From Hyphomicrobiales bacterium (lineage in GTDB: Bacteria; Pseudomonadota; Alphaproteobacteria; Rhizobiales; Rhizobiaceae), in the NCBI GenBank assembly GCA_900466575.1, contig UBMP01000022.1:1-64000 (forward strand): 64,000 nt of DNA, given 5' to 3'. The notes beneath the pieces are model-generated. The model was not told the DNA's origin and searched no databases. It worked only from the letters and a program-made list of their open reading frames with translations. A program made the position numbers and the translations under genes. Numbering within the stretch: the stretch's first letter is position 1; every line of letters begins with the position of its first letter. Shown here piece by piece: positions 1 through 64,000 of this stretch.

Positions 1-69
1 CAAGCCTATGGATTCGAAGGGGAATTCTGGGACGTGAAGCACGATTTCGTGCTGGCTGAGAAACGGTGA
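1..69 (+). CDS. C-terminal end of an unidentified protein (partial)
   Basis: An open frame enters from the left edge and ends at a TGA at 67-69. The 22 visible residues end FVLAEKR. This is too little to name a family. It is taken as coding because it is followed 35 bases later by a strong terminator-like hairpin, which is what the end of a plus-strand gene would show. Confidence 0.5.
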   Translation, partial: QAYGFEGEFWDVKHDFVLAEKR

Positions 70-103
70 GGCGGGCGGGAGTTCCCATCCTATGCGAATG
101 AAT

Positions 104-140
104 TTTGTGCGCCACCGTCCTTTGAACGGTGGCGCACAAA
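104..140 (+). terminator. Perfect 15-bp stem-loop, transcription terminator
   Basis: TTTGTGCGCCACCGT (104-118) is exactly complementary to 126-140, with a 7-base loop. The stem is GC-rich in the middle and starts with T and ends with A, so it could work in both directions. It lies just after the partial gene that ends at 69. Confidence 0.8.
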
Positions 141-428
141 CTGTTGAACAAGGGGACTTCCGCTCGCGGCGGGATCGCCGACCTGCTCTCGAAAGCAACC
201 TCCGTCGGCAAATTTGGCGATGCAGTCACGACGCCGGAGACAGCGCCATCCGCGCCGTACTGTCTGAGGCGCAAAGCGCTGTCGCAGTTCGATAAGGTCG
301 TGGGCTGACGCCGTTTGAAACGGCTGCTGCACCAGAACATGTTATCTTCGTGGGGAACGGATGGGCAGATAAAGCGGAAGTGGTCCAAATCGGACGTCGA
401 TGTCGCCGCGTTCTCAGATGCCGGCGGG
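141..428. other. Intergenic stretch, no supported gene
   Basis: This is about 290 bases between the terminator and the 3' end of the LysR gene. A 59-residue frame with a GTG start at 129 ends at 308, but it has no ribosome binding site and matches no family I recognise. It could be a decayed gene end. Nothing firmer is visible. Confidence 0.4.
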
Positions 429-1331
429 TCAAGATGTCTCCGTCAAAGCGGTGAGGAAGGCGCGCACTGCCGGGTTGGTCCGGCGGCTTTCTGGCCAGAC
501 GGCCGTTATGTTCTGCCGCTCGACCGCGAAATCGGCAAGAACTGGAACCAACTCTCCACGCCTGACCCACGGCGCCGCCATGAAACTGGTGGCCATTCCG
601 ATGCCAGCTCCCGCCGCAACGGTCGAGATCACGGCCTCGCTTGCATCTACGATGATCGCAGATGGCGGCACGATCTCGATCTCTCGGTCGCCCACCTTGA
701 ATGGCCAGCGGAACAATTGGCCGGTGCTCTGGTAGCGCAAGTTCACTGTCTCGTGCGCCTGCAGGTCATCGGGATGGTCGGGCATGCCTGTCGCTGACAG
801 ATAATCTGGCGAGGCATAGCAACACAGCCGGTGCGGCGAGAGTTTCCGCGACAGGAGCCGCGAGTCGGGAAGGTCACCAATGCGCACGGCAATGTCGATC
901 CCTTCCTCAATCAGATCCACCCTGTGATCGCTCAGTTTCAGGTCGATGGAGACCTTTCGATGGTGTGTGCGAAAGCGCGGCAGCAAAGGAGCGATAATAT
1001 GCAGTCCGATTGGAAATGATGTCGCAATGCGCAACGTGCCTGTGGGCTCGGATAAGGCGGCCTTGGCAGCCTGTTCTATCTCCTCGGCATCGCGAAGCAG
1101 TTTCAACGCTCTCCCGTGTAACTCGCGGCCCTCATTGGTGAGCGTGAGCGAGCGTGTCGTCCGAGAAAAGAGCGAGACCCCAAGTTGGCGTTCCAGACGT
1201 TGGATGCTCTTGCTGATGGCCGAAGGCGAAATGGAGAGCGAGCGCGCGGCAGCGCTATAGCTGCCCAATGAGCCTGCGCGGGCAAAGGCGATAAGACCGG
1301 TTAGTCTTTCAATTCCGATTTGTTCCTTCAT
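429..1331 (-). CDS. LysR-family transcriptional regulator
   Basis: DNA-binding regulator of about 300 residues, the normal LysR length. The N-terminal winged helix-turn-helix is clear ([20 protein letters not shown], then [16 protein letters not shown]), followed by a periplasmic-binding-type effector domain. The frame is open upstream to 1373, but the start at 1331 ([10 protein letters not shown]) puts the helix-turn-helix at the usual distance from the N-terminus. No strong Shine-Dalgarno is seen there. It is divergent from the oxidoreductase at 1423, the classical LysR arrangement, so it probably controls that gene. The effector is unknown. Confidence 0.88.
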
Positions 1332-1422
1332 GGCACTATTATTGCGAATTTGAGGGGCATTATCAATCCGCAAGGCAATAGCTACATCTGGTCAACGAAA
1401 CCAGCAATGGAGAGCGATACCC
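1332..1422. promoter_or_regulatory. Divergent promoter region with weak LysR-type dyad
   Basis: This 91-base region separates the LysR gene from its divergent partner. TTGCG at 1342-1346 and CGCAA at 1369-1373 form a spaced inverted repeat over an AT-rich centre. That is compatible with a LysR site, but the arms are short. Confidence 0.35.
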
Positions 1423-2439
1423 ATGACCGAGATGATGAAAGCCGTACGTATTCACGAATTTGGTGGCCCTGAGGTCCTGCGTTACGAAGATGCCCCGCGG
1501 CCGGCGCCCGGCGTGGATGAAGTGCTTGTCCGCGTGCATGCGGCGAGCATCAATCCCCCCGATCTTTACCTGAGAGATGGCTATCGGGCGCTTCCGCCCG
1601 AATGGCAGCCTAACCCGGACTTCCCGTTGATCCTGGGCACGGATATTTCCGGTGTCGTGGCAGCGGTGGGGGAGAATGTCTCGGAGTTTAACGTTGGCGA
1701 CGAAGTCTTTTCGATGGTGCGTTTTCCGCATGATCTCATGACCGGCAGCAATTCCTACGCTGACTATGTCAAAATCCCGGCCTCTGACCTCGCGAGAAAG
1801 CCGAAGGGCATCGATCACATCCAGGCGGCTGCCGCTCCGATGTCGCTGCTCACGGCGTGGCAGTTCCTTGTCGAACTTGGTCATGACGCGCCAAACCCTT
1901 TCCAGGACTTCGACCATGCCCCGATCTCGCTCCGGGGAAAGAGCGTTCTGGTCAACGGCGCGGGCGGTGGCGTCGGTCACCTGGCGGTTCAGGTGGCCAA
2001 AAGGAAGGGTGCCCACGTCATTGCCGTCGCATCGGGGAAGCATGAAAGTGTGCTGCGCGATCTCGGCGCCGATGCCTTCATTGACTACACGAGACAGCCT
2101 GCCGAGACGGCTGCACACGGCATCGATTTGGTCATCGACGCTGTGGGCGGCTCCCATATGGAACGATTTCTGAGCGTAATCAAAGACAACGGCGCGCTCT
2201 ATCTGGTCAATCCCCTGGGCTTTTCCGGCCGTAAGGAAGCAGCAAGACGCGGGATCACCGTTTCAACGACACAAGTGCGCTCGAACGGCGCGCAGTTGGC
2301 AGAGGCCGGGCGTCTGCTGGACGATGGGACGATCCGCGTCGTCATCGACAGCACGTTCCCGCTTTCAGAGGCTTCTGCCGCGCATGAGCGGGCATCCAAG
2401 GGCGGGATCCAGGGGAAGATCGTCCTCATCGCGAATTGA
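1423..2439 (+). CDS. NAD(P)-dependent medium-chain (quinone-reductase-like) oxidoreductase
   Basis: A 338-residue MDR-superfamily protein. The N-terminal GroES-like domain carries the typical VHAASINPPDLYLRDG and LGTDISGVV segments. The Rossmann motif GAGGGVGHLAVQVAK lies near residue 185 and the C-terminus (GGIQGKIVLI) is standard. The cysteine/histidine set of structural-zinc alcohol dehydrogenases is not apparent, so a zinc-free quinone or enone reductase is more likely. A GGAGAG Shine-Dalgarno precedes the ATG at 1423. The neighbouring LysR gene suggests induction by a reactive or xenobiotic carbonyl. The substrate cannot be read from sequence. Confidence 0.85.
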   Translation: MTEMMKAVRIHEFGGPEVLRYEDAPRPAPGVDEVLVRVHAASINPPDLYLRDGYRALPPEWQPNPDFPLILGTDISGVVAAVGENVSEFNVGDEVFSMVRFPHDLMTGSNSYADYVKIPASDLARKPKGIDHIQAAAAPMSLLTAWQFLVELGHDAPNPFQDFDHAPISLRGKSVLVNGAGGGVGHLAVQVAKRKGAHVIAVASGKHESVLRDLGADAFIDYTRQPAETAAHGIDLVIDAVGGSHMERFLSVIKDNGALYLVNPLGFSGRKEAARRGITVSTTQVRSNGAQLAEAGRLLDDGTIRVVIDSTFPLSEASAAHERASKGGIQGKIVLIAN

Positions 2440-2514
2440 ACCGTGGCCAACCAAACATGTGTCTCCCCCGACCGCGACCCGGTCGGGGAGGACGGAACCA
2501 GAGGAATGCTTCAA

Positions 2515-2817
2515 ATGCTGATTGTCATGGGCTACATGCATGTCGATCCCGCTGATCTGGCGGAATTCATCGCGGATCTGAAAACTTTGGCACTGGCCAC
2601 ACGCCAACGCGCGGGCAACATCTCTTACAACGCGGCCGTGGACGACGCTGGAGACGCCCGACTGCTTATCGCAGAACGGTGGACAGGACAGGCCGCGCTC
2701 TCGGCTCACCTTCAAGCGCCAGACACCGTGGCCTTCGTTCAACGTTGGCAGGGACGCATGCGGGGCGATATTCGCAAATACGATGCCTCGAATGAAAGAG
2801 AGCTTGGGGACGACTGA
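2515..2817 (+). CDS. Antibiotic biosynthesis monooxygenase (ABM) family protein
   Basis: Small protein of 100 residues with the dimeric ferredoxin-like ABM pattern: a strand (MLIVMGYMHVDP), a helix, the AGNISYNAAVDD strand, the LIAERWTGQAALSAHLQ segment and a final helix. These proteins often act on quinones or small reactive carbonyls. The frame is open from 2443, but the ATG at 2515 has AGAGGA nine bases upstream and matches the family N-terminus. It lies downstream of the MDR oxidoreductase on the same strand and is probably co-transcribed with it. Confidence 0.7.
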   Translation: MLIVMGYMHVDPADLAEFIADLKTLALATRQRAGNISYNAAVDDAGDARLLIAERWTGQAALSAHLQAPDTVAFVQRWQGRMRGDIRKYDASNERELGDD

Positions 2818-2904
2818 CCGAAATCCCCGAGCGCCGGCCCCGGGGGGAGGAGGATGCAACCGAAACTCAGCCTGCTTCTGCCTTTGGCGTGAGTCATCGG
2901 GTGC

Positions 2905-2924
2905 TTGAAGGGGAAAGCCTTCAA
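2905..2924. terminator. Weak stem-loop between convergent genes
   Basis: TTGAAGG (2905-2911) pairs with CCTTCAA (2918-2924) across a 6-base loop, overlapping the stop codon of the minus-strand hydratase gene. There is no clear T-run, so it is only a possible terminator between the convergent operons. Confidence 0.3.
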
Positions 2925-3709
2925 CGCGCCCAGCGCGGCGAAGCCTTGGTCAGGAACGCTTCGATACCGTGACGCGCCTCTTCGGTTTCCCAGGTGTCGG
3001 CGAGCGCGGCGATCGTCGCTTCAATCACATCCGGCTCTATGCGAGGACCTAGAGAGCGAGCGAGCTGTTTGGAGGCGGCAACAGCACCCGAAGCGACAGA
3101 AAGGTAGGGCGTGACTTCGGCCTCAAGGGCCGCGTCGAGCTCGCCTGCCGGGACGGTCTTTGCCAGAAGATCCAGAGTAACTGCCTCCTCGGCAGAAAAG
3201 AGCCGCGCCGACATGAAGACGCGGCGCGCCTTGCCCTCGCCCATGCGGGCCATCACATAAGGACTGATGGTGGCGGGGATCAGCCCCAGCCGCGTTTCGG
3301 TGAAGCCGAATTGCGCGTTGACGGGGGCGATTGCCACGTCACAGACACTCATCAGCCCAAGCCCGCCGCCAAAGGCGCTGCCGTTGATGCGGCCGATCAG
3401 CGGCTTGTCCATCGTGTTGAGCACCTGCAACGCGTCCGCCAGTACGCGCGCCTGCTTCATGCGGGTGGCGCGATCAGCTTCAATCTGCTGCTTCATCCAG
3501 GAAAGGTCGCCGCCGGCGCAGAAGAAATCTCCGGCGCCGGTGAGAATGACGGCGCGGATGGCGGGATCGGCGGACATATGGCCGGCCATGTCGATCAGTT
3601 CCGTCAGCATCCGGTCGGTCATAGCATTGCGTTTTTGCGGCCGGTTGAGCGTGCAGGTGGCGACGCCGCGCGCGTCCACGGTGAGCGTCAGGGTTTCGTA
3701 GTCGTGCAT
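2921..3709 (-). CDS. Enoyl-CoA hydratase/isomerase (crotonase family)
   Basis: A 262-residue crotonase-fold enzyme that hydrates an enoyl-CoA. Visible are TLNRPQKRNAM, the oxyanion-hole segment GAGDFFCAGGDLSWMK, NGSAFGGGLGLMSVCDVAIA, FGFTETRLGLIPATISPYV (catalytic Glu region) and the C-terminal ARHGIEAFLTK. The open frame extends to 3760, but the ATG at 3709 has GGAAGG upstream and gives the normal family length. It is the last gene of the minus-strand operon headed by the TetR gene. The pattern resembles LiuC/AtuE hydratases, which act on methylglutaconyl-type CoA esters made by carboxylases like the one at 7040. That assignment is inference from context. Confidence 0.85.
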   Translation of the reverse strand: MHDYETLTLTVDARGVATCTLNRPQKRNAMTDRMLTELIDMAGHMSADPAIRAVILTGAGDFFCAGGDLSWMKQQIEADRATRMKQARVLADALQVLNTMDKPLIGRINGSAFGGGLGLMSVCDVAIAPVNAQFGFTETRLGLIPATISPYVMARMGEGKARRVFMSARLFSAEEAVTLDLLAKTVPAGELDAALEAEVTPYLSVASGAVAASKQLARSLGPRIEPDVIEATIAALADTWETEEARHGIEAFLTKASPRWAR

Positions 3710-3731
3710 CGTCTGTCCTTCCAGCTTTCGC

Positions 3732-5312
3732 TTACGCCGGCTCCGGCAGGCATCTGGCAAGCTCGCGACGTGCCAGTTCCTTCTTGAGGATCTTGCCGGT
3801 CGCGGTCATCGGCAGTTGCGCCATGAATTCGACCTTACGGGGATATTTTGTCGCCGCCATGCGGTTTTTGGCCCAGGCGATGAACTCTTGTTCGGTCAGG
3901 CTTGCGTCTGCCTTCAGCACCGCGCAGGCCTTGATTTCCTGTCCATACTTCTCGTCCGGCGTGCCGATGACGGCCACGAGCGAGATGGAGGGGTGCTCGG
4001 CCAGCATCTTCTCGACCTCGGTCGGATAGACATTCTCGCCGCCACGGATGATCATCTCCTTCAGCCGGTCGACGATATAGAGATAGCCATCCTCGTCGAA
4101 ACGGCCGATATCGCCGGTATGCAGCCAGCCGCCGCGCAGCGCATGCGCGGTCTTTTCCGGCGCATTGAAATAACCCTTCATCACATTGTGGCCGCGGCAG
4201 ATGATTTCGCCGGTCTCGCCCTGAGCCACGTCGCGGTCTTCCGTATCGACGATGCGCACGTCGATACCCCAGAACGGTGTTCCGACCGAGCCGATCTTGC
4301 GCGGCATTTCCAGGCGGTTGAAGGTGATCCCCGGCGAGGCTTCCGACATGCCGTAGCCTTCTATGATCGTGGTCGAAAACTTCTCCTCGAAGGCCTTCAG
4401 CGTCGGCCCCGGCATGGACTGGCCGGAGGAGATGCAGCAGCGCAGGTGCCTGCCGATGCTGACCGGGTCCGGAGCCGTCGGGCTGTCGTGATGGAGCAGC
4501 GCCCAATACATGGTCGGCGTGCCGCAGAAGACGCTGACATTCTCCCGCGCCATGGCCTGCAACACGGTTTCGGGATCGAAGCGCGGCTGGATGACATGCG
4601 TGATGCCTGAAAGAATACCCGACGACATCTGCACGATCAGGCCGAAGACATGGAAGAGCGGCAGGACCAGCAACGACACGTCCCTGGGCTGGTATTGCAT
4701 CAGATCGCGCAGCAGGAACGTGTTCATCATCACGTTGGAATGCGTCAGTTCCGCGCCCTTGGGGTCGCCTGTCGTGCCCGATGTGTAGATGATGATGGCG
4801 GTGTTGTCCGGGTTGGTCGGAGTGGGTTCCTTGAGCGGCGTGGCAACGGCCATGATCTGGCCGAGTGTCGGGCAGCCCTCGAAGGGTGAGGGTGCTGCCG
4901 GGTCGGCTGTGATGGCGATCAGCATGTCGCAGCTGGGCACCATCTCGAAGGCGGCATGGCCCCAGCTGCCCATTGGTAGAGCCTCGGTGCCTTCGAAGCA
5001 GAGAAAGGCTTTCGCCTGGCAGTCGCTTAAGTGATAGGCGATCTCTTCCGTCTTCAAAAGAATGTTGAGCGGCACATAGACGGCGCCGGCCTTCAGGACG
5101 CCGAACATGATCATAGGGATATAGGGCACGTTCGGGCAGCTGACGGCGACCCGGTCGCCGGGTTCGACGCCGAGCGCCTTCAATCCAGTCGCGATGCGGG
5201 CGGCCGCCTGGTCCAGTTCCTGAAAGCTCCAGCGGGTGTCGCCGAAGATGAAGGCGGTCTTGTCGGGCAGCCTGCGCGCTGCGTCCTCCAGAATGACGCT
5301 ATAGTTGAGCAT
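3732..5312 (-). CDS. Long/medium-chain acyl-CoA synthetase (AMP-forming)
   Basis: A 526-residue ANL-superfamily ligase that activates a carboxylic acid to its CoA thioester using ATP. The P-loop TSGTTGDPKGAELTHSN lies near residue 170, the GYGMSEASPG motif near 310, HTGDIGRFDEDGYLYIVDR near 405, GGENVYPTEVE near 425, and the C-terminal catalytic lysine in TATGKILKKEL. The ATG at 5312 is preceded by GGAGGAG. It lies 22 bases upstream of the hydratase start and 41 bases downstream of the SDR gene, so these form one operon. It probably supplies the acyl-CoA substrate of the adjacent carboxylation pathway. AtuH-like ligases occupy the same kind of place in terpene-acid clusters. Confidence 0.88.
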   Translation of the reverse strand: MLNYSVILEDAARRLPDKTAFIFGDTRWSFQELDQAAARIATGLKALGVEPGDRVAVSCPNVPYIPMIMFGVLKAGAVYVPLNILLKTEEIAYHLSDCQAKAFLCFEGTEALPMGSWGHAAFEMVPSCDMLIAITADPAAPSPFEGCPTLGQIMAVATPLKEPTPTNPDNTAIIIYTSGTTGDPKGAELTHSNVMMNTFLLRDLMQYQPRDVSLLVLPLFHVFGLIVQMSSGILSGITHVIQPRFDPETVLQAMARENVSVFCGTPTMYWALLHHDSPTAPDPVSIGRHLRCCISSGQSMPGPTLKAFEEKFSTTIIEGYGMSEASPGITFNRLEMPRKIGSVGTPFWGIDVRIVDTEDRDVAQGETGEIICRGHNVMKGYFNAPEKTAHALRGGWLHTGDIGRFDEDGYLYIVDRLKEMIIRGGENVYPTEVEKMLAEHPSISLVAVIGTPDEKYGQEIKACAVLKADASLTEQEFIAWAKNRMAATKYPRKVEFMAQLPMTATGKILKKELARRELARCLPEPA

Positions 5313-5353
5313 GTATCTCCTCCCATGGTGATGTGCTCACATGTCGATGTCGG

Positions 5354-6184
5354 TCAGGGGTCCACGTAGAGGTCGAGCGCAAGGTCCTCCACTTGCGCGT
5401 CGACACTGTAGGCGGAAAAATCGGTGACGCCGCGGGCGCGCAAAACGTCCTCGTCGATCGTCGTCTGGCCGGTGAAGCTATTGGCCGGCGAAGTCAGGAT
5501 GGCATGCGCCGCATCCGCCATGATGGCGGGATGGCGCGAACGCGCGAGCAGGCTCGCATCCACCTCATGCTCGACGGCGGCCGTGGCAATCGTCGTTTTC
5601 GGCCACAGCGTGTTGACGGCGATGCCGTCGGCGCGCAACTCCTCGGCAAGGCCGAGCGACAGGATCGTCATGGCGTATTTGGTGACGGTGTAGGGGATGT
5701 AGGGCTTCAGCCAGTGGGGCTCGAAATTGAGCGGCGGCGACAGGCTGAGAATATGCGGATTGGCGGCCTGCTTCAGATAGGGTAGCGCGGCCTTGGCGGT
5801 GACGAAGACTGCGCGGGCGTTGATCTGCATCATCAGGTCAAAGCGCTTGACGCCAGTCTCGGAGAGCGGCGTGAGGCTGATGGCGCCGGCATTGTTGATC
5901 ACCGCGTCGATGCCGCCGAAATGGCCGGCTGCCTGCGCCACCGCGGCCTCCACCGCATCCGCATCGCGGACATCCAGCATCAGCGCCAGCCCCCTCCCGC
6001 CGGCCGTCTCGATCTCGGCGACTGTGGAATGGATCGTGCCGGGAAGTTTGGGATGCGGCTCGGAGGTCTTGGCGGCGATGACGACATTCGCCCCATCGCG
6101 CGCGGCGCGCAACGCGATTTCGCGGCCGATGCCCCGGCTGCCGCCGGTGATGAAGAGTGTCTTGCCCTTGAGTGTTTCCGTCAT
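5354..6184 (-). CDS. Short-chain dehydrogenase of the HSDL2/AtuG-like type
   Basis: A 276-residue SDR. The cofactor motif TGGSRGIGREIALRAARDG is at the N-terminus, NNAGAISLT in the middle, and the active-site YTVTK (YxxxK) near residue 170. An extended C-terminal tail (about 35 residues after the usual SDR end) matches the HSDL2-like subgroup, which includes dehydrogenases of citronellol/terpenoid catabolism. The frame is open to a TTG at 6190, but the ATG at 6184 fits the family N-terminus. It starts 2 bases after the TetR stop codon, so it is translationally close to the regulator. The substrate is not determinable here. Confidence 0.82.
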   Translation of the reverse strand: MTETLKGKTLFITGGSRGIGREIALRAARDGANVVIAAKTSEPHPKLPGTIHSTVAEIETAGGRGLALMLDVRDADAVEAAVAQAAGHFGGIDAVINNAGAISLTPLSETGVKRFDLMMQINARAVFVTAKAALPYLKQAANPHILSLSPPLNFEPHWLKPYIPYTVTKYAMTILSLGLAEELRADGIAVNTLWPKTTIATAAVEHEVDASLLARSRHPAIMADAAHAILTSPANSFTGQTTIDEDVLRARGVTDFSAYSVDAQVEDLALDLYVDP

Positions 6185-6186
6185 GG

Positions 6187-6825
6187 TCAATGCGCCCGGG
6201 TCTTGAGGGAAAGTTGCGGCGAGATCAGCGCGGCGAAACGGCGGACCATGTTTTCCAGATGCGCGGGATCGTCCACGAAGCGCGAATGCACGATCAGACC
6301 GCGCAGGAAGGTGCGCGCGATCGACCAGAGAAGGGCGGCATCCTCCGGATCGTCGGTGAAGGCGGCAAAGCGGTGGCGGGCGCTTTCGGCAACCTTCGCA
6401 TCCCAGGTGGTGAAGAGATCGGAGAGCGCCGATTCCAGAGCCTCGTCCGTACGGCAGGCAACGAGAATTTCGATGAAGGCGCGACCTTCCGGCACGTTCA
6501 TGACTTGCCGCCAGTAGAAGATCAGCAGCTCTTCGATCGTCTTCGCGCCGTCGCCGCGCCCCGGTCGTCCTTCCTGCGTCGGCCTGATGGCCGCATCGAG
6601 AAGCCGTGCGGCAGTCGCGGCAATCAGCTCCTGACGCGAGGGGTAATGATGCAGGATCGCGCCGCGCGAAACGCCTGCCGCATCCTGGATCGCCGAAATC
6701 GAGGTGCCGGAATAGCCGTAGCGGTCGAGGCAGATGACGGTCGCGGCAATCAGCCGGTCCTGCATGTCGCGCACTCGGTCCGCCTGCTTGCGCGGGCCCT
6801 TTTCGGTCTCTTCGAATATGGTCAT
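6187..6825 (-). CDS. TetR/AcrR-family repressor
   Basis: A 212-residue regulator. The N-terminal helix-turn-helix (TSISAIQDAAGVSRGAILHH, then YPSRQELIAA) covers about residues 45-85 and the remainder is an all-helical ligand domain. The ATG at 6825 has GGAGGG nine bases upstream; the frame itself is open to 6846. It is the first gene of the minus-strand SDR/ligase/hydratase operon and divergent from the carboxylase operon. A palindrome in the intergenic DNA suits control of both sides. By analogy with other fatty-acid and terpene catabolism TetR proteins, the ligand is likely an acyl-CoA. Confidence 0.87.
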   Translation of the reverse strand: MTIFEETEKGPRKQADRVRDMQDRLIAATVICLDRYGYSGTSISAIQDAAGVSRGAILHHYPSRQELIAATAARLLDAAIRPTQEGRPGRGDGAKTIEELLIFYWRQVMNVPEGRAFIEILVACRTDEALESALSDLFTTWDAKVAESARHRFAAFTDDPEDAALLWSIARTFLRGLIVHSRFVDDPAHLENMVRRFAALISPQLSLKTRAH

Positions 6826-6887
6826 CGGCTCACCCCTCCAGCTCATCTTTGCGATGGACGACTTGACGCCTCCATGCAGCTTGTGTC

Positions 6888-6914
6888 AAACATACCGTAC
6901 GAACGGTTTGTTTT
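6888..6914. promoter_or_regulatory. Palindromic operator for the divergent TetR gene
   Basis: CCGT (6895-6898) and ACGG (6903-6906) flank the 4-base centre ACGA, and outer AAAC (6888-6891) and GTTT (6907-6910) continue the symmetry. The site lies between the TetR start and the carboxyltransferase start, which is the expected place for autoregulation plus control of the catabolic operon. Confidence 0.6.
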
Positions 6915-7039
6915 CAAGTGCTCGACAGGGCGGATGAAAAAGAGTTCGCTGAAGGCCGGCCGCCACGAGGCCTGTCGAGGGTCAGAGGAGCGACCCCGAT
7001 GGGCTGGACAAGGTGCACCGGAACGGGATGGAGGAAGAC

Positions 7040-8656
7040 GTGGCATTTCAAACACAGGTCGATGTCGGCACACCTGATTTTCAGGCCAACAGGGCCGGCA
7101 TGCTCGAAACCGTGCGGCAACTGCGCGCGCTGGAGGCGCGGGCCGAAACGGCATCGGAAAAACGCCGCGCCCGTTTCGAGGAGCGTGGCCAGATCACGCC
7201 GCGCGAGCGGCTGGCGCGTCTTCTCGATCCCGGCCTGCCGTATCTGAGGCTGCACAGCCTTGCCGGCTACATGGCGGATGCCAAGGATGAGGCGGCCTCC
7301 GTTCCGGGCTCCACCTTCATCGGCGGCATCGGTTTCGTGTCCGGCGTGCGGGCGATGATCGTGGTGGACGACAGCGGCATCAATGCCGGCGCGCTCAGCC
7401 CCTTCGCCTTGCAGGCCATGCTCTCTATGCAGGAGATCGCGCTGCGCCAGAAGCTGCCCTTCATCCATCTGGTCGAAAGCGCCGGCGCGAACCTGATGAA
7501 CTATGTCGTGGACGACTGGGCGCGCGGCGGAGCGGTGTTCCGCAATCTCGCCCGCCTCTCGGCCGCGGGCTTGCCGACCATCGCCGTGTTGCATGGACCG
7601 TCCACCGCCGGCGGCGCCTATATGCCCGGCATGTCCGACTATGTGATCGGCGTGCGCAAGAACGGCATGGCGGCGCTGGCCGGTGCCGCGCTTGTCTATG
7701 CCGCGACCGGCGAGAAGGCGAAGGAGCAGGAATTGGGCGGTGCCGAGATGCACGCCACCGTCTCCGGCCTCGTCGAATATCTCGCCGAGGACGATATCCA
7801 CGCCATTGCCCTGGCGCGCGACGTCATGGCGCGGCTGGACTGGAACCGCGACATGCGGCCGATGCCGCGCACATTTGCGCCGCCGCGTCTCGCGAGCGAC
7901 GAGATCGCAGGGCTCGTGCCGCTCGACATGAAGGTGCCCTATGATGTGCGGGAGCTTGCCGCGCGTCTGGTCGACGGCTCGGAATTCACCGAGTTCAAGC
8001 CCGGCTACGGCCCGCAGACCGTGTGCCTGCAGGCAACGATCCACGGCTTAGCCGTCGGCATTCTCGGCAATAATGGGCCGATCGATCCGGCCGGTGCGAC
8101 GAAGGCGACGCATTTCATTCAGGCCTGCGAGCAGGCGGGCACGGCGCTCGTCTTCCTCAACAATACGACCGGCTACATGGTCGGCACGGCCTATGAGCAG
8201 GCCGGCATGATCAAGCATGGATCGAAGATGATCCAAGCGGTTGCCAATGCGAAGGTGCCGAAGATCACGCTCTATGCCGGCGCGAGCTTCGGGGCCGGCA
8301 ATTACGGCATGGCGGGCATCGCCTTCGAGCCGGATTTCCTGTTCGCTTGGCCGAGCAGCCAGAGCGGCGTGATGGGCGGCGAACAGGCGGCGCGCACCAT
8401 GTCCACCGTGGCGCGTGCGGGTGCCGCCCGCCGTGGCGATGCGCTGGACGAGGAGAAGCTTGTGGCGCAGGAGGCGGCGATCAAGGCACTCTTCGATCGG
8501 CAATCCTCGCCCTTCTACACATCCGGCCGGGTGCTCGACCATGGACTCATCGACCCGCGCGACAGCCGCAGCGTGATTGCCTTCTGCCTGCTGACCTGCC
8601 TTGAGGCGCGACAGCGCGCCCTCCGTCCCAACAGCTTCGGGGTCGCCCGCCCATGA
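7040..8656 (+). CDS. Acyl-CoA carboxylase beta subunit (carboxyltransferase), MCC/GCC type
   Basis: Transfers the carboxyl group from carboxybiotin to an acyl-CoA. It is about 538 residues, the length of methylcrotonyl-CoA and geranyl-CoA carboxylase beta chains. Two crotonase-like halves are visible: HLVESAGANLMNYV with GPSTAGGAYMPGMSD in the first, and FLNNTTGYMVGTAYEQAGM with YAGASFGAGNYGMAG in the second. Both carry the Gly-Gly and Ala-Gly oxyanion loops. Start choice is uncertain: GTG at 7040 has GGAGGA five bases upstream; ATG at 7028 and GTG at 7013 are in frame. The stop overlaps the next start (ATGA), typical of alpha/beta carboxylase pairs. MCC and GCC substrates are separated by single pocket residues that I cannot align by eye. 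Confidence 0.88.
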   Translation: MAFQTQVDVGTPDFQANRAGMLETVRQLRALEARAETASEKRRARFEERGQITPRERLARLLDPGLPYLRLHSLAGYMADAKDEAASVPGSTFIGGIGFVSGVRAMIVVDDSGINAGALSPFALQAMLSMQEIALRQKLPFIHLVESAGANLMNYVVDDWARGGAVFRNLARLSAAGLPTIAVLHGPSTAGGAYMPGMSDYVIGVRKNGMAALAGAALVYAATGEKAKEQELGGAEMHATVSGLVEYLAEDDIHAIALARDVMARLDWNRDMRPMPRTFAPPRLASDEIAGLVPLDMKVPYDVRELAARLVDGSEFTEFKPGYGPQTVCLQATIHGLAVGILGNNGPIDPAGATKATHFIQACEQAGTALVFLNNTTGYMVGTAYEQAGMIKHGSKMIQAVANAKVPKITLYAGASFGAGNYGMAGIAFEPDFLFAWPSSQSGVMGGEQAARTMSTVARAGAARRGDALDEEKLVAQEAAIKALFDRQSSPFYTSGRVLDHGLIDPRDSRSVIAFCLLTCLEARQRALRPNSFGVARP

Positions 8657-10650
8657 TCAAGTCTTCTTCATTTTCCTCAATCTTGGTTGCCAATCGCGGC
8701 GAAATCGCCTGCCGTGTCATCCGCTCGGCGCAGGCGCTGGGTCTGCGAACGATCGCCGTCTATTCCGAAGCCGATCACGGTGCGCCGCATGTGGCGCTGG
8801 CGGACGAGGCGGTCCTGATCGGTCCCGGACCGGTGGGTGAAAGCTATCTCCGGCCGGAAAAGATCATCGAAGCCGCGCGGTTGAGCGGCGCTGAGGCGAT
8901 CCATCCGGGCTATGGCTTTCTCTCGGAAAATGCCGGTTTTGCTCAGGCCGTCGCTGCGGCCGGTCTCGTCTTCATCGGCCCGCCGATCGAGGCGATCCGG
9001 ATTATGGGCGACAAGGCCGGCGCGAAGCGCGCGATGATCGCCGCGGGCGTGCCCTGCGTTCCGGGCTATGAAGGCCTCGACCAGAATGACGCCACCTTCA
9101 TCGCCGAGGCGGAGCGGATCGGCTTCCCAGTCATGGTCAAGGCCTCTGCCGGGGGCGGCGGGCGCGGGATGCGGCTGGTCGAAGAGCCGGCGGAGCTGGC
9201 GGATGCGCTGACGCGAGCCCGGGCGGAAGCGCTCAGCGCCTTCGGTTCCGGAGACCTCATCCTCGAAAAGGCCGTGCAGCGGCCGCGTCATGTCGAAATC
9301 CAGGTCTTTGCCGATGCGCATGGCCATGTGATCCATCTGGGCGAACGCGATTGCTCGGTGCAGCGCCGGCACCAGAAGGTGGTCGAGGAGGCTCCTTCGC
9401 CGGTCGTCTCGCCCGAACTTCGCGCCCGCATGGGCAAGGCGGCGGTGGAGGCGGCGCGCGCGGTGGATTATCACGGGGCCGGCACGGTGGAATTCCTGCT
9501 GGATGAGCGGGGCGAATTCTATTTCCTCGAAATGAACACCCGGCTTCAGGTCGAGCATCCCGTGACGGAAATGGTGACCGGGCTCGATCTCGTCGCCCTG
9601 CAGATTGCCGTCGCGCAAGGCGAGCCGCTGCCGCTGAACCAGGACGACCTGCGGCTTGACGGCCACGCCATCGAGGTGCGGCTTTATGCCGAAGACCCGG
9701 CGGCCGGCTTCCTGCCCGTGACGGGCGAGATCGCGCTCTGGCAACCGGGAAGCGGCCCCGGCGTGCGCATCGATGCCGGCATCGTGACAGGACAGACAGT
9801 GTCGCCCTTCTACGATCCGATGCTCGCCAAGGTCATTGCGCATGGTCCAACGCGCGACGTTGCACGGCGGCGGCTCCTCGGTACGCTGAAGGAGACGGCG
9901 GTGCTGGGCCTTGCCACCAATGCCGAATTTCTGATCGACATTCTGGAGCGGCCCGACTTTGCCGAAGGCCGCGCGACGACCGCCTTTATCGGCGAGAACT
10001 ATCCGGATGGCGTCAAGGAGGCCGAGATCGACAGTCTCAGCCTCGCGATGGGCGGGGCGCTGAAGCTCCATCTCGAAAGCCGCAAGGCGCTTGCCGCCTC
10101 CACGCTGCCGGATGAAAGCCTGATCGGCTTCCAGTCCGCAGCACCGCTCTCGTCCCGTCTCGATGTGACGCTTGCCGGCAATCCTCGCCGCCTCTCCGGC
10201 CTCTGCGCCGGCAAGGTCTGGACGATTGCCGAGGGGAGCGATTGGCAGCATGCGATTGAGATTATCAGAGTTGAGGGACATGAGGCTGTGCTTCTGGCCG
10301 GCGGCAAGCGCCAGACCGTGGCATGGAGCGAGCGCCGCGACGGTGAACTCCTGCTCGCCATCGGTCCGCGCCGCTTTTCGCTGAAGCCGCATCGCCCGTG
10401 GGAGGATGCCGCAGCAGCAGCCGGCTCCGGCCGCGTCGTTGCCCCCATGCCGGGCCTTGTCGTTTCGGTTCTGGTCGAGCCGGGTCAGACGGTCGAGGCC
10501 GGCGCGCCGCTGGCGGTGCTGGAGGCGATGAAGATGCAGCATACGCTCAAAGCGCCCGCGCGCGGCACCGTCACCGAAATCCGCATCGCCCAGGGCCAGC
10601 AGCTCGCTGCCGGCGCGCTCATGGTTTCAATCGAGGAGGAGGCTGCATGA
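8653..10650 (+). CDS. Acyl-CoA carboxylase alpha subunit (biotin carboxylase + BCCP)
   Basis: A 665-residue biotin-dependent subunit that makes carboxybiotin from bicarbonate and ATP and pairs with the upstream carboxyltransferase. Domains in order: biotin carboxylase N-domain (ILVANRGEIACRVIRSAQAL, IHPGYGFLSENAGF), ATP-grasp (VMVKASAGGGGRGMRLV, EMNTRLQVEHPVTE), C-domain, a less conserved linking domain at about 470-580, and a C-terminal biotinyl domain with the biotinylated lysine in VLEAMKMQHTLKAP near residue 625. The layout and length match MCC/GCC alpha chains. It overlaps both neighbours by 4 bases, giving a tightly coupled operon. Confidence 0.93.
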   Translation: MIKSSSFSSILVANRGEIACRVIRSAQALGLRTIAVYSEADHGAPHVALADEAVLIGPGPVGESYLRPEKIIEAARLSGAEAIHPGYGFLSENAGFAQAVAAAGLVFIGPPIEAIRIMGDKAGAKRAMIAAGVPCVPGYEGLDQNDATFIAEAERIGFPVMVKASAGGGGRGMRLVEEPAELADALTRARAEALSAFGSGDLILEKAVQRPRHVEIQVFADAHGHVIHLGERDCSVQRRHQKVVEEAPSPVVSPELRARMGKAAVEAARAVDYHGAGTVEFLLDERGEFYFLEMNTRLQVEHPVTEMVTGLDLVALQIAVAQGEPLPLNQDDLRLDGHAIEVRLYAEDPAAGFLPVTGEIALWQPGSGPGVRIDAGIVTGQTVSPFYDPMLAKVIAHGPTRDVARRRLLGTLKETAVLGLATNAEFLIDILERPDFAEGRATTAFIGENYPDGVKEAEIDSLSLAMGGALKLHLESRKALAASTLPDESLIGFQSAAPLSSRLDVTLAGNPRRLSGLCAGKVWTIAEGSDWQHAIEIIRVEGHEAVLLAGGKRQTVAWSERRDGELLLAIGPRRFSLKPHRPWEDAAAAAGSGRVVAPMPGLVVSVLVEPGQTVEAGAPLAVLEAMKMQHTLKAPARGTVTEIRIAQGQQLAAGALMVSIEEEAA

Positions 10651-11447
10651 GCCTGAAGGAAGCCGCAGATTTTCGTGATGAAAGCCGTGTGCTCGCCGGC
10701 CTTCTCGAAGCGGAGAGCGAGGACACTTTCGCCAAGGCCACGCAGTTCAAGGGCTGGACCATCAACGATGTGCTCGTCCATCTGCATTTCTGGAACAAGG
10801 CCGTCGATCTCGCCGCCACGGATGAGACAGCCTTCAAGGCGATACTCAACCCGCTGATGGCCGCGCTGACCAAAGGCGGACTACGGGCTTATGAAAACGG
10901 GACGATCCCCGAGCGTGGCCGCGCCCTCTTCACGCTCTGGAAGGACACGGCGGAGGATGTCGCTACGCGCTTTGCCGAGATCGACCCCAAGCAGCGCATT
11001 CCCTGGGTCGGCCCCAGCATGTCGGCGCGCTCGGCGATCACGGCGCGGCAGATGGAAACCTGGGCGCATGGCTTCGAGGTGTTCGACCTGCTCGGCCGCG
11101 TCCGGCCGGAAAGCGACCGTATCCGTAATCTCGTCGTGCTCGGCATCAACACATTCGGCTGGTCGCATCAGGTTCACGGTTTGCCCGTGCCGCAGACCAT
11201 GCCGGAACTGAAACTGACCGCGCCGTCCGGTGAGGTCTGGACCTTCGGCAAGGCGGGCGCGGGGCGCATTTCCGGTCAGGCCGTCGACTTCGCCGCGGTC
11301 GTCACGCAGACGCGCGCGGTGGCCGATACCGCCCTCGTCATTGAAGGCGATGTGGCGCAGGCATGGATGGATCATGCCCAATGCTTTGCCGGCCCGCCGG
11401 AAAAGCCGCCCGTTGCCGGTGCGCGCCACCGCGCCGTTGTGAAGTGA
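10647..11447 (+). CDS. TIGR03084-like / maleylpyruvate isomerase-fold protein
   Basis: A 266-residue protein with an N-terminal DinB-like helical domain typical of the mycothiol-dependent maleylpyruvate isomerase N-domain superfamily. The segment WTINDVLVHLHFWNKAVDLA contains candidate metal-ligand histidines, and a second (ARQMETWAHGFEVFDLLG) a further one. TIGR03084-type members recur beside acyl-CoA carboxylases and ligases, but their reaction is not established. The ATG at 10647 overlaps the stop of the biotin carboxylase gene (ATGA), so it belongs to this operon. A role in processing a CoA-ester or hydroxy-acid intermediate is a guess. Confidence 0.65.
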   Translation: MSLKEAADFRDESRVLAGLLEAESEDTFAKATQFKGWTINDVLVHLHFWNKAVDLAATDETAFKAILNPLMAALTKGGLRAYENGTIPERGRALFTLWKDTAEDVATRFAEIDPKQRIPWVGPSMSARSAITARQMETWAHGFEVFDLLGRVRPESDRIRNLVVLGINTFGWSHQVHGLPVPQTMPELKLTAPSGEVWTFGKAGAGRISGQAVDFAAVVTQTRAVADTALVIEGDVAQAWMDHAQCFAGPPEKPPVAGARHRAVVK

Positions 11448-11461
11448 GATTGGAGCGTGAA

Positions 11462-12334
11462 ATGACTGTACCGGAAAAGGCCATCGTCACATGCGCGCTC
11501 AACGGCGTTCTGACCGATCCGAGCCTGCACAATATCGCGGTGACGCCGGCTGAATGCGCGGCCTCGGCACGGGAGGCCTATGACGCGGGCGCTGCGATCA
11601 TCCATATCCATTTCCGCAGGCAGGAACCGGGCAAGGGGCATCTGCCTTCCTGGGAGCCCGCCGTCGCGGGCGAGATCGTCGACGCGATCCGTGCGGTCTG
11701 TCCGGGCGTCATCATCAATGCCACGACGGGCGTTGTCGGGCCTGACTATCAGGGGCCGCTCGATGTCGTGCGCGCGCTGAAACCGGAAATCGCAGCCTGC
11801 AACGCAGGTACCCTGAACTATCTGAAGATTCGCTCCAATGGTGAATGGGCCTGGCCGCCCATGGTCTTCGACAATCCGCCCTCCAAGGTGCAGGACTTTC
11901 TTGATGTCATGGATGAGACGGGCACATTGCCGGAAATGGAGTGCTTCGACACCGGCATCATCCGCTCGGTGGCGATGTATATCGCCAACGGCATGCTCAA
12001 GCGCGCGCAGTACAATCTCGTGATGGGCGTCGCCTCAGGTATGCCAGTCGATGCGCGCCTGCTGCCGATCCTGACGGACTACCTGCAGGAGGGCGCACGC
12101 TGGCAGGCGACGCTGATTGGCCGGGAGGAGATCTGGCCGGTCCACGCCGCCGCCGCCCGGCTTGGCGGCATGCTGCGCACCGGGCTCGAGGATACGTTCT
12201 ACCTGCCCGACGGGTCGCGGGCGCGGGGCAATGGCGATCTCATCGAAGCCCTCGTCTCTACCGCCCGCAAGGAAGGTCGCGACATCGCCTCGCCGCAGGA
12301 GGCCCGCGCGATGCTGTTCGATGGACGTGCCTGA
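11462..12334 (+). CDS. Beta-keto acid cleavage enzyme (BKACE, DUF849)
   Basis: A 290-residue TIM-barrel protein. BKACE enzymes condense a beta-keto acid with acetyl-CoA and cleave it to acetoacetate plus a CoA ester, using zinc. Visible family marks are VTCALNGVLTD at the N-terminus, the metal motif IIHIHFR (HxH), ATTGVVG, AACNAGTLNYL and ECFDTGIIR. The frame is open upstream, but the ATG at 11462, 14 bases after the preceding stop, gives the usual length and N-terminus. In this operon it could do the C-C cleavage step that HMG-CoA-lyase-type enzymes do in liu/atu pathways. That replacement is inferred from the gene set. Confidence 0.85.
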   Translation: MTVPEKAIVTCALNGVLTDPSLHNIAVTPAECAASAREAYDAGAAIIHIHFRRQEPGKGHLPSWEPAVAGEIVDAIRAVCPGVIINATTGVVGPDYQGPLDVVRALKPEIAACNAGTLNYLKIRSNGEWAWPPMVFDNPPSKVQDFLDVMDETGTLPEMECFDTGIIRSVAMYIANGMLKRAQYNLVMGVASGMPVDARLLPILTDYLQEGARWQATLIGREEIWPVHAAAARLGGMLRTGLEDTFYLPDGSRARGNGDLIEALVSTARKEGRDIASPQEARAMLFDGRA

Positions 12335-12402
12335 CAGGCGTCGCATCTGATTTCGACGACACGGAAAGACAGAAACGCCGGTTATCACGAGGAGGACGTG
12401 CC

Positions 12403-14292
12403 ATGCCGATTGCATCGATGCGCGATATCGAAAGGCTGGAGGAGATGCCGGCCGAGGCTGTCTGGGCCAGAGGTTCGGTCTATGAACAAATTGCCCGGGT
12501 CGCGGAACGCAGCCCCGACAGGGTCGCGATCCGCGCGTTACAGAGCGGTGCCGCGGACACACCCGTCGAAACCGTCACTTATGGCGGGCTGCTGAGGCGC
12601 ATTCACGCGATGGCGCATCTGTTCCGCCAATGCGGAGTGGGACCGGGGGACGCCGTCTCCATGCTGCTTCCGACCGTGCCGGATGCTTTCGCGGCGATGA
12701 TTGGCGCGCATCTGGTCGGCCGGGCCAATCCGGTCAATTTCCTGCTGGAGCCAGCGCATCTCGCAGCATTGCTGAAAGCCGCCAAGGCAAAGGTTCTGCT
12801 GGTTCCGGACGCAAGTGTTCTTCCGGGCATCATCGACAAGCTGCCGGCCATTCTCGCCGCGCTGGACGCGCCGCTGCATGTCTTCCGTGTCGGTGGACCG
12901 GCGGGTGGGGCAGACGATGCCGTTCTCTCCATCGACGACGCCCTGTCGGGCCTGCCGCAGAGCCGGCCGGATTTCTGGCGCGCGCCGGCACGGGACGATG
13001 TCGCAGCCCTCTTCCACACCGGCGGAACAACGAGCACGCCGAAGCTCGCGGTTCACACCCATGGCGGGATCACGCATCATTGCTGGGCTCTTGCGTCCGC
13101 CTGGTGCGAGGGCGAAGACGAGGTCATGTTCAATGGCCTGCCGCCCTTTCATGTCGGCGGCGGTTATGCTGCGGGGTTGATGCCGCTCTCGCTCGGTGCC
13201 GAAATCGTGCTGATGACGCCGGGCGGTTTCCGCAACCGCGATGTGATTGCCAGCTTCTGGCGGCATGTCGAGCGTTTCCGTCCGACCGTCGTCGCCATGG
13301 TGCCGACGAGCTGGAGCGCCGTGATGAATGTCCCCATCGATAACGCGGACATTTCCTCGGTTCGGCTCTGCCACGCCGGCGGCGCGGCAATGCCGCTGGA
13401 AACGGCACATCAGGTGGAGCAGCGGCTCGGCCGGCAGATTGTCGAGGGTTGGGGCATGACCGAGCTTCATGGCTTCGGTGCGATGAACCCGGCAGGGGGC
13501 GAATCTCGCATCGGTTCCGTTGGCTTCCGTCTTCCGTTCACGGAAATTGTCGTCGCGAAGGTCGAGGGCGGTCGCATCGTGCATGTCTGCGAAGCGGACG
13601 AGGTTGGACATGTTCTCGTGCGTGGCGAACAGGTCTTCGGCGGTTATCTCGATGCGGCGCATAATGAGCGCGCCTGGTACGACCCGCTGCCCGGCGAGGT
13701 GCCCCCGGCCTGGTGCAAGGGTGGCCGCTGGTTCGACACGGGCGATCTGGGGCGCAAGGATACGGAAGGCTATCTCTGGCTCACCGGCCGATCGAAGGAC
13801 ATCATCATTCGCGGCGGTCACAATATCGATCCGCTGCTGATCGAGGAGGCGCTTTATCACCATCCCGCGGTTGAGCTTGCCGCCGCCATCGGTCAGCCGG
13901 ACGCTTATGCCGGCGAGCTACCCATGGCCTTTGTCCAACTGCGCGCCGGTCACGCGGTTGAGGCGGAGGCGCTGCGCTTATTTTGCAGCCAACAGATTGC
14001 CGAACGCGCAGCCGTGCCGGTCGCAGTCAGGGTCCTCTCTTCCATGCCGCTGACAGCAGTCGGCAAGATCTTCAAGCCAGCGCTCCGGGAGCAGGCCGCA
14101 GTCGAGGAGGTGCGTTCGTGGGCGAGCTGCCTTTTCGATGATGGTGTAACGGTCAAGGCACGAACCGACGTACGGCATGGGCTATTCGTGACGGTAGAGC
14201 CGCCGCCCGGAACATCCGCCGCGAAACTTGAAGCCCTCAAGCACCGCCTGGCGACCTATAGCTTTGCCAGCGACGTTGTCGGTGAGTTCTGA
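12403..14292 (+). CDS. Acyl-CoA synthetase (AMP-forming), large type
   Basis: A 629-residue ANL-family ligase, longer than the one at 3732 and resembling the roughly 630-residue bacterial acyl-CoA synthetases. Visible are the phosphate-binding loop FHTGGTTSTPKLAVHTHGG, GWGMTELHGFGAMNPAGG, the DTGDLGRKDTEGYLWLTGR hinge region, KDIIIRGGHNIDP, and the catalytic lysine in AVGKIFKPALR. The start at 12403 has GAGGAGG upstream, about 68 bases after the BKACE stop. It closes the plus-strand carboxylase operon. Two unrelated ligases in one locus suggest activation at two stages of a pathway or of two related acids. Confidence 0.87.
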   Translation: MPIASMRDIERLEEMPAEAVWARGSVYEQIARVAERSPDRVAIRALQSGAADTPVETVTYGGLLRRIHAMAHLFRQCGVGPGDAVSMLLPTVPDAFAAMIGAHLVGRANPVNFLLEPAHLAALLKAAKAKVLLVPDASVLPGIIDKLPAILAALDAPLHVFRVGGPAGGADDAVLSIDDALSGLPQSRPDFWRAPARDDVAALFHTGGTTSTPKLAVHTHGGITHHCWALASAWCEGEDEVMFNGLPPFHVGGGYAAGLMPLSLGAEIVLMTPGGFRNRDVIASFWRHVERFRPTVVAMVPTSWSAVMNVPIDNADISSVRLCHAGGAAMPLETAHQVEQRLGRQIVEGWGMTELHGFGAMNPAGGESRIGSVGFRLPFTEIVVAKVEGGRIVHVCEADEVGHVLVRGEQVFGGYLDAAHNERAWYDPLPGEVPPAWCKGGRWFDTGDLGRKDTEGYLWLTGRSKDIIIRGGHNIDPLLIEEALYHHPAVELAAAIGQPDAYAGELPMAFVQLRAGHAVEAEALRLFCSQQIAERAAVPVAVRVLSSMPLTAVGKIFKPALREQAAVEEVRSWASCLFDDGVTVKARTDVRHGLFVTVEPPPGTSAAKLEALKHRLATYSFASDVVGEF

Positions 14293-14555
14293 TGCTCAAT
14301 GCCGCCTTCCGGTTAAACGGCGCTGTTGCGATAGGCCTCCACCCATTGAACTGAGCGATGCTTGGCTGATGGACTCACGGGATCGGAGGCAAATCCGAAT
14401 GGGATTGCGTTCGAACTGCATCCCCGGCAACAATTTACAGGGCCAGCGATTGAGCTCTCTTCAAGGCGGTGACCGGGTGTCAGCAGCGGAAAACCATTCG
14501 AATTTCGCTACCGAGTGGGCGGGCCGTCTTCAAAGTAGCGCGCGTGGTTCTGACG
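14293..14555. other. Intergenic stretch between convergent operons, nothing recognised
   Basis: This is 263 bases between the acyl-CoA synthetase stop and the stop of the minus-strand sugar ATPase gene. Short frames are present but have no ribosome binding sites or family features. I see no convincing terminator hairpin. Confidence 0.4.
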
Positions 14556-15551
14556 CTAGCCGATTGCGCCCCTCTCGAACTTGTGTTCTTTCCCGGCGAC
14601 GGGCGATGCAAAAAGCGTCTCGCCGATAACCATCGGCGTGTCGCCGGGGCAGCGTGCCACGAGGTCCCCCAATCCGTCCACAGTCAGATGGGCGATCAAA
14701 TCTGCGCCGAGGCGCTCGATATGCCGCACGGTCCCGCGCCACTTGCCATCCGTTGCGGATAGAGAAATGTGCTCGGGCCGGATGCCATAGACCATGCAGC
14801 CTTCACGCGCGGCGGCGTCGCCGTCGTAAAGGTTCATCTTCGGCGACCCGATGAAGCCGGCGACGAAGGGGCTTGCGGGCTCGTTGTAGAGCGTCATCGG
14901 TGCGCCGACCTGCTCGATCCGGCCGCCGTTCAGCACCACGATCTTGTCCGCCATCGTCATCGCTTCGACCTGATCGTGCGTGACATAGATCATCGTCGCC
15001 TTCAGCTTGGCATGAAGGTCTGTCAGCTCCACGCGCATCTGCGAGCGCAGCGCTGCATCGAGATTGGAAAGGGGTTCGTCGAAGAGGAAGACCTTCGGAT
15101 CGCGGATGATGGCGCGGCCGATGGCGACGCGCTGTCGCTGGCCGCCTGAAAGCGCCTTGGGCTTGCGGTCGAGGAGATGCGACAGCTGCAGCGTTTCGGC
15201 GATCTTGCCGACCCGTTCCTCGATTTCGGCCTTGGGGCGCCGGGCGAGCGACAGGCCGAAGCCGATATTCTCGCGGACCGTCAGATGCGGGTAGAGCGCA
15301 TAGGACTGGAACACCATGGCGATGCCGCGTCGGGAGGGCTCGGCATAGGTGACGTCCTCACCGTCGATCAGGATGCGGCCCGAGGAGACGGTCTCGAGGC
15401 CCGAGATCATGCGCAGAAGCGTGGACTTGCCGCAGCCGGACGGCCCGACGAAAACGCAGAATTCGCCATCTTCGACCGTGAGGCTGATGCCCTTCATGAT
15501 GTCGACGCTGCCGAAGCTCTTGCAAATGTTTTCTAAGACGACGCGCGCCAT
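14556..15551 (-). CDS. Sugar ABC transporter ATPase (MsmK/UgpC type)
   Basis: A 331-residue ATPase of the carbohydrate CUT1 class. Walker A is GPSGCGKST near residue 40, the signature [15 protein letters not shown] near 135, Walker [14 protein letters not shown], and the switch histidine in YVTHDQ. The C-terminal part is the TOBE/OB regulatory domain. It energises the two permeases immediately upstream in transcription order. The operon is binding protein, permease, permease, ATPase, following the rhamnosidase gene on the same strand. Imported substrate is therefore probably a rhamnose-containing sugar, an inference from context. Confidence 0.92.
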
Positions 15552-15554
15552 GGC

Positions 15555-16382
15555 TTATCCTTTCACCGCGCCGGCGGTCATGCCTGCAACGATCTGCCTG
15601 TTGAAGAAGATGAAGACGATGAGGGGCGGGATCGTCACCAACAGGATGTTCATGAAGAGAAGATTGAATTCGGTCCCGAACTGGCTCTGGAAATTGTAGA
15701 GCGTGAGCTGGACGGTCACGTTTTCCCGGCCCGGCAGATAGTAGAGCGGGTTGGTGAAGTCGTTGAAGATGGCAATCGACTGCACGACGATGACCGTCAC
15801 CGTCACCGGCTTCAGGAGCGGCAGGATCACCCGGAAGAAGATCTGCCAGGGCTTTGCCCCGTCGATGATTGCCGCCTCATCGAGGTCGCGGGGGATGGTG
15901 GCGATGAAGCTGCGGAACAGAAGCACGGCGAAGGCGAGGCCGTAGGCGATCTGGATCAGCACCATGCCGGTCCGCGTCTTGAACAGATCCAGCCATTGCA
16001 GCACCCAGATGGTCGGCACGACCGCCGGCGGCACCATGAGGCCGATCATCACGCAGGCGAAGATCAGCGTGTTCCAGCGCGAGGGCCGCCGCTGCAGGAC
16101 ATAGCCGACCATGGCGCCGAAGAGGACAAGAAGCGCGACGGCCGCGACCGTGATGACCGTCGAATTGAAATAGGCGAGCAGCAGCATGTAGTCGCGTGCT
16201 GAAACCACGTCCATGAAGTTCTGCCAGAGCTGCCATTGCTGCGGCAGCGTGAAGGTCAGCAGCGAGGCATCCTGCTTGGTCTTGGCCGCCGTCAGGAAAA
16301 TGAACAGGAATGGCAGGACGAAGATGACGATGGTTGCCGCAAGGGCGGCAAGGCCGGTAAAGAGCTGGCGGCGGCTGTTCAT
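15555..16382 (-). CDS. Carbohydrate ABC transporter permease (MalG type)
   Basis: A 275-residue inner-membrane permease with six predicted hydrophobic segments, the first at residues 12-33. The EAA loop, which docks the ATPase, is DEAAIIDGAKPWQIFFRVILP near residue 190. The C-terminus (VAGMTAGAVKG) is the classic MalG-like ending. The long upstream extension of the open frame (to 17474) is a shadow of the neighbouring permease; the ATG at 16382 overlaps that gene's stop by 4 bases and gives the proper length. Confidence 0.9.
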   Translation of the reverse strand: MNSRRQLFTGLAALAATIVIFVLPFLFIFLTAAKTKQDASLLTFTLPQQWQLWQNFMDVVSARDYMLLLAYFNSTVITVAAVALLVLFGAMVGYVLQRRPSRWNTLIFACVMIGLMVPPAVVPTIWVLQWLDLFKTRTGMVLIQIAYGLAFAVLLFRSFIATIPRDLDEAAIIDGAKPWQIFFRVILPLLKPVTVTVIVVQSIAIFNDFTNPLYYLPGRENVTVQLTLYNFQSQFGTEFNLLFMNILLVTIPPLIVFIFFNRQIVAGMTAGAVKG

Positions 16383-17242
16383 AGCTCGACCTCCTTCCGG
16401 TTGAACCAGAGGGTCAGCGGCAGGATGATTACGGCGATCAGCGCGAAAAGGATGACGTTGCCGGCGGTCGAGAGGCCGTAGAAGCCCGCCTGATATTGCT
16501 TGTAGATGACGCTGGCCAGAACGTCGGAGGAAAAGCCCGGCCCGCCCCGGGTCATCGCCCAGATGAGATCGAAGCTGCGCAGGCCGCCGATGAGCGAGAG
16601 CGTCACCACCGTGACGGTGGCCGGCTTGACCAGCGGGACGGTCACACGGAAGAAAAGCTGCGTGCGCGTTGCGCCATCGATGCGGGCGGCTTCGTAATAT
16701 TCGGGGCTGATCGAGGCGAGGCCCGCGATGTAGATGACCGTGGCAAGCCCGATCCCTTTCCAGACATCGACGAGCACGACGGAATAGAGCGCCAGCGTCG
16801 GATCGGTCAGCCAGCCGGGACCATGAATGCCGATGGCCGCCAGCGCCACATTGATGATCCCGCGTGTGGGATGCATGAGCACGGTGAAGGTGATGCCGAC
16901 GCCGATGGTGGAGACGAGGACCGGAAAGAACATGACGGTCCTCAGGAACCCTTGTCCCCACAACCCCGATGTCAGCAGGACCGCCAGCAGCAGCCCCAGA
17001 ACGGTCTTGGCTGCCGATGTCGTCACCGCATAAATGACGGTGTTGAACAGGCCTTGGATGAGGAACGGTTCGCGGAAGAACTGGCGGTAGTTTTCGATGC
17101 CGATAAACTCGACCGAAAACAGGTCCCAGCGCGTCAGGCTGAACCAGAAGGAGGCAAGCGTCGGCACCAGAAACAGGACCGTGAAGATCACGGCCGCCGG
17201 CAGGATAAACCAGTAGGGATAGGGCGATTTGGTGCGGGACAT
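16379..17242 (-). CDS. Carbohydrate ABC transporter permease (MalF type)
   Basis: A 287-residue membrane permease. A short cytoplasmic N-terminus precedes a hydrophobic helix at about 11-30. The EAA loop is YEAARIDGATRTQLFFRVTVP near residue 195, followed by MTRGGPGFSSDVLASVIYKQ, a frequent feature of CUT1 MalF-type subunits. It forms the heterodimeric channel with the next gene, with which it overlaps by 4 bases. Confidence 0.9.
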   Translation of the reverse strand: MSRTKSPYPYWFILPAAVIFTVLFLVPTLASFWFSLTRWDLFSVEFIGIENYRQFFREPFLIQGLFNTVIYAVTTSAAKTVLGLLLAVLLTSGLWGQGFLRTVMFFPVLVSTIGVGITFTVLMHPTRGIINVALAAIGIHGPGWLTDPTLALYSVVLVDVWKGIGLATVIYIAGLASISPEYYEAARIDGATRTQLFFRVTVPLVKPATVTVVTLSLIGGLRSFDLIWAMTRGGPGFSSDVLASVIYKQYQAGFYGLSTAGNVILFALIAVIILPLTLWFNRKEVEL

Positions 17243-17261
17243 GTCGCTGCTCCGGATTAGG

Positions 17262-17289
17262 CCCCGCCCGGAGCGGTCTCCGGGCGGGG
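17262..17289 (-). terminator. 12-bp perfect hairpin between binding-protein and permease genes
   Basis: CCCCGCCCGGAG (17262-17273) pairs exactly with 17278-17289, with the 4-base loop CGGT. It sits 15 bases after the binding-protein stop and 19 bases before the permease start. There is no U-run, so it is more likely a partial terminator or a 3' mRNA stabiliser that keeps the binding protein more abundant than the permeases. Confidence 0.7.
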
Positions 17290-17304
17290 TTCACTGGTGG
17301 GAGG

Positions 17305-18579
17305 TTACCAGTTCGGCAAGCCAAGCTGCTTGGCCTGCTTTTGAACATCCTGATCGTAAAGGGCGGCGGCGTCCTTGGCGGAGCGAATGCCGGAGCCGAC
17401 TTCGACCGTGATCTGCTCGAGCGCCGGTCCCTTGATCGGCGACAGGAATTCCAGCGCCGGAGCCGTGCCTCCATCCTTGTCGAAATAGGGCAGCATGTCG
17501 GCGACCGCCTGCGGAATGTCCTTGGGCAGGTTGCAGTCTTTGATGAGATAGGGACCTGACGGAACCGCCTTCGCCATCAATTCGCAGGCTTCCTTGGTGC
17601 CGACCCAATCGACGAACTTCTTTGCCTCGGCAACATTCTTGCTGTTGGCGGGAACATAGAGCGCCGCGGGCATCCAGATGGTCAGGCCGTTCTTGGAAGC
17701 ATCATCGCCGGGCTGGGCGAAGAAGCCCAGGTCCTTCAGATTGTCGGGATAGTTCTGCTGGATCGTGCCGATGCCGAAGGTGAGCATGGGATAGTGCCCG
17801 GCCTCGCCCGTGGCCACCATGCGCAGGCCGTCATTGAACTTGGCGGCGCCGAAATCCGCATTCGAAACCTTTGCCTTGAACACCTCTTCCAGATGTTCGA
17901 AGCCGCGCATCGCAGCCGGCGTGGTTGCGTATTTCGCCTTGTTGGCCGTGTAGTCGGCGGCGAAGTTCGGCACCTGAGCCTGAACGTTGTAATAGTCCGC
18001 CAGAACGAAAAGCTGCGAGGTCCAGGTATCACCGTAGGTCTGGGCCACCGCAACCTTGCCGGCGGCCTTGATCTTTTCATTATTTGCCATGAACTCTGCC
18101 CAGGTCTTCGGGACCTTGAGACCGAGGTCGGCATAGATCTTTCGGTTATAGAAAATGCCGCCACCCATGGCCGGGCCGAAAGGCATGCCGCGCACCTTGC
18201 CGTCCGGGCCGGTCACGACCTTGCGGAAGATATCGCGCACATCGGCTTCGCTCTTCAGGTCGGAGAGATCTGCGAGCGTCCTTTCCGGCTTCAGCGCCTG
18301 GAAAAGCGAGCCTGAATTATACTCGAAGACATCGGCCATTTCGCCGGTCGCCAGTCGCGTCTTGACGATATTGTCGCCCTCGGAGCCGCCGGCCCGCTGT
18401 TCGACGTCAAAGGACACATCGGGGTTCTTCTCCTTGTAAGCCTTGGTCAGAACATCCAGCGAGGCGATGGACTCCGGATTGGTGTCGATCAGGACGCTAA
18501 GTGTCACACCGGCATGTGCGATGCTGGACGACAGGGCAAGCATAGCTGCCGCCAGGATGCTTCCTCTTGCAAATTTCAT
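17305..18579 (-). CDS. Carbohydrate ABC transporter substrate-binding protein (family 1)
   Basis: A 424-residue periplasmic protein. A signal peptide is clear: Lys/Arg start, hydrophobic core ILAAAMLALSSSIAHA, likely cleavage after AHA. The mature part shows the family-1 binding-protein pattern (YKEKNPDVSFDVEQRAGGSE, GRMPFGPAMGGGIFYNRKIY-like segment, KKFVDWVGTKEACELMAK). The frame is open to 18606, but the ATG at 18579 has AAGGAGG upstream and begins the signal peptide. It is the first transporter gene and follows the rhamnosidase gene, 73 bases apart. The ligand is probably a rhamnosylated sugar. Confidence 0.9.
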   Translation of the reverse strand: MKFARGSILAAAMLALSSSIAHAGVTLSVLIDTNPESIASLDVLTKAYKEKNPDVSFDVEQRAGGSEGDNIVKTRLATGEMADVFEYNSGSLFQALKPERTLADLSDLKSEADVRDIFRKVVTGPDGKVRGMPFGPAMGGGIFYNRKIYADLGLKVPKTWAEFMANNEKIKAAGKVAVAQTYGDTWTSQLFVLADYYNVQAQVPNFAADYTANKAKYATTPAAMRGFEHLEEVFKAKVSNADFGAAKFNDGLRMVATGEAGHYPMLTFGIGTIQQNYPDNLKDLGFFAQPGDDASKNGLTIWMPAALYVPANSKNVAEAKKFVDWVGTKEACELMAKAVPSGPYLIKDCNLPKDIPQAVADMLPYFDKDGGTAPALEFLSPIKGPALEQITVEVGSGIRSAKDAAALYDQDVQKQAKQLGLPNW

Positions 18580-18652
18580 GGCCGTTTCCTCCTTGTAAAA
18601 GACCATATTCGACTTTGGGTTCCGGCGTCATTTCCTCCCGGGACCTTCATTG

Positions 18653-20986
18653 TCAGATCGTGAATCGTATGATGTGTTCGCCTGCGGAAAGCCGGGCGAT
18701 CTCGCCTGCCGGCAGCGCTTGTCCGTCAATCGAGAGATTCTTGCGCGCGTCTGTCGCCGCGATCCGTCCGGTCGCGCCTTCGGGAAGCAGGACACGGTAG
18801 GTCACGACATTCCCCTCTAGCGACCAGCCGGCTTCCATGCGGCCCAGCCGCGTATCGTGCCAGGCTGAAACCGGTGACAGCTGCGGCAGGATCGCCGGAT
18901 CGAGATCGATTTCGCGGAAGCCCGGAGCCGAGGCGACGGGCTTCATTCCTGCAACATATTCGAAGAGCCATTGGCAGACGGCACCATAGGCATAGTGGTT
19001 ATAGCTGTTCATGTCCGGGTCGTAGATCGATCCATCCTCCGCCATCGCATCCCAGCGCTCCCAGATCGAGGTCGCGCCGCGCTCCACCTGATAGAGCCAG
19101 CCCGGAACCTTGCGATTGAGGAAGATCTTCTCGGCGAGATCGAGCATGCCGAGTTCCGTCAGGGCGGGAAGCAGGGCAGGGGTGCCGATAAAGCCCGTGC
19201 CGATGACGCCATCGGTCTCTTCCACCACGCGGCGGAAATACAACTTCGCCGCCTCGGCATATTCCGCGGGAACGAGGCCGTAGAGGAACGCCAGGGACCA
19301 GGATGTCTGGTCGTTATGGGCAATACGGCCTGACGGGCTGAAGAACTCGTGGCGGAAGGCGAGGCGGATTTGCTCCGCCCGCGCCGCCAGACGGCTCGCC
19401 TCTGCCTCGTTGCCGATGATGCGGGCAATACGGCTTGCGAGATTGGTCGAGATGAAATGGTAGAGCGTGGCGGCGCAGTCGTCGGCGACCGTTGGCCGCG
19501 GCTTGCGGTTGTCGCCAACCGGCTGGAGCCAGTCGCCGAAGGTGAAGCCATGCTCCCCCCACACGGCAGGCGGCTGTATGATGGGGCCGTCGGAGATGCC
19601 CCAGAGATAATCGAGCCAGCGCTGCATGGCGGGGAAGCATTCGCGCAGCACCGCGTCGTCGCCATAGTGCAGATAAAGCTGCCAGGGGATGATCACGATG
19701 GCATCGCCCCAGCCGGTAGACCCCGCCCAGTCGCCGCGCGCATCGATCGGGTGCAGGCGGGTCGGATCCGGCGAGAAATGCGGCACGGCCCCATTTGGGC
19801 GCTGGTCGTGCATGACGTCGCGCAGATACTTGGTCAGGAAGCGCTGACTGTCGGCAAACCAGCAGGCGGTGCCGGCAAAGACCTGCGCATCGCCGGTCCA
19901 GCCCAGGCGCTCGTCGCGCTGCGGGCAATCGGTCGGGATTTCGATGAAGTTCGAGCGCTGCGACCAGATCGAGTTTTCAACCAGCCGGTTGACCGCCGGG
20001 ATGCCAGACGTGAACCCGCCGGCCTGCACGGGAACGGAGCTGACCGGAACGGACTGGATCGAGACAAGCTCCACGCCGTCCGGCACCGTCACGCGGGCAT
20101 AGCTGAAGCCCATGAAGCTGAAGATCGGGGCGTATACTTCCTCGCCGTCCCCCTTCAGCGTGTAGACAAGCTCGGCGCGGGCGGAACGATAGTTGCGGTT
20201 ATCGAAGAAGCGGTCGGGTCCGAGAACTTCCGAATGCTCGACACGAACGGAGGCGCCGGCCTTCCCTTTCACGCAGATGCGGATATAGGCCGCTGCATTC
20301 TGGCCGAAATCGAAGACCTGCCTGCCATCGTCTTCGGTCCAGCTATCCTTCGGCGAAAATGGAGCAAGTTCCTTGACGGGTTCGATTTCATGCGGGACGA
20401 GCAGGCTCTTGTCGAACTCCAGGACTTCAACGCCGGCACTGTCTTCCGGCACGATCCGCGCGTCGAAATCCTCGCCGTAATAGATGCCGCTTCGAACGAC
20501 CGGCGTGAAGCCGCTGCACCACGTTTCGTCGGTCGAAAGCAGGGTACCATCGTCGGTCGACAGCTCGGCAATGGCGGCGATCCTGTCGCCCCAGCAATTG
20601 AAAATCGGGTTGGAAGCCCAGAGGATCTGGCTGCGATACCAGCCGTCACCGAGCCAGATTTCGATCCGGTTTTGACCCTTCTGAAGCAAGGCCGAGACGT
20701 CGTAGCTCTGGAAGGCGATGCGGTCGTCATAGCAGGTCCAGCCGGGCGTCAGGAGATCGTCGCCGACGCGCTTGCCATTGATGAAGGCGCGATAGAGGCC
20801 GAGCGCCGAGATGTTCAAATGCACCGGCGAGGAAACGTCCGCGACGCTGAATTCCCGCGCGACGAAGGTTCCGGCCGTGCCCTGCCCACCGTCACAGGCC
20901 GGAGCGATCATCCGGGCCTTCGACGAAAATCCGGCTTGCGAAACCCCACCGGCGGCAGCCGCGCTGCACCCCTCAAACATGTTCAT
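18653..20986 (-). CDS. GH78 alpha-L-rhamnosidase
   Basis: A 777-residue glycosidase that releases L-rhamnose from rhamnosides by inversion. The N-terminal beta domains (residues 40-330; GLYRAFINGKRVGDDLLTPG, GDGWYRSQ) precede the (alpha/alpha)6 catalytic barrel. Its motif DCPQRDERLGWTGDAQ near residue 360 carries the acidic residues, and STGWGDAIVIIPW follows near 430. The C-terminal beta domain ends at 777. No signal peptide is seen, so hydrolysis is likely cytoplasmic after import by the adjacent ABC transporter. GGGAGG precedes the ATG at 20986 and a hairpin abuts it. It is the first gene of the operon and is divergent from the LacI regulator. Confidence 0.93.
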   Translation of the reverse strand: MNMFEGCSAAAAGGVSQAGFSSKARMIAPACDGGQGTAGTFVAREFSVADVSSPVHLNISALGLYRAFINGKRVGDDLLTPGWTCYDDRIAFQSYDVSALLQKGQNRIEIWLGDGWYRSQILWASNPIFNCWGDRIAAIAELSTDDGTLLSTDETWCSGFTPVVRSGIYYGEDFDARIVPEDSAGVEVLEFDKSLLVPHEIEPVKELAPFSPKDSWTEDDGRQVFDFGQNAAAYIRICVKGKAGASVRVEHSEVLGPDRFFDNRNYRSARAELVYTLKGDGEEVYAPIFSFMGFSYARVTVPDGVELVSIQSVPVSSVPVQAGGFTSGIPAVNRLVENSIWSQRSNFIEIPTDCPQRDERLGWTGDAQVFAGTACWFADSQRFLTKYLRDVMHDQRPNGAVPHFSPDPTRLHPIDARGDWAGSTGWGDAIVIIPWQLYLHYGDDAVLRECFPAMQRWLDYLWGISDGPIIQPPAVWGEHGFTFGDWLQPVGDNRKPRPTVADDCAATLYHFISTNLASRIARIIGNEAEASRLAARAEQIRLAFRHEFFSPSGRIAHNDQTSWSLAFLYGLVPAEYAEAAKLYFRRVVEETDGVIGTGFIGTPALLPALTELGMLDLAEKIFLNRKVPGWLYQVERGATSIWERWDAMAEDGSIYDPDMNSYNHYAYGAVCQWLFEYVAGMKPVASAPGFREIDLDPAILPQLSPVSAWHDTRLGRMEAGWSLEGNVVTYRVLLPEGATGRIAATDARKNLSIDGQALPAGEIARLSAGEHIIRFTI

Positions 20987-21000
20987 GCTGATTTGCCTCC

Positions 21001-21023
21001 CAGGTTTCGCTCCCCGAAACCTG
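21001..21023 (-). promoter_or_regulatory. 9-bp inverted repeat abutting the rhamnosidase ribosome binding site
   Basis: CAGGTTTCG (21001-21009) is exactly complementary to CGAAACCTG (21015-21023) with a 5-base centre. In the minus-strand transcript this is a hairpin directly upstream of and touching the GGGAGG Shine-Dalgarno. It could be an operator or a translational element. Confidence 0.5.
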
Positions 21024-21057
21024 CATGTGTATAACGTTCTATGTATATCATTCTACA
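21024..21057. promoter_or_regulatory. AT-rich operator/promoter between rhamnosidase and lacI-type gene
   Basis: This short region contains ATAACGTTCT centred on the self-complementary AACGTT (21033-21038), the CG-centred type favoured by LacI-family proteins, and AT-rich hexamers suitable for -10 elements. It is the only space from which both divergent genes can be controlled. Confidence 0.45.
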
Positions 21058-21123
21058 AAATGGATTGCCGCGCAACCGTTTTTTGAATAGTATTGCCGCA
21101 AATGGGGAGTTCGGATTTTTTAA

Positions 21124-22149
21124 ATGACAGAACAAGGGGTTGGCGGCTCTGGCGAACGCGTTACCATCCGGCATGTCGCAAAGGATGCAGGCGTCTCCGT
21201 CGCTGCCGTCTCGAAGGTGATGCGCAATGCGTATGGGGTCAGCGACCAGCTACGGCAGAAGGTGGAAGCTTCCATCGAGAAGCTGAACTACCGTCCCTCG
21301 TTTGCGGCACGCGGGATGCGCGGACGCACCTATACGATCGGCATTCTGGTCATTGAACTGACCAATCCCTTCCTTCCGCCCGTGATCGAGAGCGTCATCG
21401 GCCAGCTGTCGGGCAATGGCTACAAGGCTCTGGTCGGGGTCGGACATTCCGTCGATCAGATCGAGGCTTCGATGATCGAGGCGATGATCGACAATCGCAT
21501 GGACGGCGTCATCGTGATTGCCCCGCGCATCGGGGGAAAATTTCTGGAAACCTTTGCCCAACAGATTCCGATCGTCACAATCGCCCATCATGAACCGAGC
21601 GCGACGACCTACGACACCGTCAACTCGGACGACCGCGAGGGTGCGCGCCTGGCTGTTCGGGCAATGCTGGATCGCGGCTATCGCGATATCGCCATGGTGG
21701 GATACGATTCCCGCGCCGCCGCAGCGACCGAAGTCGCACGCCAGCGCGAGGCAGGCTATCTGGACGTCATGAAGGAGGCAGGGCTTGAACGCCAGGCCCG
21801 AATTCTCCGTTTACCGCCACCAGGCGAGGAGCGGAGCGGGGCGTTGGAAACCCTCCTGCAGGCAAAGGGCAGACCGCGCGCCATGTTCGTGTGGTCGGAT
21901 CTTGATGCCATTCCTCTTCTCAGCACATGTCAGTCGCTGGGCATCGGGGTTCCGGAAGATATTGCGGTCATCGGTTACGATAACTCTCCACCTGCAGCCA
22001 TCCCGCTGGTCAGCCTTTCCAGCGTGGATCAGAACCCGGTGGAGATGGGACGCGTGGCTGCAGACTTGCTTCTTTCCAGAATTACAGGTCGGCGCAAGAC
22101 GCAGCATGTCCTGATCGAGCCATCAGTGATCGTGCGCAAAACTCTCTAG
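21124..22149 (+). CDS. LacI-family transcriptional regulator
   Basis: A 341-residue repressor of normal LacI length. The N-terminal helix-turn-helix VTIRHVAKDAGVSVAAVSKV is followed by the hinge helix KLNYRPSFAARGMRG and a periplasmic-binding-protein-like sugar domain (IGILVIELTNPFLPPVIESV, DGVIVIAP, VIGYDNSPPA). It is divergent from the rhamnosidase/ABC operon, so it most likely represses that operon and itself until rhamnose or a rhamnoside is present. The ATG at 21124 has only a weak Shine-Dalgarno. Confidence 0.9.
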   Translation: MTEQGVGGSGERVTIRHVAKDAGVSVAAVSKVMRNAYGVSDQLRQKVEASIEKLNYRPSFAARGMRGRTYTIGILVIELTNPFLPPVIESVIGQLSGNGYKALVGVGHSVDQIEASMIEAMIDNRMDGVIVIAPRIGGKFLETFAQQIPIVTIAHHEPSATTYDTVNSDDREGARLAVRAMLDRGYRDIAMVGYDSRAAAATEVARQREAGYLDVMKEAGLERQARILRLPPPGEERSGALETLLQAKGRPRAMFVWSDLDAIPLLSTCQSLGIGVPEDIAVIGYDNSPPAAIPLVSLSSVDQNPVEMGRVAADLLLSRITGRRKTQHVLIEPSVIVRKTL

Positions 22150-22322
22150 CTGTCGGGTAGACGCTGCCCAGCAAAAAGCGCGGACAAGCTGTCTTGGAGT
22201 TTTCACAGCGGTGATCAACTGCGGTGGTTTGTCCACTTGCCAAACACGCGGTCGCCGTGATCTCTCGTCGTAGGTGTCCACACGCAGTACCGTGGCGCAG
22301 TTGCTTGAGTGATGAGGACAAG

Positions 22323-23408
22323 ATGGTGGACGACAGCGCCGCACCGAAAGATGTGAACGACCAGCCGTCCACAGAAAGCGAACCGAGCAGTTTTGCCCCC
22401 TTTGCCAGGGGGCAATTTTTTGAAATGGTCAGGATGCCGCATCTGGGCTGGCGCAGCGCCCTTCTGTTGCTGGGGCTTCTGGCCGCCGTTTGGACGGGAA
22501 GCGGCTTCTATCGCGTTCAGCCTGACCAGCAGGGCATCGTCCTGCAATTCGGAAAATGGATACGCACGGAAACGCCGGGCATCCACTATCATTGGCCCTA
22601 TCCGGTCGAAACCGTCTCTCTGCCGCACACGACGCAGATCAATGAGCTGGTTCTATCCGGACGCTCCGGCGAATCGCGGGACCTCGCCCAGATGCTGACG
22701 GGTGATGAAAACATCGTCGAGGCCGATTGCGTGGTTTTCTGGAGGATTCGGGATGCCGGTGAATATCTCTTCAATGTCGCCGATCCGCAGGGAACGTTAA
22801 AAGTTATTGCCGAAAGTGCCTTGCGCGAGGTCATCGGCGAAAACCCGATCCAATCCGCGCTGTCCGACAAGCGGCAGCAGATTGCCGACGATACCGCAGT
22901 CGTTCTGCAGCGGCTTCTGGACCGTTATCGCGTCGGCATTGAAGTCACGCAGGTCCAGTTGCTTCGCATTGATCCGCCCTCCGCCGTCATCGATGCCTTC
23001 AACGATGTGCAGCGGGCACGCGCAGACCAGGAACGCGCCCGCAACGAGGCTGATGCCTATGCCAATGACATCATCCCGCGCGCGCGTGGCGAGGCCTCCC
23101 ACATCATTCAGGAGGCAGAGGCCTATCGGGACCAGACCATCGATCTTGCCAAGGGTGAGGCGGAAAGCTTCAAGGCGATCGCGTCGGCTTATGAACTGCA
23201 CAAGGATGTAACCGCCCGGCGGCTCTACATGGACAGTGTCGATCAAATGCTGAAGCGGTCCAGCCGGGTGATCGTCGATTTATCGGACAAGGGCAGCGGC
23301 ATCGTTCCTTACCTGCCGGTTCTGGATGCCGCCACCAAGACATCCTCGATTTCGCCGAGCGGGCAGCCCGCAGCGACTGCCGGCGCGGCAAAGGGAGATG
23401 GCAAATGA
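22323..23408 (+). CDS. hflK: HflK-like SPFH-domain membrane protein
   Basis: A 361-residue SPFH/band-7 protein. A hydrophilic N-terminus is followed by a single membrane helix (ALLLLGLLAAVWTGSGF, about residues 50-67) and the SPFH domain (YRVQPDQQGIVLQFGKW, ENIVEADCVVFWRI, IQSALSDKRQQI). A long charged coiled-coil region (RARADQERARNEADAYANDI) follows. HflK and HflC assemble into a periplasmic cage around FtsH and tune membrane proteolysis. The frame is open from 22224, but the ATG at 22323 with GAGGAC upstream gives the usual start. It overlaps hflC by 4 bases. The canonical hfq-hflX and DegP neighbours are absent, so this is probably a paralogous pair. Confidence 0.9.
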   Translation: MVDDSAAPKDVNDQPSTESEPSSFAPFARGQFFEMVRMPHLGWRSALLLLGLLAAVWTGSGFYRVQPDQQGIVLQFGKWIRTETPGIHYHWPYPVETVSLPHTTQINELVLSGRSGESRDLAQMLTGDENIVEADCVVFWRIRDAGEYLFNVADPQGTLKVIAESALREVIGENPIQSALSDKRQQIADDTAVVLQRLLDRYRVGIEVTQVQLLRIDPPSAVIDAFNDVQRARADQERARNEADAYANDIIPRARGEASHIIQEAEAYRDQTIDLAKGEAESFKAIASAYELHKDVTARRLYMDSVDQMLKRSSRVIVDLSDKGSGIVPYLPVLDAATKTSSISPSGQPAATAGAAKGDGK

Positions 23409-24325
23409 GATACGGAAAGATCCTGCCTCTCCTTTTCCTCGGGCTTGGCATCTGGGGTGTTGCGGCTTCAGCCTACACGGTTCAGCAGAGTGAAACCGCC
23501 CTTGTGGTCCGGCTGGGCAAGCCGCTGACGCAACGCAACGACCCCGGGCTCTATTTCAAGATCCCGATGGTCGATACGCTCATCTTCTTCGAGAAACGTT
23601 TGATTTCACTTGAGCCGCCGTCGGAGCAGGTGATCCTGGGTGACCAGAAGCGGATCGAGGCAGGAACCTACACGCGGTTCCGGATCAGCGACCCCCTGAC
23701 CTTTTACCAGGCAGTCGGCACCGTGGAGCAGGGTCAGATGCGATTGGCCGAGATCATCAGTTCCGCCGTGCGCCGCGAACTCGGGCGCGTCAAGCTGATC
23801 GACCTGCTCACGCAGAAGCGTGAGACCGTGATCGATTCCGTCCGCACCGAGGTGACGGATCAAAGCAGGGCGCTTGGCATTGAAGTGGTCGACGTGCGCA
23901 TTCTCCGCGCCGATCTGCCAAAGGAAACCAGTGCGGCCATTTATGACCGAATGAAATCGGAGCGACAGCGGGAGGCCAAGGAGCTTCGGGCGCAGGGCTT
24001 CGAATGGGCTCAGGAGATCCAGGCCAAGGCCGACAAGGAGCGCACCGTGATCCTGGCGGAGGCACAGGAGCGCGCCAAGGTGATTCACGGCGAAGCCGAC
24101 GCGACGGCATCTACCCTGATGGGTGACGCGCACGACGGCGACCGCGCCTTCTACGCCTATTACCGTGCCTTGCAGACCTATGGTCAGACGCTTTCGGAAG
24201 CCTCGCCCATTCTTCTTCTGTCTACCACGCCAGATTTCCTGCAGACGCTGAAGAACGGTCCTCCTGTCGTGCAGATGCAGGCCAAAGCCCCGACAGCAGC
24301 CACCCCGAACGCTGTACCGAACTGA
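23405..24325 (+). CDS. hflC: HflC-like SPFH-domain membrane protein
   Basis: A 306-residue partner of the preceding HflK. It has an N-terminal membrane anchor (ILPLLFLGLGIWGVAASAY), the SPFH domain (VQQSETALVVRLGKP, ISDPLTFYQAVG), the VEVVDVRILRADLP-type strand (IEVVDVRILRADLP here) and the coiled coil ERQREAKELRAQGFEWAQEI. YAYYRALQTY near the C-terminus is typical of HflC. The start overlaps the hflK stop (ATGA), giving coupled translation in equal amounts. Downstream comes a TerC-family gene after 26 bases. Confidence 0.9.
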   Translation: MRYGKILPLLFLGLGIWGVAASAYTVQQSETALVVRLGKPLTQRNDPGLYFKIPMVDTLIFFEKRLISLEPPSEQVILGDQKRIEAGTYTRFRISDPLTFYQAVGTVEQGQMRLAEIISSAVRRELGRVKLIDLLTQKRETVIDSVRTEVTDQSRALGIEVVDVRILRADLPKETSAAIYDRMKSERQREAKELRAQGFEWAQEIQAKADKERTVILAEAQERAKVIHGEADATASTLMGDAHDGDRAFYAYYRALQTYGQTLSEASPILLLSTTPDFLQTLKNGPPVVQMQAKAPTAATPNAVPN

Positions 24326-24351
24326 CGTGCAGATCGACAAGGATTACGGAC

Positions 24352-25368
24352 GTGGAATTCAGCAGTGACCTGTCCTGGCTCGGTGTGAGCACGCAGATAT
24401 TCTTCACGGATATTCTGCTGGCGGGGGACAATGCGATCATTATCGCGGCGGCCTGCAGTCTGCTTCCGCGTCGACTGGTTTCTCGCGCCATCGCCGTCGG
24501 AGCCGTCGGAGCGGTGGTGCTGCGCGTCCTTCTGGCCCTGATGGCAAATGTGTTGATGGCGCTGCCGCTGTTGAAAGCCTTGGGCGGCCTGATGCTGGCC
24601 CTGTTTGCCATCAATCTCCGGGCCAATGCCGGCGCTGCAGCGCAAAGCGGCAACCCGGATAAACTGACTGTCGACCCCGACCTGGATAACGAGGTCGACT
24701 TCATGGGGGCCGCGCTCTTCATTCTTCTCGCCGACACGATCATGAGCCTGGACAACGTCGTCGCTATCTCCGCCATTTCCCAGGGTAGCATGGGCTACCT
24801 GATCCTCGGCCTCGGCCTGTCCATCCCCTTTGTGTTCTTCGGTAGCTTTCTGCTGACGGAAGTCATTGCCGAATATCCTGCCTTGGTGAGCCTTGGTGCG
24901 GCCCTGCTCGGCTGGGTTTCGGGCAATCTCATTGTTACCGATCCGCTCTGGTCAGGCTGGGTCCAGACGTATGCGGAAGCGTTGGGCGTGCTTGTTCCGC
25001 TCGCGCTGGCCATCTTCGTCGTCGCCGAGGGGGCCATTACCGCGAGCGCACGCGGTTTGCAGATCGTTCGAGCCACACCGAGCGTGCCGCGACGGATGCG
25101 GCCGCCGCGGTCCGCCGCCGCCGTGGAGCGCTTGCCTGCGCCCGCAATCGAACCCGTCGTGCCCGAGCCACTCCAGCCGGAGGCGCCGCCGGCCAAGACG
25201 GCAGGTACGGTGCCTCAAGCAGCACCCGTGATCATCTTCGAACCGCCGGTGAAAACATCCGCCGGCCCCTCCGACAAGGTTGTTCTGATTGGACTACTGG
25301 TTCTCTTCGTGCTCGTTGGCGGCGTTCTCGCTATCGCGATCGCCATGGCGCCACCCGATATGCGTTGA
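24352..25368 (+). CDS. TerC-family membrane protein with extra C-terminal segment
   Basis: A 338-residue protein of the TerC superfamily, whose members have been linked to Mn2+ export and tellurite/stress responses. The two acidic membrane motifs are DILLAGDNAIIIAAA (about 21-35) and DTIMSLDNVVAISAI (about 126-140), within seven or so hydrophobic helices over residues 1-235. After the core there is a Pro/Ala/Arg-rich linker of about 75 residues and one more membrane helix (VVLIGLLVLFVLVGGVLAIAI) at the very C-terminus, not usual for TerC. The start is GTG at 24352 with AAGGA upstream. It follows hflC by 26 bases and is probably in one operon with hflKC. Confidence 0.85.
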   Translation: MEFSSDLSWLGVSTQIFFTDILLAGDNAIIIAAACSLLPRRLVSRAIAVGAVGAVVLRVLLALMANVLMALPLLKALGGLMLALFAINLRANAGAAAQSGNPDKLTVDPDLDNEVDFMGAALFILLADTIMSLDNVVAISAISQGSMGYLILGLGLSIPFVFFGSFLLTEVIAEYPALVSLGAALLGWVSGNLIVTDPLWSGWVQTYAEALGVLVPLALAIFVVAEGAITASARGLQIVRATPSVPRRMRPPRSAAAVERLPAPAIEPVVPEPLQPEAPPAKTAGTVPQAAPVIIFEPPVKTSAGPSDKVVLIGLLVLFVLVGGVLAIAIAMAPPDMR

Positions 25369-25407
25369 ACAGGCTTTCAAGAAAACCGCTGCGGTAAGAA
25401 ATTCCAG

Positions 25408-26046
25408 ATGTTGATCCTCCCTTTCGATATGAAGATGTTTCCAATGGCGCTCGCCGTCTCGGTGTCGAGCAACCTGGACAACATTGCTATCGGCACATCG
25501 ATCAGCTTTCGCAACGTCGGTCTGCGGTTGCGGGATAATGCCGTTGTAGCGACAGTGACGACAATCGGCACGTTGCTGTCGGTTGCGGCCGGCAACGCCC
25601 TGACACAGGTTGTCCCGGACTACGCCGAAAGCGCCATTGGTGGTGCAATCATGCTGCTGGTCGGGATATGGATCATCTATCAGGAAACAGTCAAACCGAA
25701 GTCTGCCGACGCTGCCAATATGGCTCGGGGACCTGAATCGCGCGGCGATTACAACGCATTGGCCGAGGTTCCTAACACAACGCTCCGTGCCAATCGCATC
25801 GGTCGATCCGAGTTGCTTGTACTTTCCCTGGGTCTGACGCTGAACAACATCCCCAACGGCGTGGGCGCCGGGATGCTGCATATCAACATCTGGCTGCTCG
25901 GTGCCCTGAACTTCATCGCCAGCCTTCTGATGCTGGGGATCGGCCTGCAGGTCGGCCGTCGAGGCGTTCACTGGCTCGGTCGTTATGCAGGTTATGTTGC
26001 TGGCGTACTTCTGGCCGCACTGGGTGCCACGGAAATGGTCTTTTGA
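25408..26046 (+). CDS. MntP/YtaF-like membrane protein, putative cation exporter
   Basis: A 212-residue protein with six hydrophobic segments in two repeats. Each repeat begins with an acidic/Asn signature: LAVSVSSNLDNIAIGTSISF near residue 15 and LVLSLGLTLNNIPNGVGAGM near 138. This resembles the MntP manganese-efflux and YtaF families of the LysE superfamily. It follows the TerC gene by 39 bases. The ATG at 25408 is used; a second ATG at 25429 is possible. Substrate preference for Mn2+ or Ca2+ is inferred from family and neighbour, not seen. Confidence 0.72.
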   Translation: MLILPFDMKMFPMALAVSVSSNLDNIAIGTSISFRNVGLRLRDNAVVATVTTIGTLLSVAAGNALTQVVPDYAESAIGGAIMLLVGIWIIYQETVKPKSADAANMARGPESRGDYNALAEVPNTTLRANRIGRSELLVLSLGLTLNNIPNGVGAGMLHINIWLLGALNFIASLLMLGIGLQVGRRGVHWLGRYAGYVAGVLLAALGATEMVF

Positions 26047-26365
26047 TCTCGCCACTTCAGCGGTAGCTATTGATTTGTCGCCCTGATCCGGACCGCTTCG
26101 GCTTCGTGAATATACTCCGAAAATCACACCGCATCGGCTTCACGGTCGATGCAGTCGGCATGATCGACAGACGGTAGCTTGAGGTGTGCGGCACGGCCAT
26201 CGGCGATCGTTAAACGCAGGTTTAAATCAAACGTCCGCCAACCGTCGCCGGGGTCTACCCCTGAAGGATTGCCTTCAATACTGCTCCGCTTCGTGAATTT
26301 TGTAATTGTCTTTTCATCGGGCGATACTAAACTGCGCTTTTGGGTTTGAAAAAAGGGCGATGGTG
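26047..26365. other. Intergenic stretch with an 11-bp direct repeat
   Basis: GCTTCGTGAAT occurs at 26101-26111 and again at 26288-26298, both within AT-richer DNA. The second copy lies about 70 bases before the M20 gene, near a plausible promoter zone. No gene or RNA structure is recognisable. The function of the repeat is unknown. Confidence 0.35.
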
Positions 26366-27682
26366 ATGGCGGAGAACAATTCCTCAATCGAGTCGGTGAA
26401 GACGATTGTCGAGCAGGACCGGGACTGGTTGATCGATCTCACCCAGCGCCTTGTGCGGATTCCATCCGTCAATCCGAAGTTCGAAAGCGACCCGGCCATC
26501 AATCGCGAGGCCGACGTCCAGTCAGTGATCGAGGACGAGATCGGCAAGCTCGGCTTTGCGACGGAAAAATGGGACGCGCTCCCGGGCAGGCCAAACGTGG
26601 TCGGCAATCTCGCGGGCAGCGAGTCGCGCAGCCTCATTCTTTGCGGCCATATCGACGTCGTGCCTGTTGGCGATTCCTCACGCTGGGCGGTCGATCCCTT
26701 CGGTGCCGAGGTCAAGGGCGGCAGGCTTTATGGCCGGGGCTCGATCGACATGAAAGGCGGCGTTGCCGCCTGCATTGCAGCCAGCCGGGCGATCCGGAAA
26801 GCGGGGATCACACTTGAGGGCCGCTTGTCCATCCACACCGTCGTGGATGAGGAGGCCGGCGGCTTCGGAGCCATGGATGCGGTCAAGCGTGGCAAGCTCG
26901 CGAAGGCGGTGCTTGTGGCGGAGCCGACCTGGGGCGACATCATGCCTGCGGAAGGTGGCCTGGAATGGGCCCGCGTGACGATCCGCGGGCGGACAGCGCA
27001 TTCCGCCTGGCGCTACAACGAAATCTATCCGCAGCGCGACGATCCCGGCCGGCTTGAGCCCGGCGTCAATGCCATAGAACTCGCCACCCGCTTCATCGAG
27101 GCGCTCAGGCACTACGAGTCCAACCGGACCCGTGCGGCCTCGCACCCGCTGCTTCCAGCGGGCATGAACACGATCAATGTGGGCGTCTTGCATGCTGGCG
27201 CAGGTCTGGGTGCCAATGGCTTGCCTGTTATCATGACCAATCCGGCTATCATCCCTGATATTGCGGTGATCGACCTCGACATGAAGTTCCTGCCGACCGA
27301 GAATTCCGCCGACTACCGGCGCGATTTCGAGTCCTTTGTCCACCATTTCGCGCAGACCGATTCTTGGCTGCGTGCTAATCCGCCGACGGTCCAGTGGGAA
27401 CTGGGCGGCCTGCATTTCCCGCCGCTCAACACGCCCGTCGATCATCCGCTGGTGCAGTCGCTGGCCGCGCATAAATCGGCCGTCGGACGCAAGCCCGATA
27501 TCAAGGGCTTTGTGGCCGTCTGTGATGCCGCTCATTATGCCGGTGCCGGCGTCGATGGTGTGATCTTCGGGCCTTCGGGCGACGGTTTTCACGGAGACGA
27601 TGAATATGTTGATGTCGAATCTCTCGTGGAAACCGCCAAGGTAATCGCCGCCAGCGTCATCGACTGGTGCGGCACGAAATAG
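26366..27682 (+). CDS. M20-family amidohydrolase (ArgE/DapE type)
   Basis: A 438-residue zinc-dependent deacylase. The metal-ligand motifs are all present: LCGHIDVVPVG (His, Asp), GRGSIDMKGG (bridging Asp), VDEEAGGFG (catalytic Glu and ligand Glu), AEPT, and the late His in GDGFHGDDEY. The central dimerisation (lid) domain begins at AHSAWR. These enzymes hydrolyse N-acyl amino acids or related amides. The open frame starts at 26306, but the ATG at 26366 has AAGGG eight bases upstream. It converges on the branched-chain-type ABC operon and may process its substrate. The specific acyl amide is unknown. Confidence 0.87.
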   Translation: MAENNSSIESVKTIVEQDRDWLIDLTQRLVRIPSVNPKFESDPAINREADVQSVIEDEIGKLGFATEKWDALPGRPNVVGNLAGSESRSLILCGHIDVVPVGDSSRWAVDPFGAEVKGGRLYGRGSIDMKGGVAACIAASRAIRKAGITLEGRLSIHTVVDEEAGGFGAMDAVKRGKLAKAVLVAEPTWGDIMPAEGGLEWARVTIRGRTAHSAWRYNEIYPQRDDPGRLEPGVNAIELATRFIEALRHYESNRTRAASHPLLPAGMNTINVGVLHAGAGLGANGLPVIMTNPAIIPDIAVIDLDMKFLPTENSADYRRDFESFVHHFAQTDSWLRANPPTVQWELGGLHFPPLNTPVDHPLVQSLAAHKSAVGRKPDIKGFVAVCDAAHYAGAGVDGVIFGPSGDGFHGDDEYVDVESLVETAKVIAASVIDWCGTK

Positions 27683-27753
27683 GCTGGCAGCGATAGCGCA
27701 CCCGCGAGGACATCGTGCGCCTCGCGGTTGATAGGGGGGCAACTGAAGCGGGG

Positions 27754-28770
27754 CTACGGCTTCTTCGACTTGGCGCGCACAAGATTGCTAATATGGGTCC
27801 ATACGCCCGCCAGCCCAGCCGGGTAGACCAGCATGACGGCTATGATCAGCAGCGCCGTGATGATCGGCCGCCAAGCGCCGAAATCGGCCATGAACTCGGC
27901 GAAGATCGTCAGCACGAAGGATGCCGCGATGGCGCCGTAGATTGTGCTCGTGCCGCCCAGCAGCACCATGGACAGGATGATCGTGGCAAGGCTCATGCCA
28001 AAGACGTCGACGGAAGCGTTGCGCTGGTAGGCGGCGTAGAAGGCGCCCGCGATACCGGTGAAGAACGCACTTGCGGCCAGCGTGATCACCCGCTGGCGTA
28101 CCAGAGAGATACCACGGCTGATCGCATATTCCTCATTGTCGCGCAGGGCAACGATGCTCGCGCCGGTCTTCGAGCGGACCAGAACCCTGAGGAAGATGGT
28201 GCTTGTCAGAAGGATGGCGAGCGCAACATAGAAATAGCCGAACTTGCCGTCGCGTATCAGGTTGACGCCGGGAATGTAGAGCGTCTGGATCCGGACCATG
28301 CCCTGCGTTCCGCCTGTGTAGTCGGACTGGCTCAGGATGATCTGCATGACGAGTTGGGCGAAGCCGAAGGTCACCAGGATAATGTATATGCCCTTGAGTC
28401 TGAGGATCGGGATGGTCACGACAATGGCAGCGAATGTCGAGGCGGCACCGCTCAGCACGAGTGCGAGCCACGGATCGATGCCGGCAAACTTGGTGATCAG
28501 ACCATAGGCATAGACGCCGATGCCGAAAAGCGCGAGGTGCCCGAAATTGAATACGCCGCCATAACCCAGGCTGAGATCCCAGTTGGAGGCGACCACGGCA
28601 TAGATGAAGGCCATGATCAGGACGTGGCGGCTGTAGCTGTCCGGTACGACGAAGGGCAGGAAGGCCAGCACTGCGAAGGCGACGAGCACGAGAGCTGCCT
28701 CCCGCTTCCAGTCCATGCGGCCGGGCGACCTGGTAAGAGCAGGCGAAACGCCAAGGGATGTTTCTGTCAT
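27754..28770 (-). CDS. Branched-chain-type ABC transporter permease (LivM)
   Basis: A 338-residue permease of the HAAT class with about nine membrane helices. LSLGYGGVFNFGHLALFGIG near residue 75 and the cytoplasmic loop VALRDNEEYAISRGI near 205 are LivM hallmarks, as is GGTSTIYGAI near 280. The frame runs on upstream to 29559 only as a shadow of livH; the ATG at 28770 overlaps the livH stop by 4 bases. It is the last gene of the importer operon. Confidence 0.9.
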   Translation of the reverse strand: MTETSLGVSPALTRSPGRMDWKREAALVLVAFAVLAFLPFVVPDSYSRHVLIMAFIYAVVASNWDLSLGYGGVFNFGHLALFGIGVYAYGLITKFAGIDPWLALVLSGAASTFAAIVVTIPILRLKGIYIILVTFGFAQLVMQIILSQSDYTGGTQGMVRIQTLYIPGVNLIRDGKFGYFYVALAILLTSTIFLRVLVRSKTGASIVALRDNEEYAISRGISLVRQRVITLAASAFFTGIAGAFYAAYQRNASVDVFGMSLATIILSMVLLGGTSTIYGAIAASFVLTIFAEFMADFGAWRPIITALLIIAVMLVYPAGLAGVWTHISNLVRAKSKKP

Positions 28771-29645
28771 GCGAGTCCCCTTGCGCGGGAGCCGAACAGG
28801 CCTTCGGGCCGGACCATCAGCATCAGGATCAGCACCGCAAAGAGCAGGGCGGGTGTCCAGTAGAGGCCGAAATAGTAGCTGCAGATCGCTTCGAAGAAGC
28901 CGATGAGATAGGCGGCGAAGATCGGGCCGGAAATGTTGGACAGTCCGCCGAACACGACGACGATCAGGGCCTTGAGCAGCGGATCGGCACCCATGACAGG
29001 CGACATGAAGCGATAACCGCCCATGAAGATGCCCGCCAGCGCCGCCAGCGCCGCTGCAATCGCGAAGGCGAGCCCGTAAAGTGCGGTGACGTTGAGGCCG
29101 ACAAGCAGACTGGCGTCCTCGTTCTGCGCGACGGCCCGCAGGGCCAGGCCAAGGCGCGTGCGATTGAGAAACAGCCAGAGCGCGAGGAGGATGATCGGAG
29201 TGATGACGATGATCGCAATCTGGTGCAGCGAGACGCCGATGCCGAAGATCTCGGTGTTGCCGGCGATCAGAGTCGGCAGTTGCTTGGAACGCGGTCCCCA
29301 GATCTCGAGCGCGCCGTTCTCGATGAGAGACGCGGCCGCGAGCGTGGTGATGACCACGACGAGGACGATGTTGGGCCGGCCGATCATCGGCCGCACGACG
29401 CTTGCCTGCAGCAGCCAACCGGCACCTGCCATGATGATCATGGCAAGCGGCAGGACGATGAAATAGGGGATCGACCAGGCGTTGAGCTGCCAGGCGATAT
29501 AGGCGCCCAGCATCATCATCACGCCATGGCTGAAATTGAAGACGCCGATCGTGGTCCATATCAGCGCCAGGCCAACCGCCATCATCGCATAAAGCGAGCC
29601 CTGGAACAGGCCGCCGAAGAGGATTTGCGAGGCTGCGTCCATCAT
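28767..29645 (-). CDS. Branched-chain-type ABC transporter permease (LivH)
   Basis: A 292-residue permease. The N-terminal segment LFQGSLYAMMAVGLALIWTT, then FSHGVMMMLGAYIAW, and the VAQNEDASLLVGLNV loop near residue 195 are LivH features. GGLSNISGPIFAAYLIG lies near 235. It pairs with LivM and follows the LivF ATPase by 40 bases. Confidence 0.9.
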   Translation of the reverse strand: MMDAASQILFGGLFQGSLYAMMAVGLALIWTTIGVFNFSHGVMMMLGAYIAWQLNAWSIPYFIVLPLAMIIMAGAGWLLQASVVRPMIGRPNIVLVVVITTLAAASLIENGALEIWGPRSKQLPTLIAGNTEIFGIGVSLHQIAIIVITPIILLALWLFLNRTRLGLALRAVAQNEDASLLVGLNVTALYGLAFAIAAALAALAGIFMGGYRFMSPVMGADPLLKALIVVVFGGLSNISGPIFAAYLIGFFEAICSYYFGLYWTPALLFAVLILMLMVRPEGLFGSRARGLA

Positions 29646-29685
29646 GCCTGCCTTCCGTGGGGTCTGGTGATATGCGTCATCGCTG

Positions 29686-30399
29686 CTACTGCCCGAAGTA
29701 GAGCGCCATGATATCGGAATGATCCATGGTCTCGCCCGGTTTGATCTCGGCCGCGACCTGGCCGTGATTGATGAGATAGAGGTGCTGGCTGAGTTCCAGC
29801 AGGAACTCGACGTCCTGCTCGACTACGACGAGCGGGATGCCGCCGGCGGATATGTCGAGCACAGCCCGGCACAGTTCTTCCTTGATCTTCGGTGCGAGCC
29901 CCAGCGTGGGCTCGTCCAGGATCAGCATGCGGGGGCTGCTCATCAGCGCGGTGCCGATCGACACCATCTGCCGCTCGCCCCCCGACAGCGTTCGCACTTT
30001 CTGGCGCCAGCGTTCGCCGAGCTTGGGGAAGATCTTCAGGGTGCGTTCGCGGTTGACCTCTTCCTCGGCCCGGGCACGCGGCGTGTAGGCGCCGAGCGCC
30101 AAGCATTCGCCGATGGTGAGATCCGGAAAGAGCCGATTGCCCTGAGAGGAATGAATGAGGCCGAGCCCGACGATGGAACGGGCGCTCTGATTGGCGATGT
30201 CGGTGCCGTTGAACTTGATGGATCCGCCTCGCGCGCGAACCAGCCCCGATATGGCGCGCAGCAGCGTCGTCTTGCCATGGCCGTTCGGGCCAAACAGGCC
30301 GACATTTCCATACTTCCCGATCGCCATCGTGAGGTCATGAAGGACGTCGATGCGTCCGTAGCCGGCGGTCAGGTTCTCTATCTCGAGCAGCGGGGTCAT
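29686..30399 (-). CDS. Branched-chain-type ABC transporter ATPase (LivF)
   Basis: A 237-residue ATPase. Walker A is FGPNGHGKTTLL near residue 38, the signature is LSGGERQMVSIGTALM, Walker B MLILDEPTLGLAP, and the switch region VVVEQDVEFLLEL. The length and the LivF-type ending fit. It overlaps the LivG gene by 4 bases and works as the second ATPase of the importer. Confidence 0.9.
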   Translation of the reverse strand: MTPLLEIENLTAGYGRIDVLHDLTMAIGKYGNVGLFGPNGHGKTTLLRAISGLVRARGGSIKFNGTDIANQSARSIVGLGLIHSSQGNRLFPDLTIGECLALGAYTPRARAEEEVNRERTLKIFPKLGERWRQKVRTLSGGERQMVSIGTALMSSPRMLILDEPTLGLAPKIKEELCRAVLDISAGGIPLVVVEQDVEFLLELSQHLYLINHGQVAAEIKPGETMDHSDIMALYFGQ

Positions 30400-31133
30400 A
30401 CCGCGGCCTTTCTGGTGCCGAGATAGGCTTCGACCACGCGCGGGTCGGCGATGATGCTCCTCGGATCTCCTAGCGCCAGCACCTGGCCCTGGTTGAGCAC
30501 CAATAGATGCTGCGACAGGCTCATGAGGAAGGTCAGGACGTGTTCGATCAGCAGGATCGTGACGCCGAGCCCGGAAATCCTGCGGATGAGTTCAATGGAT
30601 GTCTCGATCTCGGGCTTGGTAAGGCCCGAGGCGGGCTCATCGAGCAGCAGCAGGCGCGGCTGCATGGCGACGGCCGTTGCCAGCATGAGGCATTTGCGGT
30701 CGAAGACGGAGAGTTCCTCGGCGAGCCGGCCCTGGCTGGACCGCGGCAACCCGACCACATCAAGCGCCTCGACGGCGTTGCGACGCTGCTCCTCCGGAGA
30801 GCGGTTGGCCTTGCTATAGGTGGCGCTGATCAGCACATTCTCGAAGACGGTCAGCTTGTCGAAACTCGTCTCGCGCTGGAATGTCCGGGCCAGCCCGAGA
30901 CGGGCTATTTCGTGCCCGGCCTTGCGATGGATATCGACGCCGTCGAATATGATCCGTCCCCGGTCCGGGCCGAAGGGAATGCCGGTTATCGTGTTGAAAA
31001 GCGTGCTCTTGCCAGAGCCGTTGGGTCCGGCAATGCCGAAGATCTCGCCGGGCTCGACCCTGAAGGACACATTATCCAGGGCCCTCAGCGAACCGAAGGC
31101 CTTGGAGACGTTTTCGACGTCGAGCAGCGGCAT
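30396..31133 (-). CDS. Branched-chain-type ABC transporter ATPase (LivG)
   Basis: A 245-residue ATPase. Walker A is AGPNGSGKST near residue 36, Walker B RLLLLDEPASGL, switch His in LLIEHVLTFLM. The signature reads LSVFDRKCLML rather than the LSGGQ/LAYGQ form, a variant I believe occurs in some LivG-like proteins. It begins 2 bases after the binding-protein gene ends and overlaps livF by 4 bases. Confidence 0.88.
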   Translation of the reverse strand: MPLLDVENVSKAFGSLRALDNVSFRVEPGEIFGIAGPNGSGKSTLFNTITGIPFGPDRGRIIFDGVDIHRKAGHEIARLGLARTFQRETSFDKLTVFENVLISATYSKANRSPEEQRRNAVEALDVVGLPRSSQGRLAEELSVFDRKCLMLATAVAMQPRLLLLDEPASGLTKPEIETSIELIRRISGLGVTILLIEHVLTFLMSLSQHLLVLNQGQVLALGDPRSIIADPRVVEAYLGTRKAAV

Positions 31134-31135
31134 GC

Positions 31136-32395
31136 TTACTTGATCCAGGGCTGAGGCTTGTATTCGCCGGTGGCGTAGGCCGTGGGCGAGATCAGCGTGC
31201 GTTTGCCGTCCCAGATCTGGAAGAACGTGATCGGAATGTATTCGTCGCCCTGCATGGCCAGATGGGTTTTCGGATCGAACTTCAGGCGACCGGCGACCGT
31301 CTGCTTGTCGGTTTCGCCAAGGGCCTTCATCACGGCCTGATGGTCCTTAGGGTCGCCGGCCTTTTTAAGCGCGTCATTGTAGAGATGGACGATCTCGTAG
31401 AGCGCCAGGCCATAGGTGCCGCTATCGACGCCGTATTTGTCCTTGAACTTCTTGGCGACTTCGTCTGCGCGCGGATTCTTCGGCGAGAAGAGCGGGCCAC
31501 CGAGAAGGTCATAGACGACACCGTTCGAATTGGTCTTGGTCAGTTCGACGAATTCCGGAACGCTCGGGGCATATTGCAGGAAGACCAGGCTGTTGGTCGG
31601 CTGCTCCAGGAACTGGTTGAGGAAGGACGCGGAGTTGCCCGACAGGTAGTCGGTATTGATGACGACGTCCGGCGTGTTCTCGCGGACCTTGGCGAGAATG
31701 GAACGCCAGTCCGTGACTTCGCCGAAGGGCACCATTTCATCGACGGTGATCTTCCAGCCCTTCTCTGCGAAGGTCTTCTTCATGCCTTCCGAGATGGTCT
31801 TGGAATAGGCGTTGTCGGATGAAATGATCGCGACTTTCTTGTTCGAAATCTTGAGCTTGCCGTCGGCTTCGAGCTTTTCGACGAAGGTCGTGACGTCTGT
31901 GTTGTAGGCGTCGAAGGAGGGGGTCCAGGACCAGCAGCAGCCGTATTTCTCCGGATGCGGCGCGATGATGTCACGGGTCTGTGCCGAGGTCGCAGCCAGC
32001 ACGTAGGGCATTTCCGCTTCGGCCATCGTGTCGATTTCGAAATTGGTCAGGCTGGCATAACCCGTGAGCATGAAATGGACATCGGGATCGCCGATCAGGC
32101 GCTCGACCGCGCTGGTGACATTGCCTGCGGACTGGTCTTTCACGTCGCCGACAACAAGCTCGAACATATTGCCTTTGAAGCCCCCGGCGGCGTTCAGTTC
32201 ATCGACAGCCATCTGGGCGCCGCGCTTGAATTCCTGGCCGTCGGCGCTCGCCGGGCCCGTCAGCGGCGCAAGAAGACCAATCTTGATGACATCGGCGGCG
32301 GCCGCCGTCCCAACGGCGCCTGCCAGCACCATGGTGCCGATCGCGGCACAGGCCGCGAGGCGGCGAATACGATCGCTGAAGTAGCTGCTTTTCAT
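31136..32395 (-). CDS. Branched-chain-type ABC transporter substrate-binding protein
   Basis: A 419-residue periplasmic binding protein. The N-terminus has Arg residues and a hydrophobic core (AAIGTMVLAGAVGTAAAADV) with probable cleavage after AAA. The mature start IKIGLLAPLTGPASADGQEF is the standard Leu/Ile/Val-binding fold. These family members also carry amides, urea, or aromatic and heterocyclic acids. Given the amidohydrolases and the glutamine-synthetase-like ligase around it, a nitrogen compound other than branched-chain amino acids is plausible. It is the first gene of the operon and is divergent from the alpha/beta hydrolase. Confidence 0.9.
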   Translation of the reverse strand: MKSSYFSDRIRRLAACAAIGTMVLAGAVGTAAAADVIKIGLLAPLTGPASADGQEFKRGAQMAVDELNAAGGFKGNMFELVVGDVKDQSAGNVTSAVERLIGDPDVHFMLTGYASLTNFEIDTMAEAEMPYVLAATSAQTRDIIAPHPEKYGCCWSWTPSFDAYNTDVTTFVEKLEADGKLKISNKKVAIISSDNAYSKTISEGMKKTFAEKGWKITVDEMVPFGEVTDWRSILAKVRENTPDVVINTDYLSGNSASFLNQFLEQPTNSLVFLQYAPSVPEFVELTKTNSNGVVYDLLGGPLFSPKNPRADEVAKKFKDKYGVDSGTYGLALYEIVHLYNDALKKAGDPKDHQAVMKALGETDKQTVAGRLKFDPKTHLAMQGDEYIPITFFQIWDGKRTLISPTAYATGEYKPQPWIK

Positions 32396-32459
32396 GTTTC
32401 GGCCCCTCTTTATGGCCGCTGTCGCGGCGTTGGATTTCTTTCAGTATAGGCACGATTGT

Positions 32460-32472
32460 TTTTCATTGAAAA
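32460..32472. promoter_or_regulatory. 13-bp palindrome, candidate RpiR operator
   Basis: TTTTCA-T-TGAAAA is a perfect inverted repeat in the divergent region between the binding-protein gene and the alpha/beta hydrolase. Its TTTC/GAAA core also appears in the palindrome upstream of the RpiR gene at 37093. A further spaced pair, AATTTC (32477-32482) and GAAATT (32494-32499), lies alongside. Confidence 0.5.
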
Positions 32473-32482
32473 GAGAATTTCA

Positions 32483-32510
32483 TTGACGGTATCGAAATTG
32501 CGCTTAATTT
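32483..32510 (+). promoter_or_regulatory. Candidate sigma-70-type promoter for the alpha/beta hydrolase gene
   Basis: TTGACG (32483-32488) and TAATTT (32505-32510) are separated by 16 bases, about 45 bases before the start codon at 32556. The -35 box overlaps the spaced inverted repeat, which would allow repression. Confidence 0.45.
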
Positions 32511-32555
32511 GTGGCTGCCTTACATTGGACATTTGCAGCATCAGGGAGTCTGACA

Positions 32556-33368
32556 ATGAGCGTCCGTCGCCACGAAATCGAAACGACCCACGCCAGGATT
32601 GCAGTCCGCGAAAGCGACGGGAAAGGCATGCCGGTTCTGTTCGTCCACGGTAATTCGAGTTCTGGGGCGGTATTTCGAAACCAGTTCGAAGGTGAGATCG
32701 GCGAGACCTATCGGATGATTTCCTTCGACCTTCCCGGCCACGGCGATTCATCGGATGCCTTCGATCCCGACCGCAGTTACTGCATGGAGGGCTATGCCGA
32801 TGCCATGGTCGAAACGCTGAAGCTGATGGGTATCGACAAGGCTGTCGTCTTCGGCTGGTCACTGGGCGGGCATATCGGGCTTGAAATGATCAAGCGCTTT
32901 CCAGGCATGCTTGGCCTTATGATCACCGGCACGCCGCCGGTCGCGCCCGAAGAGGTCGGTCAGGGCTTCAAGATCAGCAAGCACATGGGCCTTGCCGGCA
33001 AGGAGAGCTTCACCGAGGAAGATGTCGAGAACTATGCGCGCTCGACCTGCGGCGAGCCCTTCGAACCGTTCCTGCTCGATGTCGTGCGCCGCACCGATGG
33101 TCGCGCGCGTCGTCTGATGTTCGAGAAGTTCGCAGCCGGCACGGGTGACAACCAGCGCGACATCGTCGCCGGAGCCACGCCGCCGATCGCCGTCGTCAAC
33201 GGCATCGATGAGCCATTTGTCGATGTCGATTTTGTTGCCAGGGTGAAGTTCGGCAATCTCTGGAATGGCAAGACCTACACGATCGCCAATTCTGGGCACG
33301 CGCCGTTCTGGGGCAAGCCCGCCGAATTCGATCCCTACCTGCTCCGCTTTATCAGAGACGTCGCCTGA
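32556..33368 (+). CDS. Alpha/beta-fold hydrolase
   Basis: A 270-residue hydrolase. The oxyanion strand is VLFVHGNSSSG, the nucleophile elbow FGWSLGGHIGLE (Ser near residue 105), and the catalytic His in NSGHAPFWGKP near 255. An acid residue is likely in the GIDEPFVDVD segment. AGGGAG precedes the ATG at 32556. It is divergent from the importer operon and its 3' end converges on the N-formylglutamate amidohydrolase gene, 18 bases apart. Substrate may be an ester, lactone or amide of the imported compound. Confidence 0.83.
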   Translation: MSVRRHEIETTHARIAVRESDGKGMPVLFVHGNSSSGAVFRNQFEGEIGETYRMISFDLPGHGDSSDAFDPDRSYCMEGYADAMVETLKLMGIDKAVVFGWSLGGHIGLEMIKRFPGMLGLMITGTPPVAPEEVGQGFKISKHMGLAGKESFTEEDVENYARSTCGEPFEPFLLDVVRRTDGRARRLMFEKFAAGTGDNQRDIVAGATPPIAVVNGIDEPFVDVDFVARVKFGNLWNGKTYTIANSGHAPFWGKPAEFDPYLLRFIRDVA

Positions 33369-33386
33369 CGAGTGGCGGGGCCACGT

Positions 33387-34139
33387 TCAGGCGCAGGCGT
33401 GCAGGGCGCCTGCAAGCCGCTCGGTCCACTCGGCTATGCCATCCCGGGTCGAGATCAGGTCGTTCCGGATTTCGATGAGAATGGCCGGATAGCGGCGATC
33501 GTCCCCATGGATGGGAACCGCATAGTCCCCCGCACGATCGATCACATAGGGAACATTGGCGCCCACATTTATCGACGGGTCCCTGGCGAGCGCCGAAATG
33601 ACGGCCTCGCCATAATCGCGGGAATGGTCGTAGAGGATGCCGGCGTGCCACGAACGCTCTACACCGAGGAAGACCGGCGTGAAGGAGTGAATGGCAACGA
33701 TCCTTGTCTTACGTCCAGCTCGGTCGCGCCGATCCAGAAACGATCTGACATGATCATGGAATGGGGTGAAGATCCGGGCGATGCGACCTTCCCGTTCGGC
33801 ATCGGTCAACGCCATATTGCCTGGTATCGCTGTGCTCTCGGACAGAACCGGAATGGAGGTCGGGCTGTCGAGGGGGCGGTTCAGGTCAATCAGCAGCCGT
33901 GAATAGGTGCCGAGGAAGCAGGCCGCATCGAGCCGCTTTGCAAGGCCACGCGCCACGCCCTCAGCGCCGAGGTCCCAGGCGATGTGGCGCATGCGCTCAT
34001 GAGCGGGGAGCCCGAGATCCGCATAAGCTGCCGGCATATGGCTCGATGCATGCTCGCAGATCAGCACGATGTCGGACGTACCAGATCCATTCACCTCAAT
34101 GATCGGTGGCGGCCAGTCGCTGCCTTCGTCGAGAGGCAT
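33387..34139 (-). CDS. N-formylglutamate amidohydrolase family protein (HutG-like)
   Basis: A 250-residue zinc-dependent deformylase family member. Family marks are VLICEHASSHMPAAYADLG near residue 20 (Glu/His), AWDLGAEGVARGLAKRL, LIDLNRPLDSPTSIP and IHSFTPVFLG. The start at 34139 lies 2 bases after the ligase stop, giving a coupled operon. No other histidine-utilisation genes are present, so the substrate may be another N-acyl or N-formyl acid, perhaps a gamma-glutamyl product of the neighbouring ligase. Confidence 0.83.
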   Translation of the reverse strand: MPLDEGSDWPPPIIEVNGSGTSDIVLICEHASSHMPAAYADLGLPAHERMRHIAWDLGAEGVARGLAKRLDAACFLGTYSRLLIDLNRPLDSPTSIPVLSESTAIPGNMALTDAEREGRIARIFTPFHDHVRSFLDRRDRAGRKTRIVAIHSFTPVFLGVERSWHAGILYDHSRDYGEAVISALARDPSINVGANVPYVIDRAGDYAVPIHGDDRRYPAILIEIRNDLISTRDGIAEWTERLAGALHACA

Positions 34140-34141
34140 GA

Positions 34142-35464
34142 TCAGTAGACTTCCCTGTAGCGCTGGCAGATGCCGGCCTCGTCGAGCCCGTCCAGCGCGG
34201 CGATCTCGTAGGTTTTCATGCCGACGAAGGTTTCCAGGAAGATCGGCTCGAACCACCCGGCCACCACCGGGTCGGCCTTCAGGACGTCGAGCGCATCCGC
34301 CAGCGTCTCCGGCAGCCGGACCAGCCCGTTTGCAGACAGCTCCGCCTCACTCATGGCAGAGGGATCGCCGGAGACGATCGGCGGAGCGGGTAGCTCGGCG
34401 CGAAGCCCTTCCAGACCGGCGCGGATGATGGCTGCTATGGCCAGATAGGGATTGGCCGTGCCATCGGCCGCCCGGTATTCGATATTGAAGCTCTTCGACG
34501 GGTCACGACCGCCGATCGATACCGTCGGGCAGATGCGCAACGTTGCTTCGCGATCCTTGTCGCCGAGCCACGTGTAGGATGAACTCCAGTTATGAGGCCG
34601 AAGACGATAGTAGGACGATACGCTCGATGCGGTCAGTGCCGTCATCGCGGGCAAATGCCTGAGAATACCGGCGCAGAACGACGCGGCGCGCGGCGAAAGG
34701 CCGGCCGGGCCATTCGCGTCATAGGTAACGGGATCGCCACCGCGGTCGCGCAGGCTGAAATGGATATGCACGCCGCTGCCGACAGATGCAGGATCGGTCT
34801 TAGGGGCGAAACTTGCGCGCCAACCACGCACGCGGCAGATTTCCCGGATGATCTCCCGGATGGCGACGGCGCGGTCGGCGGCGACAAGCGCCGGCGCGGG
34901 GGCATGGGTCACCTCGAATTGGTCTCTGCCGAATTCCGAAATGATAACCTCGGGTTCGACGCCGGCTTCCTCGAGTGCTGCCATGATCTGCGGCGCGAAA
35001 CTGTCGGCGCGACGCAAGCCTTCGAAGGATAGAACCTGCGCGTCGGGCAAGTTGGCACCAAAGACCTGGAACTCCTGCTCGACGGCCGTGACGAGGGTCA
35101 GTCCTGTCTCGGCCTCAAGGGCGAGGACGGCATCGCGCAGAAGCGTCCGGGTGCAGCATGACCATGGGCTGCCGTCGAGCTCGACGAGATAACCTGGCAC
35201 CATGTCGAACGGCGTGGCGGCGCCTGTGCTCGTCGTGCGGAACCGTGCCTCTGCATCGGGAATGAGACGAAGGTCGCCCGATGAACCCCAGGGATTGGGG
35301 TGGGCGATGGAATTGAACGGGGTCAGCGACAGGTTGGCCTGCAGCCAGCCGACGCCGGTTTCGCTGATCTTGGGCAGAGTGTCGGTCGCAATGAACCGAC
35401 CGCGCGTGACCGCGGCGACATCTGTGGTTACGATGCCGGTGAGTTCCTTGAGTGCGATCGTCAT
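34142..35464 (-). CDS. Glutamine-synthetase-like glutamate-amine ligase
   Basis: A 440-residue member of the glutamine synthetase fold, shorter than housekeeping GlnA. Catalytic landmarks are present but modified: SSGDLRLIPD in the N-domain, VEQEFQVFG (metal Glu), GSGVHIHFSL (ammonium/metal region), SSYYRLRPHNWSSSYTWLGD with DREATLRICP (ATP/phosphate Arg region) and TANPYLAIAAIIRAGLEGL. Related enzymes attach glutamate to amines such as putrescine, ethanolamine or anilines for catabolism. The ATG at 35464 overlaps the isochorismatase stop by 4 bases. The absence of an adenylylation-type NLYDLP tail agrees with a catabolic ligase. Confidence 0.85.
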   Translation of the reverse strand: MTIALKELTGIVTTDVAAVTRGRFIATDTLPKISETGVGWLQANLSLTPFNSIAHPNPWGSSGDLRLIPDAEARFRTTSTGAATPFDMVPGYLVELDGSPWSCCTRTLLRDAVLALEAETGLTLVTAVEQEFQVFGANLPDAQVLSFEGLRRADSFAPQIMAALEEAGVEPEVIISEFGRDQFEVTHAPAPALVAADRAVAIREIIREICRVRGWRASFAPKTDPASVGSGVHIHFSLRDRGGDPVTYDANGPAGLSPRAASFCAGILRHLPAMTALTASSVSSYYRLRPHNWSSSYTWLGDKDREATLRICPTVSIGGRDPSKSFNIEYRAADGTANPYLAIAAIIRAGLEGLRAELPAPPIVSGDPSAMSEAELSANGLVRLPETLADALDVLKADPVVAGWFEPIFLETFVGMKTYEIAALDGLDEAGICQRYREVY

Positions 35465-36108
35465 GTCCGCTCTCCCATCGCCTTGAAGCGGGATACAACC
35501 GTCGCGGTGTCCGTCACCCAGCAATAGCCGCCGAATGCCTTGAGCGCCCCGTCATGGCGCTCCGGCGTGATCGAGCAACAAGCATCCGACACACAGGTAA
35601 CGTAATAGCCGCGGTCGGCGGCGTCGCGCACAGCCATGTCAACGCACTGATCGGTCAGGATGCCGGTGATGATCAGATTGCGAATGCCGAGATTCTTCAG
35701 CAGGTAATCGATATTGGTCGAGTTGAATACGCCGGACGACGTTTTCGGAAGCAGGATCTCGTCGCCTACAGGCGCGAGGCTGGGCGGCGGAAGGCCCTCG
35801 GGTTGCGATGGCGCGACGTGGATCGGGGTGATCTTGTGGTCGAGTGAGCGATCCCGACCGTCCTCTGTCAGGCTCTGGATGATGGTATGCAGCACTTCGA
35901 TGCCGTGCGCCCGCGCGGCGGCCAGTAGCTTCACATTGTTGGGAATGGTGGTGGCGGCCGTCTGCCGGTAGAAATAGTGATCCGGACCACGCTCGGGATG
36001 GTCGGGGTCGAGGCCGGGTTCGAGCCAGATTCGCTGCATGTCTACCAGCAGCAGCGCCGTCTGGCCGGCCACGTAGGGTCCGTCGCGCCGCATTTCGATT
36101 TTTGACAT
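35461..36108 (-). CDS. Isochorismatase-family cysteine hydrolase
   Basis: A 215-residue hydrolase with the family catalytic triad: Asp in ALLLVDMQRIWL (near residue 23), Lys in LLPKTSSGVFNST and Cys in GILTDQCVDMAVRDAADRGY (near 160). The long insertion around residues 60-110 and the overall length resemble N-carbamoylsarcosine or biuret amidohydrolase types rather than true isochorismatases. The ATG at 36108 lies 5 bases after the RpiR stop. It probably releases ammonia or carbamate from an intermediate. Confidence 0.83.
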   Translation of the reverse strand: MSKIEMRRDGPYVAGQTALLLVDMQRIWLEPGLDPDHPERGPDHYFYRQTAATTIPNNVKLLAAARAHGIEVLHTIIQSLTEDGRDRSLDHKITPIHVAPSQPEGLPPPSLAPVGDEILLPKTSSGVFNSTNIDYLLKNLGIRNLIITGILTDQCVDMAVRDAADRGYYVTCVSDACCSITPERHDGALKAFGGYCWVTDTATVVSRFKAMGERT

Positions 36109-36112
36109 CGTT

Positions 36113-37039
36113 CTAGCCTTGTTTCGTTGATTTCGGCCCGGGAAAGTCTCGGGTTGCCGGGCGGGTCCCGGTCTGTTCGGTATCCAGCGTGACGCCATTG
36201 TCGTGCCGGATCTTCTCGACGCGCTCGATGCGCTTGCGCGTCGTTTCGTCGATGGAGGCGAGAATCTGCGTCGCGAGTGCCTCTACCTGGGCCATGGCGG
36301 GCGCCATGGTGTCGTAGGGAGAGGGCACCTCGAGCGGACAGATGATCGTCAGTTCGGCCTGGTCGGCAATCGGCGAGAGCCAGAGATCGGTGAAAAGGAT
36401 AATCGACACGCCCTGGGCCGCAGCCTGCTGGGAGAAGGACACGACATCGGCCTGGTAGCGGCGATAGTCGAAGACGATGAGCAGGTCCTTCTTGCCGAGG
36501 TCCAGCAGCATATCGAAGCTCTGAGCACTGATCGCACCGAGATCCAGCACGCCGGGCCGCATCTGTATGAGATAGCCCGAAAGCATGCCTGCGAGATGGC
36601 GGCTGAACCGCCCGCCGAGCAGGGCGACCTTGCCCTTCGTCTCCAGGACCAGCCGCGCTGCGCGTTCGTAGGTGGCGCCCGGCGTCGCGCTGACCGTCCT
36701 GTCGATCGCCTCTGACACGGCGTGCAGGTAGGACTCGGCGATCATCGCCTCGCCACCCGTCGGGCGCTTGGTTTCCATCATCAGCAGTGGTGAATGTAAC
36801 CGCGCTTCCACCTCGGCCAGCAGCTTGCGCTGAAGATCGGGAAAGCCTTCGAAGCCCAGCTTAACCGCCAGTCGCACCACCGTGGCGTCGCTGACGCCAG
36901 CCTTCTTGGCGAGATTGGTAGCCGTTCCGAGACCCAGCGTCGGATAGTCTGCCAACAGGAGCTGGACAATGCGCTCTTCCGAGGGTGTCAGCGACAGCCC
37001 AGGCGACAACAATATATCGCGAATCGTGTGCTGAGCCAT
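36113..37039 (-). CDS. RpiR/MurR-family transcriptional regulator with SIS domain
   Basis: A 308-residue regulator. The N-terminal helix-turn-helix (TNLAKKAGVSDATVVRLAVK) covers about residues 30-70. The C-terminal SIS domain (KVALLGGRFSRHLAGMLSGYL, KKDLLIVFDYRRYQ) usually binds phosphosugars but is also used with amino-acid-type ligands. The frame is open to 37189, but the ATG at 37039 has GGAGGGG upstream. It heads the isochorismatase/ligase/deformylase operon, and a TTTC/GAAA palindrome lies upstream of it. Confidence 0.88.
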   Translation of the reverse strand: MAQHTIRDILLSPGLSLTPSEERIVQLLLADYPTLGLGTATNLAKKAGVSDATVVRLAVKLGFEGFPDLQRKLLAEVEARLHSPLLMMETKRPTGGEAMIAESYLHAVSEAIDRTVSATPGATYERAARLVLETKGKVALLGGRFSRHLAGMLSGYLIQMRPGVLDLGAISAQSFDMLLDLGKKDLLIVFDYRRYQADVVSFSQQAAAQGVSIILFTDLWLSPIADQAELTIICPLEVPSPYDTMAPAMAQVEALATQILASIDETTRKRIERVEKIRHDNGVTLDTEQTGTRPATRDFPGPKSTKQG

Positions 37040-37498
37040 ATACTCCCCTCCATAGGAATTTGAAATATATATTGCAGAATGAGAGAAAATGTCAATTTCT
37101 GAAATTGTGACTGCACGAGTTGTTCCACCGTTTCGATAACGCGGCGATACGCGGCGGTTGACGCTGCGCTGTAGGCGGCACTTCCTCACATATCACTCAA
37201 AACTCGATCGCCATTCCGAAAGATGCCGCTACCACACCCATGGCAAGAATAGGCCATGTGTGGGTAGACCCGGTTTGGCAAGAGTTTTATCGACGTTTTT
37301 GCAAAAAGCAGGCCGCTGGCGATGATGCTCTCCGCGGATCGGGTCCGGTCAAGCCCGCGCGCGAGCCCCCGGCGCATAGTGGCTGTCCCTCTCCTTGGCT
37401 CGGGCGGGCCACTTTTTACTATCTGGAGTAGTGTTCTCGCGGAGGCGTCTGGATTTGTCTTGTGAGGGCTGCCGATCTTCGACGTGCGAGACGTTGCG
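37040..37498. other. Intergenic region between RpiR and the receiver gene
   Basis: About 460 bases with the RpiR promoter zone at the left (AT-rich 37060-37110, including GAAATATATATTGC). The right part is the 3' region of the receiver gene. An imperfect stem-loop (37233-37244 with 37253-37264, 10 of 12 pairs, 8-base loop) could end transcription from either side. Short frames on both strands have no ribosome binding site and look like noise. Confidence 0.45.
37093..37107. promoter_or_regulatory. 15-bp palindrome, candidate RpiR autoregulatory operator
   Basis: CAATTTC-T-GAAATTG is a perfect inverted repeat 54 bases upstream of the RpiR start codon. It shares the TTTC/GAAA core with the palindrome at 32460-32472 in front of the importer operon. 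Confidence 0.55.
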
Positions 37499-37909
37499 TT
37501 ACGGTCGCTTGTCCGGCGCGAGGACGAGACTGGGGGGAGGCGCCGTGGTCGGTGCACCTTTGATCAGGTCGTCGATATAGGACAGCGCGTTCTGGAGGCC
37601 GTTCATCGTGTAGGGCTTTTCTATCGCGCCGAGGGCGCCAGCGAAATCTTCCGGGATGCGCCTGACGTTTCCAGACACGAAGACATACGGAATTTGCCGC
37701 TGGGACAGATAATACCCGACATCCACGCCACGGGGCCCGTCAAGCAGATGAATATCGACAAATGCAAATTCCGGCTCGTCGCGATCAATCACGTCTATTG
37801 CAGCGGTGTATGACGGCGCCTGTGCAACAACCTCATGTCCCGCCGCCTCGATCTCAAATTCAAGCTCGAGCGCCAAAAGCGCCTCGTCTTCAACAATCAG
37901 TATCCGCAA
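37499..37909 (-). CDS. Single-domain response regulator (LovR-like)
   Basis: A 136-residue stand-alone receiver. The acidic pocket is IVEDE at the N-terminus, the phospho-acceptor Asp52 in FAFVDIHLLDG, the Ser in PYVFVSGN and the Lys in IEKPYT. There is no output domain. The VFVSGN segment resembles the FATGY-type receivers that serve HWE/HisKA_2 kinases. The gene starts 3 bases after the LOV-kinase stop, the same order as lovK-lovR in Caulobacter, so it probably receives or removes phosphate from that kinase. Confidence 0.88.
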   Translation of the reverse strand: MRILIVEDEALLALELEFEIEAAGHEVVAQAPSYTAAIDVIDRDEPEFAFVDIHLLDGPRGVDVGYYLSQRQIPYVFVSGNVRRIPEDFAGALGAIEKPYTMNGLQNALSYIDDLIKGAPTTAPPPSLVLAPDKRP

Positions 37910-37912
37910 CAG

Positions 37913-39031
37913 CTACTCCGCTTTCTCGCCGACCATCAGGGTCACGCGAACATCTGTTCTATGTCCTTCGACACTGCGCTCGATTTGAGCACCAACTTGC
38001 CTCGCGCAGGTATCGAGCATGACCTGGCCGAATGCGTGATCCTCCGGATCGACGGGCACCGGTGAAACCGTATCGGCGACCCTGATCAGAAAGTGTCCGT
38101 TGAGCCTGCGAACCTCGAGATGAATTTCGCCACCCCCATCGGCCAGACCCCGGCGCACGGCGTCGCCGACAAGCTCATTGACGATCAGGGCCAGGGGCGA
38201 GGCCTTCTCGGCCGGAACATGAACAGGATGAAGGTCAGCGGTAAAACGGATGTCCGACCGCTTCAGCGATCCCACGAGATCGGCCACGAGTTCATTGGCG
38301 AAATCCGCGACATCGAAGCGGGTCACGTCATCTGCGGTGAACATCTTGCGCTGAACGGTACTCAGAGCCTCCACGCGATTGAGAACCGAACGAAGCGTCT
38401 TTCGAACGGTATCGTTGTTCGACATGCGCGCGTGTAGCTTCGTAATGGAGGCAATGGTCAGCAGGTTGTTCTTGACGCGATGATCGACCTCGTGAACCAG
38501 CAGGGTTTGCGCCCGCAGCGCGTCTGTCAATTCCTTGGTCCGCTCGGCGACAGCCTCCTCGGCAAAATGACGCGCGCGCGCCAGTTCGGCCTCTCGGCTC
38601 TTGACCGTGGTGAAATCGAGCTGGGAAGCGAAAAAGTAGATGACCTCGCCGGACTTGTCGCGGACCGGGCTGATGAAGAGCGCGTTCCAGAAACTGCTGC
38701 CGTCCTTCCTGTAGTTCAGGATATCAACGGAAACATCCTCTTCTACGGCAATCGCCTCTCGTATTTTCGCGATGGAAGCCCGGTCGGTCTCCGGTCCCTG
38801 AAGAAAACGACAATTGCGTCCGATCAACTCGTGAATGCCATAACCGGTGAGGCGTGAAAATGCGCTGTTGCAGAAGATGATCGGGTTGTCCTCTTGTCGA
38901 GGATCCGTGATCAGCATGGGCATACGGGTCGCTTTGAACGCCGCCGCAAAGGGATCATCGAATTCATGCGCCGCGAGCAAACGATCGCCTGCGTCTATTG
39001 CCCCCTGCCTGGAGGTAGGGTCGTTGCTCAT
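37913..39031 (-). CDS. LOV-domain blue-light sensor kinase (HisKA_2/HWE type), degenerate ATPase
   Basis: A 372-residue soluble sensor. The LOV domain (about 28-142) has the flavin-adduct motif GRNCRFLQG with Cys74, plus [11 protein letters not shown] and FASQLDFT, so it should bind FMN and respond to blue light. A linker helix precedes the dimerisation/phosphorylation domain with His184 in [10 protein letters not shown]. The ATP domain has [12 protein letters not shown] (N-box, Asn285), but the DNGxG and GLGL boxes read [10 protein letters not shown] and AFGQVML, so nucleotide binding may be weak or lost. The frame is open to 39220; the ATG at 39031 gives a normal N-terminus. It is followed by the receiver gene in one operon. 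Confidence 0.9.
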
Positions 39032-39171
39032 AGCTCGTCCTTGATCGACATTGCCCAGAAATGTGTATCGAGCAAAAATGTTCCATCCGCACCGGCAACG
39101 AATTGGCCTGGGTTGCGCAAGACCTTCCGTCGGGTATCGCGACGAACACTCCTGCATATCCAAAATTGGGT

Positions 39172-39197
39172 GGAACCACTCGGGTACGACGCGCGTT
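39172..39197 (+). promoter_or_regulatory. EcfG-like general stress promoter
   Basis: GGAAC (39172-39176) and CGTT (39194-39197) with a 17-base spacer match the alphaproteobacterial EcfG consensus GGAAC-N16/17-CGTT. The site points toward the ABC exporter gene, about 104 bases upstream of its start, and lies in the divergent region with the LOV-kinase gene. Confidence 0.5.
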
Positions 39198-39300
39198 TCC
39201 GCGCATGTCTGGTACTGCATCGAGCAGCAAGCAGGTGGAATAGGACGAAGCGACGTGAGCTTTTTGGGTTCGGCCGCTTGTTCTGAGCAGGGGGCGGAAC

Positions 39301-41175
39301 TTGAATCAAAACAAAGTGTCTCCGGTCGGCGATGATGTCACGAAGTTGTCGCCGGAGAAGATGGAAAGCGCGCGTAAATCATTCCTTCTCCGACGGTTCT
39401 TAATCAGTGCGCGAGGCTATTGGGGGTTTTCCGGCGAAAAGGTAGCGTGGATTTGCACTTTGGGTCTCTTGTTGCTGATCCTCGCAAATCTTTGCTTTCA
39501 ATACGGTTTCAACGTTTGGAATCGAAGGCTTTTTGATGCCATCGAACAGCGCAACTCATCCACTGTGCTGTTTCTCGCCAAGGTGTTTCCAGTCCTGGTC
39601 ATCGGCAGCGTGGCGCTGGTAACGACCCAGGTTTATGTTCGCATGCTGATCCAGCGCCGCTGGCGCTCATGGCTGACCGGGCAGCTCATCGCGCGCTGGC
39701 TCGCGCACGGGCGCTATTACCAGCTGAATCTGATCGATGGTGACCACAAGAACCCTGAAGCGCGCATTTCGGAGGATTTGCGCATCGCTACGGAATCACC
39801 CGTCGACTTCGTTTCGGGCGTCCTTGTCGCTTTCCTCTCGGCCTCCACCTTCATCGTCGTCCTCTGGTCGATCGGTGGCGCGCTGACGCTGCCGTTCGGT
39901 GGTTCGACAATCGTCATCCCGGGCTTCCTGGTCATCGCGGCGGTTCTCTACGCCGTGATCACATCGACCTCGATTGCGGTCATCGGACGCAATTTCGTTC
40001 AGGTCTCGGAGGTGAAAAACCAGGTGGAAGCTGAGTTCCGCTATACGCTGACCCGTGTGCGAGAAAACGGCGAAAGCATCGCGCTTCTCGGCGGCGAACA
40101 AGAAGAGCGCAGCGAACTGGACAGGACATTCGGGAATGTGCGGCGGCAGTGGCGGCTGCTGTCGCACCAGTATATGCGCACCACTCTGGTCTCCCACACG
40201 TCGATGCTAGTCGCGGGTGTCGTGCCCGTCCTTCTCTGCGCGCCAAAGTTTCTGGCCGGCGACATGTCGCTCGGCGAAGTCATGCAGGCGGCCTCGGCTT
40301 TCACCATCGTTCAGGGCGCTTTCGGTTGGCTGGTCGATAACTACCCGCGACTCGCAGACTGGAATGCCTGCGCCAGGCGCGTCGCCTCTCTCATGACGTC
40401 CCTGGATGAGTTGGAACGGGCCGAGGAAAGCGACACGATAGGACGTATCCAGCGCGGCGAGGTGAAGCAGGGCTCGATCCTCAGCCTGCGCGACCTCTCC
40501 GTGACGTTGGGAGACGGTCGGGCGGTCGTGAAGGAAACACAGGTCGAGATCGAGCCGGGCGAGCGGGTTCTGGTGGCCGGTGAATCCGGTTCCGGCAAGA
40601 GCACGCTGGTTCGCGCCATTTCCGGCCTCTGGCCGTGGGGCGACGGAAGCGTAAGTTTCCGCGAGGGCAGCCGGCTCTTCATGCTTCCACAACGGCCCTA
40701 CATTCCTTCAGGCTCGCTGCGCCGCGCGATTGCCTATCCGCGAGGAGGCGACTGGTGGACGTCCAGCGATCTCGCCACTGCGCTCGAAAAGGTGGGGCTC
40801 GGCCAGCTCAAGGAGAAGATCGATGACGAGGCTCCCTGGGATCACATCCTGTCGGGGGGCGAAAAGCAGCGCGTTTCGTTTGCGCGTCTTCTGTTGCACG
40901 ACCCGGACATCGTCGTGCTTGACGAGGCAACATCGGCGCTTGATGAAAAGACGCAGGATGCCATGATGGACATGCTCATTCGCGAGTTGCCTTCGGCCAC
41001 GATCCTCAGCGTCGGCCATCGTGCTGAACTCGAAGAGTTTCACAGCCGCAAGATCACCCTGGAGCGACAGGACGGTGGCGCAAGGCTCGTCAGCGACGTT
41101 CATCTCGCGCACTACAGCCGGAGAAAAACTGTCCTTTCCCGCTTGCTGAAGAGAAGTAGACAGGAACCCGCATGA
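39301..41175 (+). CDS. BacA/SbmA-YddA-type ABC transporter (permease-ATPase fusion)
   Basis: A 624-residue half-transporter of the SbmA/BacA-like ABCD class. The N-terminal half has about six membrane helices ([20 protein letters not shown] near residue 50, then [20 protein letters not shown]) with the family segment [23 protein letters not shown]. The C-terminal ATPase has Walker [11 protein letters not shown] near 425, signature [16 protein letters not shown] and [13 protein letters not shown]. BacA-related proteins move peptides or very-long-chain-lipid-related cargo in rhizobia; YddA is uncharacterised. The start is TTG at 39301 with GGGGGCGG upstream; ATG at 39361 is an alternative. An EcfG-like site upstream suggests stress control. 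Confidence 0.87.
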
Positions 41176-41416
41176 AGGTCATCGACGGCTAGACTGCCGA
41201 ATTCCATTTGATGAAAAAGTCGCGGCGCGCCATGGTCCACCAGCGCGCCGCAACGCCAGTTCAGGCCACGCTTTCCCGCTTGACTCAGTTTCCGGATTTC
41301 GAGCAAGTACGGCGGGAACGTAGCTGGATATTTCTCTCGATCTCGTGGCGCATATTTCGCGCCGGGAGAGTACGCAGCATTTGACAACTTCGATTGAGCG
41401 AGGGGCTACGACGGAA

Positions 41417-43885
41417 ATGCAGGCAGATTCCATGCCGAATATCGATCTGGGTGCCCTGTTCGATCACGCACCCAGTCCTTATGTCCTTCTGGACAGTTCT
41501 TTCAAGATCGTCGGCATGAACCAGGCCTATCTGGCTGTCACCATGCGGCAACGCCATGAGATCATCGGGCGCAATATCTTCGAGGCGTTCCCCAGTGAGC
41601 CGGGCTCGGTCTCCGACGAGATGCTGAGACGGTCGCTCACGACCGTCGTCGAGACGGGAGAACTCGATCATCTGGCGCTGATCCCCTATCCGATCGCAGG
41701 CCGGGACGGTTCGATAGAAGAGCGTTTCTGGAGTGCAACGCATACGCCGATCCGCGGCGAGGACGGTGCACTCTACATTCTGCAGAGCACGATGGATGTC
41801 ACCGAGCTCCATCGCCTGCGGCATCGCGCCGATGGCCGCGACATCGTGATGGAGCGGGCGATCCTCGAGCGGGCGGGCAAGGTCGCCGGCCAGAACCTTC
41901 AGCTTTCCAAGGAGCGGGAATATCTGCGCACGCTCTTTTCGCAGGCGCCGAGCTTCATGGCGGTCCTGCGCGGTCCTCGACACGTTTTCGATCTTGCCAA
42001 CACCGCTTACCTGACCATCATCGGGCGGACCGATATCATCGGGAAGCCGCTCGCCGAAGCATTGCCGGAAGTCATCGGGCAAGGCTTCATCGAAATTCTA
42101 GATCGTGTTCTTCAGACCGGAGAACCCTATGTCGCTGACAGCGCGCGCGTGCTGCTCAACAGGGGACCGGGGGGCGCCGGCGAAATCCGTTTCCTCAATT
42201 TCGTCTATCAACCGATTGTTTCAAACAAGAAGGTCGAGGGCATCTTCGTTCAGGGCTACGATGTCACGGAACAGAAGCTTGCCCAATCGCGGCTGGAAGA
42301 TCTGACCACTACGCTCGAGGAGAGGGTCGAGGCACGTACACAGGAGCTGGCGCGCGTCCAGGACATGCTGCGCCAGTCCCAGAAGATGGATGCCATCGGC
42401 AACCTGGCGGGCGGGATTGCGCACGACTTCAACAATCTGTTGCAGGTTATCCAGGGCAGCCTGCAGCTCTTAAGCAGGCGGCTGACGGAGGAGAAATCGC
42501 TGCGCCTCCTCGACAATGCGATGATGGCGACGACACGCGGGGCGAAACTGTCCTCGCAACTGCTCGCCTTCGGGCGGAGACAGCCGCTGGAACCCAAGGT
42601 CATCAACCTCAGCCGGCTGGTGCGCGATCTCGACGATCTGCTGCGGCGAAGCATCGGCGAAGGTATCGAGATCGAGACCATCGTATCGGGCGGTCTCTGG
42701 AATACGCTTGCGGACACCACCAATGTCGAAACCGCTCTGTTGAACCTTGCCATCAACGCTCGCGATGCCATGTCGGGCCACGGCAAGCTGACGATCGAGC
42801 TTGGCAACGCCTATCTTGACGACGAATATACCCGCAAGGCATTCGGGGTGAGGCCGGGCCAATATGTCATGCTCGCCGTGACAGACACGGGAACCGGGAT
42901 CTCGCCCGAGATCCTGGAGAAGGTCTTCGACCCCTTCTTCACGACGAAAGCCGAAGGCAAGGGTACGGGTCTCGGCCTCTCGATGGTCTATGGTTTCGTC
43001 AAGCAATCCGGCGGCCACATCAATATCTATTCCGAGCCTGGCAAGGGCACGACGGTGAGGATCTATCTGCCGAGGGCAAAGGCGGCGGAGGACGAGTTGC
43101 CGGCACCCTCGGCGGCCATCGTCGGCGGCAACGAGACCATCCTTGTCGTGGAAGACGACGATGCGGTTCGCGAGACCGCAGCGGAGCTTTTGCGTGAGCT
43201 TGGCTATCAGGTTCTGCTCGCCCGCGACGGCCAGAGCGGCGTGGCCATTGTGGAAAGCGGGATCCGCTTCGATCTGCTGTTTACCGATGTCGTCATGCCT
43301 GGTCCGGTCAAAAGCACAGCGCTCGCCCAGATCGTTCAGAAAGCACGGCCGAACGCGGCCGTTCTGTTCAATTCGGGCTATACGGAGAATTCCATCGTCC
43401 ATGACGGCAAGCTGGACACCGGCGTGAACTTCCTCGGCAAGCCCTATACGCGCGAGCAGCTGGCGCGAAAGGTGCGGCAGGTCCTCGATGAAAAACGGGT
43501 GAGCGCACCGCCTCAGCCCGAACCCGGCAAAAAGATTCTGCTCTGCGACGACGAGCCTCTCATTCGCGTTTTCGTCGCCGACATGCTTACCGATCTTGGC
43601 CATTCCGTCGTTGAAACGGGCACGGTAGCACAATCCCTGGCCGCATTGACGGCTGACATCGGCATCATGATCTGCGACATTCATCTGCCGGACGGCAGTG
43701 GACTGGATCTGGCGGAACAGGCACGCGAGCGCTTCCCCGATCTGCCGATCATCTTCGCAACGGGCGGCAATGTCGATGTTGCGCTCGCCCGAAGCGCAGT
43801 GGTGCGAAAACCCTACGATGAAAAAGATTTAGCAGCCGCGATCGATGGTTTGGTTGGCGCCAAATCGGGCTCTTCCGGTGGTTGA
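41417..43885 (+). CDS. Hybrid histidine kinase with two PAS and two receiver domains
   Basis: A protein of about 820 residues, soluble. Order: PAS1 (about 12-130; [20 protein letters not shown]), PAS2 (about 170-290; [15 protein letters not shown]), a coiled coil, HisKA with the phosphorylated His in [12 protein letters not shown], HATPase ([43 protein letters not shown]), receiver 1 ([10 protein letters not shown], Asp in LFTDVVMPG) and receiver 2 ([12 protein letters not shown], Asp in ICDIHLPDG). All catalytic boxes look intact. The ATG at 41417 has GAGGGG about 12 bases upstream; the frame is open from 41345. It follows the ABC exporter and has no separate output gene nearby. Confidence 0.87.
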
Positions 43886-44251
43886 AAATCCGAAGATTGT
43901 CGCCTGGCATCATCGTGACGGTAGCGAGCCGGTGGCGTCGCCTTAACACGCTGGTTTGACTCGCCTTGATATTCGAGCGCCATGACCAATGATGCGCTTC
44001 AGGTCGGCGCGACAATGTCAGCGCTTCGTCTCAACTCACGACCAGATCACTAACCTGTCTCTTCTTCACTGCGAAGGCTTCACCGCAGCCGGACACCGCC
44101 AGCTTCGCGTCCATACCATCTCCACCTGGCGGAAAATCGCCGTGTCGATTCATGGCAGACTCTGGAACTTGCCTGGGTTGCCAGGGTCACTCGGGGAAAT
44201 CGATCGCAAGTTCATTTGGCGACTTGACCCTGCCTGTCTGCAGGTCGACCC
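43886..44251. other. Intergenic stretch, no supported gene
   Basis: About 366 bases between the hybrid-kinase stop and the stop of the minus-strand lactonase gene. An 88-residue frame at 43989-44255 has no ribosome binding site or family features. No clear terminator or repeat is visible, though both flanking genes end here. Confidence 0.4.
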
Positions 44252-45352
44252 TTAATACAGTGGATGAAACTTGATGCAGGTCGGCGTTCCTGTTTGAATG
44301 TATTTGCCGGTATCGATCAGCCTCCCGTCATTCTGATCTCGTTCGAATATATCAATTCTGTCTGAATCCTGGTTGGCGCAGAACAGATGTTTGCCAAAAG
44401 GGGTAATAGCGAGATTGCGTGGGGTCTTTCCGCCGCAAGGGATGTTTTCGACCAGAGACACATCTCCGCTTTCCTTTGAAATTGCATAGGTAGAGATACT
44501 GTCATGGCCGCGGTTCGAGCCGTAGAGAAAGCGTCCGTCGGGTGAAATCTGGATATCTGCACAGTGATTTTCTCGAAAGTTTGCGTCTGATAACGCAGCG
44601 ACAGAAGCTATGGGCGCAAGGCTGCCGCTCTCTTTATCAATCTCGAAGCTGGCGCAGGTCGAGTTCAGTTCGTTCATGACAAATAGAAAGCGTCCGCTTG
44701 GATGCAAAGCCATGTGGCGAGGACCGGCACCCGGCACGCATCTCGTGATCGAGCGCTGCACCAAGTCACGATCGCCGATGAGTTGATAGCATGTGAGGGT
44801 GTCACATCCCAAATCGGCGACCACAAAGTGATCGTCACCAATTTCTATTACGCTGTGCGCGTGGCTACGCTCCTGTCTGGTAAGATCGGGGCCAGATCCC
44901 ATCTGTCGAACCGAGGCGGTAGCTGGCTGCAACGCATAGTGTTTAGTGACCGGATATACAGCCAGTGACTGATCCGGTCCGCCGGTGCCGATGCCGTAAT
45001 TTACAACAAGCACATGACCACCGTCGCCTGAAACAATACTCTGTGCCGCAATGCTTCCCAGCGTGGATTGGGTGTTGCGATACTCGAGTTTCCCGCTCGC
45101 GCGGTCGAATGTGAAGGCCGTAATCAGACCCTCCCTCCATCCAAAGACCTCGGAGGTTACAAAAAGCGCCCGACCGTTTCCTTCGAGCGAAAGATAAGTC
45201 GGGTTCTCTATATCGCTATATTTTCCAAGTTCCCGAATTTCCAAAGTATCGCGGCTAACACTGAAGACGCTGAGGCCGGATCCATTTGCCGACGAGAAAT
45301 AGGGCGTGGGCCGGTTACAGGATCCCACGAAGAGCACGTAAGCGTCGTCCAT
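44252..45352 (-). CDS. Lactonase-family beta-propeller (6-phosphogluconolactonase type)
   Basis: A 366-residue seven-bladed propeller of the YbhE/Pgl family. Repeated blade motifs are visible: NPTYLSLEGNGRALFVTSEV, SHAHSVIEIGDDHFVVADLG, GPRHMALHPSGRFLFVMNEL, CADIQISPDGRFLYGSNRGH and TPRNLAITPFGKHLFCANQD. The conserved GPRH segment supports the lactonase subfamily. No signal peptide is seen. It is divergent from the MaoC/CoA-transferase/ABC operon and shares its promoter region, so it may hydrolyse the sugar lactone of the pathway encoded there. A second lactonase candidate of another fold lies at 53032. Confidence 0.83.
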   Translation of the reverse strand: MDDAYVLFVGSCNRPTPYFSSANGSGLSVFSVSRDTLEIRELGKYSDIENPTYLSLEGNGRALFVTSEVFGWREGLITAFTFDRASGKLEYRNTQSTLGSIAAQSIVSGDGGHVLVVNYGIGTGGPDQSLAVYPVTKHYALQPATASVRQMGSGPDLTRQERSHAHSVIEIGDDHFVVADLGCDTLTCYQLIGDRDLVQRSITRCVPGAGPRHMALHPSGRFLFVMNELNSTCASFEIDKESGSLAPIASVAALSDANFRENHCADIQISPDGRFLYGSNRGHDSISTYAISKESGDVSLVENIPCGGKTPRNLAITPFGKHLFCANQDSDRIDIFERDQNDGRLIDTGKYIQTGTPTCIKFHPLY

Positions 45353-45422
45353 GTCGACCTCCCAATCGAAACGTCCATGTACATCTCATCGCACAATCGA
45401 CGGCGCTTGCAAAGATAATCCA

Positions 45423-45445
45423 TATGTGAAAATGATATTCACATA
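45423..45445. promoter_or_regulatory. 23-bp operator palindrome between lactonase and MaoC genes
   Basis: TATGTGAA (45423-45430) and TTCACATA (45438-45445) are perfect inverted arms around a 7-base AT-rich centre. The site is 22 bases before the MaoC start and 70 bases from the divergent lactonase start, a good place for a repressor acting on both. The binding protein is not identifiable; the IclR gene at 53923 is one candidate. Confidence 0.65.
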
Positions 45446-45467
45446 AGAACAATGGGAGGAGGGCGCC

Positions 45468-46016
45468 GTGAAAACCGGGGCTACCGTTGGAACATCCACG
45501 ACCTATCCGTCCGACATGCCGGAAGCGCATGCAGCGCTGCCGGTGTGGAATGCCGAGAACTGGTTCTATGAGGACTGGCCGGTGGGTCAGAAGATCAGAT
45601 CGCTGCGCAGGACCATGGCGGAAGGGGACAGCCATCTCTTCAACACGCTTGTCACCGACATCCATCCCTATGTTCAGGACCAGATGTTCGCGGAGCGCGA
45701 AGGGATCTTCGGGCGGCGGCTGATAGCAGGGGCATTCGTATTCTCAGCCGGATTGGGGCTGGTCGCCACGAATTGCGTGAACGCCTTTTCCTACGGTTAC
45801 GACAGGCTTCGTTTCATAAAGCCGGTCTTTATCGGCGACACCATCTACGCAATCCGGACCAATCTCGAGAAACGGCCCCGCTATAAGGATCTGGGGCTTA
45901 TCAGGGCCAGCTACGAGGTCTTCAAGGGAGAGGGCGAGCTGGTGCTCTACTGCGAGCATCTCCAGACAGTGAAGTACAAGAATCCGGCGGATTTCGTCGG
46001 CCTGACAGAAAAGTAA
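45468..46016 (+). CDS. MaoC-fold (hot-dog) protein lacking the catalytic His
   Basis: A 182-residue hot-dog-fold protein of the MaoC dehydratase family, which normally hydrates enoyl-CoA esters. The core [20 protein letters not shown] is well conserved. The catalytic loop, usually D-x-N-P-x-H, reads TDIHPYVQD: the Asp is kept but the His is Val. It may be inactive, act as a structural partner, or use different chemistry. The start is GTG at 45468 with GGAGGAGG upstream. It is the first gene of the CoA-transferase/ABC operon, 6 bases before the CoA-transferase gene. A second MaoC gene with an intact motif is at 61762. Confidence 0.8.
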
Positions 46017-46022
46017 TCTGCA

Positions 46023-47183
46023 ATGACTGAGAAAAACGAACTTCCCTTGAGCGGCTTGGTCGTGGTCGACATGAGCCAGTTTCTCTCCGGCCCCTACTGT
46101 TCGCTGCGGCTGATGGATCTTGGCGCGCGGGTCATCAAGATCGAGCGTCCCGACGGCGGAGATCTTTCACGCCGCCTCTATCTCAGCGACACCGAGATCG
46201 GCGGCGATTCCACCATCTTTCATGCGATCAACCGTGGCAAGGAAAGCTTTGCCGTCGATTTGAAGAACGAGGACGATCTCAAGGCATTGCGTGCTTTGCT
46301 GCTGAAGGCCGACGTCCTCATTCAGAATTTCAGGCCTGGCGTGATCGAGCGGCTGGGCTTTCATTATGACGCGGTGAAGCAGATCAATCCGCGGCTCGTC
46401 TACGCGTCGATCAGTGGCTACGGCGAGGAAGGGCCATGGGTCAAGCGGCCGGGGCAGGATCTTCTTGCGCAATCGCGCTCCGGCGTCATGTGGCTGAACG
46501 GGGACGAGAACCAGGGGCCTGTGCCCTTCGGGCTTGCCATCGGCGACATGCTGGCAGGGGCGGCGGCATGCCAGGGCATTCTGGCAGCGCTGGTTCGCCG
46601 TGGCATCAGCGGCAAGGGCGGGCTCGTCGAGACAAGCCTCATGGAAGCGCTCATCGACTTCCAGTTCGAAGTGCTGACAACGCACTTGAACGACGGCCGA
46701 CGGCTGCCGAAGCGCGCGAGTTTCCGCAGCGCGCACGCTTATCTGTCGGCGCCCTACGGCGTCTATGCGGCAGCGGACGGCTATCTGGCGATTGCCATGA
46801 CGCCGATCCCCAAGCTTGCCGACCTCCTCGATATGCCGGAGCTCGATCCCTATCGTGACGATCCCTCCAGCTGGTTCATCGAGCGCGACCGGATCAAGGA
46901 GTTGATTGCCCGGCGTATTGCCATGAAGACGATCGACGAGTGGCTGGCGGTTCTCGATCCGGCCGACATCTGGTGCGCCAAGGTGCTGGACTGGCGCGAG
47001 ATGATGGACAGCGACGGCTTCAAGTCGTTGGACATGCTGCAGACTGTCGAGCGGGAGGACGATGTCTCCATCGTCACGACGCGCTCACCACTTCGCGTCG
47101 ATGGCTTGCGTGCGAAATTCGATCGCGCTGCGCCGAGGATCGGCGAGCATAGCGATGCCATTCGCAAGGAGTTCGGCCTGTGA
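46023..47183 (+). CDS. Class III (CaiB/BaiF) CoA-transferase
   Basis: A 386-residue family III CoA-transferase, which moves CoA from an acyl-CoA to an organic acid through an aspartyl mixed anhydride. The N-terminal DMSQFLSGPYCSLRLMDLGA and KIERPDGGD are typical, followed by FHAINRGKESFAVDLK, LIQNFRPGVIERLG and SGYGEEGPW. The active-site Asp is about residue 175 in GLAIGDMLAGA. It sits between a MaoC-fold protein and a cytoplasmic binding-protein-like protein whose start overlaps its stop. In this sugar-transport operon it implies that a sugar-derived acid is converted to a CoA ester, a step not part of known deoxysugar routes. Confidence 0.88.
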   Translation: MTEKNELPLSGLVVVDMSQFLSGPYCSLRLMDLGARVIKIERPDGGDLSRRLYLSDTEIGGDSTIFHAINRGKESFAVDLKNEDDLKALRALLLKADVLIQNFRPGVIERLGFHYDAVKQINPRLVYASISGYGEEGPWVKRPGQDLLAQSRSGVMWLNGDENQGPVPFGLAIGDMLAGAAACQGILAALVRRGISGKGGLVETSLMEALIDFQFEVLTTHLNDGRRLPKRASFRSAHAYLSAPYGVYAAADGYLAIAMTPIPKLADLLDMPELDPYRDDPSSWFIERDRIKELIARRIAMKTIDEWLAVLDPADIWCAKVLDWREMMDSDGFKSLDMLQTVEREDDVSIVTTRSPLRVDGLRAKFDRAAPRIGEHSDAIRKEFGL

Positions 47184-48310
47184 GTAAGGTGGTTCTGAAA
47201 GGCATGACCTGGAGCCATCCCCGTGGCTATGATCCGATGGTCGCATCATCGCGCCTCTTCAAAGATGAGACCGGCATCGAGGTTCAATGGGACAAGCGCT
47301 CGCTGCAGGATTTCGAGACATATCCGGTCGAGGAACTCGCCCGCAGCTACGATCTGATCGTCATCGATCATCCGCATGTCGGCCAGATAACCCGCGAAAA
47401 CTGCCTGCTTCCGCTGGATATCGCCGGACGCGAAAATGATTTGGCAGCGTTGAAAGCGGGAAGTGTAGGTGCGTCCTTCGAGAGCTATAAATTCGAAGGC
47501 AGGCATTGGGGCTTTCCGATCGACGCGGCCACGCAGGTCCAAGCCTATCGGCCGGACGCGCTTGCCAGGCCGGCCCGCACCTGGAGCGACGTTCTCAATC
47601 TCGCGCGCGAAGGTCGGGTACTCTTGCCGCTTCGGCCGCCCCACACGTTGATGGTGTTCTATACGCTTACCGCAAACCGCGGACACGCCTGCAGCGTCAA
47701 AGGCCCCGATCTCGTCAATCCGACTGCCGGCGAGCAAAGCATCGATCTGATGCGCGAGATTTCCGGGCTGATCGATCCCACCTGCTTCGACATGGACCCG
47801 ATCGCCGTGCTGGAGAGAATGGCACAGCCCGGAAGTCCCTTCGTCTGCTCCCCGCTGATCTATGGCTATGTCTCCTATGCGTTCCCAGGCGTCAGACCGC
47901 ATCTGGTCAAGTTCGCGGACATTCCGGAGGTCGGAAATCTGGGGCCGGTCGGCTCTGCGCTGGGCGGGACAGGCATCGCGGTCTCGGCTTTTTCAGCCCA
48001 CAGTCAAGAGGCTGTCGCATTCGCGTACCGGGTTGCCAGCGCCGACGTCCAGCGTGGCATATACGCGGCTTCGGGAGGGCAACCTGGCCATGCGGCAGCC
48101 TGGGAGGACGATGAGGTCAATGCGGCCGCCTCGGATTTCTACCGCGACACGCGAGCGACGTTAGAGGGCGCCTGGGTCCGGCCCCGCCATGACGGCTACA
48201 TGCGGTTCCAGCAGGAAGGATCGGACAGGCTGAACGAAGGGCTGAAACGCGGACATCGGTCGTCGGAGATCGTCGCGGACCTTAACCGGATGTTCGCATC
48301 GAGTTTTTGA
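47180..48310 (+). CDS. Substrate-binding-protein-like protein without signal peptide
   Basis: A 376-residue protein with the two-lobed family-1 solute-binding pattern: MTWSHPRGYDPMVASSRLF, IEVQWDKRSLQDFETYP, YDLIVIDHPHVGQI, WGFPIDAATQVQAYRPDAL and TWSDVLNLAREG. The C-terminal lobe follows (LGGTGIAVSAFS, EAVAFAYRVASADVQRGIY). No hydrophobic signal segment or lipobox exists at the N-terminus with either possible start (GTG 47180 or ATG 47204), so it should stay in the cytoplasm. GTG 47180 overlaps the CoA-transferase stop by 4 bases, indicating coupled translation. It may deliver or sense a substrate for the CoA-transferase. A separate exported binding protein follows at 48360. Confidence 0.75.
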   Translation: MSKVVLKGMTWSHPRGYDPMVASSRLFKDETGIEVQWDKRSLQDFETYPVEELARSYDLIVIDHPHVGQITRENCLLPLDIAGRENDLAALKAGSVGASFESYKFEGRHWGFPIDAATQVQAYRPDALARPARTWSDVLNLAREGRVLLPLRPPHTLMVFYTLTANRGHACSVKGPDLVNPTAGEQSIDLMREISGLIDPTCFDMDPIAVLERMAQPGSPFVCSPLIYGYVSYAFPGVRPHLVKFADIPEVGNLGPVGSALGGTGIAVSAFSAHSQEAVAFAYRVASADVQRGIYAASGGQPGHAAAWEDDEVNAAASDFYRDTRATLEGAWVRPRHDGYMRFQQEGSDRLNEGLKRGHRSSEIVADLNRMFASSF

Positions 48311-48359
48311 ATGGACGTCTTCGGGAGGAACCGGGCGTCATGGTGGAGGAGGAAGTCGC

Positions 48360-49550
48360 ATGAACAAGAGTCTCTGCATTTTGCTGGCAGGTGTGAGCCT
48401 GACGGCCGCCAGCCTGCCCGCTTTGGCGCAGGAAGGCGTTTCGACCGTCATCTCCGGCTTGCCGGACCTTCTCAAGGCGCAATATGACGGCGCGCCGCAG
48501 AAGATCCTGCCCTCGGCGCTGGGAAACTGGACGCCGCCCAAGAAGCCGTGGAAATGGTGCCATTCCGAATCCTATCAGGGCAATCCATGGCGCGTCACCG
48601 TGACCAAGGAACTCAAGCGTCTCGTCGACGGTCTGATCGCCAATGGTACCGTGTCCAGCTTCGAAGTGTCTGACTCCAACAACGACGTCAGCCAGCAGAT
48701 CAACCAGATCCGCGCCTTCATCGACAAGGGTTGCTCGATCATAACCTCGATCCCCGGTTCCGCAACGGCGCTCGACGATGCGATCGATACAGCCGCGAAG
48801 GCCAACATCCCCTTCGTAACGGCCGCCGGCTCGGTGACCAGCGCCAACGCGATCAACGTGGATTCGAACTATTCGCGATGGGGCTATGACATGATGACCG
48901 CCATCGACAAGACCCTTCCCAAGGGAGGCAACGTGCTGATGGTGGAAGGTATCGCCGGACATCCCATCGTGGCGCAGGAACGCCAGGGTGCGGACAAGGC
49001 GCTGGCCGAGGACAAGACGCTTAAGGTCGCCCGCTCGGTCAACGGCAACTGGACCGCCAATGTCACCAAGACGGTCGTTCTTCAGGCCATCGCGACCAAC
49101 CCTGCGCCGATCGATGCGGTCTGGACCACCGGCAGCGAAAGCCGCGTCGTGGCCGAAGCCTTCGCGCAGGCCGGCCGTCCGGCTCCCCTGATCACAGGCT
49201 CCATCACCGGCGATGCGCTGGGCTACTGGAAAGCCAATCCGGACAAGTATCGCTTCGAAGGCCATGCTTTGCTTCCGCACTGGACCGCGCAGACGCTGTT
49301 TCGCGTCGCCGTGCGGATACTGGATGGGCAGAAGCCGAAGCTGAACACGCTGATGATCCCGATACCGGCGGTGCACAATGCGGATTTGGCAAGCTGGTAC
49401 AAGCCCTGCATGACACCTGATGCCGTCTCGGTCTTCCCAATTCCGCCGAACGACCCGATGCCGGAGGATCTGTTGAACGCCTATTTCGACAATGCCAAGC
49501 CGACGCAGGGCTGGGACTATTCCAAGACTCCCGACGCCTGCGCCAAGTAG
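48360..49550 (+). CDS. Periplasmic sugar-binding protein (RbsB-like)
   Basis: A 396-residue binding protein of the ribose/galactose type (peripla_BP_4). Signal peptide: MNKSLCILLAGVSLTAASLP then ALAQ, with cleavage after ALA. Mature segments show TVTKELKRLVDGLIANGTVS-like first lobe, FIDKGCSIITSIPGSATALD, VTAAGSV and DAVWTTGSESRVVAEAFAQA. GGAGGAGG precedes the ATG. It serves the split ATPase and two permeases downstream. It is longer than RbsB (about 300) because of a C-terminal extension of roughly 60 residues (KPCMTPDAVSVFPIPPNDPM region). Confidence 0.88.
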   Translation: MNKSLCILLAGVSLTAASLPALAQEGVSTVISGLPDLLKAQYDGAPQKILPSALGNWTPPKKPWKWCHSESYQGNPWRVTVTKELKRLVDGLIANGTVSSFEVSDSNNDVSQQINQIRAFIDKGCSIITSIPGSATALDDAIDTAAKANIPFVTAAGSVTSANAINVDSNYSRWGYDMMTAIDKTLPKGGNVLMVEGIAGHPIVAQERQGADKALAEDKTLKVARSVNGNWTANVTKTVVLQAIATNPAPIDAVWTTGSESRVVAEAFAQAGRPAPLITGSITGDALGYWKANPDKYRFEGHALLPHWTAQTLFRVAVRILDGQKPKLNTLMIPIPAVHNADLASWYKPCMTPDAVSVFPIPPNDPMPEDLLNAYFDNAKPTQGWDYSKTPDACAK

Positions 49551-49587
49551 ACTGTGCGCCAGGCAACTTGGCTGACCGTAACCTGCC

Positions 49588-49613
49588 CGACTGCGGCATT
49601 TGCGCCGCAGTCG
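49588..49613 (+). terminator. 10-bp stem-loop with T-run after the binding-protein gene
   Basis: CGACTGCGGC (49588-49597) pairs exactly with GCCGCAGTCG (49604-49613) around a 6-base loop and is followed by CTTTT. It lies 38 bases after the binding-protein stop and just before the ATPase gene, fitting a partial terminator that lowers transporter relative to binding-protein expression. Confidence 0.75.
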
Positions 49614-49630
49614 CTTTTGGATCCAGATCG

Positions 49631-50368
49631 ATGCTTGCAATTGATGGAATATCGAAGCGCTACGGGGAGACTGTGGCGCTTTCGGACGCGACGATTACCT
49701 TCCGCGAAGGGACGATCCATACCGTGCTCGGCGAAAACGGTTCAGGCAAGAGTACGCTGGTCAAGATATTGTCCGGCATCGTTCAGCCGGACGAGGGGCG
49801 CATAAGCCTTGATGGAGCGGCCTTCCGGGAAAGGACGCCGGCCGGCTATCAGAGAGCCGGTCTCGCGACGGTTTTTCAGGAAATTCTGATTGCCCCTGAC
49901 CGGAGCGTCACCGACAATATTCTGCTGGGTCTCGATGGTCTTTTCAGCCGCGTGGTGCCGCGCGGAAGACGGAGGGAGACGGCGGCGGCGGCACTTCGGC
50001 GCTTTGCGGTCAGCGACATTCCGCTCGATGTCAGGGCCGGCAGCCTGCCGCTTGCCGCTCAGCAGCTTGTCGTGCTTGCGCGGGCGGTGGTGCGGCAACC
50101 GCGCGTCCTCATCCTCGATGAGGTGACGGGCGCGCTCGACTTTGCCGACCGCGAGTCGGTTTTCGGCCTGATGCGCGAACTGGCAAAAGCCGGCAGCCTG
50201 CTGATCTTCATTACGCACAGGATGGACGAGGTGAAGAGCCTGTCGGACCGCATTTCGATCCTGCGCGGCGGCAAGGTCATCAAGACCGAGGACGCCGGCG
50301 TGTCGACTTCGGAACAGCTTCTGGCCGCCATGGCGCCGCAGATGGCCGAGGAGCTGAGCCATGTCTGA
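49631..50368 (+). CDS. Sugar ABC transporter ATPase, N-terminal half (split RbsA/XylG type)
   Basis: A 245-residue ATPase equal to the first half of the usual roughly 500-residue RbsA/AraG protein. Walker A is [16 protein letters not shown] near residue 37, the signature is [16 protein letters not shown], and Walker [13 protein letters not shown] retains the catalytic Glu. The switch region is FITHRMDEV. The frame is open from 49568, but the ATG at 49631 ([12 protein letters not shown]) is the family start and follows the hairpin. Its stop overlaps the next start by 8 bases in another frame. The two genes together replace one fused ATPase. Confidence 0.88.
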
Positions 50369-51104
50369 GACACCGAGAATGATCATCGACGATCTTGCGC
50401 TGAAACCTGGTTCCAGCCCGTTCTCGCAAAAGCTGCAGCGGGGAGAGATTGTCGGTCTAGCGGGACTGGACGGCCACGGTCAGCAACGGTTCCTCGAAAC
50501 GCTGGCGGGGCTGGAGAAGCCACCGCGTGGAACGGTATCGATAGCAAGGAATATGGAATACGTTTTGTTGAAAGGATTTCGCCACGGTGTTGCCAACGGC
50601 ATTGCCTATCTGCCGCGCGACAGGCGGGCCACCGGCATCTTTCCCTCCATGTCGATACTCGATAACTTCGCCATCTCGACGGTATGGCGCGACACTTCGG
50701 GCGGCATCATCCGCACGGCACGGCGCGGCGCGCGTTTCGAACAATACCGGCAGCGGCTTGCCATCAAGGCGCCGGACCCGAAGGCGCCCATAACGACACT
50801 GTCGGGCGGCAACCAGCAAAAGGTCCTGCTCGCGCGGGCCCTGGCGCTTTCCCCCGAAATCCTCCTGCTCAACGATCCGACGCGCGGTGTCGATGTGGCG
50901 ACACGGCATGTACTTTACGACGTGTTCCGCGGGGTTGCCCGAGAGGGTATGACCCTTGTCATCCTGTCCAGCGAGATCGAGGAAATCCTGCTTCTCTGCC
51001 AAAGGGTTCTCGTCTTCCGAGAACATGAGTTGGCGGCAGAGTTGGCCGGCGACGAGATGAGCACGGAAGGAGTGATTTCGGCCATGTTCGGAAAGGCGGC
51101 GTGA
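50361..51104 (+). CDS. Sugar ABC transporter ATPase, C-terminal half (split, degenerate site)
   Basis: A 247-residue protein equal to the second half of RbsA/AraG. Walker A is the relaxed [10 protein letters not shown] usual for C-domains, the signature [17 protein letters not shown] is strong, and [17 protein letters not shown] matches the family. Walker B reads [12 protein letters not shown] where the common form is LILDEPTRGVD, so both the Asp and the catalytic Glu are changed and this half probably does not hydrolyse ATP. It starts inside the end of the preceding gene (8-base overlap), consistent with translational coupling of a 1:1 heterodimer. Confidence 0.88.
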
Positions 51105-52063
51105 TGGGCAACCTGTCTTCTGCGGCTGCAGGGTTCCTGCGCAGCGCCGGGTTCGCAATCGTTCTCTTCGTGCTGCTGCTGGCCGTCAACCTGCTGCTCA
51201 ATCCGGCGCGCTATCTCCCGGGCAACTGGGGCACGCTGATCGGCCTTGCGGCGCCGCTCATCGGAGCCTCGCTGGCTTCCGCTCCCGTCATCCTGGCAGG
51301 ACGCGGCGGGATAGACATTTCCGTGGGGCCGGCCATGGGCTTCGTCAATGCAGTGGTCATCCAGGCGCTGTTTCTCAATCTCGGCATCGCTTCGCCCGCT
51401 CTTCTGATAGGGGCGGCGCTTCTGACGGGCTTGGCCGTCGGCGCCATCAACGGTCTACTTGCGACAATCGTTCGTATCCAGCCGATCGTGGCGACGCTCG
51501 GCACCTACCTCGTCCTCGCAGGCATCACGCTCACCATCGTTCCGGCGCCGGTCGGGCCGGCTCCCGCATGGCTGAAGGCCATGTCGGCGAGCTGGTCGGT
51601 ATTGCCGCTGGCCGCCATTCTCGTCATATGGCTCGGAATCAGGCGTCTTCCCTATTACGATCTGCTGATGGCGGTCGGCAGCGATGACCGGGCCGCCTAT
51701 AGCGCCGGCGTGCCCGTTACCAAGGTGCGCTTCGTCGCCTATCTGATCACGGGCCTATTCTCCGGGATTGCCGGCCTGATGCTGACGGCCCTGATCGGCT
51801 CCGCCGACCCGAATATCGGCGCGAACTATACATTGATCGCCATAGCCTCGGTCGCGCTGGGCGGCGTCAGCCTCGCTGGCGGCAGAGGTGGACTTGCAGG
51901 TGCTGCCCTCGGCGCCATTGACATCTTTCTCCTGCAGAGCGTGCTGACATCCTTCAATGTCTCGACCTACGTCCTGCAGATTGCCTATGGCACGATCCTC
52001 GTTGCCGCAGTCGTGCTGACGGCCTTGCAGGAAAAGCTATTCAACGGAGTACGCGCCCGATGA
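51104..52063 (+). CDS. Sugar ABC transporter permease 1 (RbsC-like)
   Basis: A 319-residue membrane protein of the ribose/xylose CUT2 permease family with about nine helices. Landmarks are LAGRGGIDISVGPAMGFVNA near residue 67, QPIVATLGTYLVLAGI near 126, GSDDRAAYSAGVPV near 190 and SVALGGVSLAGGRGGL near 248. The ATG at 51104 overlaps the preceding stop (TGATG); a GTG one codon earlier is possible. It forms a heterodimer with the next permease. Confidence 0.9.
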   Translation: MGNLSSAAAGFLRSAGFAIVLFVLLLAVNLLLNPARYLPGNWGTLIGLAAPLIGASLASAPVILAGRGGIDISVGPAMGFVNAVVIQALFLNLGIASPALLIGAALLTGLAVGAINGLLATIVRIQPIVATLGTYLVLAGITLTIVPAPVGPAPAWLKAMSASWSVLPLAAILVIWLGIRRLPYYDLLMAVGSDDRAAYSAGVPVTKVRFVAYLITGLFSGIAGLMLTALIGSADPNIGANYTLIAIASVALGGVSLAGGRGGLAGAALGAIDIFLLQSVLTSFNVSTYVLQIAYGTILVAAVVLTALQEKLFNGVRAR

Positions 52064-53028
52064 GATCAAGTGGTTTTCTCGGCGGCACATCGGGCAGGGC
52101 GCTCGCGGCCTTCCTGATCGTGATCGCCCTCCATGTGGTCGGCACGATGCTGATACCTGGATATTCGCAACCCTTCGCGATCCGGGCATTGCTGGTCCTT
52201 GCGTCCCTTCTGGCCATAGCCTGCATCGGTCAGACGCTCGTCGTCATTCTCGGTGGTATCGACCTGTCCATTCCGTTCGTGATCGGATTTGCCAATGTCG
52301 TCGCAGCGCAGCTCTACGGGGAGCAATGGAATTTCGGGCTTGTCTGCGCGGTGGTGGGCCTTGGTGCCCTGCTGATCGGCGCCTTCAACGGCTATGTTTC
52401 GCGCCGGCTGGATATCCATCCACTGATCGTCACGCTGGGGACGGGGATGGTGACGCAGGGCGCGGTGCTTTTGTGGACAGCCGGCTTTCCCTCAGGCTCG
52501 GCGCCTCAGGCCGTCTCCGATTTCGTTTCCATCGGCGGGTCCGCCGGACCGCTGCCCGTGCCGTGGATCGTCCCTGCTGTGGTCGTCCTCGGGTTCCTCG
52601 TCGCAATCCTCCTGGCGCGCACGCCATACGGCCGGCGCCTATATGCGCTGGGCAGCAACCCGGGCGCGGCACCCCTTGCGCTGATCGATCCTGTTGCTAT
52701 GTGGACCATTACCTTTGCGCTCAGCGCATTCTGCTCAGCCATCACAGGCGTGTTGCTTCTCGGCTTTACCGGCTCGGCCTATGGCGACGTCGGTCAGCCC
52801 TATCTGTTCCAGACGATCGCAGCCGTCGTGGTCGGCGGCGCCGCCATGGTCGGAGGGCAGGGCAGCTACCTTGGCACGATTGCCGGCGCTCTTGTGCTGA
52901 CGGAGATCAACACGCTGCTGATCGGCCTGGGCTTCCAGCCGTCTGCCGTTCAAGCGGCTCTCGGCGTAATCATCGTGCTCCTCGTGTCGCTCTATGGGCG
53001 GGAGCGGCATGTGAGCAAGACGATCTGA
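52060..53028 (+). CDS. Sugar ABC transporter permease 2 (RbsC-like)
   Basis: A 322-residue CUT2 permease. LVVILGGIDLSIPFVIGFAN near residue 60, HPLIVTLGTGMVTQGAVLLW near 125, ALGSNPGAAPLALIDP near 197 and VVVGGAAMVGGQGSYLGTI near 258 are family marks. It overlaps permease 1 by 4 bases (ATGA). It is the last gene of the operon and ends only 3 bases from the stop of the convergent amidohydrolase gene, with no terminator between them. Confidence 0.9.
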   Translation: MRSSGFLGGTSGRALAAFLIVIALHVVGTMLIPGYSQPFAIRALLVLASLLAIACIGQTLVVILGGIDLSIPFVIGFANVVAAQLYGEQWNFGLVCAVVGLGALLIGAFNGYVSRRLDIHPLIVTLGTGMVTQGAVLLWTAGFPSGSAPQAVSDFVSIGGSAGPLPVPWIVPAVVVLGFLVAILLARTPYGRRLYALGSNPGAAPLALIDPVAMWTITFALSAFCSAITGVLLLGFTGSAYGDVGQPYLFQTIAAVVVGGAAMVGGQGSYLGTIAGALVLTEINTLLIGLGFQPSAVQAALGVIIVLLVSLYGRERHVSKTI

Positions 53029-53031
53029 GGA

Positions 53032-53868
53032 CTAAAGGGTCCACAGCCGTCTGGCATTGCCGGAAAAGAGCTTCGTCCGTTCCGTCTCGCTGCAGCCCGC
53101 AAAAAGGGCCTGCGTCGCTGCCACCCAGGTGGAGAGCCCGCCACCGAGGGTGCAGACAGGCCAGTCGCTGCCCCATATGAGCCGGTCCCAGCCGAAGCTC
53201 TCAGTCACCTGCGAGACGTAAGGTCGTAGCGTCTCGACGTTCCAGCTTTCGGCCTTCGCATAGGCGACGATGCCTGACACTTTGCAGGTGATGTTTGGCC
53301 GTTTCGATATCGCCTCGATGCCCTTCTTCCAAGGCTCGAAGGCCTCGCTTGCGATGGCTGGAACACCGCAGTGATCGAGCACGAAGCTGACATCAGGCGC
53401 GAGGTCCACCAGCGCGGCGGCCTTCCCTATCTGATGTGGGAGCACGCAGAGATCGAAGGTCAGCCTGCTGCCGGACATACGCCGGATATTCTCGCGAAAC
53501 AGAGCGCTTTCCGAAAGCTCGTCGGGCATCACATGCAGAACGCGGCGGAAGCCCTTCACGAAGGGATCAGTGAGCTGTGCTTCGAGGTAGGCGGCAAAAT
53601 CCTTGCTCTCGGGCCTGCAGGCGGCGATCGCACCCATGAGCAGGCTTCCCTGCACCTGCGACAGCCCGCGCACTATCTCTGTTTCACGCTGTATATCGCC
53701 TTCGGCGACATCGACTTCCATATGCAGCGCTCCTGCAATGCCGCAGCGCCTCGCTTCGAGCTGATAGGCCGCATACAGGAAATCGTGGTCAAGCGCCGGA
53801 ACACCCGAAAGCCAGGGGTATGAAAGTACCGAACGGTCGATGAGATGCAGGTGTGTGTCGATCAGCAT
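53032..53868 (-). CDS. Amidohydrolase, L-fuconolactonase/rhamnonolactonase-like
   Basis: A 278-residue TIM-barrel metal-dependent hydrolase of the amidohydrolase_2 (COG3618) group that includes L-fucono-1,5-lactonase and L-rhamnonolactonase. Visible are LIDTHLHLIDRSVLSYPWLS at the N-terminus (HxH metal ligands), GFRRVLHVMPDEL, VSFVLDHCGVP and DRLIWGSDWPVCTLGGG (late Asp). The frame is open to 53919; ATG 53868 has AAGGAGG upstream. It follows the IclR gene on the same strand with a 54-base gap. The mutarotase, dehydratase, SDR and FAH-type genes downstream support a deoxysugar lactone as substrate. Confidence 0.85.
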   Translation of the reverse strand: MLIDTHLHLIDRSVLSYPWLSGVPALDHDFLYAAYQLEARRCGIAGALHMEVDVAEGDIQRETEIVRGLSQVQGSLLMGAIAACRPESKDFAAYLEAQLTDPFVKGFRRVLHVMPDELSESALFRENIRRMSGSRLTFDLCVLPHQIGKAAALVDLAPDVSFVLDHCGVPAIASEAFEPWKKGIEAISKRPNITCKVSGIVAYAKAESWNVETLRPYVSQVTESFGWDRLIWGSDWPVCTLGGGLSTWVAATQALFAGCSETERTKLFSGNARRLWTL

Positions 53869-53922
53869 AGCGTCCTCCTTCGGCATCGGTCCGCGAGCAG
53901 ACAATTCATGGGTAAACAATAC

Positions 53923-54708
53923 CTACCGTGCGGCGCCTACGTCCGATCCTGCAAGCAGCGACAATTGCTCAGCCGTCTTCTGGAGCAAGCTGATCGTCTG
54001 CGTTATGTCGGGTGCATTGGGCGCATTGACCAGCGCGATATAGGGACAGGTCAGGGCGGCGATGCCGCGTCCATCCGGACCGAGGATCGGCGCCGAGAGG
54101 TTATAGACGCCGGCCGTTTGGGCGCTGGCCATCATCTCGTAGCCGCGAGCCCGGATCTGATCCAGGCGCTCGTAGAATTCGGGGCTCCGGGCTATATGCT
54201 CGCCGCTGCGTGAGTGCTCTGCGATCATCATATCGCGCTCCTCCGGACTGCGGTATGCGAGCAGGACGTGACCGGAACCGGTATCGAATAGGTTTATGTG
54301 CGAACCCACGCGAATGGAGATGCCCCAGTAGTCTGGGGCCTCCTGCTGGGCAATGACGACGGCAGAGCCACGGTCGAACACAGCGAGATGGTTGGCTTGT
54401 CGGGATTTCTGTGCCAGTTCGCGCATCAGCGGCGTGGCGAAGGAGGCCAGGCGCCGCGTCGGCGCGTGCAGTTGCGACAGCCCGAACAGCTTGAGCGTCA
54501 GTCCGAAGCGGTCGCCTTCCAGCTTCGTCACATAGCCACGACGAACGAGGCGATCCAGCATCCGATAGAACTCGTTCGGGCTTCGGTCGAGCCGCTTCGA
54601 GATTTCCGCCTGCGTCAAACCCTCTTCGACGCTGGCTAGCAATTCAAGAATATCCAGACCCTTGTCCAGCGCCGGTGCGCGGTATCGGTCTGCGTCTTCC
54701 ATTTCCAT
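53923..54708 (-). CDS. IclR-family transcriptional regulator
   Basis: A 261-residue regulator of typical IclR size. The N-terminal winged helix (LDILELLASVEEGLTQAEIS, then KRLDRSPNEFYRMLDRLVRR) is followed by the GAF-like effector domain (FGLSQLHAPTRRLASFATPL, LLAYRSPEERDMM, ISAPILGPDGRGIAALT-type segment near the end). It is divergent from the second sugar ABC/deoxysugar operon and directly upstream of the lactonase gene, so it probably controls both. IclR proteins commonly sense sugar acids or ketoacids in such clusters. Confidence 0.9.
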   Translation of the reverse strand: MEMEDADRYRAPALDKGLDILELLASVEEGLTQAEISKRLDRSPNEFYRMLDRLVRRGYVTKLEGDRFGLTLKLFGLSQLHAPTRRLASFATPLMRELAQKSRQANHLAVFDRGSAVVIAQQEAPDYWGISIRVGSHINLFDTGSGHVLLAYRSPEERDMMIAEHSRSGEHIARSPEFYERLDQIRARGYEMMASAQTAGVYNLSAPILGPDGRGIAALTCPYIALVNAPNAPDITQTISLLQKTAEQLSLLAGSDVGAAR

Positions 54709-54776
54709 GTACCCACTCTCCCGTGAATGTTCCCTGCATATACGCAGATGAGGAAACGGAGAAGAGAAACTTTCAC

Positions 54777-54852
54777 TTGACGAAGCGCCGGGTTTGTCGT
54801 TTGTATATAAAAATAAAACTCATATTTGGGTAATTGGTGCCGGGAGGGCACC
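54777..54852 (+). promoter_or_regulatory. Candidate promoter and leader hairpin of the second sugar ABC operon
   Basis: TTGACG at 54777-54782 is a good -35 box, and AT-rich DNA (TATATAAAAATAAAA) follows at -10 spacing. A short leader hairpin (GGTGCC 54836-54841 with GGCACC 54847-54852) lies just before the AAGGGAGGAG ribosome binding site. IclR binding probably occurs here, but no clear dyad is seen. Confidence 0.45.
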
Positions 54853-54871
54853 GCTAAGGGAGGAGCAGACG

Positions 54872-56182
54872 ATGAAACGACTGATTGCCAGCCTTGCTGC
54901 TGGAATATCCTTGATCTCAAGCGTAGCAGGCGCTGCGGATTTGCCCGGCAAGTTCGAAGGCGTGACCATCGATGCCAAGCTGATCGGCGGCCAGCAATAC
55001 GAGCCGCTCTATGCGCGCATTGCCGAATGGGAGAAGGCGACGGGTGCGAAGGTGAACGTCGTGTCGAAGAAGAATTATTTCGACCTCGACAAGGAAATCA
55101 AATCCGATATGGCCTCAGGCGATATCAGCTGGTGCGTGGGATCCAACCATTCGTCCTTCGCGCCGATCTATGAAGGGCTTTACACGGACCTGAAGCCCCT
55201 GTTGCCGGCCGAGGAGATCGCAAAGTTCGTTGATTCCACGATCGCCGCATCGACCATTGACGACAAGCTGGTCATGCTGCCGCGTGCCCAGTTCGACGTC
55301 TCGGCGCTCTATTACCAGAAGAGCCTCTACACCGACGATGCGAAGAAGACAGCATTCAAGGCCAAGTATGGCTATGATCTTGCTCCGCCGAAAACCTGGA
55401 AGGAAGTGTCCGACCAGTCGGTTTTCTTTGCCAATCCTCCGAATTTCTTCGGAACCCAGTTCCCCGGCAAGGAAGAGGCGATCAACGGACGCTTTTTCGA
55501 GATGCTTGTCGCCGAAGGCGGAGAATATCTCGACAAGGACGGCAAGCCGTCCTTCAACTCCGACGCCGGCGTTCGGGCGCTCGACTGGTTCGTCAACATG
55601 TACAAGGCGAAGGCCGTGCCTGCCGGCACCACCAATTATCTCTGGGACGATCTCGGTGCGGGTTTTGCCTCCGGCACCGTCGCGCTCGATCTCGACTGGC
55701 CGGGCTGGGCGGCCTATTTTAACGATCCGAAGTCCTCGAAGGTCGCCGGCAATGTTGGTGTCGTCGTCCAGCCGGTCGGCTCGGCTGGCAAGCACACGGG
55801 CTGGTCCGGCCATCACGGCTTCTCGGTGACCGAGAAGTGCGGTCACAAGGATGCGGCCGCTTCGCTCGTATGGTGGCTCACCAACGAGGAGAGCCAGAAG
55901 CTTGAGGCAGCAAACGGCACTTTGCCAACACGCAAAGCGGTCTGGGACTGGGACATTCAGCAGGCGGCGAACGATCCTTACAAGAAAGAAACGCTGGGCG
56001 CCTTCCAGGAGGCGATGAAATACGCCTTCCCGGTTCCCCGCACGCCGGAATGGATCGAGATTTCCAACGCCGTTTATCCGGAGCTGCAGTCGGCAATCCT
56101 CGGTGACAAGACGTCCAAGCAGGCGCTCGATGCGGCTGCCGAGAAGGCGACGACCATCCTCAAGGATGCCGGCAGCCTCTGA
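54872..56182 (+). CDS. Sugar ABC transporter substrate-binding protein (family 1)
   Basis: A 436-residue periplasmic protein. Signal peptide KRLIASLAAGISLISSVAG followed by AAD gives a clear cleavage site. The mature protein has family-1 features (GVTIDAKLIGGQQYEPLYAR, GDISWCVGSNHSSFAPIYEG, LPRAQFDVSALYYQKSLY, WSGHHGFSVTEK). The frame is open from 54794, but the ATG at 54872 with AAGGGAGGAG begins the signal peptide. It is the first gene of a CUT1 importer operon that continues into deoxysugar catabolic genes. Confidence 0.9.
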   Translation: MKRLIASLAAGISLISSVAGAADLPGKFEGVTIDAKLIGGQQYEPLYARIAEWEKATGAKVNVVSKKNYFDLDKEIKSDMASGDISWCVGSNHSSFAPIYEGLYTDLKPLLPAEEIAKFVDSTIAASTIDDKLVMLPRAQFDVSALYYQKSLYTDDAKKTAFKAKYGYDLAPPKTWKEVSDQSVFFANPPNFFGTQFPGKEEAINGRFFEMLVAEGGEYLDKDGKPSFNSDAGVRALDWFVNMYKAKAVPAGTTNYLWDDLGAGFASGTVALDLDWPGWAAYFNDPKSSKVAGNVGVVVQPVGSAGKHTGWSGHHGFSVTEKCGHKDAAASLVWWLTNEESQKLEAANGTLPTRKAVWDWDIQQAANDPYKKETLGAFQEAMKYAFPVPRTPEWIEISNAVYPELQSAILGDKTSKQALDAAAEKATTILKDAGSL

Positions 56183-56193
56183 CCTGCGCCATT

Positions 56194-56217
56194 CCCGCAC
56201 CCGGTGACGGGTGCGGG
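56194..56217 (+). terminator. 10-bp stem-loop after the binding-protein gene
   Basis: CCCGCACCCG (56194-56203) pairs exactly with CGGGTGCGGG (56208-56217) with the tetraloop GTGA. It begins 12 bases after the binding-protein stop. There is no T-run, so it is probably an mRNA-protecting or attenuating element ahead of the permease genes. Confidence 0.7.
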
Positions 56218-56341
56218 CCTCGAACCGAAATGAAACTGCCGAAGGCCGTCGCGGCGGTCCAGGCCACCGGCCGAACGCTGCGCGGGAACGGTCATCAGCA
56301 GCATTCCGGCCAGGCTGGAATGGGCTCGACAGGTACTGTCC

Positions 56342-57235
56342 ATGTTAAAGAAAATCTCTCCACCGACGCTTCTTCTTTTACCGGCAATCATCCTGCTGGT
56401 CGCGGTGGTGCTGTTTCCGCTGCTTCTGTCCCTTTATTCCAGCTTCACGCCTTTCCGGCTGACCCGGCCGAACACGCTCTTCGTCTTCATAGGCCTGCGC
56501 AACTACATGCGCATCCTCACCGACCCGGTCTTCCTTGCCGCCTTTGTCCGCACGGTCGTGCTTCTGACGATAGCTCTGAACCTCGAGATGCTTCTTGGGC
56601 TGGGGCTGGCGATCCTTGTGAACAAGGCCACGCACGGCAAGCGCATCCTACGCACCATGATGCTTTTTCCCATGATGTTCTCACCTGTGTTGGTCGGCTT
56701 CCAGTTCAAGTTCATGTTCAACGACAATGTGGGGATCGTGAACAATGCGCTGCAGTCGCTTGGCATCACTGAGACGGCGATCCCCTGGCTGATCGACGGC
56801 AATCTGGCACTGTTTTCCATCATCGTTGCAGAAGTCTGGTCCTCCACCTCGGTCTTTGCCATCCTCATTCTGGCAGGCCTCTATGCCATGCCGCAGGAGC
56901 CGGTGGAGGCCGCGAAGGTCGATGGCTGCACGCCGTGGCAGACCTTCCGCTATGTCACGTGGCCATTCCTCATGCCCTTTGCCTTCATCGCCATGACCAT
57001 CCGCTCGCTTGACGTCGCTCGCGCGTACGACATCGTCCAGATCATGACGGACGGCGGCCCGGCGCGCCGCACGGAGCTGATCTGGACCCTCGTCGGGCGC
57101 ACCGCCTATGCGGATGCACAGATGGGTCTGGCAAATGCGATGGGCTACGTTTCGATCCTGCTTTCCATCGTCTTTACCGTCTATTTCTTCCGCAAGCTGG
57201 CAGCGGCGCGGACCCAGATCGGAGCGGAGTGGTAA
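56342..57235 (+). CDS. Carbohydrate ABC transporter permease (MalF type)
   Basis: A 297-residue membrane protein with six helices; the first is LLLLPAIILLVAVVLFPLLL. The EAA loop reads VEAAKVDGCTPWQTFRYVTW near residue 200, and MTDGGPARRTELIWTLVGRT follows. The Shine-Dalgarno is poor at the ATG at 56342, and the 159-base gap from the binding-protein gene carries the stem-loop. Confidence 0.88.
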   Translation: MLKKISPPTLLLLPAIILLVAVVLFPLLLSLYSSFTPFRLTRPNTLFVFIGLRNYMRILTDPVFLAAFVRTVVLLTIALNLEMLLGLGLAILVNKATHGKRILRTMMLFPMMFSPVLVGFQFKFMFNDNVGIVNNALQSLGITETAIPWLIDGNLALFSIIVAEVWSSTSVFAILILAGLYAMPQEPVEAAKVDGCTPWQTFRYVTWPFLMPFAFIAMTIRSLDVARAYDIVQIMTDGGPARRTELIWTLVGRTAYADAQMGLANAMGYVSILLSIVFTVYFFRKLAAARTQIGAEW

Positions 57236-57237
57236 AC

Positions 57238-58104
57238 ATGGACCGCAATTCCCAACATCGTATCCGCCGCCGGGTTGAAAAGGTCGCCTATCTCATCGGC
57301 CTCTTCATCGCCATGATGATCATCTGCCTGCCCGGTGTCTGGATCGTGCTCAGCTCGCTGCGCCCGACGGTGGAGATCATGGCGAAGCCGCCCGTGTGGA
57401 TACCGCACTCTCTGTCACTCGATGCCTATCGCTCGATGTTCGGCGGGCTCGGTCAGGGCGGCATCCCGGTGCTGGACTATTTCCGCAATTCGTTGATCAT
57501 CTCGATCACCTCGACGGTCATCGCGCTGGTGATCGGCATGTCAGGCGGCTATGCCTTCGCCCGTTTCCGCTTTCCCGGCAAAAATACGGTGTTCCTCGGT
57601 CTGATGCTGTCGCGATCGGTGCCCGGCGTGGCGCTGTCGCTGCCGCTATTCATGGTCTATTCGCGCATCGGCATCATCGACACTCATTTCGGCTTGATTG
57701 TCACCTATGTCGCCTTGAACGTCCCCTTCACCATTTGGCTGATCGACGGCTTCTTCCGGCAGGTGCCGAAGGACCTCGCGGAAGCCGCGCAGATCGACGG
57801 CTGCACGCGCTGGCAGGCGTTCTGGCAGGTGGAATTTCCGCTGGCCGGACCCGGCATCGCTTCGGCCGGAATATTTGCCTTCCTCACCTGCTGGAACGAA
57901 TATGCGCTCGCCTCTCAGCTGACGCGATCGGTCTCCTCTAAGACGCTGCCGGTGGGTCTGCTCGACTACACGTCGGAATTCACGATCGACTGGCGCGGCA
58001 TGTGCGCGCTCGCCGTCATCATGATCATCCCGGCACTCGCCCTCACATTCATCATTCAGAAGCATCTGGTGTCAGGTCTGACATTCGGTGCGGTCAAAGG
58101 TTGA
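57238..58104 (+). CDS. Carbohydrate ABC transporter permease (MalG type)
   Basis: A 288-residue permease. The first helix is AYLIGLFIAMMIICLPGVWI; the EAA loop is LAEAAQIDGCTRWQAFWQVE near residue 180; the C-terminus VSGLTFGAVKG is the MalG-type ending. The ATG at 57238 is 2 bases after the preceding stop with GGAG upstream; a GTG at 57229 is in frame. Confidence 0.88.
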   Translation: MDRNSQHRIRRRVEKVAYLIGLFIAMMIICLPGVWIVLSSLRPTVEIMAKPPVWIPHSLSLDAYRSMFGGLGQGGIPVLDYFRNSLIISITSTVIALVIGMSGGYAFARFRFPGKNTVFLGLMLSRSVPGVALSLPLFMVYSRIGIIDTHFGLIVTYVALNVPFTIWLIDGFFRQVPKDLAEAAQIDGCTRWQAFWQVEFPLAGPGIASAGIFAFLTCWNEYALASQLTRSVSSKTLPVGLLDYTSEFTIDWRGMCALAVIMIIPALALTFIIQKHLVSGLTFGAVKG

Positions 58105-58108
58105 CAGC

Positions 58109-59206
58109 ATGGCCCAGGTCTCCCTCAAGAAACTCGTCAAGCGCTATGGAGCGCTGGAAGTCGTCCACGGCATCGATCTCGAGGTAAAGGATCGCGAGTT
58201 CGTCGCCCTGGTCGGTCCATCCGGTTGTGGGAAATCGACAACGCTGCGGATGATCGCCGGGCTGGAGCCCATCTCTGGCGGCTCGCTTGAAATCGGCAAT
58301 ACCGTTGTCAACGACCTGCCGCCGCGGGACCGGAACATCTCGATGGTGTTCCAGTCCTACGCTCTCTATCCACATATGACGGTGCGCGAGAACATGGGCT
58401 TTTCGCTGAAGATCGGCAAGCGGCCGCAGGCCGAAATCGATCGCCGCGTCAACGAGGCCTCCGCCATTCTCGGGCTCGAGGCGTTGATGGAGCGTCGGCC
58501 GGCGCATCTGTCTGGCGGTCAGCGCCAGCGCGTGGCGATGGGCCGTGCGATCGTGCGTCAGCCGGAAGTCTTCCTGTTCGACGAACCGCTTTCCAACCTC
58601 GATGCCAAGCTGCGCACCCAGATGCGGACTGAAATCAAGAAGCTGCATGCCAAGGTGCCGACGACGGTCATCTACGTCACGCACGACCAGATCGAGGCCA
58701 TGACACTGGCCGACCGCATCGTCATCATGCGGGATGGCCATATCGAGCAGGTCGGCACGCCCGACGAGGTGTTCAAGAGGCCGGCGACCCGGTTCGTCGC
58801 CGGTTTCATCGGCTCGCCGCCGATGAATATTGAGGAGGCGACAGTAAAGGCAGGAACTCTGGTCTTTGCCAGTGGCGACAGTCTTCCGGTTCCCGAACAA
58901 TTCCGCGCCCGAGTGAAGGATGGCGACAGGGTCGCTTTCGGGCTTCGTCCCGACGACATCTTCCCAACCGGGCATGGGCTTTCGGCAGGCGACGCGAGCG
59001 CCGTGTACGAAATTGCCTTGCCGGTCTCGATAACCGAGCCGCTTGGAAACGAGACCCTCGTCTTCATCGAATTCGCCGGCCGGGAATGGGTGTCGCGCAT
59101 GCTCAATCCGCGCGGCCTCAAGGCCGGGGAACAACTGGCGATGAGCTTCGACCTCTCGCAGGCGCATCTCTTTTCTGTCCAGACCGGCAAGAGCCTGACA
59201 ATCTGA
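58109..59206 (+). CDS. Sugar ABC transporter ATPase (MsmK/UgpC type)
   Basis: A 365-residue CUT1 ATPase. Walker [20 protein letters not shown] is near residue 38, signature [16 protein letters not shown] near 135, Walker [16 protein letters not shown] and YVTHDQIEAMTLADRI. The C-terminal TOBE domain has FGLRPDDIFP near 280. The start at 58109 (MAQVSLKKLVKRYG) follows the permease stop by 4 bases. It completes the importer that precedes the deoxysugar enzymes. Confidence 0.92.
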   Translation: MAQVSLKKLVKRYGALEVVHGIDLEVKDREFVALVGPSGCGKSTTLRMIAGLEPISGGSLEIGNTVVNDLPPRDRNISMVFQSYALYPHMTVRENMGFSLKIGKRPQAEIDRRVNEASAILGLEALMERRPAHLSGGQRQRVAMGRAIVRQPEVFLFDEPLSNLDAKLRTQMRTEIKKLHAKVPTTVIYVTHDQIEAMTLADRIVIMRDGHIEQVGTPDEVFKRPATRFVAGFIGSPPMNIEEATVKAGTLVFASGDSLPVPEQFRARVKDGDRVAFGLRPDDIFPTGHGLSAGDASAVYEIALPVSITEPLGNETLVFIEFAGREWVSRMLNPRGLKAGEQLAMSFDLSQAHLFSVQTGKSLTI

Positions 59207-59218
59207 GGAGGGGCGATC

Positions 59219-60331
59219 ATGGCCCGCATCGAACATATTGAACTGAGAATGGTCGACCTGCCGCCGAAAGTGAAGCGGACGGATGCGATCCAGAGCTTCG
59301 TTTCCCAGGAAACGCCGATCGTGACGATTACGGATTCCGACGGAGCGGTCGGCACGGGTTACAGCTATACGATCGGCACCGGCGGCTCGTCCGTCATGCG
59401 GCTGCTGTCCGACCATCTGGTGCCCCTTCTGATCGGCGAGGATGCAGACTGCATTGAGGCAATCTGGCACAAACTGGAATTCGCCACGCACGCCACGACG
59501 ATCGGCGCGATCTCCGCGTTGGCTCTTGCGGCCGTTGATACGGCTCTCTGGGATCTGCGCGCCCGGAAGCAGATGCTGCCGCTCTGGAAGCTTGCGGGGG
59601 GCGCCAAGGAAAGCTGCCCGCTTTACACGACCGAAGGTGGTTGGCTGCATATCGAGAAGGAGGCGCTGGTCGAGGATGCTCTGCAGGCGAAGGCCAAGGG
59701 TTTTTCCGGCTCCAAGGTGAAGATCGGGAAGCCGCATGGCTCGGAAGATTATGCTCGTTTGTCGGCCATGCGGCTTGCCCTTGGCGACGGCTACGAGATC
59801 ATGACTGATTGCAATCAGGGCTTCACTGTCGATGAGGCTATCCGGCGGGCAGCGCGACTGCAGGAACTCGACCTTGCGTGGATCGAAGAGCCTCTGCCTG
59901 CCGACGATCTCGACGGGCATATCCGCCTGACACGATCGACACCGACGCCGATCGCGGTGGGTGAATCCATGTACTCGGTCCGCCATTTCCGCGAATACAT
60001 GCAGAAGGGAGCCTGTTCTATCGTTCAGGTTGATGTCGCCCGCATCGGCGGGATCACGCCGTGGCTCAAGGTGGCGCATGCGGCCGAGGCCTTCGACATT
60101 CCCGTCTGCCCGCACTTCCTGATGGAGCTGCATGTCAGCCTGACCTGCGCCGTTTCTAACGGCAGATATGTCGAATATATTCCCCAGCTCGACGACCTGA
60201 CCACCAAAGGCATGGAAATCCGCGATGGCCGGGCGATTGCTCCATGCGAGCCTGGCATCGGCATAGCCTGGGATTGGGAGGCGGTGAAGGCCCGGTCGAT
60301 TCCAGAATTCACCACCGAAGTGCGCGGCTGA
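59219..60331 (+). CDS. Enolase-superfamily sugar-acid dehydratase (mandelate racemase subgroup)
   Basis: A 370-residue enzyme. An N-terminal capping domain (1-120) precedes the barrel. Catalytic residues are visible: KVK (Lys166, Lys168), Asp197 in IMTDCNQ, Glu223/224 in WIEEPLP, Glu249 in AVGES, and His299 in CPHFLMELH. This is the mandelate-racemase-type set used by L-fuconate, L-rhamnonate and related aldonate dehydratases. AGGAGG precedes the ATG, 12 bases after the ATPase stop. Neighbouring mutarotase, SDR and FAH-type genes point to a 6-deoxyaldonate giving a 2-keto-3-deoxy acid. It is shorter than classical L-fuconate dehydratase (about 440), so the exact substrate is open. Confidence 0.85.
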   Translation: MARIEHIELRMVDLPPKVKRTDAIQSFVSQETPIVTITDSDGAVGTGYSYTIGTGGSSVMRLLSDHLVPLLIGEDADCIEAIWHKLEFATHATTIGAISALALAAVDTALWDLRARKQMLPLWKLAGGAKESCPLYTTEGGWLHIEKEALVEDALQAKAKGFSGSKVKIGKPHGSEDYARLSAMRLALGDGYEIMTDCNQGFTVDEAIRRAARLQELDLAWIEEPLPADDLDGHIRLTRSTPTPIAVGESMYSVRHFREYMQKGACSIVQVDVARIGGITPWLKVAHAAEAFDIPVCPHFLMELHVSLTCAVSNGRYVEYIPQLDDLTTKGMEIRDGRAIAPCEPGIGIAWDWEAVKARSIPEFTTEVRG

Positions 60332-60342
60332 GGAGGCTAGCT

Positions 60343-60672
60343 ATGCAGCGGATGGGTATGGTCATCGGCCTCGAACCGTCGAAGGTCGCGGAGTACAAGG
60401 CGTTACATGCGGCGGTCTGGCCGGAAGTGCTGGCGCTGATCAAGGCCTGCAATATCACCAACTATACGATCTTTCTGAGGGAGCCGGAAAACCTGCTCTT
60501 CGGCACCTGGGACTATGTCGGGACGGACTTCAAGGCCGATATGGCGAAGATGGCGGCCGACCCGAAGAACCAGGAGTGGTGGTCGGTCTGCATGCCCTGC
60601 CAGAAGCCGCTTGCGACACGCAGGGAAGGCGAGTGGTGGGCGATGATGGAGGAGGTGTTTCATGCGGATTGA
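60343..60672 (+). CDS. L-rhamnose/L-fucose-type mutarotase (RhaM family)
   Basis: A 109-residue dimeric ferredoxin-like protein. ALHAAVWPEVLALIKACNIT, NYTIFLREPENLLFGTWDYV and NQEWWSVCMPCQKPL align with the RhaM family pattern (H-x-x-W-P-E, Y-x-I-x-L, W-W). These enzymes interconvert the alpha and beta anomers of rhamnose and similar sugars in the cytoplasm. The ATG at 60343 is preceded by GAGGAGG; the open frame extends to 60244. It lies between the dehydratase and Gfo/Idh genes. Its presence shows that the pathway begins with a free pyranose sugar, most likely a 6-deoxyhexose. Confidence 0.88.
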   Translation: MQRMGMVIGLEPSKVAEYKALHAAVWPEVLALIKACNITNYTIFLREPENLLFGTWDYVGTDFKADMAKMAADPKNQEWWSVCMPCQKPLATRREGEWWAMMEEVFHAD

Positions 60673-60684
60673 AGGGTTTACCCC

Positions 60685-61758
60685 ATGACGTTTGACTCCG
60701 GATCATTGCGCCAGTGGTGGCCAAAGCCTGTTCATCCCCGGCCGATTGTCATTTTCGGCGCGGGAAGCATCGTCGGCGACGCGCATCTTCCGGCCTACAG
60801 GAAGGCCGGCTTTCTCGTTGCCGGAATATTCGATCCGGATGGTGCAAAGGCGAGGGAACTGGCGGAGCGCTGGGATACGCGCGCCTTCGCCTCGCAGGCG
60901 GAAGCGCTTGCAGTGCCTGATGCGATTTTCGATCTAGCGACGCCGCCCGCTGCCCATGCCAGCCTCCTCAACGCTTTGCCGGCAGATTCTTTCGCGCTGA
61001 TACAGAAGCCGATGGGAAGCGATCTGGCACAGGCAAGTGCCATCCTGCAGATCTGCCGGAAAAAGAATATCCGAGCGGCCGTCAATTTCCAGCTCCGCTT
61101 CGCACCGATGATGCTGGCATTAGCAGACGCGATTGAAGGAGGTCACCTCGGTGAAATCGTGGACTTCGACGCCTGGCTGGCGCTCGCGACGCCATGGGGG
61201 ATGTGGCCGTTTCTAAAGGGCCTGCCACGAATCGAGATTGCCATGCACTCGATCCACTATCTTGATTTCATTCGCGCTCTGCTGGGCAATCCTCTTGGCA
61301 TACACGCAAAAACCATCGGCCATCCGAACCACGACGTGGCGCAGACGCGGACGGCCGCCATCCTTGACTATGGTGACAAGATCCGCTGCGCGCTGTCGGT
61401 CAATCACGATCATGATTTTGGCAGAAAGTTTCAAGCTTGCGAATTCCGCATCTGTGGGACGCGCGGCGCGGCCTATCTGAAGCTGGGCGTCAATCTCGAC
61501 TATCCCACCGGCGAGCCGGACGAGCTCTGGATCAACCCCTCAGGAACCGAGGATTGGGTACAGGTCCCGCTTGAAGGCGCATGGTTTCCCGACGCCTTTG
61601 TCAATCGAATGGCCAGCCTCCAGCGCTTTGCCTGCGGCGAGGAAGAGATGCTCGTCGGCTCCGTCGAGGATGCCTGGCAGACCATGGCTCTTGTTGAAGC
61701 CGCCTATCAATCCAGTGCGGCGCCGGCAACGCCGATAGCACCACTTCCGGAGGCCTGA
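60685..61758 (+). CDS. Gfo/Idh/MocA-family oxidoreductase, candidate sugar 1-dehydrogenase
   Basis: A 357-residue NAD(P)-dependent oxidoreductase. The Rossmann motif IVIFGAGSIVGDAHLPAYRK is near residue 22; the cofactor-side EKP motif appears as IQKPMGSD (Glu to Gln, Lys kept) near 107; the substrate domain has MHSIHYLDFIRALLG with the catalytic-type His near 190. No other sugar dehydrogenase that could oxidise C1 is in the operon, so this is the best candidate for converting the aldose to its lactone. Other Gfo/Idh chemistry cannot be excluded. The ATG at 60685 has GAAGGG upstream. Confidence 0.82.
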   Translation: MTFDSGSLRQWWPKPVHPRPIVIFGAGSIVGDAHLPAYRKAGFLVAGIFDPDGAKARELAERWDTRAFASQAEALAVPDAIFDLATPPAAHASLLNALPADSFALIQKPMGSDLAQASAILQICRKKNIRAAVNFQLRFAPMMLALADAIEGGHLGEIVDFDAWLALATPWGMWPFLKGLPRIEIAMHSIHYLDFIRALLGNPLGIHAKTIGHPNHDVAQTRTAAILDYGDKIRCALSVNHDHDFGRKFQACEFRICGTRGAAYLKLGVNLDYPTGEPDELWINPSGTEDWVQVPLEGAWFPDAFVNRMASLQRFACGEEEMLVGSVEDAWQTMALVEAAYQSSAAPATPIAPLPEA

Positions 61759-61761
61759 GAC

Positions 61762-62217
61762 ATGTCGGAACAGACAATCCATTTCGAAGATTACCAGCTC
61801 GGCCATGTCAGGATGACGTCAGGCCGGACGATCACGGAGACTGACTTCGTCGTCCATGCGGGCCATACCGGTGATTTCTTTCCACATCACATGGATGCCG
61901 AATTTGCAAAGACGCTGCCGGGCGGGCAGCGTATCGCCCATGGCACGATGATCTTCGCCATCGGCGTCGGGCTGACAGCATCACTGATCAATCCCGTGGC
62001 TTTCTCCTACGGCTATGACAGGCTGCGATTTGTCCGCCCCGTGCATATTGGCGACACGATCCGCACCCGCGTGACGATCTCCGCCAAGGAGGACGATCCC
62101 AAACGTCCGCAGTCCGGCCGTGTCGTAGAGCGTTGCGAAGTGTTGAACCAGCGCGACGAGGTGGTTCTGGCCGCCGATCATATCCTGCTCGTCGAGCGCA
62201 ATCAGATAAAGGGATGA
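61762..62217 (+). CDS. MaoC-family dehydratase with intact catalytic motif
   Basis: A 151-residue hot-dog-fold (R)-specific hydratase-like protein. The loop [20 protein letters not shown] keeps the catalytic Asp and His of the D-x-N-P-x-H motif (Asn is Phe). The core [20 protein letters not shown] is very like the degenerate copy at 45468, showing common origin. Enzymes of this kind act on enoyl-CoA thioesters. It starts 3 bases after the Gfo/Idh stop and is 4 bases before the SDR gene. Its presence in a sugar operon, with a CoA-transferase in the neighbouring operon, suggests a CoA-ester step. Confidence 0.86.
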
Positions 62218-62221
62218 TGAG

Positions 62222-62956
62222 ATGAGCAATTCACTTGCCGGCAGGAAAGTTCTGGTCACCGCAGCCGCGCAGGGCATCGGCCTTGCGTCGGCGCTGGCTT
62301 TCGCGGAGGCAGGCGCGGATGTAGTGGCGACCGATATCAACAACGAAGCGCTGGCGGCGATAGGCAGTCGGGCGGGCATCACCACGAAATTGCTGAATGT
62401 TCTCGATGAAGCTGCGGTCAAGGCGCTCGTCGGGGAAATTGGACGTGTGGATGTCTTGTTCAATTGCGCCGGTGTCGTTCATGCCGGCTCGATCCTCGAG
62501 ATGAAGGATGCTGATCTGGACTTTGCTTTCGATCTTAACGTCAAGGCAATGATCCGGACGATCAGGGCCGTTTTGCCCGGTATGCTGGAGCGCAAGGATG
62601 GCGCAATCATCAACATGGCGTCGGTCGCCTCCAGCATCAAGGGTGTGCCCAATCGCTTTGCCTACGGCACCACAAAGGCTGCCGTCATTGGCCTGACCAA
62701 GTCTATCGCGGCAGACTATGTGACTCAGGGAATTCGCTGTAACGCGATCTGCCCGGGCACCGTCGAAAGCCCATCGCTTCAGGAACGGATGAGAGCCCAA
62801 GGCGACTACGATGCCGCAAGGGCTTCCTTCATCGCACGCCAGCCTATGGGCCGTCTCGGGAGCCCAGAGGAGATAGCGGAACTGGCCGTCTACCTCGCTG
62901 GCGCGACCTACACGTCGGGCCAGGCCTATGCCATCGACGGCGGCTGGACGATCTGA
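62222..62956 (+). CDS. SDR dehydrogenase, likely 2-keto-3-deoxy-L-fuconate dehydrogenase type
   Basis: A 244-residue classical SDR. Cofactor loop VTAAAQGIGLASALAFAEAG, Asp at ATDIN (NAD preference), NCAGVVHAGS, catalytic Ser in NMASVAS, YGTTK (YxxxK) near residue 150, and the C-terminal GQAYAIDGGWTI. The AAAQGIG and short length resemble 2-keto-3-deoxy-L-fuconate 4-dehydrogenases and the related BDH2-like group. It would oxidise the 2-keto-3-deoxyaldonate to the 2,4-diketo acid used by the next enzyme. The ATG at 62222 overlaps with ATGATG context right after the MaoC stop. Confidence 0.85.
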   Translation: MSNSLAGRKVLVTAAAQGIGLASALAFAEAGADVVATDINNEALAAIGSRAGITTKLLNVLDEAAVKALVGEIGRVDVLFNCAGVVHAGSILEMKDADLDFAFDLNVKAMIRTIRAVLPGMLERKDGAIINMASVASSIKGVPNRFAYGTTKAAVIGLTKSIAADYVTQGIRCNAICPGTVESPSLQERMRAQGDYDAARASFIARQPMGRLGSPEEIAELAVYLAGATYTSGQAYAIDGGWTI

Positions 62957-62983
62957 AACAACACGGCATGGAGTATAAGTAAC

Positions 62984-63829
62984 ATGAGATTTGTACGTTA
63001 TGGCGAAGCTGGCCAAGAGAAGCCAGGATTGCTTGATGCCAACGATCGCCTGCGCGACCTCTCGGCGCATATCACAGACCTTTCGGGTCCAGCACTTGCG
63101 CCTGAAAGCCTGAGCAAGTTGGCGGCACTGGATCCCGCAAACCTTCCAACGGTTGAGGGGAAGCCCCGCCTTGGTCCCTGCGTGGCGGGAATTGGCAAAT
63201 TCATCTGCATTGGACTGAACTATTCGGATCATGCTGCCGAGACTGGCGCTACCGTGCCATCCGAACCGATCATCTTTATGAAGGCATCGTCAGCCATCAC
63301 CGGCCCTAATGACAACGTTACTATCCCACGTGGTTCCGAGAAGACCGATTGGGAGGTAGAGTTGGCCGTCGTTATCGGAAAGACCGCCAAATACGTGTCT
63401 GAGGCTGAAGCGCTTGATTATGTTGCGGGCTATTGCGTAACCAACGATGTCTCCGAAAGAGCCTTTCAAACCGAGCGATCCGGTCAGTGGACGAAGGGCA
63501 AGTCCTGCGACACATTCGGCCCTATCGGTCCGTGGCTTGTGAGCAAAGATGAAGTCCCGGATCCCCAAAACCTTGGAATGTGGCTTAAGGTGAACGGCGA
63601 GACGATGCAGAACGGCTCGTCGAAGACAATGGTCTATGGAGTCGCTTTTCTTGTTTCCTATCTCAGCCAATTCATGTCGTTGCATCCGGGAGACGTGATC
63701 TCGACCGGGACGCCGCCGGGCGTCGGAATGGGGCAGAAGCCTCCGCGTTACCTCAAGGCCGGGGACATCGTGGAGCTCGGGATCGAGAAGCTCGGAAGCC
63801 AGAGGCAAACCTTCGTAACAGATCACTAG
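62984..63829 (+). CDS. Fumarylacetoacetate-hydrolase family, 2,4-diketo-3-deoxyaldonate hydrolase type
   Basis: A 281-residue metal-dependent C-C hydrolase. The core has FICIGLNYSDHAAETGATVP, IFMKASSAITGPNDNVTIP, the metal ligands in DWEVELAVVIG (Glu-x-Glu), VTNDVSERAFQ (Asp) and the substrate segment WTKGKSCDTFGPIGPWLV. The C-terminal half has GDVISTGTPPGVGMGQKPP. This closely follows the L-2,4-diketo-3-deoxyrhamnonate/fuconate hydrolase subgroup, which yields pyruvate and L-lactate. It is the last gene of the operon, 27 bases after the SDR. Confidence 0.88.
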   Translation: MRFVRYGEAGQEKPGLLDANDRLRDLSAHITDLSGPALAPESLSKLAALDPANLPTVEGKPRLGPCVAGIGKFICIGLNYSDHAAETGATVPSEPIIFMKASSAITGPNDNVTIPRGSEKTDWEVELAVVIGKTAKYVSEAEALDYVAGYCVTNDVSERAFQTERSGQWTKGKSCDTFGPIGPWLVSKDEVPDPQNLGMWLKVNGETMQNGSSKTMVYGVAFLVSYLSQFMSLHPGDVISTGTPPGVGMGQKPPRYLKAGDIVELGIEKLGSQRQTFVTDH

Positions 63830-63857
63830 ATGAGACAGGCATGTGACTGCAAAAGGC

Positions 63858-63884
63858 CGGGTGATCGAATCTGTCGATCACCCG
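63858..63884 (+). terminator. 11-bp stem-loop at operon end
   Basis: CGGGTGATCGA (63858-63868) pairs exactly with TCGATCACCCG (63874-63884) around ATCTG. It begins 29 bases after the FAH-type stop. No long T-run follows, but position and stability fit a transcription terminator. Confidence 0.7.
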
Positions 63885-63907
63885 CATGAACACTCATTGA
63901 GCCCTGC

Positions 63908-64000
63908 GTGACCGAAAAAGCTGCAGACATGCCACCTATCAAGCCTGGATTCTCTATCGAGGTGAAAGGGGCTTCAATCGAAGCCTATGAATTTAACGGG
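63908..64000 (+). CDS. Start of an unidentified gene (partial, runs off the window)
   Basis: An open frame from GTG 63908 (or ATG 63932) continues to the right edge for 31 codons, with segments PPIKPGFSIEV and EAYEFNG. No signal peptide or recognisable family motif is visible in this short piece, and the ribosome binding site is weak. It may be the first gene of the next operon after the terminator at 63858. Confidence 0.4.
   Translation, partial: MTEKAADMPPIKPGFSIEVKGASIEAYEFNG

Follow-up and report, generated by a model that had tools for sequence, protein, structure and literature searches.

What does a set of CoA genes do inside a deoxysugar catabolic block, when sugar acids are known to be dehydrated by a few metal or iron-sulphur enzyme families, which act on the free acid? 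The question is raised by a 64,000-nucleotide stretch from a Hyphomicrobiales bacterium (contig UBMP01000022.1), here called the window, whose positions 44,252 to 63,829 carry such a block (Table 1). All genes that an earlier note on this DNA had named there are full open reading frames in the places described, with family matches in Pfam/NCBIfam profile searches, and the CoA-transferase, the two MaoC proteins, the cytoplasmic binding-protein-like protein (SBPc) and the two importers are thus indeed present. With a confidence that falls a little short of even, we read the block as a locus for the non-phosphorylating breakdown of an L-fucose-type sugar, joined by a CoA module under the same regulation, in which a CaiB-type transferase and a MaoC protein would dehydrate an acid. 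In the fucose block of a soil bacterium, such a module may give a second chemical way of dehydrating a sugar acid, and it offers a small, definite set of genes and substrates for testing.

Table 1. Features of the block and its surroundings (positions in the window)
Feature	Position	Strand	Basis or remark
7-bladed beta-propeller lactonase	44252..45352	-	Pfam PF10282, 303 bits; divergent from CoA operon
Palindromic operator-like site, lactonase/MaoC-A intergenic	45421..45445	+	score 42.0
MaoC-A, hot-dog protein	45468..46016	+	Pfam, 43.2 bits
Class III (CaiB-type) CoA-transferase	46023..47183	+	Pfam CoA_transf_3, 335.4 bits
SBPc, cytoplasmic sugar-binding-protein-like	47180..48310	+	overlaps CaiB by 4 bases
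CUT2 importer: binding protein, ATPase split in two genes, two permeases	48360..53028	+	profile matches
Amidohydrolase, candidate L-fuconolactonase	53032..53919	-	Pfam, 177.6 bits
IclR-type regulator, candidate for common operator	53923..54708	-	Pfam
CUT1 importer: binding protein, two permeases, UgpC-type ATPase	54794..59206	+	neighbours, profiles
Second operator-like site, IclR/CUT1 intergenic	54804..54828	-	score 14.5
Enolase-superfamily acid-sugar dehydratase candidate (outside L-fuconate dehydratase subgroup)	59219..60331	+	profile matches
L-fucose mutarotase-like protein	60334..60672	+	7byu, 161.5 bits; start corrected to ~60334
Gfo/Idh oxidoreductase, candidate aldose dehydrogenase	60685..61758	+	Pfam; co-occurs with SBPc
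MaoC-B, hydratase-type with Asp-His pair	61762..62217	+	profile match
SDR close to L-2-keto-3-deoxyfuconate 4-dehydrogenase	62222..62956	+	8xwk, 304.5 bits
FAA hydrolase close to L-2,4-diketo-3-deoxyrhamnonate hydrolase	62984..63829	+	8gsr, 340.8 bits
L-fuconate dehydratase remnant, last ~52 codons in two frames	63846..64000	+	relatives' similarity

The right half of the block, largely known, encodes route 3, the non-phosphorylating pathway for L-fucose. Its mutarotase, predicted to be FucM, matches the L-fucose mutarotase 7byu far above rhamnose mutarotases (at most 34.3 bits), and the best PDB match of its SDR, predicted to be FucF, is 8xwk, a structure of L-KDF 4-dehydrogenase according to the passages available from PMC11199699. 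The best PDB match of the FAA hydrolase is of the LRA6 type (NCBIfam 429.3 bits, cut-off 500); the sole NCBIfam match of the amidohydrolase is L-fucono-1,5-lactonase (102.6 bits, cut-off 400), and the beta-propeller lactonase was labelled in 31 of 80 related loci. The Gfo/Idh protein, a candidate FucA, has no close PDB relative (best match 49.6 bits). The deoxysugar route that the earlier note had described as near-complete is not clearly complete. Of the L-fuconate dehydratase gene (FucD) there remains a frameshifted tail (E 5e-10 to 9e-13 against four relatives), no FucD match was found in genome G000 at E 1e-100, and the enolase-type protein belongs to another subgroup: its nearest families are L-talarate/galactarate dehydratase (290.6 bits, cut-off 500) and, at 245.3 bits, 3,6-anhydro-L-galactonate cycloisomerase, with lower values for L-fuconate dehydratase (126.2 bits) and L-rhamnonate dehydratase (111.3 bits).

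One operator motif, trained without the window's own sequence, precedes both the CoA and the CUT1 operons, which are thus apparently co-regulated, with the IclR-type protein as the predicted regulator. The site before MaoC-A is the best match in the whole window, and the site before the CUT1 operon is the next-best place. The CUT1 binding protein, whose true start probably lies at ~54872, where the start is leader-like, gave no Pfam match at E 0.001, and its assignment follows from the adjacent genes and a weak NCBIfam match. The CUT1 operon of S. meliloti has reportedly been catalogued as importing L-fucose on the basis of transposon fitness data. The CUT2 importer was labelled in 26 of the 80 related loci. 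Elsewhere in the window, position 21080 gave an operator-like score of 13.9; the operon that follows encodes a GH78 alpha-L-rhamnosidase and has a LacI of its own. A link to rhamnosides was considered and dropped: five relatives of the GH78 operon had no site above 1.7 in the stretch examined, and several of their promoters carry a different motif. Since this site is unconserved and the genome also encodes a RhaD-type enzyme (1079.7 bits, cut-off 567.75), rhamnose was not counted as a substrate.

The CoA module itself combines enzymes with conserved residues and a leaderless binding-protein-like protein. D175 of CaiB, which we take to be the catalytic aspartate of class III CoA-transferases, is invariant in 98 aligned rows and, in a separate alignment, in 8. 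In MaoC-B, D38 and H43, the Asp-His dyad of MaoC (R)-hydratases, are invariant in 60 rows, whereas MaoC-A lacks the dyad: its D64 is followed by V69 where the second catalytic histidine is expected, and both residues are invariant in 69 rows. SBPc adjoins CaiB in nearly all loci seen. Its AlphaFold2 model (mean pLDDT 91.3) has the binding-protein fold, with CUT1 sugar-binding proteins as the best Foldseek matches (TM-score ~0.8), and yet it lacks a hydrophobic leader: its best 12-residue mean hydropathy is 0.58, against 2.36 and 2.34 for the periplasmic binding proteins of the window, and N-terminal hydropathy, measured from the matched start, stays at or below 1.43 in 27 rows.

Gene content, linkage, the common operator-like site and the leaderless SBPc are sequence-level results. 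The CoA genes are more than chance neighbours of the deoxysugar genes and, on sequence evidence, form one functional and regulatory unit with them. With presence thresholds chosen after the match lists had been seen (SBPc at 50% identity or more, leaving out nine rows below; four Gfo rows at 46-53% and four MaoC-B rows at 48-54% or consisting of 3' fragments also left out), 101 family genomes included 21 that carried both SBPc and MaoC-B, 1 with SBPc but no MaoC-B and 0 with MaoC-B but no SBPc; SBPc and Gfo occurred together in 20 (SBPc only, 2; Gfo only, 1), and SBPc and FucD in 17 (SBPc only, 5; FucD only, 19). At a 65% threshold CaiB was found in 79 of 80 loci, the exception (L075) having two CaiB genes at 61% and 54%. 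The same genes recur in other orders in Rhodobacterales, Faunimonas, Martelella and Thalassospira. Among the seven full-flank loci whose CoA genes are unlinked, Gfo lies elsewhere in 6/6 genomes examined (Skermanella counted apart), each time beside MaoC-B and the mutarotase. CaiB and SBPc thus stay with Gfo/Idh and MaoC-B, at the level of gene content, both through rearrangement and when unlinked. The tie between CoA and deoxysugar genes that the earlier note had drawn is upheld by these patterns and by the operator-like site in common with the CUT1 operon; as to its question of whether the operons answer to unrelated substrates, the same site and the co-occurrence, at the level of sequence, point the opposite way.

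A module that merely replaces a lost FucD was not supported: 17 of the 22 SBPc genomes keep FucD, against 5 without it. In 5/22 no enolase-type gene was matched at E 1e-90 (a partial gene in G732 counted as present), and none of the 22 lacks both, with 5 lacking each; as independent loss would give zero double lacks with a probability of ~0.23 (hypergeometric), this pattern was not used as evidence.

Sister modules elsewhere indicate the kind of substrate. In Skermanella the order is DctM, DctP, MaoC-B, CaiB, operator site, SBPc, CaiB and SDR, without a window-type Gfo/Idh, and the SDR directly after the CoA genes, which resembles L-KDF dehydrogenase, is 72.5% identical to that of the window; contig C10 of G571 likewise carries CoA genes with a TRAP importer and no window-type Gfo/Idh. 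This genome also has another, Gfo-bearing sister module elsewhere. Because an acid importer accompanies the CoA genes without this Gfo/Idh in two lineages, the CoA genes most likely act on the sugar acid; the argument covers these two lineages. Of the earlier proposal that an acid is converted to a CoA ester joining the main route, it is the acid substrate that these TRAP-linked loci indicate. Sister modules are accompanied by genes for a sugar mutarotase, dehydrogenase or lactonase, and often by FAA-type enzymes for 2-keto-3-deoxy acids; crotonases occur only in them, the window having MaoC proteins. In Shinella HZN7 a CUT1 importer is found together with an SDR, an SMP-30 lactonase, SBPc, CaiB and an enoyl-CoA hydratase, and the annotated genes listed there include no acid-sugar dehydratase; in Ponticoccus the module lies beside UxaA-type proteins. 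No canonical dehydratase was seen in 11 of the 17 CaiB+SBPc loci outside what we call system 1 (L099, L100, L103, L105, L132, L135, L141, L142, L159, L160, L163), an absence that is weak, as plasmid gene tables are incomplete and, in unannotated stretches, IlvD/EDD and UxaA types fall outside the query-set labelling unless the reading frame went to Pfam. An enolase or UxuA was labelled somewhere in the other six (L104, L136-L140), and nearby in all four stretches with SBPc but without CaiB (L096, L097, L098, L101), although the label in L097 is a 25% match and two of these contigs end nearby, so that CaiB may lie beyond.

These loci also constrain SBPc. Two Bacteroidota operons carry the module with RhaT, and the ABC permeases and ATPases of the window have no homologues there in 19 kb. 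With no ABC permease nearby in these operons, SBPc is probably not an importer part, and as a leaderless protein it is not favoured as the binding protein of a third importer. The reading of it as an obligatory subunit was dropped, since a Martelella sister cluster (CaiB, crotonase, SDR, epimerase, FAA protein) has no SBPc of its own in 29 kb, the sole SBPc there lying in another cluster.

In the pathway set out here, each CoA-dependent reaction, the function of SBPc and the identity of the acid and of the sugar are inferred. The sugar would be imported and mutarotated, oxidised at C1 by Gfo/Idh, and opened by a lactonase to the aldonic acid, for which there would be two exits, the enolase-type dehydratase and the CoA module. 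In the latter, CaiB would load CoA onto the acid, MaoC-B, possibly paired with a subunit of the degenerate MaoC-A, would remove water between C2 and C3 of the CoA ester, the enol would rearrange to the 2-keto-3-deoxy acyl-CoA, and CaiB would pass the CoA from this product to the next acid. The SDR and then the FAA hydrolase would convert the freed 2-keto-3-deoxy acid to pyruvate and lactate. SBPc might work alongside CaiB in the cytoplasm, either binding to it or serving as an enzyme subunit that has not been recognised as such. It is possible, if somewhat doubtful, that CaiB with a MaoC or crotonase protein represents a further class of acid-sugar dehydratase, working through a CoA ester with recycled CoA and usually with SBPc, from rhizobia to Streptomyces and Bacteroidota; the group leaving C3 of a modified sugar may then be other than water, e.g. 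methanol. Were this so, thioester-activated dehydration would add a new way of carrying out a central step of sugar-acid metabolism, and would explain why CaiB, a leaderless SBPc and a MaoC or crotonase recur together in sugar loci of several phyla. These genes are annotated under unhelpful names, such as 'extracellular solute-binding protein'. In the open-licence literature, no precedent was found for a MaoC protein acting on a sugar-acyl-CoA, nor papers on six aldonyl-CoA names; no paper on the CaiB/SBPc/MaoC module was among the matches listed (5 of 4,742 in one case), and the parts of the literature covered gave no gene-level link to the locus.

Simple versions of this route are spoken against by the dehydratases in the same loci and by the one sister cluster without SBPc. 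Since the enolase-type protein, and often FucD too, is already present, a need for a dehydratase does not by itself account for the module. Module and one or two canonical dehydratases coexist in system 1 loci, a second importer occurs in some loci (26 of 80), and the two Bacteroidota operons keep the module with no FAA hydrolase listed nearby. These observations fit a module serving another 6-deoxy sugar that is modified or epimeric, for instance an O-methylated or a 6-deoxy-talose-like one. The enolase-type dehydratase could not use the acid of this sugar, which would join at the 2-keto-3-deoxy acid. However, no gene near the block stands out as a likely one for handling a modified sugar (the commonest unlabelled ORF family occurs in 11 of the 80 loci), mutarotase and SDR are of the L-fucose type, and the sole substrate link, the rhamnosidase promoter site, is unconserved; we consider this reading rather unlikely, although a methylated, acylated or branched second sugar, as the earlier note envisaged, is possible.

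A CaiB with a MaoC or crotonase also resembles ordinary organic-acid catabolism, and two esterase genes lie near the module in Rufibacter and a GH2-type gene in G454. The module might accordingly degrade an acid freed from an imported glycoside or ester (aglycone or acyl group), the two being co-regulated because both halves arrive together. This is unlikely: neither a thiolase nor an acyl-CoA dehydrogenase appears among the annotated genes listed for L099, L100, L104, L159, L160 and L163, and sister modules sit with sugar genes and often FAA-type enzymes, the SDR following directly in Skermanella. The thiolase listed for Roseibium L106 belongs to an adjacent operon of opposite orientation. 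Also unlikely is a MaoC protein that hydrates an unsaturated acid made by the enolase-type protein or by elimination from an oxidised sugar, the CoA ester then coming after dehydration and not replacing it. MaoC proteins are a family of hydratases and the enolase-type protein is near the cycloisomerase, but its gene is absent from the five SBPc genomes noted above and unseen in the Thalassospira stretch, so that it is not an obligatory upstream step. That the CoA genes merely travel with the block, sharing neither role nor substrate with it, is scarcely credible given the co-occurrence, apparent co-loss, rearranged linkage and common operator-like site, even though they lie more than ~10 kb from the sugar genes in seven full-flank loci.

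Among known systems, CUT1 binding proteins (LpqY, SmoF and others) have their fold in common with SBPc, which differs in having no leader, in adjoining CaiB at nearly every locus seen and in occurring in Bacteroidota operons that have no ABC permease close by. Route 3 of L-fucose catabolism comprises FucM, FucA, FucB, FucC, FucF and FucG in the passages available from PMC11199699. The mutarotase, amidohydrolase, SDR and FAA hydrolase of the window match these enzyme families, and related loci add L-fuconate dehydratase; in the window, FucC is a remnant, the proposed dehydrogenase is a Gfo/Idh protein, and CaiB, SBPc and two MaoC proteins are added, none of them named in those passages. The known acid-sugar dehydratases, of the enolase, IlvD/EDD and UxaA-type COG2721 kinds, perform the same net step from aldonate to 2-keto-3-deoxy aldonate, theirs on the free acid (PMC6336799, in the parts available, its main text having no words beginning with 'CoA' or 'MaoC'). 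Passages of PMC2131755 on carnitine describe a CoA-transferase, CaiB, and an enoyl-CoA hydratase, CaiD, that together can dehydrate an acid as its CoA ester. The window differs in having MaoC proteins and SBPc, for which those passages name no counterpart, and its CaiB scores far below the cut-off for L-carnitine CoA-transferase (82.9 bits against 413). The likeness lies in the pairing of a class III CoA-transferase with a hydratase, so that the CoA ester of a beta-hydroxy acid loses water and the CoA is recycled, and the sister modules come closer still, using a crotonase of the same type as CaiD.

Every gene named in the earlier note was found in the window, which covers bases 1-64000 of its contig in a genome of 5.14 Mb (see table). 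The right half of the block matches the published non-phosphorylating L-fucose route 3 (PMC11199699). The proposed near-complete fucose/rhamnose route held for the mutarotase and the SDR, which fit route 3, but not for L-fuconate dehydratase (FucD), of which only a remnant is present. The mutarotase is of the L-fucose type (161.5 bits against 7byu), the candidate diketo-acid hydrolase scored 340.8 bits against 8gsr, and the top solved relative of the SDR, at 304.5 bits, is L-2-keto-3-deoxyfuconate 4-dehydrogenase, a PDB code tied to that enzyme via PMC11199699. The amidohydrolase is of the fuconolactonase kind, with a score far below that model's cut-off, and profile comparison placed the enolase-type protein outside the L-fuconate and L-rhamnonate dehydratase subgroups. 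A true L-fuconate dehydratase adjoins or lies close to the hydrolase in Sinorhizobium medicae and other relatives. The CUT2 ATPase, usually a single protein of about 500 residues, is here two overlapping genes, a two-ORF form also seen in related loci with this importer. Immediately left of the block, and outside the conserved set, stands a large protein that by eye is hybrid histidine-kinase-like.

Positions of the features discussed (window coordinates unless another locus is named)
Feature	Position	Strand	Remark
GH78 alpha-L-rhamnosidase operon	14556-22149
Operator-motif match	21038		score 4.2
Operator-motif match	21080		score 13.9
Histidine-kinase-like protein	41345-43885
Operator-motif match	45421-45445		score 42.0, top match
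MaoC-A	45468-46016	+
CaiB, class III CoA-transferase	46023-47183	+
SBPc, binding-protein-like protein	47180-48310	+
CUT2 ATPase	49568-51104
IclR regulator	53923-54708	-
Operator-motif match	54804-54828		score 14.5, second match; IclR/CUT1 intergenic
Gfo, Gfo/Idh oxidoreductase	60685-61758	+
MaoC-B	61762-62217	+
SDR	62222-62956	+
L-fuconate dehydratase remnant	63846-64000		final ~52 codons, split over two frames
TRAP importer and MaoC-A, S. medicae (L008)	31847-35426
CaiB homologue, S. meliloti 1021 pSymB (L009)	9301-10457

The CoA genes are part of the deoxysugar locus. Among the loci of the best 80 of at least 539 SBPc relatives, all at least 61% identical, CaiB occurred at 65% identity or more in 79, always on the strand of SBPc (79/79), and at 61% identity in the eightieth. 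Within stretches of at most 21 kb around the same best 80 of at least 539, we found IclR in 69 loci, MaoC-A in 66, the CUT1 binding protein in 58, Gfo, MaoC-B and the mutarotase in 45 each and the enolase in 44, the counts for downstream genes being too low because the stretches stop at flanks of 10 kb or less. No family of unlabelled ORFs was found in more than 11 of these best 80 loci, so the bounds of the conserved block are approximately those first proposed. Rhodobacterales, Faunimonas, Martelella and Thalassospira keep the gene set but arrange it differently. Faunimonas has an uninterrupted run of mutarotase, Gfo, CaiB, SBPc and MaoC-B, and so does Martelella except for one opposite-strand gene between mutarotase and Gfo. 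The CoA genes stand alone in seven loci with full flanks, and in all six of the corresponding genomes that were searched Gfo lies at another site, adjoining MaoC-B and the mutarotase (6/6). The CaiB homologue on pSymB of S. meliloti 1021 aligns as two pieces in different frames; the S. medicae copy is in one piece. The S. medicae homologues of CaiB, MaoC-A, MaoC-B and SBPc are 67-91% identical to their window counterparts.

Across 101 genomes of the family, SBPc and Gfo were both present in 20 (SBPc only, 2; Gfo only, 1; neither, 78), and SBPc and MaoC-B in 21 (1, 0 and 79, respectively); the P values are small but descriptive only, since related genomes are not independent draws. FucD is tied less closely to the CoA module than Gfo or MaoC-B, occurring with SBPc in 17 genomes and alone in 19, with SBPc lacking FucD in 5. 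Two genomes (G670 and G720) have FucD and the hydrolase, lack Gfo and SBPc and carry MaoC-B as a 3′ fragment, a pattern that looks like joint loss of the module genes.

An operator-like motif is common to the CoA and CUT1 operons. This palindrome, with consensus CATATGTGAAAATAnTATTCACAAA, lies upstream of MaoC-A in 57 of 65 loci, and its matrix was trained on loci with the core CATATGTGA, the window being outside the training set. Apart from the four tabulated matches and overlapping alternatives, all positions in the 64 kb window scored below 0. Upstream of the CUT1 binding protein the motif exceeded the 95th percentile of two-base shuffles in 57/57 loci; the proportion was 16% for the amidohydrolase (n = 58) and the mutarotase (n = 45), 4% for the CUT2 binding protein (n = 26) and Gfo (n = 45), and 0% for the SDR (n = 27). 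When each locus was scored with a matrix built without it and sites in the MaoC-A/CaiB promoter were set aside, the IclR/CUT1 intergenic region ranked first in 50 of 62 loci, second in 7, third in 4 and eighth in 1. In the remaining 1.37 Mb, six positions (five places) scored 12 or more, all directly upstream of the amidohydrolase, CaiB/SBPc or Gfo, while 11 positions reached 10 and 23 reached 8. The obvious candidate for a regulator acting at this putative operator is the IclR protein. In S. medicae, a TRAP importer followed by MaoC-A lies downstream of an operator match scoring 32.8, far from CaiB/SBPc. The window also holds a rhamnosidase operon that includes a CUT1 importer and faces a divergent LacI gene; the operon promoter has one match, at 21080. 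The module may have a second substrate; a rhamnoside in that role, hinted at by this single site, was not supported by a conservation test, the site being non-conserved.

SBPc most probably belongs to the CoA module as a cytoplasmic protein and is not part of an importer, because it shows no leader in 27/27 rows (hydropathy measured from the matched start), its start overlaps the end of CaiB in the window, and no ABC permease or ATPase homologous to those in the window was found in the 19 kb stretches around its operons in Rufibacter and Persicobacter (Bacteroidota). These operons encode two CaiB proteins, another protein resembling binding proteins (the annotated Persicobacter form has no leader, and the start of the Rufibacter one is uncertain), Gfo, a MaoC 64-67% identical to MaoC-B and a RhaT symporter. 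The predicted structure of SBPc (mean pLDDT 91.3) resembles ABC sugar-binding proteins in structure comparison, and 31 residues are invariant across 13 diverse rows. SBPc is not universal in the module; a Martelella sister cluster has none of its own. CaiB retains the acidic residue of its class, and an Asp-His pair is kept in MaoC-B; in MaoC-A the His position is always Val, as it would be in a degenerate partner. Seven loci (L133-L136, L159, L160 and L075) have two CaiB genes per single SBPc, as if the transferase were heteromeric.

In a sister form of the module, a crotonase replaces MaoC. The sister set of Gfo, isomerase-like barrel, DUF4432 epimerase, SDR, CaiB, SBPc, enoyl-CoA hydratase and FAA-type protein is complete in three loci (L099, L100 and L142), lacks the FAA protein in L104, and in the Martelella stretch occurs without the barrel, SBPc or Gfo. 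The FAA protein scored 411.6 bits against 9kkt and 65.3 bits against 2-keto-3-deoxy-D-arabinonate dehydratase. Shinella HZN7 combines SDR, lactonase, SBPc, CaiB and enoyl-CoA hydratase; these sets therefore place the module between acid-making and 2-keto-3-deoxy-acid genes. Loci with an acid importer are the most informative about the module's substrate. Skermanella has the order DctM, DctP, MaoC-B, CaiB, operator site, SBPc, CaiB, SDR, the last 72.5% identical to the window SDR; a genome-wide search at E 1e-60 found no Gfo, and neither a mutarotase nor a lactonase was labelled within 21 kb. In genome G571, a TRAP importer adjoins an FAA-type protein, SBPc, crotonase, CaiB and MaoC on contig C10, and contig C4 carries a sister module that includes a separate Gfo; the Gfo family of the window was not found in this genome. 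On a Methylobacterium nodulans plasmid (L105), PdxA and a four-carbon acid sugar kinase are encoded close to MaoC, CaiB, SBPc and an AMP-binding protein, which hints at a possible role for the module with other sugar acids.

From this gene context, the CoA genes would act on a sugar acid and not on the sugar, and their product would join the route at the SDR step. We propose this mechanism tentatively, rating it somewhat short of even. Several points speak against it: the module coexists with the enolase-type dehydratase and frequently with FucD too, canonical dehydratases lie within the stretch in 6 of 17 sister loci, one sister cluster does without SBPc, the TRAP argument comes from two lineages, and we found no biochemical or growth data for the module. 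A precedent is carnitine, which CaiB and CaiD dehydrate as a CoA ester with recycling of the CoA (PMC2131755), so such a pair is able to work on a beta-hydroxy acid. Open-licence papers gave no match for the combined locus, for a CaiB/SBPc/MaoC module in sugar catabolism or for six aldonyl-CoA names. L-fucose route 3 and every single family are already known, and the locus is a variant of that route with an apparently new gene combination.
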